Source: Cytophagaceae bacterium (GTDB lineage: Bacteria; Bacteroidota; Bacteroidia; Cytophagales; Spirosomataceae). From it: DNA of 47,817 nt. Each line of letters opens with the position of its first letter. The stretch's first letter is position 1. Where the stretch lies: contig CANFVE010000020.1 of assembly GCA_947450365.1 (NCBI GenBank), forward strand, positions 1 through 47,817, in the 5' to 3' direction. Below, piece after piece: positions 1-47,817 of the stretch. The notes under the pieces are model-generated. The model searched no databases. It saw only the letters and a list, made by a program, of their open reading frames with translations, and was not told the DNA's origin. The position numbers were made by a program, and so were the translations under genes.

Positions 1-114
1 ATTTGCTCGCAAATTTACAATTCCTTTCTCGCTAATGAAAATTAGATGGAAAAATTCAGGCATTTTCCGTATTTTCACAGATTATTGTGCCCCTTTACAT
101 TTCCCTATTTTTCC

Positions 115-3100
115 ATGAGATCTATCATTCGTCAACTGTTCCTTTTTCTCTGCATTTCCAGCTCGACTTATGCCCAATCGGACCTGTTTCCACATACCCA
201 ACAGCGGTGGGTTGATTCCGTCTTCGCATCCTTGTCGGCCGATGAGAAAATAGGCCAACTCCTCATGCCCCGTGGAAATTCCAATCCCACCTATGACACC
301 ACCCGCTTATTTTCCATCATTCGCGATTATCATGTTGGGGGATTTGTGCTTTTTGCGGGTTACCCTACGGTCCAAGCACGCCTTGTCAACGAAATGCAAC
401 GCCGATCCAAAGTCCCCATGTTCATTGGAATGGACCTCGAGTGGGGATTGAATATGCGCTTGGATTCGACGGTTCGCTTTCCGTACCAAATGACCCTCGG
501 CGCCATGCAAGGAAACGATGCACTCATCGAGAAAATGGGTTTTCAGATCGCCCAACAGTGCAAGCGTCTAGGCATTCATATCAATTATGCCCCGGTCGTT
601 GACGTCAATAATAACCCGAATAATCCCGTCATTAACTTCCGTTCTTTTGGTGAAAACCGTGATTTAGTCACTCAAAAAGCCCTCGCCTACATGCGCGGTT
701 TGCAAAAAGGAGGCATCATCACATCCGCCAAACATTTCCCCGGACACGGCGATACAGGCACAGATTCCCATTATGATATTCCCGTGCTGGCGCACAGTCG
801 GCAGCGATTGGATAGCTTGGAATTGTATCCATATAAACAGTTGATCGACAAAGGTTTACAAGGCGTGATGGTCGGGCATTTAAGTATTCCTTCCTTAGAT
901 ACCACGGCGATGTTAGCTTCGACACTTTCGAAGCCGATTGTTACGGGTCTTTTGCGCGATGATTTAAAGTTCAAAGGCTTAGTTTTTACCGATGCGATGG
1001 ACATGAAGGGCGCAACCAAAATGTTCCCAGAAGGTACCGCGAACGTGAAGGCGATTTTAGCTGGAAATGATATTTTAGAAACGTTTGTGGATGTGCCGGC
1101 AGCGTTTAATGCGATTAAGAAAGCCTTGGACAACAAAGAAATTACCCAGGATGAAATTGATTTTCGGGTGAAACGTATTTTGGCAGCGAAGGCTTGGGCG
1201 GGTTTGCATCAGTACAAGCCGATTGACATGAATAACTTGATCGCCGAATTAAATCCGGTACAGTCGGAGGTGTTAAAGAAGACCTTGGCGGAAAAGTCGC
1301 TCACCTTGTTGAAAAATCGCGAAAGTATATTGCCACTTCGTCGGCTCGATACGCTGAAAATTGCTTCTCTGGCGATTGGGAAGGCGAATTATGGGTCTGT
1401 GTTTCCTACGGAGTTCCAAAAAATGGCCAATAATTATGTCGAAATGCCAAATTATTACCTCGATGAAACGAGTGCCGATTCGACCATCACTCGGGTAGAA
1501 GCGGCGTTGGCGGAGGCAGATTTGGTTTTGGTGGGTCTTCATGGAATTTCGTATCGGCCGGCCAACAACTATGCGATTAAACCCGCCATTCAGGCCTTGG
1601 TTAAACGATTTACCACCCCCAAAACGGTGCTTAGTTTCTTTGCGAATCCATTTACGATGACGCAATTTGAGAATCTCCAACAGGCCGCGGCCTTGATTAT
1701 GACCTATCAGGATGGGGTGGCTCAGCAAGAAGTTGCCGCCGAAATGATCTTTGGCGCCATCGCCGCTGAGGGAAAATTACCGGTGAGTGCTTCGAAGGAA
1801 TATGCATTTGGGATGGGAATTAATACGCCCATTTTATCTCGTTTAAGGTACCAGATGTTGCCGGAGGCGGTTGGGATTTCAGGAAAATATTTGGAGCATC
1901 ATGTGGATTCCTTAGCTCAAATGGCCATTCAAATCAAAGGAGCACCGGGCGTCGTGGTTTTAATTGCGAAGGAGGGGAAGGTGATTTACCACAAGGCTTT
2001 TGGGAATCAAGTGTATGAATCGTCGGAGCCTTTGAAGAAGACGGATATTTTCGATTTGGCATCGATTACGAAAATAAGTACCTCAGTCCCGGCATTGATG
2101 AAATGGCAGGATGAGGGAAAATTCACCTTGGGCACTACGATGGGTGAATTGATTCCGGACCTCGCGAATAGCAATAAGAAGAATTTGGCTTATCTGGATG
2201 TGTTGACGCATCAGGCGCGCTTACGGGCTTGGATTCCGTTTTGGCAGGATTACATTGATAGTACGGACATGATTGTGCATAGTAAGAAGTTTACGGAACA
2301 ATATGCCAAAGATGAGTTGAAATACAGTTTTGTCGAAAAATACCTCACGAAATCCGCAGGGGAAGAGCGGGTTAAGAAGGCGATCGCTCAGCGAAAAGAT
2401 TTGTGGGCCTCCTGTGTGGATTTGAAAAATGAAGTGACGCGCTGGAAGCCGAAAACACTTTCCTATGCACAATCCGACGAATATCCGATCGCCGTGGCGC
2501 CGAATTTGTATGCACACAAGACCATCGCAGCCCAGATTGTGGATGCGATTAAGACCTCGGCCTTGCGCGATAAAAAGGAATATGTGTATTCAGATTTGTC
2601 CTATTATTTATTGCCTCAAATCGCTCCGCGCATGACGGGCAAATCCTGGACGAATTACTTGTCTGAGACGTTTTATAAGCCTTTGGGGGCAACTACGCTG
2701 GTGTATCAGGCGGAGAAGCATTTCCCGATGGCACGGATTGTGCCGACGGAATATGACTCTTTATTCCGCAAAACCTTGATTCATGGCAAGGTACATGATG
2801 AAGGGGCGGCCTTACTGGATGGAATTTCTGGACATGCGGGCTTATTTGGGAATGCAAATGACTTGGCGAAATTGATGCAAATGTATTTGCAAAAGGGCTA
2901 TTACGGGGGCCAGCAATATTTGTCGGAAGCGGTGGTGAAGCAATGGTCATCCTATCCCTTGTCAATCGAGGAAAATGCGCGTCGCGGGGTAGGATTTGAT
3001 AAAGTGGATCGGAAAAAACCGGGTATTTCGGCGGCGGCGTCAGCGAGCTTGTCGAGTTTCGGGCATTCAGGTTTTACGGGAACCTATACATGGATTGATC

Positions 3101-3234
3101 CGGAACATGATTTGGTCTATGTGTTTTTATCGAATCGGGTGTATCCGACACGAAATAATAGTAAGATCAGCGATGCCAATATTCGCACGGGCATCAATGA
3201 GGTAATTTATCAGGCGATTAAAAAAGGAAATTAA
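115..3234 (+). CDS. secreted GH3 glycosidase (NagZ-like) fused to a serine beta-lactamase-family domain
   Basis: Two-domain envelope enzyme of 1039 residues. The N-terminal half is glycoside hydrolase family 3 of the NagZ branch: KHFPGHGDT...DSH spans about residues 206-219 with the loop His that serves as general acid/base in NagZ, and the nucleophile Asp is D293 in FTDAMDM. The C-terminal half is a class C beta-lactamase/esterase fold with S-I-T-K (S650, K653), Y-S-D near 825 and H-S-G near 984. NagZ-type GH3 domains remove GlcNAc from muropeptides; the fused serine hydrolase may act on peptidoglycan peptides or esters (inference). I start it at 115 because MRSIIRQLFLFLCISSSTYAQ is a good signal peptide, whereas the in-frame ATG at 46 adds 23 residues that spoil it. 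It overlaps the next start by one base (TAATG), so the next three genes are probably cotranscribed. The fusion is a known Bacteroidota arrangement. Confidence 0.9.
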   Translation: MRSIIRQLFLFLCISSSTYAQSDLFPHTQQRWVDSVFASLSADEKIGQLLMPRGNSNPTYDTTRLFSIIRDYHVGGFVLFAGYPTVQARLVNEMQRRSKVPMFIGMDLEWGLNMRLDSTVRFPYQMTLGAMQGNDALIEKMGFQIAQQCKRLGIHINYAPVVDVNNNPNNPVINFRSFGENRDLVTQKALAYMRGLQKGGIITSAKHFPGHGDTGTDSHYDIPVLAHSRQRLDSLELYPYKQLIDKGLQGVMVGHLSIPSLDTTAMLASTLSKPIVTGLLRDDLKFKGLVFTDAMDMKGATKMFPEGTANVKAILAGNDILETFVDVPAAFNAIKKALDNKEITQDEIDFRVKRILAAKAWAGLHQYKPIDMNNLIAELNPVQSEVLKKTLAEKSLTLLKNRESILPLRRLDTLKIASLAIGKANYGSVFPTEFQKMANNYVEMPNYYLDETSADSTITRVEAALAEADLVLVGLHGISYRPANNYAIKPAIQALVKRFTTPKTVLSFFANPFTMTQFENLQQAAALIMTYQDGVAQQEVAAEMIFGAIAAEGKLPVSASKEYAFGMGINTPILSRLRYQMLPEAVGISGKYLEHHVDSLAQMAIQIKGAPGVVVLIAKEGKVIYHKAFGNQVYESSEPLKKTDIFDLASITKISTSVPALMKWQDEGKFTLGTTMGELIPDLANSNKKNLAYLDVLTHQARLRAWIPFWQDYIDSTDMIVHSKKFTEQYAKDELKYSFVEKYLTKSAGEERVKKAIAQRKDLWASCVDLKNEVTRWKPKTLSYAQSDEYPIAVAPNLYAHKTIAAQIVDAIKTSALRDKKEYVYSDLSYYLLPQIAPRMTGKSWTNYLSETFYKPLGATTLVYQAEKHFPMARIVPTEYDSLFRKTLIHGKVHDEGAALLDGISGHAGLFGNANDLAKLMQMYLQKGYYGGQQYLSEAVVKQWSSYPLSIEENARRGVGFDKVDRKKPGISAAASASLSSFGHSGFTGTYTWIDPEHDLVYVFLSNRVYPTRNNSKISDANIRTGINEVIYQAIKKGN

Positions 3235-4124
3235 TGCATGTGTTAATCACAGGAGGGACGGGTTTAATCGGGCAGGCGCTGAGGCAAAAATTGCTGGCCG
3301 AAGGGCATCGCGTATCCATTTTATCGCGTTCTGGGGGTGATTATACTTGGGATGTTGCGAAGGCCTATTTTCAGCCGGAGGCATTTGAGGGGGTGGATGC
3401 CGTGGTGCATTTGGCGGGTGCGGGGATTGCAGATAAGCGCTGGACGGAGGCTCGGAAAAGGGAATTGATAGGTTCGCGGGTAGATTCTTCGGCTTTGTTG
3501 ACTCATGCGTTAAAAACCATTCCCAACCGTGTGAAGGTCGTCGTTTCAGCCTCAGCGATTGGGTTTTATGGGGCGGATTCGGGCGAGGTACGCTGTGAGG
3601 AAACGAGTCCGGCGGGAGCAGATTTTTTGGCTGCATGTACACAGGCTTGGGAGGGGAGTATTTCGGGGGTGGAGGCCTTGGGTATCCGTTTGGTCAAATT
3701 TCGGATTGGCTTGGTATTATCTGCGAAGGGGGGAATATTTCCGGTGCTTTGTCGGCCGATTCGTTATTTAGTCGGGGCGGTATTAGGCCATGGAAAGCAG
3801 TGGCAGTCGTGGATACATGTGGATGATTTGGTGGGAATGTTTAGGCTGGGTTTGGCAGATGAAACCTTGAAAGGCGTATTTAATGCCGTTTCTCCGGGGG
3901 CTATTCGGCACCGGGAAATGACACAAAAAATCGCGAGAGCGATGCACAAACCCTTATTATTGCCACCGATTCCTAGGTTTTTATTGCGCTTGGCCTTGGG
4001 GGAGATGGCCTGTTTGGTATTGGGGGGAAATTTAGTTACGGCAGATAAGATACAAAAGGAAGGAAAATTTACGTTTACATATACGCGTTTAGAAGACGCA
4101 TTAAAGGAATTGCTACATGGCTAA
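3234..4124 (+). CDS. TIGR01777-family NAD(P)-dependent epimerase (YfcH/SDR39U1-like)
   Basis: A 296-residue extended short-chain dehydrogenase-like protein, close to the usual 290-300 residues of the family. The N-terminus carries the Rossmann glycine motif GGTGLIGQAL. VVHLAGAGIADKRW, followed by SASAIGFYG, is typical of the TIGR01777 family, and the C-terminal part resembles the DUF1731 region. The cellular substrate of this family is not settled. The start ATG overlaps the stop of the GH3 fusion gene, and its own stop overlaps the next start by 8 bases, so it is translationally coupled at both ends. It is cytoplasmic: no signal peptide or membrane segment is seen. Confidence 0.88.
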   Translation: MHVLITGGTGLIGQALRQKLLAEGHRVSILSRSGGDYTWDVAKAYFQPEAFEGVDAVVHLAGAGIADKRWTEARKRELIGSRVDSSALLTHALKTIPNRVKVVVSASAIGFYGADSGEVRCEETSPAGADFLAACTQAWEGSISGVEALGIRLVKFRIGLVLSAKGGIFPVLCRPIRYLVGAVLGHGKQWQSWIHVDDLVGMFRLGLADETLKGVFNAVSPGAIRHREMTQKIARAMHKPLLLPPIPRFLLRLALGEMACLVLGGNLVTADKIQKEGKFTFTYTRLEDALKELLHG

Positions 4125-4710
4125 AAGTATTTTGATTTATTGTGGGTCGTCGAAAGGCCATGATTCGGTATATGAAGAGGAGGCGAAGAAATTGGTTCGT
4201 GCGCTGAAAAAATATGATTGCAAGATCATTTTTGGTGCGGGATCGGTGGGTTTGATGGGCGTATTAGCGGATGAATATTTGGCTTTGGGGGGTGATGTGA
4301 TTGGGGTGATTCCGTCCTTTATGGAGCCTTGGGAGGTGAAGCATTTAGGTATTCAGACCTGTCATGTGACGCAGTCCATGCATGAGCGGAAGCAAATGAT
4401 GGCTGAGATGGCGGATGCGGTGATCGCATTGCCGGGGGGATTTGGGACCTTGGATGAGTTGTTTGAGATGCTGACGTGGAAGCAATTGGATTTGCATCAG
4501 ATGCCCGTGTCGATTTTGAATACGGCGAATTATTATCAGTATTTATTGAAGCATATGGATCATATGGTGCAAGAGGGATTTTTGAAGGATCGGAATTTAG
4601 CGGCTTTGCATGTGGAAAGTGATCCGGAGAAATTGGCGGATTGGTTGATCGCCTATGAGCCAGAAAAAATGGAAAAGAAGTGGATTTACAGAGGAAATAA
4701 AGAGGTGTAG
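4117..4710 (+). CDS. LOG-family protein (TIGR00730), nucleoside 5'-monophosphate phosphoribohydrolase
   Basis: A 197-residue Rossmann-like protein. It has the family signature PGGFGTLDE with the acidic residue of PGGxGTxxE, the preceding MHERKQMM segment that supplies the Arg/Lys of the active site, and an N-terminal YCGSSKG phosphate-binding loop. LOG enzymes hydrolyse cytokinin-type riboside monophosphates or other nucleoside 5'-monophosphates to the base and ribose 5-phosphate; in bacteria the physiological role is often purine/pyrimidine nucleotide turnover. The length is normal for TIGR00730. It overlaps the epimerase gene by 8 bases and ends one base before the next ATG. The substrate cannot be assigned from sequence. 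Confidence 0.9.
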   Translation: MAKSILIYCGSSKGHDSVYEEEAKKLVRALKKYDCKIIFGAGSVGLMGVLADEYLALGGDVIGVIPSFMEPWEVKHLGIQTCHVTQSMHERKQMMAEMADAVIALPGGFGTLDELFEMLTWKQLDLHQMPVSILNTANYYQYLLKHMDHMVQEGFLKDRNLAALHVESDPEKLADWLIAYEPEKMEKKWIYRGNKEV

Positions 4711-4711
4711 G

Positions 4712-6355
4712 ATGCGATTTTTGTTGTTCATATTGGTCGGTTTTACATGCTTTTCCCAAAAGCCATCGGAGAATTTAGGGACGGCGGTGAATAGCGAGTA
4801 CATGGAATTAAATCCGGTAATGGCGCCGGATGGGAGGACTTTGTATTTTGGCCGAAAGAATCATCCGGCGAATCGCTTTGGGACGCAGGGTTCTGAGACG
4901 GTAAAGGGATCGCAGGATATTTGGTACGCGGAGTTTATTGGGGGGGCTTGGTCGACGGCCCGAAGAATGCCCGATGTCTTAAATCGTGACCAATACAACA
5001 CCATTTTATCGATTTCGCCAGATGGACAGACGATGCTGGTGAAAGGCGCGTATGTGCAGGGAAATTATGAAACAAGGGGATTTTCCTTGTCAAAAAAGAC
5101 GAAAGACGGCTGGTCCGTTCCGGAGAAAATCAATATTCCAGGCTATGAGCGTTTGAGCAAAGGGCTAAATGAATATGGGTATTTGAGTATGGATGGGAAG
5201 GTCTTGTTGCTGGCTTTTTCAGAGAAGAAGAATAGTGATCGGGATGATATTTACGCGAGTTTTTTAGTGGATGGGGCATGGTCGAAGCCCTTGGGATTGG
5301 GGAAAGATATTAATACGGAGTATTCGGAGACGACGCCTTATTTGGCGGCGGATGGAAGGACGATGTATTTTTCGTCGGACCGACCGGGCGGTCTCGGTTC
5401 CCAAGATATCTACATGACGAAGCGATTGGACGATACCTGGGGTTCGTGGCGCAAGCCGGTGAATGTGGGTCCACCGATTAATACGGAAGAATACGATGCT
5501 TACTATAGTTTGTCGGCCAAAGGCGATTATGCTTATTTTCTTTCAAGCAAAAACTCCCTGGGCAAAAAGGATATTTTCCGATTAGCCTTGGACAAAGAGG
5601 AAGTTCCTGAGGCGCCGGTTTTGGCGGCAGCGAAAGGCGATGCGGGAAAGAAGGATGAAAAGCCGGCCGTTTTGGTCGAGCAAAATGTAAAAACGAGTCC
5701 GATGATTGGGTCGAGTAAGACCTCGGATCCGGTGGTTTTATTGTCTGGCAAAGTGATGAATTCCGCTTCGAATTCGGTTCCGGAGGGGGCATCGGTGACC
5801 TATGAGGATTTGAAAACGGGCCAATTGTTAGGTACTGCCAAACCCGATCCGGTGTCGGGTGTTTATAAATTGGTCTTGCCATACGGGGTAAATTATGGGA
5901 TTACGGCGAAGGCGAATGGCTTTTTGCCGAGTTCGATCAATTTGGATTTAAGCAAATTGAGTGGACGATATTTGGAATTGGATGAACGGGATTTGACGAT
6001 GGCGCCGATTAAAAAGGGCTCGTCGATGACGGTGAATAATTTGTTTTTCGAGTTAGGCAAGGCGAATTTGACGCCAGAATCGGAGCCGGAATTGAAGCGT
6101 TTGGTACAGGTGATGACGGAGAATGGCTCGTTGACCATCGAGATTTCAGGCCATACGGATAATACGGGAACGGATGAGATTAATAATAAATTGTCTCAAG
6201 CGCGCGCGGATGCGGTGAAGAATTATTTATTAGCCGCTGGGATCAATGCCGCACGGATTCAAGCGAAAGGCTATGGCAGCTTTAAACCGAAGGCGACGAA
6301 TGAAACGGAGGAGGGAAGACAGGCGAATCGTCGGGTGGAGTTTGCGATTTTGTAG
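4712..6355 (+). CDS. PD40-repeat / OmpA-family envelope protein
   Basis: A 547-residue secreted protein. Start 4712 gives MRFLLFILVGFTCFSQ, a signal peptide ending before Gln; an upstream in-frame ATG at 4655 lies inside the LOG gene and adds 19 non-signal residues. Residues about 20-330 hold WD40-like PD40 repeats, with segments such as NPVMAPDGRTLYF, TPYLAADGRTMYFSS and AYYSLSAKGDYAYF. About 350-430 looks like a carboxypeptidase-regulatory or Ig-like domain. About 440-547 is an OmpA peptidoglycan-binding domain with ISGHTDNTGTDE and the NRRVEF ending. This PD40-CarboxypepD-OmpA layout is common in Bacteroidota outer-membrane-linked proteins, including some associated with type IX secretion or gliding, but I see nothing that proves such a role here. 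It is the last gene of the four-gene run and is followed by a hairpin. Confidence 0.88.
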   Translation: MRFLLFILVGFTCFSQKPSENLGTAVNSEYMELNPVMAPDGRTLYFGRKNHPANRFGTQGSETVKGSQDIWYAEFIGGAWSTARRMPDVLNRDQYNTILSISPDGQTMLVKGAYVQGNYETRGFSLSKKTKDGWSVPEKINIPGYERLSKGLNEYGYLSMDGKVLLLAFSEKKNSDRDDIYASFLVDGAWSKPLGLGKDINTEYSETTPYLAADGRTMYFSSDRPGGLGSQDIYMTKRLDDTWGSWRKPVNVGPPINTEEYDAYYSLSAKGDYAYFLSSKNSLGKKDIFRLALDKEEVPEAPVLAAAKGDAGKKDEKPAVLVEQNVKTSPMIGSSKTSDPVVLLSGKVMNSASNSVPEGASVTYEDLKTGQLLGTAKPDPVSGVYKLVLPYGVNYGITAKANGFLPSSINLDLSKLSGRYLELDERDLTMAPIKKGSSMTVNNLFFELGKANLTPESEPELKRLVQVMTENGSLTIEISGHTDNTGTDEINNKLSQARADAVKNYLLAAGINAARIQAKGYGSFKPKATNETEEGRQANRRVEFAIL

Positions 6356-6390
6356 CCCCCTCTTTTGTCATCAGGACTCCAAAGGGGGCT
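6354..6390. terminator. intergenic hairpin between convergent genes
   Basis: AGCCCCCT at 6354-6361 pairs perfectly with AGGGGGCT at 6383-6390 across a 21-base loop. It starts at the stop codon of the OmpA-family gene and sits 9 bases from the end of the convergent gene. There is no strong T-run on either side, so it is at best a weak bidirectional terminator or an mRNA 3'-end stabiliser. Confidence 0.5.
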
Positions 6391-6398
6391 AAAATCGA

Positions 6399-6938
6399 CT
6401 ACTTAGAATAATCCGAAAACGAATCGTTCGCGGTTTTACTTCTGAGTTCGATTTTTGGATTGGTCAACCAAAAATCATCCAAATTTTCAATACTCCTATT
6501 TCCAATCGTGATCCTAATGAAGTTTTTCCCCGGAACTAAATCAGATGCGCTTACGAGAAAGCTGAGTTTGGCATGGTCTTTCCCAACGGGCGTGTTCACC
6601 ACTAGGTCATTCAAGCCTCTGACTTTGAAAAAATACAATTTTGTCGAAGCGCTCAAGGCCGGAAAGTAAATATTCGTGTGTATTAACTTCCCATTTACAT
6701 ATACCTCTGGAAGGTCAAAGGGATTCAAGTGATGCGCTTCCATGGATGCCTGGGCAAAAGCCACATCAGTTTTAGGATCGTAATTAAACGTATACACTCG
6801 CGTCGTCAAACCGCCTTTTCCATCGCCTAAATGGGTCGTATCAGACTCAGCAGTTAATTTGATCGATGTGTATTGTGCCGAAACTTGCGTGCTAACTCCC
6901 GCAAGGAGAAGGGATAAAAGTAGAAGCAATTTTTTCAT
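6399..6938 (-). CDS. secreted protein of unknown function
   Basis: I do not recognise a family for this 179-residue protein. The first 22 residues (MKKLLLLLSLLLAGVSTQVSAQ) form a clear signal peptide with cleavage before Gln, so the mature product is periplasmic or surface exposed. The rest is polar and beta-rich, with alternating hydrophobic residues such as YVNGKLIHTNIYF, and reads like a small beta-sandwich of the jelly-roll or galactose-binding type; that fold is only a guess. There is no lipobox and no cysteine pair. It stands alone, convergent with the OmpA-family gene and separated from the glycosyltransferase gene by 177 bases. No TAnnTTTG box is obvious upstream. It could be a lineage-specific protein. 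Confidence 0.75.
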   Translation of the reverse strand: MKKLLLLLSLLLAGVSTQVSAQYTSIKLTAESDTTHLGDGKGGLTTRVYTFNYDPKTDVAFAQASMEAHHLNPFDLPEVYVNGKLIHTNIYFPALSASTKLYFFKVRGLNDLVVNTPVGKDHAKLSFLVSASDLVPGKNFIRITIGNRSIENLDDFWLTNPKIELRSKTANDSFSDYSK

Positions 6939-7115
6939 GGGATATTATGTTTTGGTTTTAAAAAAAAGGATAAAATTATGATCAATAAACTTATAAAAAA
7001 CCTTTCAAATCTTAACATGCCATGGGGAAATTTAATCGCTTGTTTATCCGATGCAAGGGTATTGGGGCGAGCTAAATGCCATTTATTGGCAAAGTGGTTG
7101 TTTGGCGAAGAGGCT

Positions 7116-8117
7116 TTACAACTTCACTGTATCAATAAAATCAATGATCCAGCGGAAAGGCATGCTTGCGTATTTCCGAACGCGTAGAAAGCGTTTGCGG
7201 GGCCCGAGGACCGGGGTTTTGATGTAGAAGCAGGGGAATTGTTTGTAATACTCGTGGCCGTTGGCCATTAAAGTCTGCGCATAATAATCGAAAATGGAGG
7301 CCACATCGCTTTTTTCCTGGAAGGTATAGCGATTTTGGTATTTCGAAATTTCGGTGGGGTGTTCGGGTAAATAACCGGAAAAATGGAAAAAGATAAGCGG
7401 GAATGTATCGTTTACGAAATAGGGTTCGTTGTCATTCGTAATTTCGCGTTCATGGAGGTTCCAATAGGCCATGTTTAGGCCGAGGTGCCGACTTACAAAG
7501 ACATCTTCGTAATAAATAGGCGCAAAATTCACCCATAATTGGTCTACGAACATCCCGTTTTTCAAGTCGATGAAGCAGTGGTCACGTAGACGATCTTTCC
7601 ACCAGGCCAAAAACGAAGTGGTTGTCGCGGAACGTTTGGTTCCCAGAAATCCTAAATTATAAAGGCCTGTATTTAGGTGATCACGTTCTTGAGGCGTGGA
7701 TTCGTCGGGCTGCGGACTTAAAATATGCGGCGTCAGAAATAAGCTATTTTTCTCGAGACCTTTTTCGATTTCGGTCAAGGGTTGAAAAACAATGATATCT
7801 GGGTCAAAATAATGGACGATGTCGGCCTCTGGGTATGTTTGGTACACAAAATCCAAGAAGAACGGTTTCACCGCCGTATTAAGTTCTGTGATGTTATATT
7901 TCGCACAAATTTCATCAAGGTCCTCTATGCCGATTGTATGCAACTCAATCAGGGGATAGGAAGGTAATCTATCCGAAGGGATCTCCGAGACGTCTAAGCG
8001 ATCCACGAGACCTATGAGAAAGGTATAGTCCGGGTTATGCTTGAGCAGCGAATCACCGAGGGATTTGGCTTGTGCCAAATAATTTATGGAGCAAATGGTG
8101 AGCGCTATTTTTTGCAT
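7116..8117 (-). CDS. glycosyltransferase-like protein with a DPD motif
   Basis: A 333-residue cytoplasmic protein. The N-terminus MQKIALTICSINYLAQAKSL, followed by HNPDYTFLIGLVDR, resembles nucleotide-diphospho-sugar glycosyltransferases of the GT-A class (GT8-like). HYFDPDIIVF contains the D-x-D that would bind the metal and sugar nucleotide. The central region FLDFVYQTYPEADIVHYF and the FLAWWKDRL segment fit the same group. The donor and acceptor sugars are unknown. I prefer the ATG at 8117. The longer frame begins with a GTG at 8135 that lies inside a perfect promoter box (8135-8142, minus strand), so that GTG cannot be in the transcript. It is probably a monocistronic gene; the upstream serine hydrolase gene ends 38 bases before this start. 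Confidence 0.75.
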   Translation of the reverse strand: MQKIALTICSINYLAQAKSLGDSLLKHNPDYTFLIGLVDRLDVSEIPSDRLPSYPLIELHTIGIEDLDEICAKYNITELNTAVKPFFLDFVYQTYPEADIVHYFDPDIIVFQPLTEIEKGLEKNSLFLTPHILSPQPDESTPQERDHLNTGLYNLGFLGTKRSATTTSFLAWWKDRLRDHCFIDLKNGMFVDQLWVNFAPIYYEDVFVSRHLGLNMAYWNLHEREITNDNEPYFVNDTFPLIFFHFSGYLPEHPTEISKYQNRYTFQEKSDVASIFDYYAQTLMANGHEYYKQFPCFYIKTPVLGPRKRFLRVRKYASMPFRWIIDFIDTVKL

Positions 8118-8134
8118 GCGAAAATGATCAGGCA

Positions 8135-8142
8135 CAAAAGTA
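8135..8142 (-). promoter_or_regulatory. TAnnTTTG promoter box for the glycosyltransferase gene
   Basis: TACTTTTG on the minus strand matches the Bacteroidota -7 consensus TAnnTTTG. It ends 17 bases before the chosen ATG at 8117, giving a short leader. No TTG at the -33 position is seen. Confidence 0.55.
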
Positions 8143-8155
8143 CGAAAAGCCCAAG

Positions 8156-9421
8156 CTATTTTAAACTTCCGTAAATGATATTTTCGATTTTGGCGTTGAA
8201 GTCGCTGTGCGAATTAGGCGTGTGCTGGGTCATGATGAGCACGATTAATTTTTCTTTAGGATCGGCCCAATAGGTCGTTCCGTAATAGCCGCCCCAGGAA
8301 AAGGAGCCCTTGGTGCGCATGTTTAGGTTGGCCGATTTTTCGCCCGTGATGGAAAACCCGAGGCTGAAATTGTCATTGCCCATGAGCCCAGGTTCCAATT
8401 GAGGGCTGATCATGAGTTCGGCGGTTCTCCGACCGAGGATCTGTTTGCCATTGTATACACCACCATTTAGAATCATTTGAAGGAAAATGGCATAATCAAA
8501 GGCGGTGGCGGAAAGTCCTGCGCCACCTGAAAAGTAGGATTTAGGCATCCAAGGATAATTCGGGTTGATGCCCCGGAAAGTAGGAGCCCAGGGGATGATT
8601 TGTTTGTTTTTATCCTCGGTATAGACGGCTGGGAGGCGGCTAATTTTGTCCATCGGCACATTGAAATAGGTGTCTTTCATGCCCATGGGTTCGAAGATGT
8701 GCTCGTTCATGTAGGCCTCGAGGCTTTGGCCGGAGATGATTTCGACGAGGCAACCGAGTAAATCTGTATTTAATCCATAGGTAAATTTCTCGCCTGGTTG
8801 GTGTACCAAAGGCAATTTTCCCAGGACTTTCATTTTTTCCAACAGTTTATCTTTGGATTCCCCTAAACCCGACGGTATACCTGCTTTCGCATAAATAGCC
8901 TTCATTTTATCGGAGCCGATGCCTGAGTAATCAATGCCGGAGGTATGTGTGAGTAGATCGCGGAAGGTAATTTCTCGTTTGGAGGGGAGGGTGCTGTAGG
9001 AGGAATCGGCCATGTTGAAATTATTCAACACAGTGGGGGATTTAAATTCTGGGATAAATTGGTAGATGGGTTGGTCTAATTGTAATTTTCCCTGTTCAAA
9101 CAATTGGAGAATAGCCAGGCTGGTAATCGCTTTGCTTTGGCTCATAATGCGAAAAATGGCATCGGCTTGCATGGGTTTTTTTGTGGCGGCATCGGCATAT
9201 CCGTGGCCTTTGTAGTGGATGAGTTGGTTATCTTTCACGATCAGCGTCACAGCGCCTGTGAGCCAATTCTTCGCTACATAATTTTTCAAGAGGGTATCAA
9301 TGGCCGCGAGGCGTTTGTCGTCTACTTTGGGATGCGCTTTTAGGACGGGAGAGAGGATCTGGGCGTCGGATGTACATACAACAAACGAAAGGATTAGAAA
9401 GGAAAGGAAACGGGTTTTCAT
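8156..9421 (-). CDS. secreted serine hydrolase of the class C beta-lactamase/EstB family
   Basis: A 421-residue protein starting MKTRFLSFLILSFVVCTSDAQ, a signal peptide ending before Gln; the longer frame from 9490 adds 23 residues that do not belong. The catalytic S-x-x-K is S94-Q-S-K97 in FRIMSQSKAITS. The YxN-like motif is in FTYGLNTDLLG, and the third motif region is SWGGYYGTTYW near the C-terminus, as in EstB/6-aminohexanoate-dimer-hydrolase-like esterases. The family includes esterases, D-aminopeptidases and penicillin-binding-protein-like enzymes, so the true substrate is open; resistance to beta-lactams should not be assumed. A near-match promoter box (AACCTTTG) lies only 5 bases before the ATG. 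Downstream on the same strand is the glycosyltransferase gene, which has its own promoter box. Confidence 0.88.
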   Translation of the reverse strand: MKTRFLSFLILSFVVCTSDAQILSPVLKAHPKVDDKRLAAIDTLLKNYVAKNWLTGAVTLIVKDNQLIHYKGHGYADAATKKPMQADAIFRIMSQSKAITSLAILQLFEQGKLQLDQPIYQFIPEFKSPTVLNNFNMADSSYSTLPSKREITFRDLLTHTSGIDYSGIGSDKMKAIYAKAGIPSGLGESKDKLLEKMKVLGKLPLVHQPGEKFTYGLNTDLLGCLVEIISGQSLEAYMNEHIFEPMGMKDTYFNVPMDKISRLPAVYTEDKNKQIIPWAPTFRGINPNYPWMPKSYFSGGAGLSATAFDYAIFLQMILNGGVYNGKQILGRRTAELMISPQLEPGLMGNDNFSLGFSITGEKSANLNMRTKGSFSWGGYYGTTYWADPKEKLIVLIMTQHTPNSHSDFNAKIENIIYGSLK

Positions 9422-9488
9422 CGGTTCAAAGGTTTTGGAAAGCAATGATACAAAATTTTCCGGAATGGGCTTGTTAATTAGCAAGTGC

Positions 9489-9527
9489 AAAAAACAAAAA
9501 AACCCTCAAGCGAGCTTGAAGGTTTTT
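9489..9527 (-). terminator. rho-independent terminator of the tRNA-Gly/tRNA-Leu unit
   Basis: On the minus strand AACC-T-TCAAGC pairs with GCTTGA-G-GGTT (9501-9524) around a tiny loop and is followed by a T-run interrupted by one G (the A-rich stretch 9489-9500 on the plus strand). It sits 12 bases downstream of tRNA-Leu. It also separates the tRNAs from the serine hydrolase gene. Confidence 0.8.
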
Positions 9528-9538
9528 CGTCGATTACG

Positions 9539-9624
9539 TACCTGGGATGGGAATCGAACCCATACGAGCGTTTCGGCTCACAGGATTTTAAGTCCTGCGT
9601 GTCTACCAGTTCCACCACCCAGGC
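9539..9624 (-). tRNA. tRNA-Leu (anticodon UAA)
   Basis: An 86-base class II tRNA. The acceptor is GCCTGGG paired with CCCAGGT, closing with a G-U pair. The anticodon stem CAGGA/TCCTG holds the loop CTTAAAA with anticodon TAA. A long variable arm (TGAGCCGAAACGCTCG) and the T arm with GGTTCGATTCC are present. The CCA end is not encoded. It follows tRNA-Gly in the same transcript. Confidence 0.95.
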
Positions 9625-9640
9625 GGCCCTGTAAAACTTA

Positions 9641-9659
9641 AAAGCACCGGAGGTGCTTT
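9641..9659 (-). other. short hairpin between tRNA-Gly and tRNA-Leu
   Basis: AAAGCACC (9641-9648) pairs perfectly with GGTGCTTT (9652-9659) over a 3-base loop. On the minus strand it is followed by TAAGTTTTAC, a poor T-run. It may be an attenuating or processing element between the two tRNAs. A full terminator is unlikely, because tRNA-Leu has no visible promoter of its own. Confidence 0.5.
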
Positions 9660-9668
9660 CGAGTTTTG

Positions 9669-9741
9669 AGCGAAAGACGGGGTTCGAACCCGCGACCTCG
9701 ACCTTGGCAAGGTCGCGCTCTACCAGCTGAGCTACTTTCGC
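9669..9741 (-). tRNA. tRNA-Gly (anticodon GCC)
   Basis: A 73-base tRNA. The acceptor GCGAAAG pairs perfectly with CTTTCGC, discriminator T. The anticodon stem CGACC/GGTCG encloses TTGCCAA with anticodon GCC. The D arm AGCTCAGCTGGTAGAGC and the T arm GGGTTCGAACCCC are standard. CCA is not encoded. It is the first gene of a two-tRNA unit. Confidence 0.96.
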
Positions 9742-9753
9742 GTTTTGTGGATG

Positions 9754-9784
9754 CAAAAATAAGCGGTTCATGTCATTTATGCAA
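9754..9784 (-). promoter_or_regulatory. promoter of the tRNA-Gly/tRNA-Leu unit
   Basis: On the minus strand TTG (9782-9784) is separated by exactly 20 bases from TATTTTTG (9754-9761). Both elements match the Bacteroidota sigma-A consensus. The box ends 12 bases before the mature 5' end of tRNA-Gly, as needed for a stable-RNA promoter. Confidence 0.75.
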
Positions 9785-9816
9785 GAATAAAATCAAAATT
9801 TATGTGAAATATTCTC

Positions 9817-9824
9817 TAATTTTG
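9817..9824 (+). promoter_or_regulatory. TAnnTTTG box upstream of the Lrp/AsnC gene
   Basis: TAATTTTG matches TAnnTTTG and ends 17 bases before the ATG at 9842. No clear -33 TTG is present. Confidence 0.55.
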
Positions 9825-9841
9825 TGTTTTGATAAAGACTT

Positions 9842-10312
9842 ATGAGCATCACGAAGTTAGACGGAATAGACCATCAATTGTTGGAAATTCTCCAACAAAA
9901 TGCCAAAATCACCAATGCCCAATTGTCCAAGGAAATAGGCCTTTCGCCAGCGCCGACCTTAGAACGTGTGAAGAAATTAGAGGCGTTGGGAATTATACAA
10001 AGCTATCATGCTCAGGTGAATAGAGACAAGGTGGGATTGGGTGTCACAACGTTTGTGACAGTCACTTTGACGGGCCATAAAAAACAAGTAACGGAGTCTT
10101 TTGTGAATCAAATCAATCAAATTCCCGAAGTGATCGAATGTCACCATGTGACAGGCGCGGGGGATTTTATGTTGAAAATTATTTCAAAGGATATTTCGAC
10201 CTATCAGAAGTTGATGCTTGAAAAAATCAATGAAATCGAGGAAGTTTCCGCTACTTCCACCATGGTGATTCTTTCTACGTTTAAGGAAAGTAAGGTATTG
10301 CCGATTCCTTGA
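9842..10312 (+). CDS. Lrp/AsnC-family transcriptional regulator
   Basis: A 156-residue DNA-binding regulator of normal family length. Residues about 5-60 form the winged helix-turn-helix: LDGIDHQLLEILQQNAKITN, then AQLSKEIGLSPAPTLERVKKLEALGII. About 70-150 is the RAM/AsnC ligand-binding and oligomerisation domain with VIECHHVTGAGDFMLKI. Members sense amino acids or other small metabolites and bind DNA as dimers to octamers. The neighbours (two tRNAs and tgt) do not reveal the regulon. It has its own promoter box and is convergent with tgt, with only three bases between the two stops. Confidence 0.93.
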   Translation: MSITKLDGIDHQLLEILQQNAKITNAQLSKEIGLSPAPTLERVKKLEALGIIQSYHAQVNRDKVGLGVTTFVTVTLTGHKKQVTESFVNQINQIPEVIECHHVTGAGDFMLKIISKDISTYQKLMLEKINEIEEVSATSTMVILSTFKESKVLPIP

Positions 10313-10315
10313 TGC

Positions 10316-11449
10316 TTATAGCCGGTTCATAAATTGTGGAATCATGCGATTTTTCCATGCGGTAAATGTGCCGACTTTAATTTCTTTTCTTGCTTCGCCG
10401 ACCATCCATAGATAAAAGCGCAAATTAAACACACTTGCAATCATAGGTCCTAGCATTTCTTCGCAGCGAATCAAATGTCTCAAATAGGCTTTGGTATATT
10501 GGCCATGTGTATCTTCGGCAAAAAACGGGTCGATTACTGAGAAATCTGATTTCCACTTTTCGTTTTTGATGTTTATGATACCTTCGGTGGTGAAAATCAT
10601 CCCATTGCGTGCGTTGCGTGTGGGCATGACGCAGTCGAACATGTCGATTCCTAGGGCGATTCCTTCCAAAATATTGGCGGGAGTTCCTACCCCCATTAAA
10701 TAGCGGGGTTTGTCTTTGGGGAGGATGTCGGTGACTTCGTCGGCCATTTGATACATGTCTTCGACGGGTTCCCCGACGGATAGTCCACCAATGGCGTTGC
10801 CAAAGGCATCTTTTGAAGCGATGTATTCGGCAGATATTTTTCGAAGATCAGAATAAACGCTTCCTTGGACGATGGGGAAGAGGGTTTGTTGGTAGCCATA
10901 TTTAGGCTCGGTCTCGTTGAAACGGGTGATGCAGCGATCCAACCAGCGATGTGTCATGTCCATGGAATTCCGCGCATATTCGTAGGTACAAGGGTAGGGA
11001 GTACATTCGTCGAAGGCCATCATGATGTCTGCGCCGATGGTTCGTTGGATATCCATCACGGATTCTGGGCTGAAGAAATGCGTGGAGCCGTCGATGTGCG
11101 ATTTAAATTTTACTCCTTCTTCTACGATTTTCCGGCCGGTACCGGCGAGGGAATAGACTTGATATCCGCCTGAATCGGTCAGGATGGGTTTTTCCCAGCC
11201 ATTGAATTTATGTAAACCGCCGGCTGCTTCGATGATGTCGAGGCCGGGTCTGAGGTATAAATGATAGGTATTTCCCAAAATAATTTGGGCATTAATGGGC
11301 TTACTTAATTCGGAGATGTGAACTGCTTTGACGGTTCCAGCGGTCCCAACAGGCATGAAAATGGGGGTTTCGATGTCACCATGATCTGTGCGTAAGATAC
11401 CGGCTCGCGCCTTCGAGTTTGGGTCAAATTGCTCTATTTCGAATTTCAT
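10316..11449 (-). CDS. tgt: tRNA-guanine transglycosylase (queuine tRNA-ribosyltransferase)
   Basis: A 377-residue enzyme that swaps guanine-34 of GUN-anticodon tRNAs for preQ1 in queuosine synthesis. The TIM-barrel motifs are clear: DSGGYQ with general acid/base D92, GGLSVGEP near 221-228, YLMGVGTP near 250-257 and DMFDCVMPTRNARNG with nucleophile D272. The C-terminal region, where most bacterial enzymes have the CxCxxC...H zinc site, reads SVIDPFFAEDTHGQYTKAYLRH and has none of the three cysteines. I recall other Bacteroidota enzymes also lacking them, so the zinc site appears to have been lost in the lineage. The start is set by the promoter box only 4 bases before the ATG. Confidence 0.95.
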   Translation of the reverse strand: MKFEIEQFDPNSKARAGILRTDHGDIETPIFMPVGTAGTVKAVHISELSKPINAQIILGNTYHLYLRPGLDIIEAAGGLHKFNGWEKPILTDSGGYQVYSLAGTGRKIVEEGVKFKSHIDGSTHFFSPESVMDIQRTIGADIMMAFDECTPYPCTYEYARNSMDMTHRWLDRCITRFNETEPKYGYQQTLFPIVQGSVYSDLRKISAEYIASKDAFGNAIGGLSVGEPVEDMYQMADEVTDILPKDKPRYLMGVGTPANILEGIALGIDMFDCVMPTRNARNGMIFTTEGIINIKNEKWKSDFSVIDPFFAEDTHGQYTKAYLRHLIRCEEMLGPMIASVFNLRFYLWMVGEARKEIKVGTFTAWKNRMIPQFMNRL

Positions 11450-11453
11450 GGGA

Positions 11454-11461
11454 CAAAGGTA
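11454..11461 (-). promoter_or_regulatory. TAnnTTTG box abutting the tgt start codon
   Basis: TACCTTTG on the minus strand, followed by TCCC and then the ATG of tgt. With the start point expected a few bases past the box, the mRNA would be leaderless or nearly so. Confidence 0.6.
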
Positions 11462-11500
11462 CGAAAATTCATCTTTGTGAGATCAGTTCTCCTTTCCTTG

Positions 11501-11940
11501 TTCTCCTTTGCCAAACCTAGTTCTCCTTTGCCAAACCTGTAAGGATTGGCAAAGTTCGAAACCGCAGGCAAAGCCTGCGGTGAGTAGTCCATTGAGTTTT
11601 CTGTGAGAGGAGGCCTGGCTTGTTCCCCTTTGCCAAACCTAGTTCTACTTTGCCAAACCTGTAAGGATTGGCAAAGTTTGAAACCGCAGGCAAAGCCTGC
11701 GGTGAGTCTATCAAATTAGTTTTTTACGTGAAATGAAGCTTGGCTTGTTCTCCTTTGCCAAACCTGCAAGGATTGGCAAAGTTCGAAACCGCATGCGAAG
11801 CCTGCGGTGAGTAGTCCATTGAGTTTTCTGTGAGATGAGGCTTGGCCTGTCCTCCTTTGCCAATCCTCCAAGGTTTGGCAAAGTTCGCACGCCCCCATTA
11901 CCAAACCTTGAGGTTTGGCATTGGGCGAAGCCTGCGGTAA
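11501..11940. repeat. array of about four palindromic repeats filling the tgt/ThuA-dehydrogenase gap
   Basis: This 494-base gene-free gap holds about four degenerate copies of a roughly 105-130-base unit. Each copy has a long hairpin CTTTGCCAA...TTGGCAAAG (arms of 9 perfect bases, 12 with one mismatch) followed by a compact palindrome ACCGCAGGC-AAA-GCCTGCGGT, with a less conserved tail containing TGAGTAGTCCATTGAG. The CCTGCGG marks lie at 11574, 11696, 11801 and 11931, so spacing is uneven (122, 105, 130). In the third copy the short palindrome is damaged (ACCGCATGCGAAG...); the last copy has an extra CCAAACCT/AGGTTTGG hairpin. No open frame here looks like protein. The units resemble REP/BIME-like intergenic repeats and may act as transcription barriers between genes read in the same direction. 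Confidence 0.85.
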
Positions 11941-11943
11941 GTA

Positions 11944-14900
11944 TTATTCCACCTTCATTACCCCATTCATAATTCGCCAGTGGCCTGGAAAGGTACACAG
12001 GAATGGATAATTTCCAGGGACCGTTGGAGCCTTAAAGACCACCTTAAACCGACCGCCGGGTTCTACCAAGGGCGTATAGGCCAAAATCTCCGGCATCGAC
12101 GGAATATAATTTTTCGCCACACCATCCGCTGCAGTAATCATTTTATCCGCCGCTAAACCAATTTTTTCTTCACTTTTTAGGCTACCCAACACCCAATTGT
12201 GCGGCATCGCATCCGTATTCTCAAAAATTAATTCCACCGTCGCACCTGCCGGAACCGTAAATTCCTTTTGATCATATTTCATCGCCTCCGGAATCGTTTT
12301 CAAAGTCCGCTTCACCACATTTCCCGCCGCCTTTAAAGCCGGAATCTCCAATTTCCATACATTCGCCAATCGATCCAAATACTCCATATCTCCCGGTCGA
12401 ACCATCGTCGCCAAACTCGCCACATAGGCCTTCGCCTCATCCGATAATTTCGGATCACGCTTCCCATTCCACGTTCCTGCTACGCCTTTTAACGCCGCAC
12501 CAAAGGCCGGACTCGCCGTCTCTTTCATGCTTTGTAAGCGTGAAACTGCCTCATTGCCTGACCAAACGATTCCACCCGCCCGGAACATTTTCTCCACAAT
12601 CGCAATATTTAATCCCGGCGCCGTAGCTACATCCAAGGCCTTGCGATAGATATTATTTGAACGATTCGATTCACCCAAAACTGCCGCACGGTCCAATTGA
12701 ACCTCCATCACATATTTGCCCGGAACCTCAGCAGTCCAACCAAAATTACCTACCCAAGGCCCATTGTTATTGCGTGTGACGGAAACCGTTTCACCCGGTG
12801 CCACTCCATCCACAAACGTATAGGAATCATAATCCATCCGTCGGCCCATGCCCTCAATTTTTATGGTTAATGGCAACGGTGTTCCCTTCGGAATCGCCAC
12901 ATCTCCCCGGTTTTTCACTCGAACCACAAAACCAGCCCCCTCACGCACCTTGAACATACCTCCCTTGATTTGGATTTCTTCCACCACCACATCAATTCCC
13001 GCCGTACTTCCCGTCACACTCGGATTTGATAATTCCTTACCCAAAGACTCAGCCACCACAGCCGCCTTTTTTTGTCCTTCGGCTTGAATAAAACTTGTTT
13101 GACGAGCCCCCGCATGCGCCATCGCATAGGCAGCATAGGCTTCTGGAAGCCAACGGTCCTTATTTTGTTGTTCCGCCGCCATCTTCGACGCCATGGCCGC
13201 TTCCACTGCCGGGGAATTTGGCATTTCAATGAACGCTAACACCGTATTTAATTGAACCAACGTGTCCTTATCGGCTAACATTTTCTTTGCCAATAACGTC
13301 GACGCCCATTCCGCCGTCCGCGGAGCTACCTGAACCGCCTGCTTCCGAACCACCGCACTTGGATGTCCTAAGGCTTGAATTAAACCAGCTTTCACCGATG
13401 GCATATCCAATGCTCCTAATCCCTCCAGCGTCCGTAAGGCATGAATCGCCCCAGGTGCTAAACCGATTTCATCTGTTTTGGCCGTTGCCAAAACCTTTAA
13501 CAGCGCCGGAACAACATCCTTTTGGCCTCTTTCCACCAACAATCGTTGCGCCTGTAAACGCCAAAATAAATTCGAATGCTGAAGCGCCGCCACACATGCC
13601 CCAGGCGTATTCAATTGAACCGGCGTATAGGCCTGCGCACCATTCCAACCCACGCGATAAATCCGACCATGCGTAAAATCACGCAAATCATGATCATAGG
13701 CATTCCCTGCTCCATTCTTCCAACCCACCGGCGTCGGATTGTGCTGAATGATGAAACTATACCAATCCGCAATCCAAAGCGCTCCATCCGGTCCGACTTG
13801 CGAAAATACCGGTGAAACCCATTCGTCAGCTCCCGCCAAAAAGTTAAATGCCTCCTTGTCATTGTAATCTGAACCTGTTTTTATGGTGCGGTTTTGATGC
13901 ACGACGTGACCCGTAGGCTCATTCACAAAGGCAATTTGATTCCAATACGATTTCGGGAATGCCCGCGCCGTATAAAAATTATGCCCTGCTGCAGCCGTAT
14001 ATCCGCCAAAAACATCTACTTGACGTACCTTTTTCGTAATCGTCTTCATGTCCTTATGCGTGTCGGTATTTTTGGATCCATTAAAACTAAATGGAGCCTG
14101 GTAGATGTTGCGATGCGGAATAGGCATGTACCAACCGTGCGCATTATTGGCCGTCGACCCAAACACATCCCCCGCCTCATTAAAATCAAAGCCCCAGGTA
14201 TTATTCGACGTCGTCGTCATATGTTCCATTTTCGAACCATCGGGTTTGAAACGGAAAAATGCCTGTGCGAATTGCAAGGAATCCGCACCCACTTTTCCTT
14301 TGTATCCAGAATAACCCACACATCCCCATATCCAGTTGTCAAAGCCATAATGTAAATTCGACGGACCCGCATGCGTATCGCCCGTTCCAAAACCGGTAAT
14401 AATCGCCTTTTTCTCATCGGCCACCCCATCTCCATTTGTGTCCTTCAAGAATAAAATATGGGGAGCTTGGGAAACAATGAGGCCGCCATTGGCGAACACC
14501 ATGCCCGTTGGGATACTCAATCCATCCGCAAATCGTGTGAATTTATCCGCTTTCCCGTCGCCATTCGTGTCTTCGCAACGCAAAATGTAATCGCTTCCTC
14601 CCGTCTCTTTTCGCTCATTGGGATAATCCTTCGTGATCAAGACATACAATAATCCTTTTTCATCCCAGGCCATCGCGATCGGGTGCATGACATTCGGCTC
14701 CGCCGCAAATACCTGTAAATTAAAATCAACTGGGATTTGAATGTATTTTACGGATTCTTCGGGTGAGAGGGGTAGTTGTTGCAACTGTACCCCCGGCCGC
14801 TTCTCATAATTAGGCAATTTTACCTCGCGAAATGCCAAAGGCGCCAAGTTTAAATTCTCCAACAAGGCTCTTTTTTCCTCACCCACCGCATGTAAAATTC

Positions 14901-15588
14901 CTTGGGCCACTAATTGTTGGAATCCCTCCGTCTCCCATGTCCGCTCATCGTGCCCATAAGCCGTATAAAAGACATTTCCTTTGCCATATTTCCGAATCCA
15001 CGTATAGGGTTCTGTCGCCGCACCTGGCTTATCTTTCGCCTGCTCTGGCCCCAAAATACGGGATTGAATAACCACATTATCCGCCTGCAATTTGCTATGC
15101 AAATAAGTCTCATCTACTGTTTTTATGCCTGGGAAACCCGCTAATACGGGATGATTGGGTTGATCGTTTTTGATCCGAATGGAATCCATTTGATGTCGCC
15201 AAAACTGTCCTCCAACCATTTTCACAAATTCCGGAGAATTCCGAAAACAAAAAGACGCACAATGCAATGCGACCAATCCATGACCCGAAGCTACATAATT
15301 CAATAAAGCCTTTTCCTGTACCGCCGGAATCGAATCATGATTCGCGAAAATGATTAATGCATCAAATTTATTTAAATAGCCCTCATTCAAATCCTTCAAC
15401 GATTCGGTATACGTAACGTTCATGCCTTTCACCCCGATCGCCGACTGCAAAGCCGGATATCGATCAAAGGGCTTATGGTGCCCATTATCTCCTAAAAATA
15501 AAAGTTCTAAGCGCCGACCCGCAGGTTTTTGCGCCCATGCTGTTTGCATGGCCATAAACGCCCATACAAGAAAGAGTAATTTTTTCAT
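11944..15588 (-). CDS. ThuA / membrane-bound-dehydrogenase (TIGR02604-like) / HEAT / CARDB / cupredoxin fusion protein
   Basis: A 1214-residue exported protein with signal peptide MKKLLFLVWAFMAMQTAWAQ. Domains in order: ThuA-like (about 24-237, with LVALHCASFCFRN and YTAYGHDERTWETEGF); a beta-propeller sugar dehydrogenase of the TIGR02604 type (about 280-650, with RCEDTNGDGKADKFTRFADG and GPDGALWIADWYS); HEAT repeats (about 680-830); a CARDB-like beta-sandwich (about 880-1000); a helical linker; and a C-terminal plastocyanin/azurin-like domain with the full type-1 copper set H1130, C1198, H1203, M1207. No CxxCH haem motif is seen, so the copper domain may replace the cytochrome found in related proteins as electron acceptor (inference). 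It follows the Gfo/Idh/MocA gene by 6 bases. The likely role is periplasmic oxidation of a sugar or sugar derivative; the substrate is unknown. Confidence 0.85.
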   Translation of the reverse strand: MKKLLFLVWAFMAMQTAWAQKPAGRRLELLFLGDNGHHKPFDRYPALQSAIGVKGMNVTYTESLKDLNEGYLNKFDALIIFANHDSIPAVQEKALLNYVASGHGLVALHCASFCFRNSPEFVKMVGGQFWRHQMDSIRIKNDQPNHPVLAGFPGIKTVDETYLHSKLQADNVVIQSRILGPEQAKDKPGAATEPYTWIRKYGKGNVFYTAYGHDERTWETEGFQQLVAQGILHAVGEEKRALLENLNLAPLAFREVKLPNYEKRPGVQLQQLPLSPEESVKYIQIPVDFNLQVFAAEPNVMHPIAMAWDEKGLLYVLITKDYPNERKETGGSDYILRCEDTNGDGKADKFTRFADGLSIPTGMVFANGGLIVSQAPHILFLKDTNGDGVADEKKAIITGFGTGDTHAGPSNLHYGFDNWIWGCVGYSGYKGKVGADSLQFAQAFFRFKPDGSKMEHMTTTSNNTWGFDFNEAGDVFGSTANNAHGWYMPIPHRNIYQAPFSFNGSKNTDTHKDMKTITKKVRQVDVFGGYTAAAGHNFYTARAFPKSYWNQIAFVNEPTGHVVHQNRTIKTGSDYNDKEAFNFLAGADEWVSPVFSQVGPDGALWIADWYSFIIQHNPTPVGWKNGAGNAYDHDLRDFTHGRIYRVGWNGAQAYTPVQLNTPGACVAALQHSNLFWRLQAQRLLVERGQKDVVPALLKVLATAKTDEIGLAPGAIHALRTLEGLGALDMPSVKAGLIQALGHPSAVVRKQAVQVAPRTAEWASTLLAKKMLADKDTLVQLNTVLAFIEMPNSPAVEAAMASKMAAEQQNKDRWLPEAYAAYAMAHAGARQTSFIQAEGQKKAAVVAESLGKELSNPSVTGSTAGIDVVVEEIQIKGGMFKVREGAGFVVRVKNRGDVAIPKGTPLPLTIKIEGMGRRMDYDSYTFVDGVAPGETVSVTRNNNGPWVGNFGWTAEVPGKYVMEVQLDRAAVLGESNRSNNIYRKALDVATAPGLNIAIVEKMFRAGGIVWSGNEAVSRLQSMKETASPAFGAALKGVAGTWNGKRDPKLSDEAKAYVASLATMVRPGDMEYLDRLANVWKLEIPALKAAGNVVKRTLKTIPEAMKYDQKEFTVPAGATVELIFENTDAMPHNWVLGSLKSEEKIGLAADKMITAADGVAKNYIPSMPEILAYTPLVEPGGRFKVVFKAPTVPGNYPFLCTFPGHWRIMNGVMKVE

Positions 15589-15594
15589 CTTGGT

Positions 15595-16707
15595 TTAGAA
15601 TTTTGGTATTTCAATTATTTTGCCGCCTTGAAGGGCTGATTCATGAGCTAATATGCCAACGGACGTCCAGTTCGCCGACTGTGGCGCATTCGGGAACGGA
15701 TCCCTATCTGCCGCCAATGCCTGTAAAAACTCATTCACCAAATGCGGATGAGAACCCCCATGTCCGCCACCTTGGGTAAAGGAAAGGTGCGTATTTTCAT
15801 CCTCGTCGTATACGCCTTTGGTCGTAAATCTTTGGATTTCTTCCGGTAAATAATGCGCAAAATCAGGCGTTGGAACCTTACTAGGTATCTCAGGCTCCGG
15901 TTTTTTGGCGGTATGCACAACTAATTCTTCGCCTTCCACCAAAGGCCACTCCACCGATTTTTTCGATCCATAAACCTCAAAACTTTCCCGATATTGTCTC
16001 GCCACATCGAACAATGATCGATACACCATCGCACTTAAATCCGAATCCCGGAATTTAATATGTGCCGATTCCACCGCGAATGGGGAATTATAATGCGAAA
16101 TCAATTCCTCCCGGATCGTTCCCGACCCGAAACAAGACACATATTCCGCTTCTAAGCGCAATAAACCTGCCACAGGTCCTACGCAATGGGTCGCATAATG
16201 CATCGGCGGAAGGCCAGGCCAGTAATCAGGCCAGCCGTCCATATCTTGCTGATGGGACGCCTTCAAAAACTGAATTTTACCCAGTTCGCCTTTGTCGTAT
16301 AATTCTTTGATGTATAAAAATTCACGGGAATACACGACGGTTTCCATCATCATGTACTTCTTACCCATTTTTTGGCTGGCTTCCACAATCGCCTTACACT
16401 CCTCGACCGACGTGGCCATCGGCACCGTACATGCCACATGTTTGCCAGCTAAAAGCGCCTTTAAAGTTTGTTCAGCATGTAAATGAATGGGCGAATTGAT
16501 GTGAACGACATCGACTGCCGGATCCTGAATTAAGGCCTCAAAATCGCTGTATCGTTTTTCGATTCCATAGGCGTCACCGATGGAATTTAGTTTTTCTTCG
16601 TTGCGCTGGCATATCGCATACATATTGGCCAACGGGTGTTTCAAATAAATCGGAATAAATTCGGCACCAAATCCCAGGCCGACAATGGCAACATTATACT
16701 TCTTCAT
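15595..16707 (-). CDS. Gfo/Idh/MocA-family NAD(P)-dependent oxidoreductase
   Basis: A 370-residue cytoplasmic oxidoreductase with no signal peptide. The Rossmann motif is GLGFGAEFIP at residues 10-19. The position that normally reads EKP (VLCEKPMA) is CTVPMATSVEECKAIV, so the usual catalytic or cofactor-contacting Lys is Val; the His of the later motif is kept in HYATHCVGPV. A GGGHGGSHPHLVNEF segment near the C-terminus is characteristic of a Bacteroidota/Planctomycetota subgroup. These enzymes oxidise or reduce hydroxyls of sugars, inositols or 3-keto-glycosides. It is the first gene of a two-gene operon with the ThuA/dehydrogenase fusion 6 bases downstream. AT-rich palindromes lie just upstream. 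Confidence 0.88.
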   Translation of the reverse strand: MKKYNVAIVGLGFGAEFIPIYLKHPLANMYAICQRNEEKLNSIGDAYGIEKRYSDFEALIQDPAVDVVHINSPIHLHAEQTLKALLAGKHVACTVPMATSVEECKAIVEASQKMGKKYMMMETVVYSREFLYIKELYDKGELGKIQFLKASHQQDMDGWPDYWPGLPPMHYATHCVGPVAGLLRLEAEYVSCFGSGTIREELISHYNSPFAVESAHIKFRDSDLSAMVYRSLFDVARQYRESFEVYGSKKSVEWPLVEGEELVVHTAKKPEPEIPSKVPTPDFAHYLPEEIQRFTTKGVYDEDENTHLSFTQGGGHGGSHPHLVNEFLQALAADRDPFPNAPQSANWTSVGILAHESALQGGKIIEIPKF

Positions 16708-16711
16708 TCAG

Positions 16712-16731
16712 CTAATTAGGTTTAAATTTAA
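16712..16731. promoter_or_regulatory. AT-rich palindromes upstream of the sugar-oxidation operon
   Basis: CTAATTAG (16712-16719) and TTAAATTTAA (16722-16731) are adjacent palindromes 5-24 bases before the ATG at 16707. They include GGTTTAAATT, a word also found at 44511-44520 upstream of the FGE gene. An operator is possible but unproven. Confidence 0.3.
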
Positions 16732-16782
16732 TTTTCTAAGATAGTAATCCTATGTCATAGAAAAGAGAAAAAATGTGATTTT

Positions 16783-17667
16783 TTACTGAGCTGCCTCTTT
16801 TTTTACCAAAAAAGGATGCGCCAAGACCGTTAAAACAAGCAAAGCCGTACCCCAATAAAAGCCCGTGCTCATAATTTCCTTCGAACCGAAGATAAAAACA
16901 GCCAACAAAATCCCATATACCGGCTCCAGCGTAATCACCAAATTGATCGAAAACACCGAAAATACCTTATATAAATGAATCGTTTCCGTATAGGCATACA
17001 CGGTACAAACCAGGGCTAATATCGAAATCCAAAGCCAATCTAAGCCGATGGGAATATAGCCCATCGTTCCCGACCAAGCCCCGATACTCCAAACCACTCC
17101 AGTCATCACGCCTGCCGAAATCATTTCGTAGGCGGTAATTAATTTGGGATCATGGCTATGGGTGAAATTCCCATTAATGACAGAAAAAAGGGCCCCAAAA
17201 AATCCAGCGCCGATGCCCATGAGGAGGCCGAGCCACTGGGCTTGTTGGACCGAAAAAATAACCACCAAGGCCACCACCACCAAAATCCCCAAGAAAATTT
17301 CAATCAAAGCCACTTTGGTTTTCTTCGCAATCGGCTCCAAAATCGAAGTCCAAAACGTCTGCGTAGACAATCCCGCCAAACACATCGCCACCGTAGAGAC
17401 TTTGGCTGCTCCGAAAAACAACAACCAATGCAGGGAAATAAAAAAACCATTGATAATCCAGATCCACAAAACCCGCGAACTGACCTGCATCGATTTTTTA
17501 CTCGCATATAGAATACCGACCAACGAAATCGCCGTCATCACACATCGAAAAAACACAATACTCAGCGCATTGGCCTGACTCGCATTCCCCAAAATGGCCG
17601 TGAATGCATACAAAATCACGATGAAGTGAATCTTGAAATAGTCGAGCAGGCGCGGCTTCTGAAGCAT
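16783..17667 (-). CDS. EamA/DMT-superfamily transporter
   Basis: A 294-residue inner-membrane protein with about ten hydrophobic segments in two five-helix EamA repeats, the standard size of drug/metabolite transporters. It starts MLQKPRLLDYFKIHFIVILYAFTAI and keeps the pattern in which the first helix contains a small-residue-rich ILGNASQAN segment. The substrate cannot be read from sequence; the family exports amino acids, nucleotides or other metabolites. It starts 3 bases after the stop of the LptF/LptG-like gene and is the third gene of a DUF983-LptG-EamA operon. Confidence 0.88.
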   Translation of the reverse strand: MLQKPRLLDYFKIHFIVILYAFTAILGNASQANALSIVFFRCVMTAISLVGILYASKKSMQVSSRVLWIWIINGFFISLHWLLFFGAAKVSTVAMCLAGLSTQTFWTSILEPIAKKTKVALIEIFLGILVVVALVVIFSVQQAQWLGLLMGIGAGFFGALFSVINGNFTHSHDPKLITAYEMISAGVMTGVVWSIGAWSGTMGYIPIGLDWLWISILALVCTVYAYTETIHLYKVFSVFSINLVITLEPVYGILLAVFIFGSKEIMSTGFYWGTALLVLTVLAHPFLVKKEAAQ

Positions 17668-17670
17668 GAT

Positions 17671-18747
17671 CTAACGCGGTAAGGTATAATAAAGTCCCAC
17701 GCCAATGCCCCCAAACACGATGTTCGGCAACCAAACCGCCAATAAAGGAGGCATGCCACCCCCCTCCGCAATTCCCTTACTCATCATGAAAAACAAAATG
17801 TAGATAAAGGCCAAACTAAAGCCAAGTGCGATTTGAAAACCTACGCCTCCTCTGGATTTGCGGGCCGAAACCAAAAAGCCTATAATCGTTAGAATGATAA
17901 TCGAAATCGGATTCGCAAAACGCAAGTATTTTTCAATCAAGAACACCTCAATCCCAACCGCGCCGCGTGACCGGACCAATTCAATGTGCCGTTCTAGCTC
18001 CGGAAGCGTAAAGGTTTCGTGCAATAAATGCTTGTTCTGGAAATCTTTGGGCAATAAATTCAAGGTCGTATCGATTTTTGTTCCAAACACAATGCCCGTT
18101 TTTCCCGGCATCATGGTCCGAATGCGGTAATCATGAATTGTCCATTTTTTTCGCGTGGTGTCCCAGGTGATGCGGTCGGACATCAACTTTTCCCGAATCT
18201 CATTATTGGCAATCCGCTCCAAACTAAAACGATATCCAGTATTTGTATTATTGTCATAACTTTCAATGTAGGCATATACCTCCGGTGCGATTTTGATATG
18301 CACATCGCGTTTGTCGAAAAAATAGGTGCCATTGATGTACTGATGCTCAAAAGGCACGCGGATTTTATTGGCGTTCGGGACGACCCAACCAATCATCAAG
18401 AAAGTCCCAAACGCAATAATCGACGAACCAATCAAATAGGGCCGCATCAATCGTGTAAAACTCACGCCCGAACTTAGGATAGCAATGATTTCGGTTTTGG
18501 CGGCCAAATTAGCCGTGAAAAAAACGGTGGCAATGAAAACCATCAAGGGCGAAATGTAATTGGCCCAGTAAGGAATGAAATTCAAATAATAGTCGAAAAT
18601 AATCGCGCGCATCGGCGCCTCTTTGCGAATAAAATCATCGATTTTCTCCGTATAATCGATCACCATAACGATTAATACAATCAAAAAAACCGCAAAGACA
18701 TAGGTCTTTAAGAATTTTTTTAAGATGTAATAATCTAGGATTTTCAT
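17671..18747 (-). CDS. LptF/LptG-family LPS export permease (YjgP/YjgQ)
   Basis: A 358-residue inner-membrane permease of normal family length. Three N-terminal membrane segments (about 12-32, 60-80, 100-120), a periplasmic beta-jellyroll of about 150 residues and three C-terminal segments give the YjgP/YjgQ layout. The N-terminal signature MKILDYYILKKFLKTYVFAV is typical. In the Lpt machine LptF and LptG pair with the ATPase LptB to pull LPS from the inner membrane. A matching lptB lies elsewhere in this window (34596-35327, minus strand). I cannot decide between LptF and LptG. It begins directly after the DUF983 stop (TAG then ATG). Confidence 0.92.
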   Translation of the reverse strand: MKILDYYILKKFLKTYVFAVFLIVLIVMVIDYTEKIDDFIRKEAPMRAIIFDYYLNFIPYWANYISPLMVFIATVFFTANLAAKTEIIAILSSGVSFTRLMRPYLIGSSIIAFGTFLMIGWVVPNANKIRVPFEHQYINGTYFFDKRDVHIKIAPEVYAYIESYDNNTNTGYRFSLERIANNEIREKLMSDRITWDTTRKKWTIHDYRIRTMMPGKTGIVFGTKIDTTLNLLPKDFQNKHLLHETFTLPELERHIELVRSRGAVGIEVFLIEKYLRFANPISIIILTIIGFLVSARKSRGGVGFQIALGFSLAFIYILFFMMSKGIAEGGGMPPLLAVWLPNIVFGGIGVGLYYTLPR

Positions 18748-19134
18748 CTATTTTTTAATTGAATCTTGATTATATGAAATCCCCGAAAACCCATGGATGA
18801 ATAATACCCTGGCCGTTCTGAAATTAAATGGAACCATAATCAGGGAAAAAATAGTAATCGGTACCACATAGCCCATGGCCGGAGGATCATTGAGGACATT
18901 GAAGACAAAAATTCCACCAACCAGCATAATTCCCACCGTAAATGCATAGGAAATATACATTGCCCCATAAAAAAAGCCAGGTTCCACCTCATAGCGTAAA
19001 TCACAGGAAGGACAATGCTCATGCATTTGCGCGAAATTAAACAGATTCCACCAATGGGATTTAAATAAGCGGCCTTCGTGGCATTGCGGACAACGCGCTT
19101 TTACGATGGCATTTAATTTCGATGGATCGGGCAT
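18748..19134 (-). CDS. DUF983-family zinc-ribbon membrane protein
   Basis: A 128-residue protein starting MPDPSKLNAIVKARCPQCHEG. Two CPxC knuckles (CPQC and CPSC) form a probable zinc ribbon near residues 15-46, followed by two membrane segments (YISYAFTVGIMLVGGIFVF and VVPITIFSLIMV). The function of DUF983 is not established. I prefer 19134 over the longer frame from 19197: the region between contains a perfect promoter box (19155-19162), and the family normally begins a few residues before the first zinc knuckle. It is the first gene of the operon with the Lpt permease and EamA genes. Confidence 0.88.
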   Translation of the reverse strand: MPDPSKLNAIVKARCPQCHEGRLFKSHWWNLFNFAQMHEHCPSCDLRYEVEPGFFYGAMYISYAFTVGIMLVGGIFVFNVLNDPPAMGYVVPITIFSLIMVPFNFRTARVLFIHGFSGISYNQDSIKK

Positions 19135-19154
19135 TTTACGGGAATTTTGAAGGT

Positions 19155-19162
19155 CAAAGGTA
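19155..19162 (-). promoter_or_regulatory. TAnnTTTG box for the DUF983-Lpt-EamA operon
   Basis: TACCTTTG on the minus strand, ending 20 bases before the ATG at 19134. It supports that start over the longer frame. Confidence 0.6.
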
Positions 19163-19214
19163 AAGAAAATTAGAGGATTATTCGTAACAAAGGTCACGGT
19201 CCGCAGGCTTTTTG

Positions 19215-19222
19215 TATCTTTG
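19215..19222 (+). promoter_or_regulatory. TAnnTTTG box for the 19247-21104 operon
   Basis: TATCTTTG, 24 bases before the ATG at 19247. It is divergent from the box at 19155-19162, so one 112-base gap holds two back-to-back promoters. Confidence 0.6.
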
Positions 19223-19246
19223 TGGGAAACTTAAACTTATCAACCC

Positions 19247-19687
19247 ATGTATTCAATAGTTATTAACGTGCACATCGTACTTTTTGTACTTGTGTTCATT
19301 TTGGGCCTTAATGTGATCATTCGTGCACAGCGCGGAAAATCATCCAACGCAGTTTTTACAGAGGCAGACCGCAAAGCGGGTTTGTTTTTTATGATCTCCT
19401 TGCACACGCAATTGTTGATCGGCCTTGTCCTATACTTCTTCCTTAGCCCTATCACCACCGGCGCTTTCGCAGATTTTGGTGCAGCCATGAAAGATCCCGC
19501 TACCCGTTTATTGGCGGTAGAACATATTTCTGTGAATATTATTGCCGTGGTGTTGGCTACGATTAATAATGCCAAAAACAAAAAGGCCATTGCTGACGTG
19601 GCGAAACACAAAAATGCGTTATTGTTTACCCTAGCTGCTTTGGTGTTAATTCTAAGCCGTATTCCTTGGAGTCGTTTATTCGCATAG
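19247..19687 (+). CDS. four-helix membrane protein (cytochrome b-like, unknown function)
   Basis: A 146-residue integral membrane protein with four hydrophobic segments (about 4-24, 45-66, 90-108, 122-142). Histidines sit near helix ends: H9 in VINVHIVLF, H52 in SLHTQLL, and the VEHIS and AKHKN positions. This pattern resembles small Bacteroidota proteins often labelled cytochrome b-like, but I cannot confirm haem binding. It is first in a run with the GmhB-like phosphatase (3-base gap) and the aldo/keto reductase (4-base gap). The start is supported by the promoter box 24 bases upstream and by the helix starting right after the Met. Confidence 0.75.
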   Translation: MYSIVINVHIVLFVLVFILGLNVIIRAQRGKSSNAVFTEADRKAGLFFMISLHTQLLIGLVLYFFLSPITTGAFADFGAAMKDPATRLLAVEHISVNIIAVVLATINNAKNKKAIADVAKHKNALLFTLAALVLILSRIPWSRLFA

Positions 19688-19690
19688 GGA

Positions 19691-20206
19691 ATGGGTCAAA
19701 AATGTGTTTTTTTAGATCGGGACGGGGTATTGAATGTGGACCGTGTCGATTATGTGTATCGATTGCAAGAGTTTATCATTCCGCCCGGCGTGCCTGAAGC
19801 GCTACAAGCCTTAAAGCAAGCGGGCTATTTATTGATTGTGATTACAAACCAAAGTGGCATCGCCAAAGGAATCTACGAACGAAAAGACGTGTATATGATT
19901 CATGAAGCGATCCAGCAAGGAACCGGCGTGGTGCTGGATGATTTATATTTTTGTCCCTACCACGAAAAATTTGATAGCCATTCGCTCACCCGCAAACCTG
20001 GTTCTTTATTGATCGAAAAAGCGGCTGCGAAATATGAGGTGGATTTGTCGGCCTCCTTTATGGTCGGCGATCACGAACGAGACATTATCGCTGGAACGCG
20101 CGCAGGTCTACGAACCATTCGCATCGCTCCGGCCGGAACAGAAACAAATGCGACGCATTTAGTGCCTGATTTACTAGCGGCGTCAACCCTAATTTTATCT
20201 GAATAA
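19691..20206 (+). CDS. HAD-IIIA phosphatase, GmhB/histidinol-phosphatase-like
   Basis: A 171-residue cytoplasmic HAD phosphatase. Motif I is FLDRDGVLN (nucleophile D9, acid/base D11), motif II is ITNQSGIAKG, and motifs III/IV lie in RKPGSLLIEKA and FMVGDHERDIIAGTRAGL. The family includes D-glycero-D-manno-heptose-1,7-bisphosphate 7-phosphatase (LPS heptose synthesis) and histidinol phosphatase. GmhB has a zinc loop C-x-H...C-x-C. Here the segment is FCPYHEKFDSHSLTRKP: C88 is kept, but the CxC pair is missing and the loop is short, so the protein probably lacks the structural zinc or binds it differently. Exact substrate open. Confidence 0.8.
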   Translation: MGQKCVFLDRDGVLNVDRVDYVYRLQEFIIPPGVPEALQALKQAGYLLIVITNQSGIAKGIYERKDVYMIHEAIQQGTGVVLDDLYFCPYHEKFDSHSLTRKPGSLLIEKAAAKYEVDLSASFMVGDHERDIIAGTRAGLRTIRIAPAGTETNATHLVPDLLAASTLILSE

Positions 20207-20210
20207 AGCC

Positions 20211-21104
20211 ATGCAAAAAGTGTATTTAAGCGATGCCGGCCCCAAAGTCTCGCCGGCGATTTATGGATTTTGGCGCTGGGAAAAAGAGGCGTCCCAAATG
20301 GAACAAATCGTTCATTTATGCCTTGAATTAGGCATAAATACCTTTGATCATGCGGATCGCTATGGAGATTACACCTGCGAAAAAAGCTTCGGCGAAGTAT
20401 TAGCCCATAGCTCCATCAAACGTTCTGACATCGTTTTATTTTCCAAATGCGGCGTCAGTCTGCCGAATCCCGCTCGTCCCGACATCCGCGTCGCCCATGT
20501 CAATACCTCTGCGGCGCATATTCAACAATCTGTGGAAAATTCATTAAAAAATCTGAAAACAGATTATTTAGATGTGTTTTTGTTGGATCAGTTAGATCCG
20601 CTTTCAGACCTAGAATCCACCGCCCTAACCCTGGAAAAATTAAAAAGTTCGGGGAAAGTAAAGAATATTGGTGTGTCGAATTTTTCGGTATATCAGCACC
20701 AATTGCTCGTGTCCTATTTGAATATTCCCGTGGTTTCGAATCACATCGATTTGAATTTATTGAATACCTCGTCGCTTGACAATGGAGCGCTGGATTACAT
20801 CAAACAAAAATACATGCGACCCCTAGCGGTTTCCCCATTGGCGGGTGGCCGAATTGAAAACGGAACGGATGAATTGGCACTTCGAGTGCGGAAAAAATTG
20901 ATCGAGATCGCGGAGAAATATGACAGTAATTTGGAATCCATTGCCGTGGCTTGGTTGGTGAAATTAGGCGCTTTGCCCCTAATCGGTACGCTCGAGGAAA
21001 AACGGATTCGGAATATTGTGAATTCCTTTTCGATCGAGTTGGATCATCAAGACTGGTATGAATTATACCATGCGACCCGGCCCAGTCCTTCGGTGCAAGA
21101 TTAA
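20211..21104 (+). CDS. aldo/keto reductase (YdhF-like)
   Basis: A 297-residue NADPH-dependent reductase with a TIM-barrel fold. NTFDHADRYGDYTCEKSFGE carries the catalytic Asp and Tyr region of the YdhF subgroup, LFSKCGV carries the catalytic Lys, and the strand LDVFLLDQLDPL replaces the usual LLHRPDPL (the normal His/Arg position is D-Q). GVSNFSVYQ and the C-terminal LGALPLIGTLEEKRIRNIV fit cofactor binding. The changed DQLDP segment is a small departure from family consensus that could alter activity. Its stop precedes a strong terminator, so it closes the operon that begins at 19247. Confidence 0.87.
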   Translation: MQKVYLSDAGPKVSPAIYGFWRWEKEASQMEQIVHLCLELGINTFDHADRYGDYTCEKSFGEVLAHSSIKRSDIVLFSKCGVSLPNPARPDIRVAHVNTSAAHIQQSVENSLKNLKTDYLDVFLLDQLDPLSDLESTALTLEKLKSSGKVKNIGVSNFSVYQHQLLVSYLNIPVVSNHIDLNLLNTSSLDNGALDYIKQKYMRPLAVSPLAGGRIENGTDELALRVRKKLIEIAEKYDSNLESIAVAWLVKLGALPLIGTLEEKRIRNIVNSFSIELDHQDWYELYHATRPSPSVQD

Positions 21105-21162
21105 ACATAGGCAAAAGGGGAATGACGTTTTACATCCCAATGGCAAATGGTCAATCGGTTTT

Positions 21163-21199
21163 AAAAAAAAGGCCTTACATTTTCGTAAGGCCTTTTTTT
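21163..21199. terminator. bidirectional rho-independent terminator
   Basis: Eight A bases, then GGCCTTAC (21171-21178), a 6-base loop, GTAAGGCC (21185-21192) and seven T bases. It can end the plus-strand aldo/keto reductase transcript. Read the other way, it overlaps the rnr stop codon and ends rnr. Confidence 0.93.
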
Positions 21200-23444
21200 A
21201 TCTGCGACGCTTTCCGCGTGGAATCACTTTATTACTTCTTGGACCCCGCGGATTTTCGCGTTTTCTTGTCCGATTATTGATATAGCCCGTTCCCGAACGC
21301 ATCCCCACCATTTCTAAGTCGATGGTTCGTTTGGCCAAATTCGTATCGCGAACTTTGACCTGAACCTTATCGCCAAAGGTAAATACTCTGCCATTGGATT
21401 TACCCACAATTCGGTAATTCTCCTTATCTAAATCATAAAAATCATCATTCAAATCCACCATGCGAACCAATCCCTCGCAGGAGGTTTCACCGATTTCCAC
21501 AAACAAGCCAAATTCCGTCACACCCGTAATGATGCCATCAAACACCTGTGGTTCATGAAGGCTCATGTATTCCACTTGTTTGTATTTAATCGACGCACGT
21601 TCCGCTTCGGAGGCCAATTTTTCGCGGTCGGAGGAATGTTTACACTGAATTTCAATCGGACTACGGTCTTTGGATTCACCGCCATCGAGGTAATGCTGCA
21701 ACAAGCGATGCGACATCACATCCGGATACCGACGAATCGGGCTCGTAAAGTGCGTATAAAACGGAAAGGCCAATCCAAAATGGCCCACCGCATCGGTGCT
21801 GTAGCGGGCTTTGGACATCGTCCGAACAGCCAAACTTTGCAACACATTTTCCTCCGCTTTGCCCTCAATGTTTTCCATTAAGGCATTAAAGGATTTACTC
21901 ACTTGCTTCGGTTCCGTGGTCACCTGATAGCCGAATTTCTTCGCAAAGGACGAAAATACACGTAATTTTTCCGGATCCGGCGCCTCATGCACCCGGTACA
22001 CCATCGTGTTTCTTGGATCCGTATGTTTCAAATTGTGGACGTATTCCGCTACCTTTTTATTGGCCAATAACATAAATTCCTCGATCAATTTATGCGCATC
22101 TTTTCGAATCCGAGGATATACCGCAATCGGTTTTCCCTCCGCATCCAATTCAAACCGAACTTCCACCGTTTCGAAATTCACCGATCCATGGCGGAATCGT
22201 TCTTCACGTAAAGTCTTCGCGATTCGATTTAAATCTTTAATCACCGGTTCAAAGGAATCAGTCGCCTCCCCTTCATGTTCGATAAGCACTTGGGCACCTT
22301 CATATGCGAAGCGGCGATCCGAATGAATTACCGTCCTGCCAAACCATTCCTTCACTAAAAGTCCTTTTGGATTCCATTCGAAAATCGCCGAAAATGTACA
22401 TTTATCTTCATTCGGACGTAGGGAACACAGGCCGTTCGATAACTTCTCTGGCAACATCGGCACCACTCGATCCACCAAATAAACAGAAGTCGCCCGTTTA
22501 TACGCTTCTTGATCTAAAATACTTCCGGGTTTCACGTAATGGGACACGTCGGCGATATGTACGCCAATTTCCGTGTTGCCATTTTTTAAAATTTGATAAC
22601 TGATCGCATCATCGAAATCCTTCGCGTCGATCGGGTCGATGGTCAGTGTCAATACCTTTCGATAATCCTTCCGTTTTTTGATCTCCTCTTTGGGAATTGC
22701 CACCGGAATCGCTTCCGCAGCTAATTCAACCTCCTCTGGAAAATCATACGGAAGCCCAAATTCCGCTAAAATCGAATGCATTTCCGTTTCATTTTCCCCC
22801 GCTTTTCCTAAAACCTTGATCACACGGCCTTCTGCTTTTTTGCCCGGAGAGGCCCAGCGGGTTACTTCCACAATTACTTTATCTGCATGATTCGCCCCCA
22901 TAACCTCCGTCCGCGGGATGTAAATGTCTTCGTAGATTTTTTTCGAATCAGGAATCAAAAAGGCATAATGAGGCGTGACTTGAATAACGCCCACGAGCTC
23001 TGGCGAGCGGTGTTCGATAATCTTGATAACCTCGCCCTCTGGCCGGTCATTTTTCTTTTTTTCAGAGGGTTTGCGTGCTTGTACAAGGACACGGTCCCCA
23101 TCTTTGGCCTGCATTAAATCAGCCGATGCGACCCATATGTCCTTATCTCCTGAGTCTGTCACGACGAAGGCGAAGCGTGAATTTACGTGATCGACGCGCC
23201 CTTCGATTTGAAAGGATTCGCTGTCAAAGCGGTAATTGCCATCGGGTAAACGGAGCAGGCGGTTGGCCAGCGCGAGTTTATTGACGATGTCGGCATATAT
23301 TTCTTTTGTTTTTCGGTCACGAATTGCAAAAGCTTTGTGAATCTGGTTAATGGAATAGGAACGGTAATCGTTCAATTCGAAAAATTCGAGTACTTCGGAC
23401 TGGATATCGGCGAGAAACTTCTCGTGTTTTGGGTTTGTGCCCAT
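21198..23444 (-). CDS. rnr: ribonuclease R
   Basis: A 748-residue 3'-to-5' exoribonuclease of the RNase II/R family, cytoplasmic. An N-terminal helix-turn-helix-like region (about 1-60) is followed by two cold-shock OB folds (about 65-230). The RNB catalytic domain (about 255-580) has TIDPIDAKDFDDAISYQ carrying the metal-binding aspartates and EIGVHIADVSHYV. A C-terminal S1 domain (about 625-710, FDGIITGVTEFGLFVEIGET) and a basic tail rich in Arg/Lys follow. The S1 domain, length and basic tail favour RNase R over RNase II. It degrades structured RNA and takes part in rRNA and mRNA quality control. It is divergent from the M28 peptidase gene. No clear promoter box lies directly upstream; TACCTTGC about 30 bases before the ATG is a poor match. 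Confidence 0.95.
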   Translation of the reverse strand: MGTNPKHEKFLADIQSEVLEFFELNDYRSYSINQIHKAFAIRDRKTKEIYADIVNKLALANRLLRLPDGNYRFDSESFQIEGRVDHVNSRFAFVVTDSGDKDIWVASADLMQAKDGDRVLVQARKPSEKKKNDRPEGEVIKIIEHRSPELVGVIQVTPHYAFLIPDSKKIYEDIYIPRTEVMGANHADKVIVEVTRWASPGKKAEGRVIKVLGKAGENETEMHSILAEFGLPYDFPEEVELAAEAIPVAIPKEEIKKRKDYRKVLTLTIDPIDAKDFDDAISYQILKNGNTEIGVHIADVSHYVKPGSILDQEAYKRATSVYLVDRVVPMLPEKLSNGLCSLRPNEDKCTFSAIFEWNPKGLLVKEWFGRTVIHSDRRFAYEGAQVLIEHEGEATDSFEPVIKDLNRIAKTLREERFRHGSVNFETVEVRFELDAEGKPIAVYPRIRKDAHKLIEEFMLLANKKVAEYVHNLKHTDPRNTMVYRVHEAPDPEKLRVFSSFAKKFGYQVTTEPKQVSKSFNALMENIEGKAEENVLQSLAVRTMSKARYSTDAVGHFGLAFPFYTHFTSPIRRYPDVMSHRLLQHYLDGGESKDRSPIEIQCKHSSDREKLASEAERASIKYKQVEYMSLHEPQVFDGIITGVTEFGLFVEIGETSCEGLVRMVDLNDDFYDLDKENYRIVGKSNGRVFTFGDKVQVKVRDTNLAKRTIDLEMVGMRSGTGYINNRTRKRENPRGPRSNKVIPRGKRRR

Positions 23445-23507
23445 AATTTATTTGTCATTAGCTTGCAAGGTACGAATAAGCAATAGCAATTCTTAATTCA
23501 TAGCCCT

Positions 23508-23515
23508 TATCTTTG
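23508..23515 (+). promoter_or_regulatory. TAnnTTTG box abutting the M28 peptidase start
   Basis: TATCTTTG followed by TAAA and then the ATG at 23520. The 4-base gap implies a leaderless or nearly leaderless transcript. Confidence 0.6.
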
Positions 23516-23519
23516 TAAA

Positions 23520-24524
23520 ATGAATCGTTCACGCATTGCCCTCATTTTACTGATCCTCTTCGTGTTGAGCGGAGGGTATTTTTGGTTGAGTACGAGTCGG
23601 TCCACGGATAATACAACGTCCACCGCACCCACCATAGTTCCAAGCCCCGATTTTATGGCCGATTCCGCCTATGCCTACATCGCCAAACAGGTGGCCTTTG
23701 GACCCCGTATACCGAATTCAGCAGCACAAGTGGCCTGTCGGGATTGGTTGGCCGCCGAATTAAAACGCCATGGCTGGATCGTTTCTCTCCAAGCATTCAG
23801 CGCGAATCGCTATGATGGCCTAAAAATGAAGGGCTATAATATTGTGGCCCAATATAATCCTTCGGCCGCCAAACGCATTTTGCTGGCAGCCCATTGGGAT
23901 GCGCGCTCGATTGCGGACAAAGATAGCGTTCAACAAAAGGAACCCATCGATGCGGCGAATGATGGCGCAAGTGGGGTTGGGGTCTTGCTTGAAATCGCAA
24001 GACAAATTACGGCAGCCACGTCGAAACCGAATGTCGGCATCGACATCGTTTTATTTGATTTAGAAGATCATGGTGAACCCCATGATTTTACGGGAAATTC
24101 GTCCCCGACGAGCTGGGCTCTGGGTTCTCAGCACTGGGCGGCGAACCTTATGCCTGCTGGTTATAAACCCTATTATGGCATTTTATTAGACATGGTGGGT
24201 GCCAAAGGTGCTCTTTTCCCTCATGAAGGCAGCTCGATGCAATATGCGCCTGGAATTGTGCGCTCGATTTGGGCGACCGCCTCGGATTTAGGCTATTCAA
24301 ATTATTTTTTGGATGAAGACGCTTTCGGGATTTCCGATGACCATACGGCCGTGAATGAGGTGGCCAAAATTCAGATGATTGACATCATCGATTTACGGCC
24401 CATGAATGGCGGCTATGAATTTGGAAGCTATCACCATACCCATCAAGACAATTTACAAAACATCGACAAAGCCACACTGAAGGCAGTGGGCCAAACCCTT
24501 TTACAAGTTTTATATCGCGAATAA
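23520..24524 (+). CDS. membrane-anchored M28-family peptidase / glutaminyl cyclase
   Basis: A 334-residue protein with one N-terminal membrane segment (IALILLILFVLSGGYFWL) and a periplasmic catalytic domain. The zinc-binding set follows M28/glutaminyl-peptide cyclotransferase order: AAHWDARSIAD (His and the Asp after it), DAANDGASGVGVLLEIA (bridging Asp), DLEDHGEP (acid pair), LLDMVGAKG (Asp) and YHHTHQDNLQN (final His). The DxEDxG and HTHQDN segments resemble glutaminyl cyclases more than aminopeptidases. Many Bacteroidota signal peptides, including several in this window, expose Gln after cleavage, which fits cyclisation of N-terminal Gln to pyroglutamate (inference). It leads an operon with gcvT 3 bases downstream. 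Confidence 0.85.
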   Translation: MNRSRIALILLILFVLSGGYFWLSTSRSTDNTTSTAPTIVPSPDFMADSAYAYIAKQVAFGPRIPNSAAQVACRDWLAAELKRHGWIVSLQAFSANRYDGLKMKGYNIVAQYNPSAAKRILLAAHWDARSIADKDSVQQKEPIDAANDGASGVGVLLEIARQITAATSKPNVGIDIVLFDLEDHGEPHDFTGNSSPTSWALGSQHWAANLMPAGYKPYYGILLDMVGAKGALFPHEGSSMQYAPGIVRSIWATASDLGYSNYFLDEDAFGISDDHTAVNEVAKIQMIDIIDLRPMNGGYEFGSYHHTHQDNLQNIDKATLKAVGQTLLQVLYRE

Positions 24525-24527
24525 TAC

Positions 24528-25619
24528 ATGGAATCAACTGACTTACAATTCGTTCATTTAAACGACACACATGTGGCTTTAGGAGCCAAAATGGTCCCTT
24601 TTGCTGGTTTTAATATGCCGGTTTTGTATACCAACCTCATCGAGGAGCATGTCTGTGTCCGAAATGCCGTCGGCGTTTTCGATGTCAGCCACATGGGTGA
24701 ATTTTTTCTGAAGGGTGAAAAAGCGCTGGATTTGATTCAATATGTTTGTTCAAACGACGCATCTAAATTAACAGATGGGAAGGTGCAATATAGCTGCTTG
24801 CCAAACGACCAGGGGGGCATCGTGGACGATTTGTTAGTCTATCGGGTGAACGCTCAAGAATATATCTTGGTCGTAAATGCCTCCAACATCGAGAAAGATT
24901 GGAATTGGATTTCTTCACACAATACGTTTGGTGTCGAGATGACAAATCTTTCGGATGCCTATAGTTTATTTGCCGTTCAAGGTCCGAAAGCGGCAGGTGT
25001 TCTTCAAAAATTAACCTCGGTGGATTTGGCTTCCATGCCCTATTATACCTTTAAAATAGCTGCGATGGCTGGATTTGAGGACATCATTATTTCGAATACA
25101 GGCTATACGGGTGCAAGAGGATTTGAGATTTATGTAAAAAATGAACATGCGCTAGCGATGTGGCATGCGATTTTTGAGGCGGGTGCATCGGAGGGAATTA
25201 AGCCGGTAGGCTTGGGCGCTCGAGATACCTTGCGGACAGAAATGGGGTATTGTTTGTATGGGCACGACATTGATGATACGACATCGCCGATTGAGGCGGG
25301 ATTAGGATGGATTACGTCCTTTAACAAAGATTTCATCATGAAAGATCATCACGCCAAAATCAAGGCAGAGGGTCCTTCGAAAAAATTAGTAGGTTTTGAA
25401 ATGATTGACCGAGGAATTCCGCGTCAGCATTATCCGATTTTGGATGCGGCGGGGAATGTGATCGGCGAGGTGACTTCGGGGACTCAATCGCCGAATTTAT
25501 CCAAAGGAATTGGAATGGGCTATGTGGCCGCGCGCGAATCGGCAGTTGGAACAGAGATTTATATTTCCATTCGGGAGAAAGCCTTGAAGGCTCAAATCGT
25601 AAAAATGCCCTTTATTTAA
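24528..25619 (+). CDS. gcvT: aminomethyltransferase, glycine cleavage system T protein
   Basis: A 363-residue protein that transfers the methylene group from the aminomethyl-lipoyl H protein to tetrahydrofolate, releasing ammonia. The folate-binding domain is clear: [48 protein letters not shown], and [20 protein letters not shown] with the folate-contacting residues. The length is normal for GcvT. The start ATG lies 3 bases after the M28 peptidase stop and comB follows after one base, so it is in the middle of an operon. Other glycine-cleavage genes (gcvH, gcvP) are not in the window. Confidence 0.96.
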
Positions 25620-25620
25620 G

Positions 25621-26331
25621 ATGCGGAAGATTGATGTTTGTTTGTCGCCGGATTTGCTTCACCTGTATGAATTAGCCGGGAAGGCGGTGGTGGCTGTGGA
25701 TATTTTTCGGGCTACCTCGTGCATGGTGACGGCTTTTGCACATGGGGCATCTGAAATTGTTCCCGTGGAGCAGGTGGATTTATGTGTTTCTTACCGAGAA
25801 AGAGGTTATTTGGTTTCGGCCGAGCGGAATGGCATTACGCCGGAAGGTTTTGATTTTGACAATTCGCCTTTTTCGTATCAAGTAGACAAGGTCAGGGGCG
25901 CGAAGATATGTGTGACGACGACGAATGGGACGGTGGCGATTCGTCGGTCCGAGGCGGCCGCAGCCTTGTATGTGGGGGCATTTTTAAATATTTCTCGGGT
26001 CGTGGAGGCCTTAAAAGCTTGGAATGGCGATGCCCTGGTCGTGTGTGCGGGTTGGAAGGGAAAGCCTAATTTGGAGGACACGCTATTTGCGGGGGCGCTG
26101 ATTGATCTGCTGACAGGGCAGTTTGACGTGGCAGATGATGCGGCATTGATGGCTTGGAAGAATTACAATGTGGCGGCGAAGGATTTATTGACCGCGGTGA
26201 AAAATAGTTCGCACGTGAACCGATTATTGGGTCTTGGCATCGAACGTGATATTGCTTTTTGTTTAGAATTTGATCGCTATTCGGTGCTTCCGACCTGGGA
26301 TGGTCAGCGCCTAATAAACGCTAATCTTTGA
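25621..26331 (+). CDS. comB: 2-phosphosulfolactate phosphatase family protein (ComB)
   Basis: A 236-residue protein of the ComB family (PF04029). The key pattern is VVAVDIFRATSCMVTAFAHGA near residues 20-40, followed by SAERNG, GFDFDNSP and GAKICVTTTNGTVAI. The reference enzyme dephosphorylates 2-phosphosulfolactate in coenzyme M synthesis; bacterial copies are widespread where no coenzyme M pathway exists, and their substrate may be another phosphosulfonate or sugar phosphate. It is translationally close to gcvT (one base between stop and start). Its last codon region doubles as the -33 element of the thrC promoter. Confidence 0.88.
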   Translation: MRKIDVCLSPDLLHLYELAGKAVVAVDIFRATSCMVTAFAHGASEIVPVEQVDLCVSYRERGYLVSAERNGITPEGFDFDNSPFSYQVDKVRGAKICVTTTNGTVAIRRSEAAAALYVGAFLNISRVVEALKAWNGDALVVCAGWKGKPNLEDTLFAGALIDLLTGQFDVADDAALMAWKNYNVAAKDLLTAVKNSSHVNRLLGLGIERDIAFCLEFDRYSVLPTWDGQRLINANL

Positions 26332-26358
26332 ATTTCCGCCTGAAAGACCGTATTTTTG
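26327..26358 (+). promoter_or_regulatory. two-element promoter of thrC
   Basis: TTTG (26327-26330, overlapping the comB stop) is separated by 20 bases from TATTTTTG (26351-26358). The box ends 6 bases before the thrC ATG at 26365. It is the best complete sigma-A promoter in front of a protein gene in this window. Confidence 0.72.
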
Positions 26359-26364
26359 TCCCTT

Positions 26365-27669
26365 ATGATTCTGTATAGCACCCAACAAAAAAGTTCTGAC
26401 GTTTCCTTTGAGGAGGCTATTTTCCGTGGCTTACCTCCGGATAATGGATTGTACATGCCTACGGAAATTCAACGCATGCCCGCTTCATTTTTCGAGCAAA
26501 TGCATACGATGACCTTGCCTGAAATTGCGGAGGCGGTATGCCAAAATTTATTGGGTCACGATTTATCCCCTGATGACATTAAGTCGATTATTGCTGCTTC
26601 GATGACTTTTGAAGCACCTTTGTTCGACTTGGAACCTGGAGTGCAGGTATTGGAATTATTTCACGGACCTTCGATGGCCTTTAAGGATTTTGGTGCGCGA
26701 TTTATGGCGGCCGTTATGTCGCATTATTTGCAGAAACATCAGCGCGAAATCCGCATTTTGGTGGCAACTTCCGGCGATACGGGAGGTGCTGTGGCCCAAG
26801 GTTTTTTTCAAACACCGGGGATTTCGGTGACGATTTTATATCCATCGGGAAAGGTGTCGGATATTCAAGAAAAGCAATTGACAACCCTCGGGGGGAATGT
26901 GCAGGCGCTGGAGATCGATGGGACCTTTGATGATTGCCAACGATTAGTGAAGCAGGCCTTTTTAGACGAAGAATTACGAGAAAAATTCAATTTAGCTTCC
27001 GCGAACTCAATTAATATTGCCCGATTGATTCCTCAGTCCTTTTATTATTTTGCAGCCTTTGCGGCACTACGCAAACAGGGAAATCGGAAACCTGTTGTTT
27101 TCGCGGTTCCTTCGGGGAATTTTGGAAATTTAAGCGCAGGTTTGATGGCCTATCAAATGGGTTTGCCGGTGCAGGCATTCGTAGCGGCTTGTAATGAGAA
27201 TCATCCGGTACCGGATTATTTAGCGACAGGAGTATATGAACCGTCGCCGAGTGTTGAAACCATTTCCAATGCCATGGATGTAGGCAGTCCTTCTAATTTT
27301 GTGCGGATGCAGATTTTGGCGGGTCTTGAATGGTCAAAGGTCGCAAGTCTCGTGAAAGGATATGCCACGGATGACGAAAAAACGAAAGAAGTTATGGCCG
27401 ACGTATTTGCGCGTACGGGATATATTATGTGTCCCCACACGGCAGTGGGTTATGACGGCTTAATGCAATATCAGGCGGAAAATGCTGGAGCGTATGTGGG
27501 TGTGGTATTATCAACGGCCCATTATGCGAAGTTTTTGCCAACAGTGGAGGCCGTGTTAGGCCAACGAGTTCCTGTTCCACAGCGTTTGGCCGAATTACTG
27601 GATTTACAAAAAAAATCCGTTCGTTTAGGAACGGATTTTGAGGGTTTTAAATCCTATTTATTGGCTTAA
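26365..27669 (+). CDS. thrC: threonine synthase
   Basis: A 434-residue PLP enzyme that converts O-phosphohomoserine to threonine. The N-terminal MILYSTQQKSSDVSFEEAIF and GLPPDNGLYMPTEI are typical of the long (fungal/E. coli-like) class. The PLP lysine is in GPSMAFKDFGARF, the phosphate loop in ATSGDTGGAVAQGF, and AVPSGNFGNLSAG follows. The start is set at 26365, because the in-frame TTG at 26356 falls inside the promoter box. Its stop TAA shares the tetramer TTAA with the convergent DoxX gene. No other threonine-pathway gene is nearby. Confidence 0.95.
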   Translation: MILYSTQQKSSDVSFEEAIFRGLPPDNGLYMPTEIQRMPASFFEQMHTMTLPEIAEAVCQNLLGHDLSPDDIKSIIAASMTFEAPLFDLEPGVQVLELFHGPSMAFKDFGARFMAAVMSHYLQKHQREIRILVATSGDTGGAVAQGFFQTPGISVTILYPSGKVSDIQEKQLTTLGGNVQALEIDGTFDDCQRLVKQAFLDEELREKFNLASANSINIARLIPQSFYYFAAFAALRKQGNRKPVVFAVPSGNFGNLSAGLMAYQMGLPVQAFVAACNENHPVPDYLATGVYEPSPSVETISNAMDVGSPSNFVRMQILAGLEWSKVASLVKGYATDDEKTKEVMADVFARTGYIMCPHTAVGYDGLMQYQAENAGAYVGVVLSTAHYAKFLPTVEAVLGQRVPVPQRLAELLDLQKKSVRLGTDFEGFKSYLLA

Positions 27670-28028
27670 AATAAGCTTTTAAACTTCTCTTTTTCTTGGA
27701 AGATAACGATCGCGTTTAGGACGATTAAGGCTATTCCGATGCCTGGAGCTCCTAAAATACACACTTCAAAAAGGAATACATTCACTGAAATTGGTGCCAG
27801 CATTGTAATGGCTAATGCTCGTTTGGAAGGTAATAAAATCAAAATACCGCCAATGATTTCAATGGTTTTGATGACGGCCATATAACCCGTTGGGCCAAAT
27901 AAATCAAAAAATGCTTTCTGATTTCCGGTCATAACAGGCATAGGAGCTAAAGGAAAAAAATAATTTATGCCGGCAAATAAGAATAAAAATGCGAGCAAAA
28001 TGGTTGGAAGGTGTTTGATGTACTTCAT
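27666..28028 (-). CDS. DoxX-family membrane protein
   Basis: A 120-residue membrane protein with four hydrophobic segments. It starts MKYIKHLPTILLAFLFLFAGINYFF and has the GPTGYMAVIKTIEIIGGILILL segment typical of DoxX/DoxD-like proteins. The function is not settled (often redox or quinone related). It lies 11 bases after the GT2 glycosyltransferase gene and is probably the last gene of the glycan operon. The stop overlaps the thrC stop by four bases (TTAA). Confidence 0.82.
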   Translation of the reverse strand: MKYIKHLPTILLAFLFLFAGINYFFPLAPMPVMTGNQKAFFDLFGPTGYMAVIKTIEIIGGILILLPSKRALAITMLAPISVNVFLFEVCILGAPGIGIALIVLNAIVIFQEKEKFKSLF

Positions 28029-28039
28029 GATGTTTTTTG

Positions 28040-28783
28040 TTAGAAATTTGGTTTTTTATTGTAATCGTTGCGAGATAAGTATTTTTCAATCAGTACGTAT
28101 AGCAATATAAACAGGTACCGACTTCCCATCTCTTTAATTTTCAGATTTGATTCACCCGCTTTTCGGTTCCGCCATGAATTGGGTAAAACTTCATAGGAAT
28201 ATCCGCGTGTGATGGCTTTTAATGGGAGTTCAATCGTGAGATTAAAATGGGCTGACAAAAAAGGTTTTAGTCCTTCGATCGTGTGTTTTCGATAGAGTTT
28301 AAATGCGTTTGTCGCATCGTTGTATTTAATGCCGATGAGTACTCGAATGAGCCAATTCGCGATGCGGTTAATGAAGAATTTATGTCTTGGATAATCGTAC
28401 ACCTTGCCGCCTTTGATGAAGCGTGAACCAAATACACAATCAAGATTGTTCGCTACCATTAATCGATAAAAGGCAACTAAATCGGCTGGATCATCGGATA
28501 AGTCAGACATCATCACAGCGACACAATCGCCGGAGAAGCGTTCGAGTCCGTATCGAATGGCGTAACCAAAGCCATTGGGCCCTGCATTTGTATAGAAAAC
28601 AAGGCTGGGGATTTGGGCTTGTAGTTTGGTAAGGATGTCGAGAGTTCGGTCTTTGGAATTGTCGTTGACCACGACGATTTCATGGTCTATTTGCTCTTGA
28701 CTAAGTTTTTCGTAGAGACTGAGCAAAGTTTCTTCGATGGAACCTTCTTCATTGTACGCAGGAATAACGATACTTAATTTCAT
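28040..28783 (-). CDS. family 2 glycosyltransferase (dolichyl-phosphate mannose synthase-like)
   Basis: A 247-residue GT2 enzyme. SIVIPAYNEEGSIEETLLSL opens the GT-A fold, IVVVNDNSKDRT binds the nucleotide, VAVMMSDLSDDPADLV carries the D-x-D-like acidic motif and VFGSRFIKGG follows. There are no obvious C-terminal membrane segments of the GtrA kind; only one weakly hydrophobic stretch (YLFILLYVLI) near the end. It probably moves a sugar from a nucleotide donor to a lipid or glycan acceptor at the membrane. The start overlaps the FkbM gene stop by 4 bases. Confidence 0.9.
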   Translation of the reverse strand: MKLSIVIPAYNEEGSIEETLLSLYEKLSQEQIDHEIVVVNDNSKDRTLDILTKLQAQIPSLVFYTNAGPNGFGYAIRYGLERFSGDCVAVMMSDLSDDPADLVAFYRLMVANNLDCVFGSRFIKGGKVYDYPRHKFFINRIANWLIRVLIGIKYNDATNAFKLYRKHTIEGLKPFLSAHFNLTIELPLKAITRGYSYEVLPNSWRNRKAGESNLKIKEMGSRYLFILLYVLIEKYLSRNDYNKKPNF

Positions 28784-29496
28784 AATGCCTTCATGTAAAT
28801 CCGTTCATCCAGATTCCCAAATCCATGTGAAATGACTTGAAAGGTAGGAAATCCGTTTTCCGTAAGCAAGATTTCGGGACTTTGCTGCTTCGGGTGCAGG
28901 TACATGTCGTCATTATGATGCTCTACTTGTATAAAATCGATGTGGGTAAAATCTTCGGCCGAAAGGCCTTTTAATACGCTAAATTCATGCCCTTCCGTGT
29001 CAATTTTCAGGATATTGATATTTTTGATGTTCGTATCTTTGATAAAATCGCTCAAATGAATCACGTCCACTAAATATTTTTTATGGACTAATTCATCCTT
29101 TTTAACGCCTAAAATTTTTGTTTTCCATTCGAGGTGTTTGGAATTATAATTTAGGTTTTCGAAGGTGGATGTTTCGTCGGTGACGGTTTCTTTTAATTCG
29201 AGTTGGCCGTTCTGTTGACTTACGCCTTTGTTGACCAGGTGTATCGACGGATTTCCTTGGTATTTGTCTTGTAGTTTTTGGAACAAAATCGGATTCGGTT
29301 CGAAGGCAAAAATGCGCGCATCTGGAAATAGGGAAAGAAAAAAATCGATGCTCTGGCCTTTGTTGGCGCCTATGTCCAAGATGGTTGGTTGGTGAATGCT
29401 AGTTCTTTTTCGGTAAAATGCACGCAGTTTTGGATAAAAGAAAATACGTTCGTGTATATCCAAGATGGCCTGAATGAATTTAATCCGGATGCCCAT
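28780..29496 (-). CDS. FkbM-family SAM-dependent methyltransferase
   Basis: A 238-residue cytoplasmic methyltransferase. The SAM-binding glycine motif is ILDIGANKGQSIDFF, with FAFEPNP as the acidic second motif. NILKIDTEGHEFSVLKGL is the FkbM-family hallmark. Such enzymes O-methylate sugars in surface glycans and natural products. It lies 2 bases after the first epimerase gene and overlaps the GT2 gene by 4 bases, so its acceptor is probably a sugar in the same glycan. Confidence 0.9.
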   Translation of the reverse strand: MGIRIKFIQAILDIHERIFFYPKLRAFYRKRTSIHQPTILDIGANKGQSIDFFLSLFPDARIFAFEPNPILFQKLQDKYQGNPSIHLVNKGVSQQNGQLELKETVTDETSTFENLNYNSKHLEWKTKILGVKKDELVHKKYLVDVIHLSDFIKDTNIKNINILKIDTEGHEFSVLKGLSAEDFTHIDFIQVEHHNDDMYLHPKQQSPEILLTENGFPTFQVISHGFGNLDERIYMKAL

Positions 29497-29498
29497 GC

Positions 29499-30563
29499 CT
29501 ATGCCAAAATTGGTTTTAACATTCGCTCATCTTCCTTAAACCACGTATATACTTCCTCCAATAATTGGGGTACCGAAATTTCTGGTTTCCAACCACTTAA
29601 AGCTTCAATTTTAGAATTATCCGTCACGTAAATTGGAATATCGCCGGGTCTATTGTCGAAGGAACTCGAAATTTCGATGGAATTTCCCGTGATGTCTGTG
29701 CATAATTCGGTTAATTCTGCCAGCGAAACGGTGTTTTCTAGGCCGCCGCCAACATTGAATATCTGTCCTTTTTGAATGCTTAGATTACGTATTTGCCATT
29801 GGACTAAACGGAATAAATCACGGACATGGAGGACGTCTCGAGCTTGTTGGCCCGCCCCACCAAAACCGATATAACTCAATTTCCCTGGCCAAAAATGGCG
29901 CGCCATCCAAAGGACAATAACGCCTTGGTCAATTTTCCCCATTTGGTAAGGACCGCTGAGGACGCCGCAACGGTTAATCACCGCCGGAATGCCAAAATTA
30001 TGAGCAAATTCTTGAATCAAATATTCCGAAGCTAATTTCGTCGCCCCATATAAGGAACGTAAACCGGGTAAAGGAAAATCTTCCGTCAGCCCTTTTTTAG
30101 AAAGGCCCGGGATCGATTGGATGTCTGATAAATTGAATCGATTGGGTGCAGGTTCCAGTTGGACTTCCGTCAAGCGATCATAAGGATAGACGCGGGAGGT
30201 TGACAAAAACACAAAAGCTGCCTGATGTTTTTTGGCAAAATAGAGCGTATTAATGGTCCCGTTTAGATTGGTATCAATTAAATTCTCCAATTCCCCCGGC
30301 ACCGTACCGGCCAAAACGGATGGTTCTGCCGCGGCATCGATGACCACATCGACTTTTGGAATTCGGTCAAGGTCCGTTTTTATCCGAACATCGCCATGGA
30401 CGAAAGTGATTCCCTTAGCTAGGATTTTTTGCAAATTAATCTCAGAACCCCGGCGGGATAAATTGTCCAGGCAATACACCTCCGCTTGCTCGTAAAATTC
30501 TTTGCAAAGAATGGCGAGGTTTGAACCTACGAATCCGCAACCACCGGTGATTAAAATTTTCAT
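29499..30563 (-). CDS. NAD-dependent sugar-nucleotide epimerase/dehydratase
   Basis: A 354-residue extended SDR enzyme. [11 protein letters not shown] is the NAD-binding motif, [12 protein letters not shown] and [10 protein letters not shown] follow, and the catalytic pair is Y172-x-x-x-K176 in [13 protein letters not shown]. The closest feel is CDP-paratose/tyvelose 2-epimerase-like enzymes, but the sugar cannot be named. It overlaps the preceding epimerase gene by 4 bases (ATGA). The two adjacent epimerases may work in sequence on one sugar nucleotide, or as a pair in which only this one keeps the tyrosine. Confidence 0.87.
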
Positions 30564-31621
30564 GCCTTGGCTGTTTCCATGTAACGCGTATAAATATCGA
30601 CAAATACGTCCTCTAATGATTTTGTAATATCCCAGTTTGGATAATGGTCCTTCATTTTACGCAAATCACTGTAATAACATATATGATCTCCGATCCGATT
30701 TTCGTCCAAGTATTTGTATTTCATCGGCTTGCCACTAATCTTCGCGATCAGGTCAAAAGCCTCTAAAATCGAAACCGAATTATCTTTTCCTCCACCAATG
30801 TTATATACTTCTGCCACGCGTGGGGCTTTCAAAAACTCTTCGATAAATCGTGCCACATCATAGGAATGGATGTTGTCTCGCACTTGTTTTCCTTTATATC
30901 CAAAGACGGTGTATTCGCGCTCCTCGATGTTGCATTTGATCAAATAACTCAAAAATCCATGTAATTCTACTCCCGCATGATTAGGACCTGTCAGGCAACC
31001 ACCCCGCAAGCAAGCCGTAGGCATATTGAAATAACGGCCATATTCTTGCACGGAAATATCCGCAGATACTTTTGACGCGCCAAAAAGCGAATGTTTGGAT
31101 TGATCAATCGAAAAACTTTCCGCAATTCCCTCGGCATACGTTGCATCATCATAGTCGTATCGCGTCTCCAATTCCTTCATTTTGATGAAATTAGGCGCAT
31201 CACCATAGACTTTATTGGTCGATAAATGAACGAAAGGAACGCTCGTATCGTAGCGACGTAGGGATTCTAATAAGTTGAAAGTCCCCACCGCATTTGTATC
31301 AAAATCTTCAAATGGAATGGAGGCAGCCCGGTCATGACTCGGTTGGGCCGCCGTATGCACAATCGCATCGGGTTTGATGGTGGGAATGATGTCTAAAATG
31401 GCCTGACGATCGCGGATGTCGATGCTATTGTGCAACTGATACGCGTCTCCATAGACTTTCAATCGGTCTTTATTCGAGGAATTATCGCCTTGCATGCCGA
31501 AAAATACGGCCCGTTGGTTGTTATCTATCCCATGAACCTCCCACCCTTTTTGTAGGAAATATTCACTTACCTCAGAACCTATAAGCCCCATCGAGCCTGT
31601 TACAATTAATTTTTTTGCCAT
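30560..31621 (-). CDS. NAD-dependent epimerase/dehydratase with Tyr replaced by Phe in YxxxK
   Basis: A 353-residue extended SDR protein. The NAD-binding motif is [27 protein letters not shown] and [14 protein letters not shown] are typical of CDP-tyvelose epimerase-like members. The catalytic-site segment reads [12 protein letters not shown], so the tyrosine position is F180 while K184 is kept; the codon is TTT on the coding strand, so this is not a misreading. [23 protein letters not shown] is a strong family marker. It is the first gene of the five-gene glycan operon and has a promoter box at 31650-31657. I recall related proteins with the same Phe, so it may define a subgroup. Confidence 0.85.
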
Positions 31622-31649
31622 GCGGATTACTAAACGTGTATAAGGGTGA

Positions 31650-31657
31650 CAAATTTA
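31650..31657 (-). promoter_or_regulatory. TAnnTTTG box for the glycan operon
   Basis: TAAATTTG on the minus strand, ending 28 bases before the ATG at 31621. It lies in the short gap after recJ, so the glycan genes can be expressed separately. Confidence 0.6.
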
Positions 31658-31661
31658 AGGC

Positions 31662-33407
31662 TTATTTCTTGTTTTGCGAAATATCGAGAATACGCATTTG
31701 CAAGTTGCGCTGTCCTCGGAATTCATTTACTTCGATATGATAGACGAGCTCAATCGGCTTTTGTTGCTCAAAAGCCTCCAGCAAACCCTCATAAAAATCC
31801 TTTCGAATCCCAAATCCTACCGCCTCAAACATCGTGTGGTTTGGATGCAAACCGATCATCAATTTCAAATGCTCCTCCTTCATGATGAACGGAGCTTTCG
31901 TCAAGTAAAGCTGCCCACTGTGGAAATTTGGCAACATATTTCCAGGTCCATAGGGGGACAATCGAGTCAATAAATTATCATAAAAAGGAAGAGATATCGA
32001 CTCCATGGGCAAGGAAACATCGATGGGCAAATCTGCCTTTATTTTTCCATCCGGAATGCCCGCTTGGACTAATTCCTCAAATCGGGCAATAAATGCCTCT
32101 AAATTTTCAGGTTTCAAATGCAAACCTGCCGCATGCGTATGGCCACCAAATTGCTCGAGTAAATCGGCACATCGTTCGAGCGCTTGGTGAATATCAAATC
32201 CTTTGACGGATCGCGCCGATCCAACAATTTGTCCATGGGATTCAGTCAAAATAATGGTAGGCCGAAAATAGACCTCTTGGATTTTACTAGCCACAATCCC
32301 GACGACACCTTTATGCCAACCGGCTTGAAATAACACCGTACTCTTCGCCTGTTGCAAAAAGGGATTTTCCGAAAACATGGCTAGGGCCTGTTGGACAATC
32401 TCCTTTTCTACCACCCGACGATCTAAATTCTGTTGAATCACACGTTCAGCCATCATTTGGGCCTCAGTTAAATCGCTGGCCAATAATAATTTTACCGCAC
32501 CATGCGCATGGTCCATCCGACCCGCCGCATTGATAATGGGTGAAATCGAAAAGACAATATCAGAAATCTGAATGGGCGCTTTTTTGCTCGCTTTTTGCAA
32601 TAAATAATCCAAGCCTGGACTCGGACTCGTGCCTAATTTTTGTAAACCCCAATAAGCCAATACCCGATTTTCATCCAAAATGGGCACCATATCCGCCGCG
32701 ATCGAGCAGGCCAATAAATCCAAACGATCCCAAAGGGGCTCAAATTCCAAGTCATTCGCCTGCGCGAATGCACAGAGTAATTTAAAGCCTACGCCACAAC
32801 CCGTCAATTCTTTGAAGGGATACGAACAATCCGTGCGTTTAGGATCTAGGACCGCCAAGGCGTTCGGCAATGTTTCTTCCGGCAAATGATGGTCGCATAC
32901 GATAAAATCGATTCCTTGCTCATGGCACCAGGCCACTTTATCATGCGCCTTAATCCCACAATCCAAGGAAATAATCAAACTGTAACCATTGTCTGCTGCG
33001 AATTGAACGCCCGCTTGCGACACGCCATAGCCTTCCGTATAGCGATCCGGTATGTAATAATCACAATCCGCCCCTAACATTTCTGTAAGATAGCCATATA
33101 CAAGTGCCACCGAAGTGGTTCCGTCTACGTCATAATCTCCATAAATCAGAATTTTTTCCCCGTTTTCGAGGGCGAGTCCCAATCGTTCCACGGCCACATC
33201 CATGTCCTTCATCAGAAAAGGATCATGCAATTTTTCGAGCGAAGGAAGCATGAAGGCCTTGGCCTGGTCAAATGTCTCAATTCCGCGTGAAACGAGCAAT
33301 TGTAAAAAATAGGGGTTCTTGGTCACCTTCAACGCCTCCCCTAAGCCCTTTACTTTTTCAGCGGCGGGAATAGGTACGGGAATCCAGTTTTTTTTGGGTT
33401 GAATCAT
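31662..33407 (-). CDS. recJ: single-stranded-DNA-specific 5'-3' exonuclease RecJ
   Basis: A 581-residue DHH-family nuclease that resects single-stranded DNA in recombination and mismatch repair. Motifs in order: YGDYDVDGTTSVAL (motif I aspartates), SLDCGIKAHD, CDHHLPEETLP (DHH), INAAGRMDHA, GVVGIVASKI, and the DHHA1 motif FGGHTHAAGLHL near 430. The length fits RecJ. The ATG at 33407 is preceded by a perfect promoter box with a 4-base gap. A weak hairpin separates it from the trans-sulfuration gene upstream. Confidence 0.95.
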   Translation of the reverse strand: MIQPKKNWIPVPIPAAEKVKGLGEALKVTKNPYFLQLLVSRGIETFDQAKAFMLPSLEKLHDPFLMKDMDVAVERLGLALENGEKILIYGDYDVDGTTSVALVYGYLTEMLGADCDYYIPDRYTEGYGVSQAGVQFAADNGYSLIISLDCGIKAHDKVAWCHEQGIDFIVCDHHLPEETLPNALAVLDPKRTDCSYPFKELTGCGVGFKLLCAFAQANDLEFEPLWDRLDLLACSIAADMVPILDENRVLAYWGLQKLGTSPSPGLDYLLQKASKKAPIQISDIVFSISPIINAAGRMDHAHGAVKLLLASDLTEAQMMAERVIQQNLDRRVVEKEIVQQALAMFSENPFLQQAKSTVLFQAGWHKGVVGIVASKIQEVYFRPTIILTESHGQIVGSARSVKGFDIHQALERCADLLEQFGGHTHAAGLHLKPENLEAFIARFEELVQAGIPDGKIKADLPIDVSLPMESISLPFYDNLLTRLSPYGPGNMLPNFHSGQLYLTKAPFIMKEEHLKLMIGLHPNHTMFEAVGFGIRKDFYEGLLEAFEQQKPIELVYHIEVNEFRGQRNLQMRILDISQNKK

Positions 33408-33411
33408 AGGT

Positions 33412-33419
33412 CAAAAATA
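33412..33419 (-). promoter_or_regulatory. TAnnTTTG box abutting the recJ start codon
   Basis: TATTTTTG on the minus strand, then ACCT, then ATG. The 4-base gap implies leaderless transcription. Confidence 0.6.
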
Positions 33420-33422
33420 GCC

Positions 33423-33450
33423 AAAAAAGGAGAGAAAAAAGGGCTCCTTT
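33423..33450 (-). terminator. weak terminator-like hairpin after the trans-sulfuration gene
   Basis: On the minus strand AAAGGAG (33444-33450) pairs with CTCCTTT (33426-33432) over an 11-base loop, followed by further T bases. The stem is only 7 bases, so it is a modest terminator. Confidence 0.4.
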
Positions 33451-33474
33451 GAAAATGATCATGTACTTGATTTT

Positions 33475-34599
33475 TTAGGCTTGTAGGGCTTGTTGGAGAT
33501 CCGCCCACAAATCATCCACATGCTCCAATCCGATCGATAAACGCAATAAATTGCCCGGTGTCGTACTTGCGGGGCCTTCGATCGACCGACGATGTTCCAC
33601 CAAACTTTCCACCCCGCCTAAACTCGTGGCTTGGGTAAAAAGCGTGAGCGCATTGGCTACTTGACGCGCGCGCGTTTCGTCGCCTTGAATCTGAATGGAA
33701 ATCATGGCACTTTGGCCCATCGGCATTTGCTTCATGGCGAGGGCATATTGCGGATGGGAGGGAAGTCCTGGATAATGCACGTGCGCGATTTGCGGGTGCT
33801 TTTCTAATTTTTGGGCTAAATCTAAGGCCGTTGCCGCCTGTTCACGCATACGAATCGGCAAGGTTTTCAGGCCTCGGGTCAGTAAATAACAGTCCAATGG
33901 ATTTTGGGTGGCGCCCATCAAAATTTGCACGCGTAAGATTCGCTCGGCCCAAGCATCTTGTTCCTTGACCACAATTGCCCCGCCTAATACATCTGAATGT
34001 CCTCCGATGTATTTGGTCGTGGCATGCATGACTAAATCCGCGCCAAGGGCCAATGGATTTTGGAAAATGGGTGTCGCAATCGTGTTATCCACGCCCACAC
34101 GGATGCCTCGTGCGTGCGCAAGGGCTGAAATGGCTTCAATATCCGACAGACTTAATAGGGGATTGGCTGGGGTTTCAACCCAAATGAGCCGTGTGTTTGG
34201 TTGGATCGCAGCTTCGATGGCCTCGAGGGAGCCCATGTCCACTTGACTTACCTCCAGGCCCCAGGGTCCCATGATTTCTTCGGCCAATTTATAGCTGGCA
34301 TAATAGCCGACCTCCGGCATTAGGATGTGATCTCCTTTGGAAAGGCATTGAAAAACGGCTGAAACGGCGGCTAAACCGGAACTGAAGGCAAAGGCACGTG
34401 CACCGCCTTCCAAGGCTGCGAGGCCTTTTTCGAGGGCATCGCGGTTTGGATTGGAATTACGGGAATACATGTGTCCTTTGGGGTAGGATCCGTCGGCGGC
34501 ACGTTCAAAGGTCGTGGTTAAAAATATGGGTGTCGCCACGGAATTCGCTGTTTCGTCCTGAACATGCGTCGCGTGTATGGCTAAGGTTTCTTTTTTCAT
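33475..34599 (-). CDS. PLP-dependent trans-sulfuration enzyme (cystathionine gamma-synthase / beta-lyase family)
   Basis: A 374-residue fold-type I PLP enzyme of the Cys/Met metabolism family. TIFLTTTF-like [57 protein letters not shown] and the Schiff-base lysine in [16 protein letters not shown] are all present; [12 protein letters not shown] closes the active site. Members include cystathionine gamma-synthase, gamma-lyase, beta-lyase and methionine gamma-lyase, and sequence reading alone does not separate them. It overlaps the lptB stop by 4 bases (ATGA), an unusual translational coupling of amino-acid metabolism to LPS export. Confidence 0.92.
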
Positions 34600-35327
34600 T
34601 TTTTCTTCCGCAGCTCAAAGTTTTTACCTAGGTATAATCGGCGCACTTGTTCATCATCGGCCAATTCTTGCGGCGTACCGGCTTTTAGAATTTTCCCTTC
34701 GAAGAGTAAATAGGCGCGGTCGGTGATGGACAAGGTTTCATCCACGTTATGGTCGGTGATTAGAATTCCGATATTTCGGTATTTTAATTTGGCCACGATG
34801 CTTTGAATTTCCTCCACGGCGATGGGATCCACACCCGCAAAGGGTTCATCCAATAGAATAAATTTGGGATCTACGGCGAGGGCTCGGGCGATTTCGGTAC
34901 GCCGACGTTCGCCTCCTGAAAGGACTTGTCCCAAGCTTTTTCGTACATGGGTGAGTGAAAATTCTTCGAGTAAACTTTCCGTTTTTTCTTTTTGTTCGGC
35001 CTTGCTGAGCTCGGTCATTTCGAGGACCGCGAGGATATTTTCTTCAACGGATAGGGTTCTAAACACACTTGCTTCTTGGGCTAAATAACCGATCCCGAGG
35101 CGTGCACGTTTGTACATGGGGAGGTTGGTGACATCGAGCTCATCCAAAAAAACCTTTCCCTCATTAGGCTTGACAAGGCCGGTGGCAATGTAAAAGGAAG
35201 TGGTTTTTCCCGCACCGTTGGGGCCTAATAGACCTACGATTTCACCTTGGGCCACTTGGTAAGAAATGTGGTCATTGACCAGTCGCTGGCCATATTTTTT
35301 GACAAGATTTTCGGTGCGTAGAATCAT
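34596..35327 (-). CDS. lptB: LPS export ABC transporter ATP-binding protein LptB
   Basis: A 243-residue ABC ATPase. Walker A is [15 protein letters not shown], the Q-loop follows, the signature is [15 protein letters not shown], Walker B is [13 protein letters not shown] and the H-loop is [12 protein letters not shown]. LptB is distinguished by [20 protein letters not shown] and [14 protein letters not shown]. It powers LPS extraction with LptF/LptG; a permease gene of that family is at 17671-18747. I place the start at 35327 ([13 protein letters not shown]): the longer frame begins with a TTG at 35336, inside the promoter box. It is followed by the trans-sulfuration gene with an ATGA overlap. 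Confidence 0.94.
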
Positions 35328-35333
35328 TGGGCA

Positions 35334-35349
35334 CAAATCTACAAATATA
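35334..35349 (-). promoter_or_regulatory. tandem TAnnTTTG boxes in front of lptB
   Basis: On the minus strand TATATTTG (35342-35349) is followed immediately by TAGATTTG (35334-35341), two perfect consensus boxes end to end. The proximal box ends 6 bases and the distal one 14 bases before the ATG, so two start points may exist, one leaderless. Confidence 0.6.
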
Positions 35350-35362
35350 AATTGGACTGATG

Positions 35363-36790
35363 TTAATGGAACTGGTATTTGAAACCTAAATTCATCCCCA
35401 AGGTATTTTTAACTCGCTGTCCTTGGTCATATCCGATTTGAGCTTGGAAGCTGAGTTTTTCGCCAATTTGCTTGCATAAAGACAGCGCGGCGGAGAATTG
35501 GGGGATGTACGAAACGTATTGGTTATACCAAGCGCTGCCTACGATATATCCGTGATAGGATTGGGAGGCGCGTATTTGCCAAGATAATTGGTTCGGCAAG
35601 GATCCCCGGATGCCCAGGTAAAAGGATTCATTGGCATTTCTGGAAAAATTAAATGAACCACCCTGTGCACTTTCGTTGTCAATGATGATGAGGGGCGTCC
35701 CGAGGCCTTTGCCCATGTAATTCCAACCGCCCCTTCCACCATTATTAAAATAACCTTCTAATTCATTTAAATGTCGATCGATTAGTCCCAATGTCCTTGC
35801 TATGCCCGAAATATATCTGCCCTGATTTGCTGTATATAAGTATTCAAAGGTGATGGCTTCGATGAATCCGCGTTTTTTGAGTTTGATGGAGATACCGGAA
35901 ATGCCATCGTCGGCAGTAGTTAAATTAAACACTTTGCCTGTTTCATAGGGTGTTTGTTTGTAAACAAGGACTTCGCCCCAGGTGGGTTGCAATTTAAGGG
36001 CAAAATCGATTGATCCGAGGTGATTTCCGTATTGATTTCCGGCATCATCTGCTGAGGTGGCGGTATCAATGGCCACGATGCTACGGTCTTTTAATAACGT
36101 AACGACGTAGAAATAAGCATTTAGGCTGGAAGGAAAATAATCGCGATCGCCGCCCGTTTTGACTTTGGCCTCACCACCCCAGGAAACGTTATGGTTTAAA
36201 CCGCCATACACGCTAAAAAGGGAATTAGGTTTTCCGATGCGGCCATACAGCGTTTTTTGATGAAGCATGGCGTTTAGGACCGGGCCTTGGTTGTCGAACC
36301 AGCCATGCGAATAGGTCATGTGGATTCCGAACCAATTTTTGAAAAAATTTAAATAATCCCGGGTCCCGATTTGGACTTTGGGCATGGGCAGCGCGTTTCC
36401 CGACCACGCATAAAACCCTCCAGAAAGCGTGGAATCGCCTAGGCCATAGATTTCTTTTTTACGACCGGCCCAAAGTTCCCACTTGCCCCTGCGACCACTG
36501 ATAAATGCCTCTGAAAGAAAAAAATCAGATTTTTGACCAGCCCAGGCCACGGCTTCTACCCGGTAATTCCAATCGTATTTTTTGCTGAAATCATTGTTTT
36601 TTCCATGTCGTAAAATCCCAACGGCCCCGGGGTTTTCGAGGGGCATTGTTCCATATTGCAAACTACGCATCCAGAAGGGCGTCGTTCCGAGGTCAGAAGC
36701 CAATGCCTTGATTTCCACCGAGCTATGTAAGCTCGTGTCGCTCGGATTACCCAAGGTCAAAAACAGGCTAAGTAGGATGGATGCAAACAT
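35363..36790 (-). CDS. Wzi-like capsule-assembly outer-membrane beta-barrel protein
   Basis: A 475-residue protein with a short hydrophobic N-terminus ([14 protein letters not shown]) and alternating-residue beta-strands throughout. Features typical of the Wzi family are [17 protein letters not shown] near the N-terminus, [40 protein letters not shown] and the TYSHGWFD strand. The last residue is not aromatic (it ends LGFKYQFH), but the preceding FKYQF is a plausible barrel-closing strand. Wzi proteins attach or organise capsule/exopolysaccharide at the outer membrane. It precedes lptB on the same strand with a 35-base gap that holds the lptB promoter boxes. Confidence 0.8.
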
Positions 36791-36892
36791 GAAAACTTAT
36801 AGAACGTTAGGTAAAATAACGATTTTCAAGAAGTAAAATCAACACATCTTTATTTATCGGCGCTTTTTATTTCAACAATTTTCAGGGCCGAA

Positions 36893-36923
36893 TTGGGATT
36901 AAAAAAAATAATTTCTATTTTTG
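36893..36923 (+). promoter_or_regulatory. promoter of tRNA-Phe
   Basis: TTG (36893-36895), 20 bases, then TATTTTTG (36916-36923). Spacing and box are identical to those of the tRNA-Gly/Leu promoter. The box ends 21 bases before the tRNA. Confidence 0.75.
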
Positions 36924-36944
36924 CAGTCCCAATTGGGAGCCAAT

Positions 36945-37020
36945 GGTGGATTAGCTCAGTTGGTAGAGCATCGGACTGAAAATCCGTGTGTCCCCGGTTC
37001 GAGTCCGGGATCTACCACCA
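36945..37020 (+). tRNA. tRNA-Phe (anticodon GAA)
   Basis: A 76-base tRNA with the CCA end encoded, unlike tRNA-Gly and tRNA-Leu in this window. The acceptor GGTGGAT pairs with ATCTACC (one G-U). The anticodon loop CTGAAAA carries GAA, and the T arm GGTTCGAGTCC is standard. Confidence 0.96.
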
Positions 37021-37030
37021 CTTTGGTTTT

Positions 37031-37066
37031 GAAAACCCTTCCTACGAAAGTTGGAGGGGTTTTTTG
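37031..37066 (+). terminator. rho-independent terminator after tRNA-Phe
   Basis: AAAACCCTTCC pairs with GGAGGGGTTTT; the inner part CCTAC-GAAA-GTTGG forms a GAAA-capped tip with one U-U mismatch. A T-run follows. It starts about a dozen bases past the CCA end. Confidence 0.88.
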
Positions 37067-37140
37067 TTTTTTAAAAATCAGAAACAATATTTTCTCAATT
37101 GGATTCAGGGTTATTAAAACTCAACAAATTTCCTTAATTT

Positions 37141-37168
37141 GGTTTATTGATTAAAAAATTAATAAACC
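37141..37168. promoter_or_regulatory. operator-like inverted repeat upstream of the TIM-barrel/GH95 operon
   Basis: GGTTTATTGATT (37141-37152), AAAA, AATTAATAAACC (37157-37168): arms of 12 with one G/T mismatch. It ends 7 bases before the ATG at 37176. The low G+C makes a weak RNA hairpin, so a binding site for a dimeric sugar-responsive regulator is the better reading (inference). Confidence 0.5.
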
Positions 37169-37175
37169 TATTCCT

Positions 37176-38102
37176 ATGAACATGAGTCGTCGGGCGCTCC
37201 TAAAAGCGTCAGGAAGTGCCGCCGGAATGGCCCTCATTCCCGCTGCCGCCGAGGCCACCGCGCCTATCGCCAAGAAAAAAAACGTCGAATATTCGCTCAA
37301 TATGAGTACCATCATGGGCCAAAAACTTGGTTTCATCAAAGAACTCGAAGTCGCCGCCCAAGCCGGATATAAACACTGTGAAATCTGGATTCCTACCCTA
37401 GAAACCTATTTAAAATCCGGAGGAACCCTCAAAGATGCCAAAAAACGCATCGACGACCTCGGACTCCACATCCAAAATGCCATTGGTTTCGCGCAATGGA
37501 TCGTGGACGATGCCACCGTTCGAAATGCAGGCCTTGAGCAAATGAAACGGGAAATGGATATGTTGGCCCAACTCGCCTGCCCCCGCACCGCCGCACCTCC
37601 CATGGGCGCCACCAAAGAACCCGGCCTCGACCTGCGCAAAGCCGCCGAACGCTACCGCGCGATTCTCGATTTGGGGGTTTCCATGAACGTGATACCCCAA
37701 CTCGAAATGTGGGGCCACTCCAAAAACCTCAATCGCGTCGCCGATGTCCTCTTCGTCGCCGCCGAAGCCGCCCACCCCGAAGCCAAACTTCTTCTCGATA
37801 TTTTTCACATCTACAAAGGCGAATCCAGCCCAGATTCCCTCCACCTGGTCGGCGAAATGGCCATCGATATTTTTCATGTAAATGACTATACGACCAACCT
37901 AAAACCGACCCAAATCACAGACGCCGACCGCATCTACGCTGGCGACGGCGAAGCGCCTATCGCCAAAATCGTGGGTATGTTAAAGCCCTCGGACAAACCG
38001 GTGATTTTGTCTTTGGAATTATTTAATAAAACGCTGTACCAACAAGACGCCCTCCTCGTCGCCAAAACCGGTCTTACCAAATTAAAAGCCATTAGCCTGT
38101 AA
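37176..38102 (+). CDS. Tat-exported TIM-barrel sugar isomerase/epimerase-like protein
   Basis: A 308-residue protein. The N-terminus [20 protein letters not shown] has the twin-arginine pattern S-R-R-x-L-L-K followed by a hydrophobic stretch and AAAEA, so export by the Tat system is likely. The rest is an AP-endonuclease-2-type TIM barrel (xylose-isomerase-like) with [51 protein letters not shown] and [11 protein letters not shown], which supply the metal-binding Glu, Asp and His. Hydroxypyruvate isomerase, sugar epimerases and 3-keto-glycoside lyases or hydratases share this fold. The GH95 gene follows after 2 bases. Role: probably conversion of a sugar released or oxidised in the periplasm (inference). 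Confidence 0.82.
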
Positions 38103-38104
38103 AA

Positions 38105-40504
38105 ATGAAAATTTTCAGAATTCTACCAGTCTTTACCATCGCTTGCCTACTTCTGTCAAGTTCATTCGGTTGGGCCCAAAAACCTCAAAAACTCAAACTT
38201 TGGTACGATAAACCCGCTCAATATTTCGAGGAAGCTCTCGTGCTCGGGAATGGCACCCAAGGCGCCACCGTCTTCGGCGGCACCGAAAGCGATAAAATCT
38301 TCCTAAACGACATCACCCTTTGGTCCGGCGAACCCATGGACCCTCGCATGAATCCCGAGGCCTATAAAAACCTCCCCGGTGTCCGCGCCGCGCTAAAAAA
38401 TGAAAATTATAAGCTGACCGACTCCCTCATTCGGAAAATGCAAGGCAAATTCTCCGAATCCTATGCGCCCCTCGGAACCCTCTACCTCGATTTTAAATCC
38501 CAAAAAACCGACCAATACTACCGCGAATTAGACCTCGACCGCGCCATGGCCACCGTGAAATATGCCGTCGATGGCAATCAAATCCAACGCGAATATTTTG
38601 TCTCCAACCCCGATCGTGTCCTCGTCATCCACCTCACAAGCCAAAAACCCGGAGGCCTGAATTTCGCCGTCCGTTTTAATTCCTTATTGCGCTATAAAGC
38701 CAAATCCACGGCCCAACACCTTCATTTCCGCGGTTCCGCCCCCGTTCGTGCCGAACCAAACTACGTGCGCAAAAAAGGAAATCCTATCCTCTACCAAGAT
38801 GACCGAGGAACCCGCTTCTCCACCGACGTTTTAATCCAATCCACCGACGGTAAAGTTTCCCAAACCGATTCTACACTCAGTCTTTCGAATGCCACCGAGG
38901 CCATTGTGCTAGTTTCCTTAGCCACGTCCTTCAACGGATTTGACAAAAACCCCGCCAAAGACGGCCTAAATGACGATGAAATCGCCGAAAAGCGTTTGCA
39001 ACTGGCTTCTCGGAAAAGCATCGCGGAACTGAAAAGTCGGCACATGCAGGATTATCAGAAATTCTTTAATCGGGTCTCACTCCAACTTAACCAAACCGAT
39101 GCCCCCGATCTACCCACCGACCAGCGGCTTCGTCGCTATGCCACCGGCGCCACGGATTCCTATTTGGAGACGCTCTATTTTCAATACGGACGCTATTTAT
39201 TGATTTCCAGCTCCCGCACACCGGGCGTTCCAGCGAATTTGCAAGGGCTTTGGAATCCGCATATCCAACCGCCTTGGTCCAGCAATTATACCATGAACAT
39301 TAATGCCGAGGAGAATTATTGGCTCGCTGAAAACACCAATCTCCCCGAAATGCACCAGTCCTTCCTTTCCTTTTTAGGGAATTTGGAAAAGACCGGCCGC
39401 ATCACCGCGCAGACTTTTTATAACATGCCGGGCTGGGTATGTCATCATAATTCGGACATTTGGGCCATGACAAATCCCGTGGGGGATTTTGGGAATGGAG
39501 ATCCGAGTTGGGCCAACTGGCCCATGGGCGCCGCCTGGGCCTCCGCGCATTTATGGGAACATTATTTGTTCAACCAAGACAAAAATTTCTTGCAATCGCA
39601 AGCCTATCCCATTATGAAAGGGGCCGCAGAATTTTGCCTCGCTTTCTTAATTCAAGACGCCAAAGGCAAACTTATTACCTCTCCTTCCACCTCGCCAGAA
39701 AACCGCTATGTGACACCAGCGGGATATAAAGGGGCTACTGCCTATGGTGGAACTGCCGACCTAGCCATGATTCGTGAATTATTTTTAGACATGATCGCCG
39801 CCGAAAAAATCTTGAAAAAAGATCCTGCATTCCAAGCGTCCTTGGAAAAGGCCTTAGCCGATTTATACCCTTATCAAGTGAGTGAGAACGGAAGCTTGCA
39901 AGAATGGTATTTCGACTGGCCGGACAAGGATCCTTTGCACCGCCACCAAAGTCATTTGTATGGCCTTTATCCAGGAACACACGTGACGCTCGACGAAACT
40001 CCAGCAGTCGCCGCGGCCTCGAAAAAGACCTTGGAAATTAAAGGGGATGAAACAACGGGCTGGTCGAAAGGCTGGCGGATCAACCTCTGGGCGCGCCTCA
40101 AAGACGGCGATCACGCCTATAAAATGTACCGCGAATTATTGCGTTACGTAGAACCTGATGGGGTAAAAATTAATTATCAACGTGGCGGTGGGACCTACCC
40201 AAATCTATTTGATGCACATCCTCCTTTCCAAATCGACGGAAATTTCGGTGGCGCAGCGGCCGTAGCCGAAATGCTCATTCAGTCGAATCCGACGCTCATC
40301 GAGCTTTTACCCGCCTGTCCAAAAGCTTGGAATTCCGGTTCGGTAAAAGGTCTGAAAACGCGTGGGGCCTTTGAAATCGATATGCAATGGGCGCAGGGAA
40401 AAGTAAAATCCGTTCGAATAAAATCGAACTCGAAAGCCTTTGCCCAAGTAAAAATCAATGGGACGAATAGGAAACTAAAAACGAATTCGTTGATTCAGTT
40501 TTAA
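38105..40504 (+). CDS. glycoside hydrolase family 95 alpha-L-fucosidase
   Basis: A 799-residue secreted enzyme with signal peptide ending in SSFGWAQ. The N-terminal domain begins [23 protein letters not shown] and has [11 protein letters not shown], both GH95 markers. In the (alpha/alpha)6 barrel the residues matching those of the bifidobacterial AfcA are visible: N398 and N400 in [11 protein letters not shown]532 in STSPEN and D711 in [10 protein letters not shown]95 inverts alpha-1,2-fucosyl (some members alpha-L-galactosyl) linkages. The family consensus NINTEMNYW is here NINAEENYW, a minor change. It is the second gene of the Tat-TIM-barrel operon and is closed by a bidirectional terminator. 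Confidence 0.93.
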
Positions 40505-40513
40505 AAAGCAAAA

Positions 40514-40544
40514 AAAAACACGGCCCCGATGAGGCCGTGTTTTT
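40514..40544. terminator. bidirectional rho-independent terminator
   Basis: ACACGGCC (40518-40525), a 7-base loop, GGCCGTGT (40533-40540), flanked by an A-run and a T-run. It serves the GH95 gene and the convergent haem-binding gene. Confidence 0.92.
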
Positions 40545-40547
40545 ATG

Positions 40548-41051
40548 TTAATCCCGTTTCGGTCGAGGTTTCATTTTTAAGCTATCGGCCGGATACGTGG
40601 ATTTTAACATGGCCATTTGGGCTTTGGCCCAATTAATCAAAACAGCCCGCTGCTCATCTGATAAATTCGCGTTGGCATGCAAACCTAAATAGGTATAGGA
40701 AGGCATCGGCATTTCTTTTTCTTCGGTTTGTTCGATCACCTCTTCTAATTTATGGTTTTGAACAGCGACCGGCATTTTCGTAAAAGTCGAGAAGTTCAAA
40801 TGACGCTTTCCGTCATTGATGTGATTGTTTAACCAAAACCCAACGGGTTGGATATGGCTATACCAAGGATAGGTGGATTTATTTGTATGGCAATCATTAC
40901 ACGCATTTTGCAGAATCGTATTTACATCGGCAGGTATCGTATATTTTTTTGAAATATCGTATAATTGATCGTCAGAAAGATTTTTTTCTTGGGGTACAAA
41001 TTGGATCACGATGAGTACACCGACTAGGCCTAAGATGATTTTTTTTAACAT
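40548..41051 (-). CDS. periplasmic haem-binding domain protein (single CxxCH)
   Basis: A 167-residue protein with an N-terminal membrane/signal segment (MLKKIILGLVGVLIVIQFVP). One c-type haem motif is in NACNDCHTN, and an MPMPSY segment later offers a methionine ligand. The order matches the Haem_bd (SM01235-type) family common in Bacteroidota: short anchor, LQNACNDCHTNKSTYPWYSHIQP, then an EEVIEQTEEKEMPMPSY region. It likely carries electrons or senses redox state in the periplasm. It is monocistronic and has no clear promoter box. Confidence 0.87.
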   Translation of the reverse strand: MLKKIILGLVGVLIVIQFVPQEKNLSDDQLYDISKKYTIPADVNTILQNACNDCHTNKSTYPWYSHIQPVGFWLNNHINDGKRHLNFSTFTKMPVAVQNHKLEEVIEQTEEKEMPMPSYTYLGLHANANLSDEQRAVLINWAKAQMAMLKSTYPADSLKMKPRPKRD

Positions 41052-41116
41052 GATTTCTTGGGTTTACAGATTTATATTCGGGTAATTTAGTATTTTTCGT
41101 AACATATTCCATTCGT

Positions 41117-42304
41117 ATGAAGCAATTTTATTTGCTCCTGCTATTTCCTGTATTGGCCACGTGTACCATGAAACAATCCCCAAAATCCTTTGGTGAAGAT
41201 GTCGAATTTCTCCAAAAACATTTGCCAGATGCCATCGTGCTAGGCGCCAAAGGCTCAGATGCGCAGATTATCGTGGCGCCAAGTTTACAGGGTCGCGTGA
41301 TGACAAGTACCGCCTCAGGAATGGACGGGTCGAGTTTCGGCTGGCTAAATTACGACCTAATCGCTTTAGGTAAACCTAGCCCGCACATGACGGCCTATGG
41401 CGGTGAAGAGCGTTTTTGGCTTGGACCCGAAGGAGGCCAATTTTCCATCTATTTCAAAAAAGACCAACCTTTTACCTTCGCGAATTGGCAAGTACCTAAG
41501 GAAATCGATACTGAAGCCTTTGACCTCGTTTCGTCGACACAGACGGAGGCCAAATTCAAAAAATCCATGCATTTCGAGAATTATTCGGGAGTGGCTTTGG
41601 ATGTAATGGTCCAACGAAACATCCAGGTCTTATCTCATTCCCAAATGAATAAGCTTCTAGGCGTGGAGGTCCCCGCCGAACTAAAAACGGTCGGTTTCGA
41701 AACGCAAAATACGATCACAAATACAGGCGTGAAGGCTTGGGATAAAACCCATGGCATGTTGTCCATTTGGATCTTAAGCATGTTAAATGCCTCCGAAAAA
41801 ACGATGGTAGTGGCACCCTATAAGGAAGGAGAGGGATTAGGGCCGGTCTATACGGATGATTATTTTGGCAAGGTTCCCGCAGATCGATTGCGGCACGAGA
41901 AGGGTTTGATATTCTTTAAAGCGGATGCCAAATTCCGAAGTAAAATTGGCATTTCACCCAAGCGCGCGATGCCTTTTATTTGTAGCTATGATGCCTCTGC
42001 GGGGGTCTTGACCATCGCGCAATTCGACATACCAGCCGGCAATCCTCCCTATGTAAATTCGAAATGGGAATTGCAAAAAGATCCTTTTTCGGGGGATTTG
42101 GTGAATTCGTATAATGATGGATTGAATGAAGGGAAACAATTGGGCAATTTTTATGAAATCGAAAGTTCTTCTCCCGCGGCGGCATTAGCGCCGGGACAAT
42201 CGCTCAGTCATGCGCATCGCACCTTTCATTTGAAGGGATCGGCAGATCAATTGAATGTCGTTGCCCAAAAAATTCTCGGTATATCAGTCGATCAAATCCA
42301 ATAA
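41117..42304 (+). CDS. lipoprotein of the DUF6786-like type
   Basis: A 395-residue secreted protein. The N-terminus MKQFYLLLLFPVLATCTMK has a lipobox-like L-A-T-C, suggesting a lipid-anchored protein (Thr at -1 is unusual). The body is beta-rich, with GGEERFWLGPEGGQFSIYF, a galactose-mutarotase-like pattern, so a carbohydrate-binding beta-sandwich fold is plausible. I recall such proteins as DUF6786 but am not certain of the number. Its last 21 bases overlap the end of convergent pxpA. The near-match TATTTTTC at 41091-41098 may be its promoter. Confidence 0.7.
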   Translation: MKQFYLLLLFPVLATCTMKQSPKSFGEDVEFLQKHLPDAIVLGAKGSDAQIIVAPSLQGRVMTSTASGMDGSSFGWLNYDLIALGKPSPHMTAYGGEERFWLGPEGGQFSIYFKKDQPFTFANWQVPKEIDTEAFDLVSSTQTEAKFKKSMHFENYSGVALDVMVQRNIQVLSHSQMNKLLGVEVPAELKTVGFETQNTITNTGVKAWDKTHGMLSIWILSMLNASEKTMVVAPYKEGEGLGPVYTDDYFGKVPADRLRHEKGLIFFKADAKFRSKIGISPKRAMPFICSYDASAGVLTIAQFDIPAGNPPYVNSKWELQKDPFSGDLVNSYNDGLNEGKQLGNFYEIESSSPAAALAPGQSLSHAHRTFHLKGSADQLNVVAQKILGISVDQIQ

Positions 42305-43003
42305 AATTCGAATCGCTTTGGCAAATTCCAAGGCATGCGGGCCATCTCCATGGAGACAAATCGTATCGATACGTAAGGGGATAATTTCTCCGCTGATGGC
42401 CTCAAATTCGCCTTTTTGCACCATGCGTTTTACCTGGTGTATTACCTCCTCTGTCTGATCTAAACACGCGTGGGCTTGGTTTCTCGGAACGAGAGATCCA
42501 TCCGCTTGATAGGCCCGATCCCCAAAAACCTCATGAGCTGTTTTTAATCCCAGGGCTTCCGCGGCGGCTAAGGAATAGGAACCACTGAGACCGAGCAGCA
42601 GCATATTTGGGTCTTCATCAAATACCGCTTGGGCGATGGCCTTTGCGATGGCGGGGTCTTTCGCGGAGGCATTATATAAGGCGCCATGGGGTTTTACATG
42701 ATGGATTTTTTCTCCTTGTACGGAGGCATGTTTGTCGAGGGCTTGAATTTGCACGCGGACGATTTTGTAAATTTCCTCAGGACTCATTTCCATCAGGGTT
42801 CTTCCAAAATTCACCCGATCTGGAAAGGAGGGATGTGCTCCGATGCGAACACCGAAATCCTTGCATAATTTCACGGTCGTTTCCATGGTGTGTTCGTCGC
42901 CGGCGTGGAAACCACAGGCGATGTTGGCCGATGAAATAAAGGGCATTAAGGCCGCGTCGTTGGGCATGCCTTCGCCCATGTCGCAATTGAGGTCAATTCG
43001 CAT
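42284..43003 (-). CDS. pxpA: 5-oxoprolinase subunit A (LamB/YcsF family)
   Basis: A 239-residue protein. The family marker is at the N-terminus: IDLNCDMGEGMPND, then ANIACGFHAGDEHTM, IGAHPSFPDR and HVKPHGALYN. PxpA with PxpB and PxpC cleaves 5-oxoproline (pyroglutamate) to glutamate with ATP. It is the last gene in the order pxpB-pxpC-pxpA, overlapping pxpC by 11 bases. The 3' end overlaps the convergent lipoprotein gene by 21 bases, so the two mRNAs are complementary there. Confidence 0.94.
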   Translation of the reverse strand: MRIDLNCDMGEGMPNDAALMPFISSANIACGFHAGDEHTMETTVKLCKDFGVRIGAHPSFPDRVNFGRTLMEMSPEEIYKIVRVQIQALDKHASVQGEKIHHVKPHGALYNASAKDPAIAKAIAQAVFDEDPNMLLLGLSGSYSLAAAEALGLKTAHEVFGDRAYQADGSLVPRNQAHACLDQTEEVIHQVKRMVQKGEFEAISGEIIPLRIDTICLHGDGPHALEFAKAIRILLDLID

Positions 43004-43817
43004 AGCTTCTTAATTTAAGCAAACTGGCGGATCGGATTTGTTGTAAATGATTTTGCTGGGCTTTCCATAAATTTTCCGCCGTGTCTTGGTCGCAAAGATT
43101 AAATTGAATGGGTTCTCCGGGTCTTTTTTGGGCCAATTTAGGCAAATCAGCTGAGATCACATGGGCGATCATGGGGTAGCCGCCGGTCAATTGGTGGTCG
43201 GCCATTAAAATGATCAATTTTCCCCAATGCGTAAGCTGTACAGTCCCAAAACTCGCCGCGGTGGACAATATATCTTCGTTCGTTCGGGTCTCAAGTGCTG
43301 GGTGGTCGAGTCGAAAACCCATGCGATTCGCTTCATGGGAAAGGAGATGAATTTGGCTAAAAAATTGTTGCTGTGCCCGCGAAGTCAATCGTTCCCAATC
43401 CCGACCGGGCACTACATGGATGAGGGGGCAGGGTGATTTTTCCCAGGCGATGTTTGCCGACCACGGTAAGATGCGTGCTTCTTGGATTGAAAAAGGACTT
43501 TCGGCCGTTGCCAAATAGGCGCGCGCACCTTTCACCGGTGCCTGAAAGCTTAAGATGGAGCCTTTGGGGGCCCAAATAGGTCGGTGAAGGGGGATGGACA
43601 GATCATTTAGTCGGGCTGTGAAATCCGCCCCACTTAGGCAAAAAAGGCGATCTGATTCCCATTCGATTTTCGCGGCCGGGAAGTGCATTTCCAAACAAGT
43701 TTGGTCCAAAGGACTTCCAAGTACTGCATTGGCCAGTGAACATGAAAAGCTATCCATGGGTTTTTCCGTGTGGGAATCGAGCAAGCCCGCTTGGAGGATT
43801 TGGTAGGGGATGATCAT
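42993..43817 (-). CDS. pxpC: 5-oxoprolinase subunit C (biotin-dependent carboxyltransferase-like), shortened N-terminus
   Basis: A 274-residue protein, shorter than the usual 300 or more. The start at 43817 overlaps the pxpB stop by 4 bases (ATGA); a longer frame back to 43913 lies inside pxpB and reads as non-protein. The core is recognisable: LFCLSGADFTARLND, HRPIWAPKGSILSF, GARAYLATAES, HEANRMGFRLDHPAL, GTVQLTHWGKLIILMADHQLTGGYPMIAHV. The segment after the opening strand reads LLDSHTEKPMDSFSCSLAN, where the family normally has a TTVQDLGR-plus-glycine-rich stretch before the MD; about a dozen residues including QDLGR are gone. The frame is intact, so it is not a pseudogene by sequence, but activity could be altered. 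Confidence 0.85.
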   Translation of the reverse strand: MIIPYQILQAGLLDSHTEKPMDSFSCSLANAVLGSPLDQTCLEMHFPAAKIEWESDRLFCLSGADFTARLNDLSIPLHRPIWAPKGSILSFQAPVKGARAYLATAESPFSIQEARILPWSANIAWEKSPCPLIHVVPGRDWERLTSRAQQQFFSQIHLLSHEANRMGFRLDHPALETRTNEDILSTAASFGTVQLTHWGKLIILMADHQLTGGYPMIAHVISADLPKLAQKRPGEPIQFNLCDQDTAENLWKAQQNHLQQIRSASLLKLRSYAN

Positions 43818-44485
43818 GATTCGGCGGCGTAAAATTGGACCGAATCTCCGGCGCGAAGGACAGGGATTCCGTGATGTATGAATGGAAAATCGGTGTGGCC
43901 GATGAGCTGCCAACCGCCCGGCGAATCTCCCGGGTAAACCCCCGTTTGATTCCCGGCGATGCCCACATGTCCGGCTTTAACGGCTTGCGGACTGGGCTTT
44001 CTGGGCAAGTGGATCCGAGAATCCACCTCCCCCAAATAGCCAAAACCTGGTAAAAACCCGAGCATAAATACGCGATAAAGGGGTTTGGTATGTAGGAAAA
44101 TAAACTCAGCAAGTGAAAGCCCAGTTTGCGTAAGTGCCCAGGCTAAATCCGGCGCGACATCGAAATCGTAGCGAACGGGAATGCGGTGTATTTTCCCATC
44201 GGCCGGGGATGTGCTCTGCGGTTTGACGACTACCTGCTGCACATGCTGGATGACATCGGATAGGCAGCAATTGGACAAAACCAAAGCCTTTAAGTCCACA
44301 TGAAAGCTAAGTGTTCGATAGGCGGGAACGAGGGATCGAATGAAGGGAATGGGGTGTTGGCTAAAATAGGCTTGAAAAAAATGCACCTGCTCATTAGCTT
44401 CCAGGAGCGATGCCTGTTGAAATTCGATCGAAAAAGCCGCGTCTCCTAAGGGAAATATGCGATATGGGAAGGCTGGCTCTGTCAT
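43814..44485 (-). CDS. pxpB: 5-oxoprolinase subunit B (KipI/PxpB family)
   Basis: A 223-residue protein of normal length. It starts PYRIFPLGDAAFSIEF, matching the allophanate-hydrolase-subunit-1 fold. The conserved block is FLHTKPLYRVFMLGFLPGFGYL, followed by RKPSPQAVKAGHVGIAGNQTGVYPGDSPGGWQLIG. It works with PxpC and PxpA on 5-oxoproline. It opens the three-gene unit, and a GGTTTAAATT word lies upstream. Pyroglutamate may come partly from Gln-N-terminal secreted proteins cyclised by the M28-type enzyme at 23520 (speculative). Confidence 0.93.
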   Translation of the reverse strand: MTEPAFPYRIFPLGDAAFSIEFQQASLLEANEQVHFFQAYFSQHPIPFIRSLVPAYRTLSFHVDLKALVLSNCCLSDVIQHVQQVVVKPQSTSPADGKIHRIPVRYDFDVAPDLAWALTQTGLSLAEFIFLHTKPLYRVFMLGFLPGFGYLGEVDSRIHLPRKPSPQAVKAGHVGIAGNQTGVYPGDSPGGWQLIGHTDFPFIHHGIPVLRAGDSVQFYAAES

Positions 44486-44545
44486 GGGAAAAGGGACTCG
44501 ATTTTTTCGTGGTTTAAATTAGGCTTATTTGTTCAAAAATTAATT

Positions 44546-44553
44546 TAAATTCG
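44546..44553 (+). promoter_or_regulatory. near-consensus promoter box abutting the FGE start
   Basis: TAAATTCG, one base from TAnnTTTG, then TAAA and the ATG at 44558: the same box-plus-4 spacing as in tgt and recJ. Confidence 0.4.
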
Positions 44554-44557
44554 TAAA

Positions 44558-45643
44558 ATGTATTGGACACGAATATTTTTCTTGCTTTGTTTTCCGCTTG
44601 CGTTGATCGCGCAAAGCAAAAAAATCACCGTTTGTCATGTCCCGGTTCCTAGTAAAAGGGGAATTATATTGGCTAAAAATACGCCATCTGTATCTTCTCC
44701 CAAAACCAATATCGCCGGCATGGTCCGAATTCCTGGGGGATTTTTTGGGATGGGATCGCATAGCAAAGAAGGTCGGGCGGATGAATATCCTGTGCATCAG
44801 GTTCAGGTCAAGGGTTTTTGGATGGATGAAACGGAGGTGACGAATGCACAATTTGCGGCATTTGTCAAGGCCACGGGCTATGTGACGACGGCTGAAAAGG
44901 CGATCGACTGGGAAGAGATGAAAAAACAGGTGCCCCTTGGAACGCCGAAACCGGCGGATTCACTTTTGGCGGCCAGTTCGCTGGTTTTTGTCCCGACGAC
45001 CGGCCCTGTAAATCTAAATGACTATAGTCAATGGTGGCAATTCAAAGCCGGAGCTGATTGGCGGCATCCTTCAGGTCCGCAATCGAGTATTGAAGGAAAA
45101 GAAAATCATCCGGTCGTGCAGGTTTCTTGGGACGATGCGCAGGCCTATGCGCGCTGGGCGGGGAAGCGTTTGCCGACGGAGGCGGAATGGGAATGGGCCT
45201 CTCGCGGTGCTTTGAAAAATATGGAATTTCCTTGGGGGGCGGAGTCGGTGGATCAAGGTCCCATGAAGGCAAATACCTGGCAAGGCGATTTTCCGTATCG
45301 GGATGATGCCAAAGATGGCTTTCGCTTTACGACCGCACCGGCCAAAACCTATGAAGCCAATGGGTATGGGTTATATGATATGGCGGGGAATGTGTGGGAA
45401 TGGTGTTCGGATAATTATCGGCATGATTACTATCGGCAGTTGAAAGGTCGCTTAAGTATTTCTCCCAAAGGTCCCAAAGACAGTTATGATCCCGACGAAC
45501 CGGGCATCCCGAAAAAGGTGATGCGCGGAGGATCTTTTTTGTGCAATGATGCGTATTGCGCGAGTTATCGGGTCGCGGCGCGAATGAAATCCAGTCCGGA
45601 TTCGGGATTACAGCACACGGGTTTTCGCTGTGTGAAAGATTAA
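44558..45643 (+). CDS. formylglycine-generating enzyme family protein (SUMF1-like) with both active-site cysteines
   Basis: A 361-residue secreted protein with signal peptide MYWTRIFFLLCFPLALIAQ. The FGE-sulfatase domain begins MVRIPGGFFGMGSHSKEGRADEYP and has WMDETEVTNAQFAAFVKATGY, HPVVQVSWDDAQAYARWAGKRLPTEAEWEWASRG, GLYDMAGNVWEWCSD and the final RGGSFLCNDAYCASYRVAAR. The two copper-binding cysteines of true formylglycine-generating enzymes are present (C329 and C334). Most bacterial SUMF1-domain proteins (for example gliding lipoproteins) lack them, so a sulfatase-activating role is likely, although no sulfatase is in this window. The end shares TTAA with the convergent GH97 gene. Confidence 0.9.
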   Translation: MYWTRIFFLLCFPLALIAQSKKITVCHVPVPSKRGIILAKNTPSVSSPKTNIAGMVRIPGGFFGMGSHSKEGRADEYPVHQVQVKGFWMDETEVTNAQFAAFVKATGYVTTAEKAIDWEEMKKQVPLGTPKPADSLLAASSLVFVPTTGPVNLNDYSQWWQFKAGADWRHPSGPQSSIEGKENHPVVQVSWDDAQAYARWAGKRLPTEAEWEWASRGALKNMEFPWGAESVDQGPMKANTWQGDFPYRDDAKDGFRFTTAPAKTYEANGYGLYDMAGNVWEWCSDNYRHDYYRQLKGRLSISPKGPKDSYDPDEPGIPKKVMRGGSFLCNDAYCASYRVAARMKSSPDSGLQHTGFRCVKD

Positions 45644-47712
45644 TTGATTTTTTTCAGGCTGACGGCGCAACCTCCTCCCCGTTGGAGCCGATAGGTCATG
45701 TTTGATACGCGTGTCACCAAGCGTTTTTCGATCATGTAGGCCTCTGGATTTTTTTCAAAATCTGCATTATCTGCATCTCGGTACACGATGGCTTCGTAGG
45801 TTTTGTCGGGGTCTAAGAAATCGAGCCCGAAGGAGATGTTTCGTGCATTTTCGTTGGTGATGGAACCAATGAACCAGGCGTCTTTCCCTTTGGCTTTTCG
45901 GGCGATGGTGATGTATTCGCCGGGTTCGGCGGAGATGATTTTGGTGTCGTCCCAATTGACCGGAACGTCCTTAATAAACTGAAAAGCATCCAAATGTTGC
46001 TCGTAATTTTCGGGCAGATCCGCGGCCATTTGCAAAGGGCTGTAAATGGTCACGTAGAGGGCCAATTGTTTCGCCAGGGTTGAGCGGACTTTTTGGGTTC
46101 GCGTCGTATCAAACTGATTTAGGGACATGTGAAAAAGGCCAGGCGTATAGTCCATAGGTCCACCGATGAGCCGGGTGAAGGGCAAAATGGTCGTGTGATT
46201 CGGGACGATTCCGAGGGTGGGGGCGTTGTTGAATTCAGAACCGCGGGCGGCTTCGGAGGCGAGCCAGTTGGGATAGGTCCGCTGCAAGCCCGTCGGGTGG
46301 GAGGATTCGTGAGAATCGACCATGAGTTTGTATTCGGAAGCTTTTTCGGCGACGCGCTGGTAGTGTTGGATCATCCATTGGGAATCATGGTGTTCGCCAC
46401 GGGGGATAATACGGCCTACGTAACCTGTTTTGACGGTATTGATCCCTTTGGCAATCATATATGTATATGCGGCATCCATGCGGCGTTCGTAATTGGTGAC
46501 GGAACCGGAGGTTTCGTGGTGCATGATGAGGCGGAGGCCTTTGGATTGAGCGTATTTGGAGAGGGAATCGATGTCGTAGTCGGGATAAGGACTGGTGAAA
46601 TCGAAGACATTTTCTTTCCAATTGCCGAACCAGTCTTCCCAGCCTTGGTTCCATCCTTCGACGAGGACCCCGTCGAAGCCATGTTGGGCCGCAAAATCAA
46701 TGTAGCGTTTTACGTTCGTGGTGTTTGCTCCGTGTTTTCCACCGGCCAGGGGCCAATTGGCCTTCCCGACATGCATTTCCCACCACATACCTACAAATTT
46801 TTGACCTTTAATCCAGGTAGAATCTTTGATTTTAGAGGGCTCGTTGAGGTTCAAAATCAGTTTGGAGGCGAGGATTTGCTCGGCTTTGTCGGCAATGATC
46901 AGGGTTCGCCAAGGCGTGGAAAAAGGGCTTTGTAAATAGGCTTTGTTGCCCACGGCGTCGGGGGTCAACTGGCTCGTGAGTGTATTTCCATTCACTTGCA
47001 AATGCATGACGGGGTAATTTAGCAAAGCTGCTTCGTGGACATTGATGTACAAACCTTCGGAAGATTTGAGCATGAGGGGGCTTTGGACGAAATTTTTCCC
47101 GATGGGGGAGGTAAGGGCGATGTCTTTTTCTTTGGCGGCGGCGGCGCTGGCGTCGATTTCGCTGAGTTTAGATTTGTTGTAGGTGTATTCGTTGGTATCA
47201 TAATCCCCCGGAATCCAAAAGGCGGTGTGGTCACCGGTCATTTTGAAGGAGGAAAATTCGTTGTCGACGATGAAGTGATTTAGGTTATCCTGTTTCGGAA
47301 ATGTATATCGAAAACCGATGCCGTCGTCGTAGATACGGAATTGGATTTGCAAGTTGATACCTGAATTTCCGGCGTCCTTAAGCTCTATCCTGAGGGCGGA
47401 GTATTGATTTCGGATGTCTTTTACTTCTCCGAGGAGGGGTGACCAGGTTTCGTCAAACGTGGAGGAATCGATGCGAATGACGGTGAATTTCCGGAGCTCG
47501 GCCAGTGGTTTTTTTAAGGTAAAACCGAGGGTCGAGGGGGCGATGGCCTCTTTGGATTTATGGAAAACTTGGTATTGGATCTGTTTTTCTGGGCTTTGGA
47601 TGAGCTTGACTTCGATGAGCTTGTTTGGCGAGCTGAGGCTGGCAATTGTTTGGGCTTCAAGGGAGGCGGAAGCAAAACAAGCGATCAATAAACAGATAAT
47701 TTGTTTTTTCAT
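45640..47712 (-). CDS. glycoside hydrolase family 97, SusB-like inverting alpha-glucosidase
   Basis: A 690-residue secreted enzyme with signal peptide MKKQIICLLIACFASASLEAQ. It has the GH97 N-terminal beta-supersandwich, then a TIM barrel with EGWNQGWEDWFGNW and TVKTGYVGRIIPRGEHHDSQW. Residues matching the inverting SusB set are E440 (in RGEHH), E469 (in DSHESSHP) and E493 (in ARGSEFN); their spacing equals that of SusB E439/E508/E532 only for the last pair. The retaining-subgroup aspartate is absent (VKTGYVG at that place). It probably acts on alpha-linked gluco-oligosaccharides. Start 47712 is chosen because the in-frame TTG at 47718 lies inside the promoter box. Convergent with the FGE gene. 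Confidence 0.93.
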   Translation of the reverse strand: MKKQIICLLIACFASASLEAQTIASLSSPNKLIEVKLIQSPEKQIQYQVFHKSKEAIAPSTLGFTLKKPLAELRKFTVIRIDSSTFDETWSPLLGEVKDIRNQYSALRIELKDAGNSGINLQIQFRIYDDGIGFRYTFPKQDNLNHFIVDNEFSSFKMTGDHTAFWIPGDYDTNEYTYNKSKLSEIDASAAAAKEKDIALTSPIGKNFVQSPLMLKSSEGLYINVHEAALLNYPVMHLQVNGNTLTSQLTPDAVGNKAYLQSPFSTPWRTLIIADKAEQILASKLILNLNEPSKIKDSTWIKGQKFVGMWWEMHVGKANWPLAGGKHGANTTNVKRYIDFAAQHGFDGVLVEGWNQGWEDWFGNWKENVFDFTSPYPDYDIDSLSKYAQSKGLRLIMHHETSGSVTNYERRMDAAYTYMIAKGINTVKTGYVGRIIPRGEHHDSQWMIQHYQRVAEKASEYKLMVDSHESSHPTGLQRTYPNWLASEAARGSEFNNAPTLGIVPNHTTILPFTRLIGGPMDYTPGLFHMSLNQFDTTRTQKVRSTLAKQLALYVTIYSPLQMAADLPENYEQHLDAFQFIKDVPVNWDDTKIISAEPGEYITIARKAKGKDAWFIGSITNENARNISFGLDFLDPDKTYEAIVYRDADNADFEKNPEAYMIEKRLVTRVSNMTYRLQRGGGCAVSLKKIN

Positions 47713-47715
47713 GCA

Positions 47716-47723
47716 CAAAAATA
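47716..47723 (-). promoter_or_regulatory. TAnnTTTG box abutting the GH97 start codon
   Basis: TATTTTTG on the minus strand, then TGC, then ATG at 47712. With a 3-base gap this is the tightest of the six perfect cases and excludes the TTG start inside the box. Confidence 0.6.
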
Positions 47724-47758
47724 GTTATTTTCGAATAATAAATAGGTTTAAAATTCAA

Positions 47759-47766
47759 TACCTTCG
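47759..47766 (+). promoter_or_regulatory. near-consensus box abutting the partial gene at the right edge
   Basis: TACCTTCG, one base from consensus, then TGCC and the ATG at 47771. Confidence 0.4.
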
Positions 47767-47770
47767 TGCC

Positions 47771-47817
47771 ATGCTAGATTCTATGATTGCTTATTTTGAT
47801 ACGATTCCGAGTTCCCA
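47771..47817 (+). CDS. start of a gene cut by the window edge (possibly sterol desaturase/fatty acid hydroxylase family)
   Basis: Only 15 full codons are visible, reading MLDSMIAYFDTIPSS. This resembles the opening of Bacteroidota sterol-desaturase-family membrane proteins, which often begin with a similar YFxTIPSS segment, but that is recall from a very short stretch. Start support: a near-consensus promoter box lies 4 bases upstream, and the gene is divergent from GH97. Confidence 0.4.
   Translation, partial: MLDSMIAYFDTIPSS

Follow-up and report, generated by a model that had tools for sequence, protein, structure and literature searches.

Boxes and genes in the window

The stretch of DNA analyzed here (the window, 47,817 bp) is contig C20 of a MAG of 2.66 Mb in 61 contigs, which is 93.6% complete. 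The RecJ protein encoded in the window shared 94% identity with the RecJ of an uncultured Cytophagaceae bacterium (L001); its identity to the proteins of Aquirufa beregesia and A. ecclesiirivi (L008 and L009) was 71%. Since the bases upstream of recJ are identical in L008 and in L302, a locus from a genome (G031) of the window's genus, this genus is probably Aquirufa or includes Aquirufa, and the organism would be a freshwater, Aquirufa-like member of the Cytophagales. Six genes of the window are preceded by a perfect TAnnTTTG box. In the following list and throughout, we write d for the count of bases that separate the final G of a box from the start codon.

10316..11449, minus strand: tgt, tRNA-guanine transglycosylase gene, predicted to be leaderless (TIGR00430, 463 bits; cutoff, 307)
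11454..11461, minus strand: tgt -7 box TACCTTTG, d=4; box or near-box at d=4 in 24/24 congener loci
23508..23515, plus strand: -7 box TATCTTTG of the M28 peptidase gene, d=4; d=4 in 10/23 congener loci and d=21-24 in 13/23
23520..24524, plus strand: M28-family peptidase gene, predicted to be leaderless here (PF04389, 109 bits)
26351..26358, plus strand: thrC -7 box TATTTTTG, d=6; exact box in 2/22 congener loci
26365..27669, plus strand: thrC, threonine synthase gene (TIGR00260, 270 bits; cutoff, 167)
31662..33407, minus strand: recJ, exonuclease gene (TIGR00644, 502 bits; cutoff, 397)
33412..33419, minus strand: recJ -7 box TATTTTTG, d=4; exact at d=4 in 2/26 congener loci
34596..35327, minus strand: lptB, LPS export ABC ATPase gene (TIGR04406, 365 bits; cutoff, 240)
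35334..35341, minus strand: lptB -7 box TAGATTTG, d=6; exact box or TATTTTTA at d=4-6 in 19/21 congener loci
35342..35349, minus strand: second lptB box TATATTTG, adjacent upstream, d=14, a possible alternative; the pair [14, 6] also occurs in L198 and L199
44546..44553, plus strand: weak near-match TAAATTCG of the FGE-sulfatase gene, d=4 with respect to ATG 44558; the coding-only caller prefers 44669
45640..47712, minus strand: GH97 glycoside hydrolase gene (PF14508, PF10566, and PF14509)
47716..47723, minus strand: -7 box TATTTTTG of the GH97 gene, d=3; d=3-4 in 7/11 congener loci (one near-box) and d=20-21 in 4/11
47759..47766, plus strand: near-match TACCTTCG, 4 bases before ATG 47771; the frame runs off the contig

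All six perfect boxes lie where the preliminary description had placed them, 3-6 bases before an ATG and with the spacings it had given. The five genes that it had set beside them as leadered were also as described, with boxes at d=17, 17, 20, 24, and 28. Its three near matches exist as well (first bases 44546, 47759, and 9434) and are weaker than the perfect boxes; those of the FGE and serine hydrolase genes are weak, and for the latter gene an exact box within 60 bases of the start was found in none of the four relatives compared. The variant TAnnTTCG, comparable to the near-match TACCTTCG, occurred six times at d=3-6 in the pooled sample described below, against a background of 0.25 per position. 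In addition, longer frames that begin at a TTG inside the thrC, lptB, and GH97 boxes are present, as had been pointed out. A caller that uses coding potential only, and that prefers ATG by design, chose the ATG at all six genes, including these three.

Two further features were observed in the window. Upstream of tgt (11492-11943), three to four imperfect direct repeats with a spacing of ~102-122 bp are accompanied by two hairpin-like modules. They may be a structured RNA that is repeated, or a mobile remnant. Within 1.25 Mb of the own sample, two module patterns were confined to the window, and the 10-base core of one module was scattered (28 matches, 6 of them in the window). A perfect TATTTTTG box at 9754-9761 (minus strand) ends 12 bases before tRNA-Gly (9668-9741) and would suit a tRNA promoter.

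Distances between boxes and start codons

We examined the distance from box to start codon in a sample of the own genome (1,247,817 bases in 61 pieces, window included). A total of 1080 genes were called by a gene finder based on in-frame hexamers and a start-codon prior alone, which takes no upstream information and has a built-in preference for ATG. Among them, 543 ATG genes were classified as first genes of probable transcription units, being divergent from the upstream neighbor or separated from it by a gap of at least 25 bases. The 29 other arrangements of the six fixed letters of the box served as controls. A genome-wide peak in this distance had been named beforehand as a test of the preliminary description, and the peak was observed: 20 boxes ended at d=3-6 (2, 11, 3, and 4 at d=3, 4, 5, and 6, respectively), against a control mean of 1.34 and a control maximum of 6. 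Six boxes were found at d=7-14 and 55 at d=15-22, so that the distribution was bimodal, with a broad hump from d=15. A promoter is less expected at the downstream gene of a close tandem; of 348 such genes, 3 also had a box at d=3-6. Counts of raw TANNTTTG(N)dATG strings taken without gene calls gave no peak, because matches inside genes swamp the signal.

A congener sample (G007; 800 kb and 362 first genes) gave the same picture: 11 boxes lay at d=4-5, the range d=6-12 was empty, and a single box lay at d=13 (permuted-box controls: mean, 0.41; maximum, 2). When the two samples were pooled (905 genes), 31 boxes (3.4% of the first genes) lay at d=3-6, 5 at d=8-13, and 146 at d=15-30, over a background of 1.28 per position. 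By this background (1.28 x 4), ~5 of the 31 boxes at d=3-6 could be due to chance. In the trough, exact boxes are no more frequent than the background. Over wider ranges, exact boxes numbered 32 (d=2-7), 5 (d=8-13), and 248 (d=14-60), so that roughly one in ten exact boxes at d=2-60 (32/285) lies at leaderless distance. Exact boxes at d=3-6 numbered 3-7 in dinucleotide shuffles. For the ranges d=2-7, d=8-13, and d=14-60, a position-weight model with free positions gave ~89, 17, and 590 sites, respectively, compared with 16-29, 9-24, and 161-198 sites when the learned matrix was applied to five dinucleotide shuffles; since the trough count of 17 falls inside the shuffle range, a few short leaders are possible. 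GTG or TTG was the called start of 125 first genes, although many of these calls may be wrong; none of these genes had a box at d=2-7, one had a box at d=1, and one at d=8. These results indicate that a minority class of boxes at leaderless distance is real.

In the 1.248 Mb sample, 26 ATG genes had a box at d=2-8, and 6 of them fall in the 47.8 kb of the window. The Poisson probability of this enrichment is ~2e-4 for a random window, but the boxes themselves were the reason for selecting this window, and the simplest account of the surplus is chance together with selection of the finding. The other 20 genes included maf, uvrA, metH, ygiQ, bamD, hisH, and an aroB-like gene, all above cut-offs, and an rsmH fragment and rmuC below cut-off; six had no match. 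No common pathway among these 20 genes was evident from the gene names.

Orthologues within and outside the genus

The six proteins were searched against 31 genomes of the genus (the own genome and 30 drawn from a larger group), and the upstream regions were compared at loci expected to hold the N-terminus of the right orthologue, own copies being left out. Fragments of tgt (L151 and L344), M28 (L251-L253; L252 matched residues 1-27), and recJ (L307-L309), the thrC loci L278 and L279, distant ABC ATPases that are not lptB (L220-L226), and distant GH97 paralogues (L322-L327) were excluded from the counts. One thrC and one lptB locus among those given lacked a usable N-terminus.

The box of tgt was found at d=4 in all 24 congener loci, exact in 23 and as TACCTTTA in one, with variation in the spacer bases and the flanks; congeners share ancestry, so these loci do not represent 24 independent events. 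The same box at d=4 was present in a named genome, that of A. ecclesiirivi (L345). For lptB (21 loci), 7 boxes were exact (five at d=4 and two at d=6), 12 loci had TATTTTTA at d=4, and 2 were without a box. The M28 peptidase gene and the GH97 gene each fell into two groups. Of 23 M28 loci, 10 carried the box at d=4; in the other 13 it lay at d=21-24. No intermediate distance occurred, and the start codon was aligned in all. At the 11 GH97 loci, where the orthologue starts shift by -6 to +12 bases, six exact boxes and one TAATTTCG were found at d=3-4 and four boxes at d=20-21, again with none between. Box and spacing therefore recur in the orthologues of four of the six genes (tgt, lptB, M28, and GH97, near-boxes included).

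The other two genes gave a different result. For recJ (26 loci), an exact box at d=4 was detected in 2 loci and a box at d=51 in one, and 23 were without; for thrC (22 loci), 2 had an exact box at d=6, 2 had near-boxes, and 18 had none. In both genes, the exact box was kept in two close relatives only. As individual cases, thrC and recJ are thus weak candidates for leaderless genes; the leaderless case is strongest for tgt and weakest for thrC. In several congeners (L002, L003, L004, L005, and L028), a GCCAAAGAnTTTGGC-type palindrome lies just upstream of recJ and terminates ~12-13 bases short of the start codon; the species of the window has the putative leaderless box in its place.

Across the congener loci, 293 different upstream sequences were compared, and none had an exact box at d=7-13. 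The congener loci were fetched because of these genes, which inflates the peak at d=3-6 in this set; the empty range at d=7-13 is not so explained. Orthologue pairs between the own and G007 samples gave a weak picture. A reciprocal partner in G007 was available for 10 of the own genes that have a box at d=2-8; the box was kept in one partner, three partners were leadered, and six had no exact box; conversely, one of six G007 genes with such a box and an own partner kept it.

Outside the genus, no tgt box at d=3-6 was found in six genomes of the same order (L149, L150, and L152-L155); L150, from another genus, has a box at d=10. At 64 recJ loci of distant Bacteroidota, an exact box was located at d=3-4 in three and at d=7-8 in three. 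For a comparison across the phylum, first genes were called with one pooled coding model at 70 of the 80 recJ-search loci, leaving out 10 near relatives. The 636 first genes had 17 boxes at d=3-6, against a control mean of 1.31 and a maximum of 5. The trough was shallow in this set (12 boxes at d=8-13, or 2.0 per position, against a background of 1.31), so a near-total gap is shown for the window's genus only.

Upstream DNA and the leaderless reading

The -7 element TAnnTTTG of the Bacteroidota sigma-A (sigma-ABfr) type is present in the six window boxes, and the learned matrix agrees with it. We compared the DNA upstream of the 31 boxes at leaderless distance with that of 233 leadered boxes. 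The AT profiles of the 20 nt upstream of the box were correlated (r=0.80), whereas a matched control, taken at the same place in genes without a box, gave a mean r of -0.22 (SD, 0.23), and 0 of 5000 draws were as high. AT-rich, phased upstream DNA, as reported for Flavobacterium johnsoniae, was observed in both sets, with peaks ~5-8 and 14-18 nt upstream. As a candidate for the -33 TTG/TTTG element, a TTG starting 22 or 23 nt before the box was counted in 12 and 12 of the 233 leadered cases, respectively, and in 1 and 3 of the 31 leaderless ones, numbers too small for a judgement. The preliminary description had spoken of two coexisting promoter classes. Two kinds of upstream DNA would then be expected, but one was found, and one promoter at two distances fits better because the upstream DNA of the two sets is alike.

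The difference between the sets was limited to the bases after the box. In 25 genes with d=4-5, A made up 17 of the 100 bases in the four positions after the box, compared with 238 of 780 after leadered boxes, and 18/100 at positions -4 to -1, compared with 251/780. Purines in the spacer numbered 31/100 in these genes and 382/788 after leadered boxes (P ~0.001 if bases are independent). A spacer poor in A and in purines could help to focus the start of transcription on the A of the AUG. The distance peak, the promoter-like upstream DNA, and the recurrence among orthologues together bear out the earlier suggestion that the boxes are promoters of the Bacteroidota sigma-A type set for a start at or beside the ATG. 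We consider the leaderless reading very probable for the group as a whole.

It is unlikely that the close boxes are chance occurrences, or lie inside leaders made from promoters further upstream, so that the mRNAs would be leadered. Boxes are not rare in AT-rich intergenic DNA (~1.3 per position in the 905 genes), lptB has a second box at d=14, and the boxes of thrC and recJ are missing from most congeners. Against this stand the 20 boxes over a permuted mean of 1.34, the exact spacing at tgt in 24/24 congener loci, and the promoter-like profile upstream; yet some individual cases could be due to chance. The possibility that starts are misplaced, the true start being a downstream Met preceded by an ordinary leader, is more doubtful still. 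Four of the 31 leaderless genes do have another in-frame ATG in codons 2-15, and the GH97 starts vary among orthologues, but 27 of 31 have none (leadered genes: 193/229) and the starts were picked from coding potential alone. Furthermore, residue 1 aligned with offset 0 in 24/24 tgt, 23/23 M28, 22/22 thrC, and 21/21 lptB loci, where matching took the ATG nearest to residue 1. By computation, the AUG is predicted to lie at the true N-terminus of the close-box genes. Finally, although F. johnsoniae, in a phylum without Shine-Dalgarno sites, is described as tuning initiation by the bases that flank the start (PMC6847099), and FCB-group genomes have been modelled with AT-rich non-canonical ribosome-binding sites (PMC9581028), it is highly improbable that the close box is a ribosome-binding or Kozak-like translation signal rather than a promoter, as leadered genes carry this very motif as their -7 box at d=15-30, with the same upstream AT profile, and the A-poor positions -4 to -1 are the opposite of an A-rich leader signal.

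In the leaderless reading, a minority of transcription units in the genus would be leaderless. The housekeeping sigma factor, as its probable reader, would recognize a TAnnTTTG box ending ~4 bases before the ATG, and transcription would begin on the A of the AUG or no more than two bases away, a start point that we infer from the box-to-start spacing of 4-5 nt published for F. johnsoniae. A box at d=6 would leave a leader of 1-2 nt. The ribosome would then initiate on the 5'-terminal AUG. In other genes, the same kind of promoter would lie ~15 or more bases upstream and yield leaders of at least ~11 nt. Hardly any leader would measure ~3-9 nt, presumably since such a length suits neither mode of ribosome loading.

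Sources on the phylum, as far as their available text goes, describe a leaderless minority. In Flavobacterium psychrophilum, leaderless transcripts account for 5.5% of the mRNAs of 890 CDSs (PMC9723704). In F. johnsoniae, many box-to-start distances are 4-5 nt, and 87% of leaders are >10 nt, hence 13% are 10 nt or shorter (PMC6847099). In Bacteroides thetaiotaomicron, ~3.7% of 5' UTRs are <10 nt (PMC7366714). The genus studied here resembles these three species of the same phylum in the TAnnTTTG box and the leaderless minority; unlike in those species, the starts here are predicted from sequence, and orthologues compared within one genus show two discrete states. In a survey of non-SD genes, it was proposed that the nucleotide biases upstream of these genes in Bacteroidetes may be Pribnow boxes of leaderless mRNAs (PMC5397173). 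Like our analysis, that survey proposes a leaderless contribution in Bacteroidetes from sequence alone; it uses average base frequencies in four Bacteroidetes species, and the portions available to us include neither a comparison of orthologues nor a histogram of distances, and no TAnnTTTG box. In Actinobacteria and Deinococcus-Thermus, the TA-led genes (PMC3160421) are likewise read as leaderless, in the text available, from a promoter box set a short and constant number of bases before the start codon; the reference there is TATAAT-like, with Bacteroidetes among the clades with many "atypical" genes, whereas the box here is TAnnTTTG.

The open-licence literature was searched both for bimodality of leader length and for leaderless mRNAs in Bacteroidetes, Spirosoma, Cytophagales, or Aquirufa. 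Among the matches listed, the accessible passages held nothing on this genus or on a forbidden range of leader length; the terms "leaderless mRNA" and "Spirosoma" occur together in PMC10783764 and PMC3155529, as far as these texts were available. A leaderless minority in Bacteroidota is already known; orthologues in either state and the near-empty range of 3-9 nt are the part that we did not meet among the matches and passages available. According to the accessible text of PMC9976891 and PMC10783764, the anti-Shine-Dalgarno tail of F. johnsoniae is occluded by bS21, bS18, and bS6. A 16S rRNA sought in the own genome for its anti-Shine-Dalgarno end gave no match (0/1).

Taken further, leader length in the genus may be quantized at either 0-2 nt or ~11 nt and more, with genes flipping between the two states by moves of the box. 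The Bacteroidota ribosome, its anti-Shine-Dalgarno tail tucked away as published for F. johnsoniae, would load on a 5'-terminal AUG or on a leader whose length fills the mRNA channel, and would not load on a leader of 3-9 nt. We rate the chances of this proposal as about even. The way in which Bacteroidota ribosomes find start codons matters because, in the part of PMC9976891 available, Shine-Dalgarno sites are described as not being recognized. The M28 peptidase and GH97 genes, which look leaderless in some species and seem to have a leader of ~17-20 bases in others (with the start of M28 kept), lend themselves to a comparison of the two routes as a natural experiment. A forbidden range of leader length, if true, would be a measurable constraint on loading of the small subunit, and the position of the box, if true, would provide annotators of these genomes with a usable signal for start codons.
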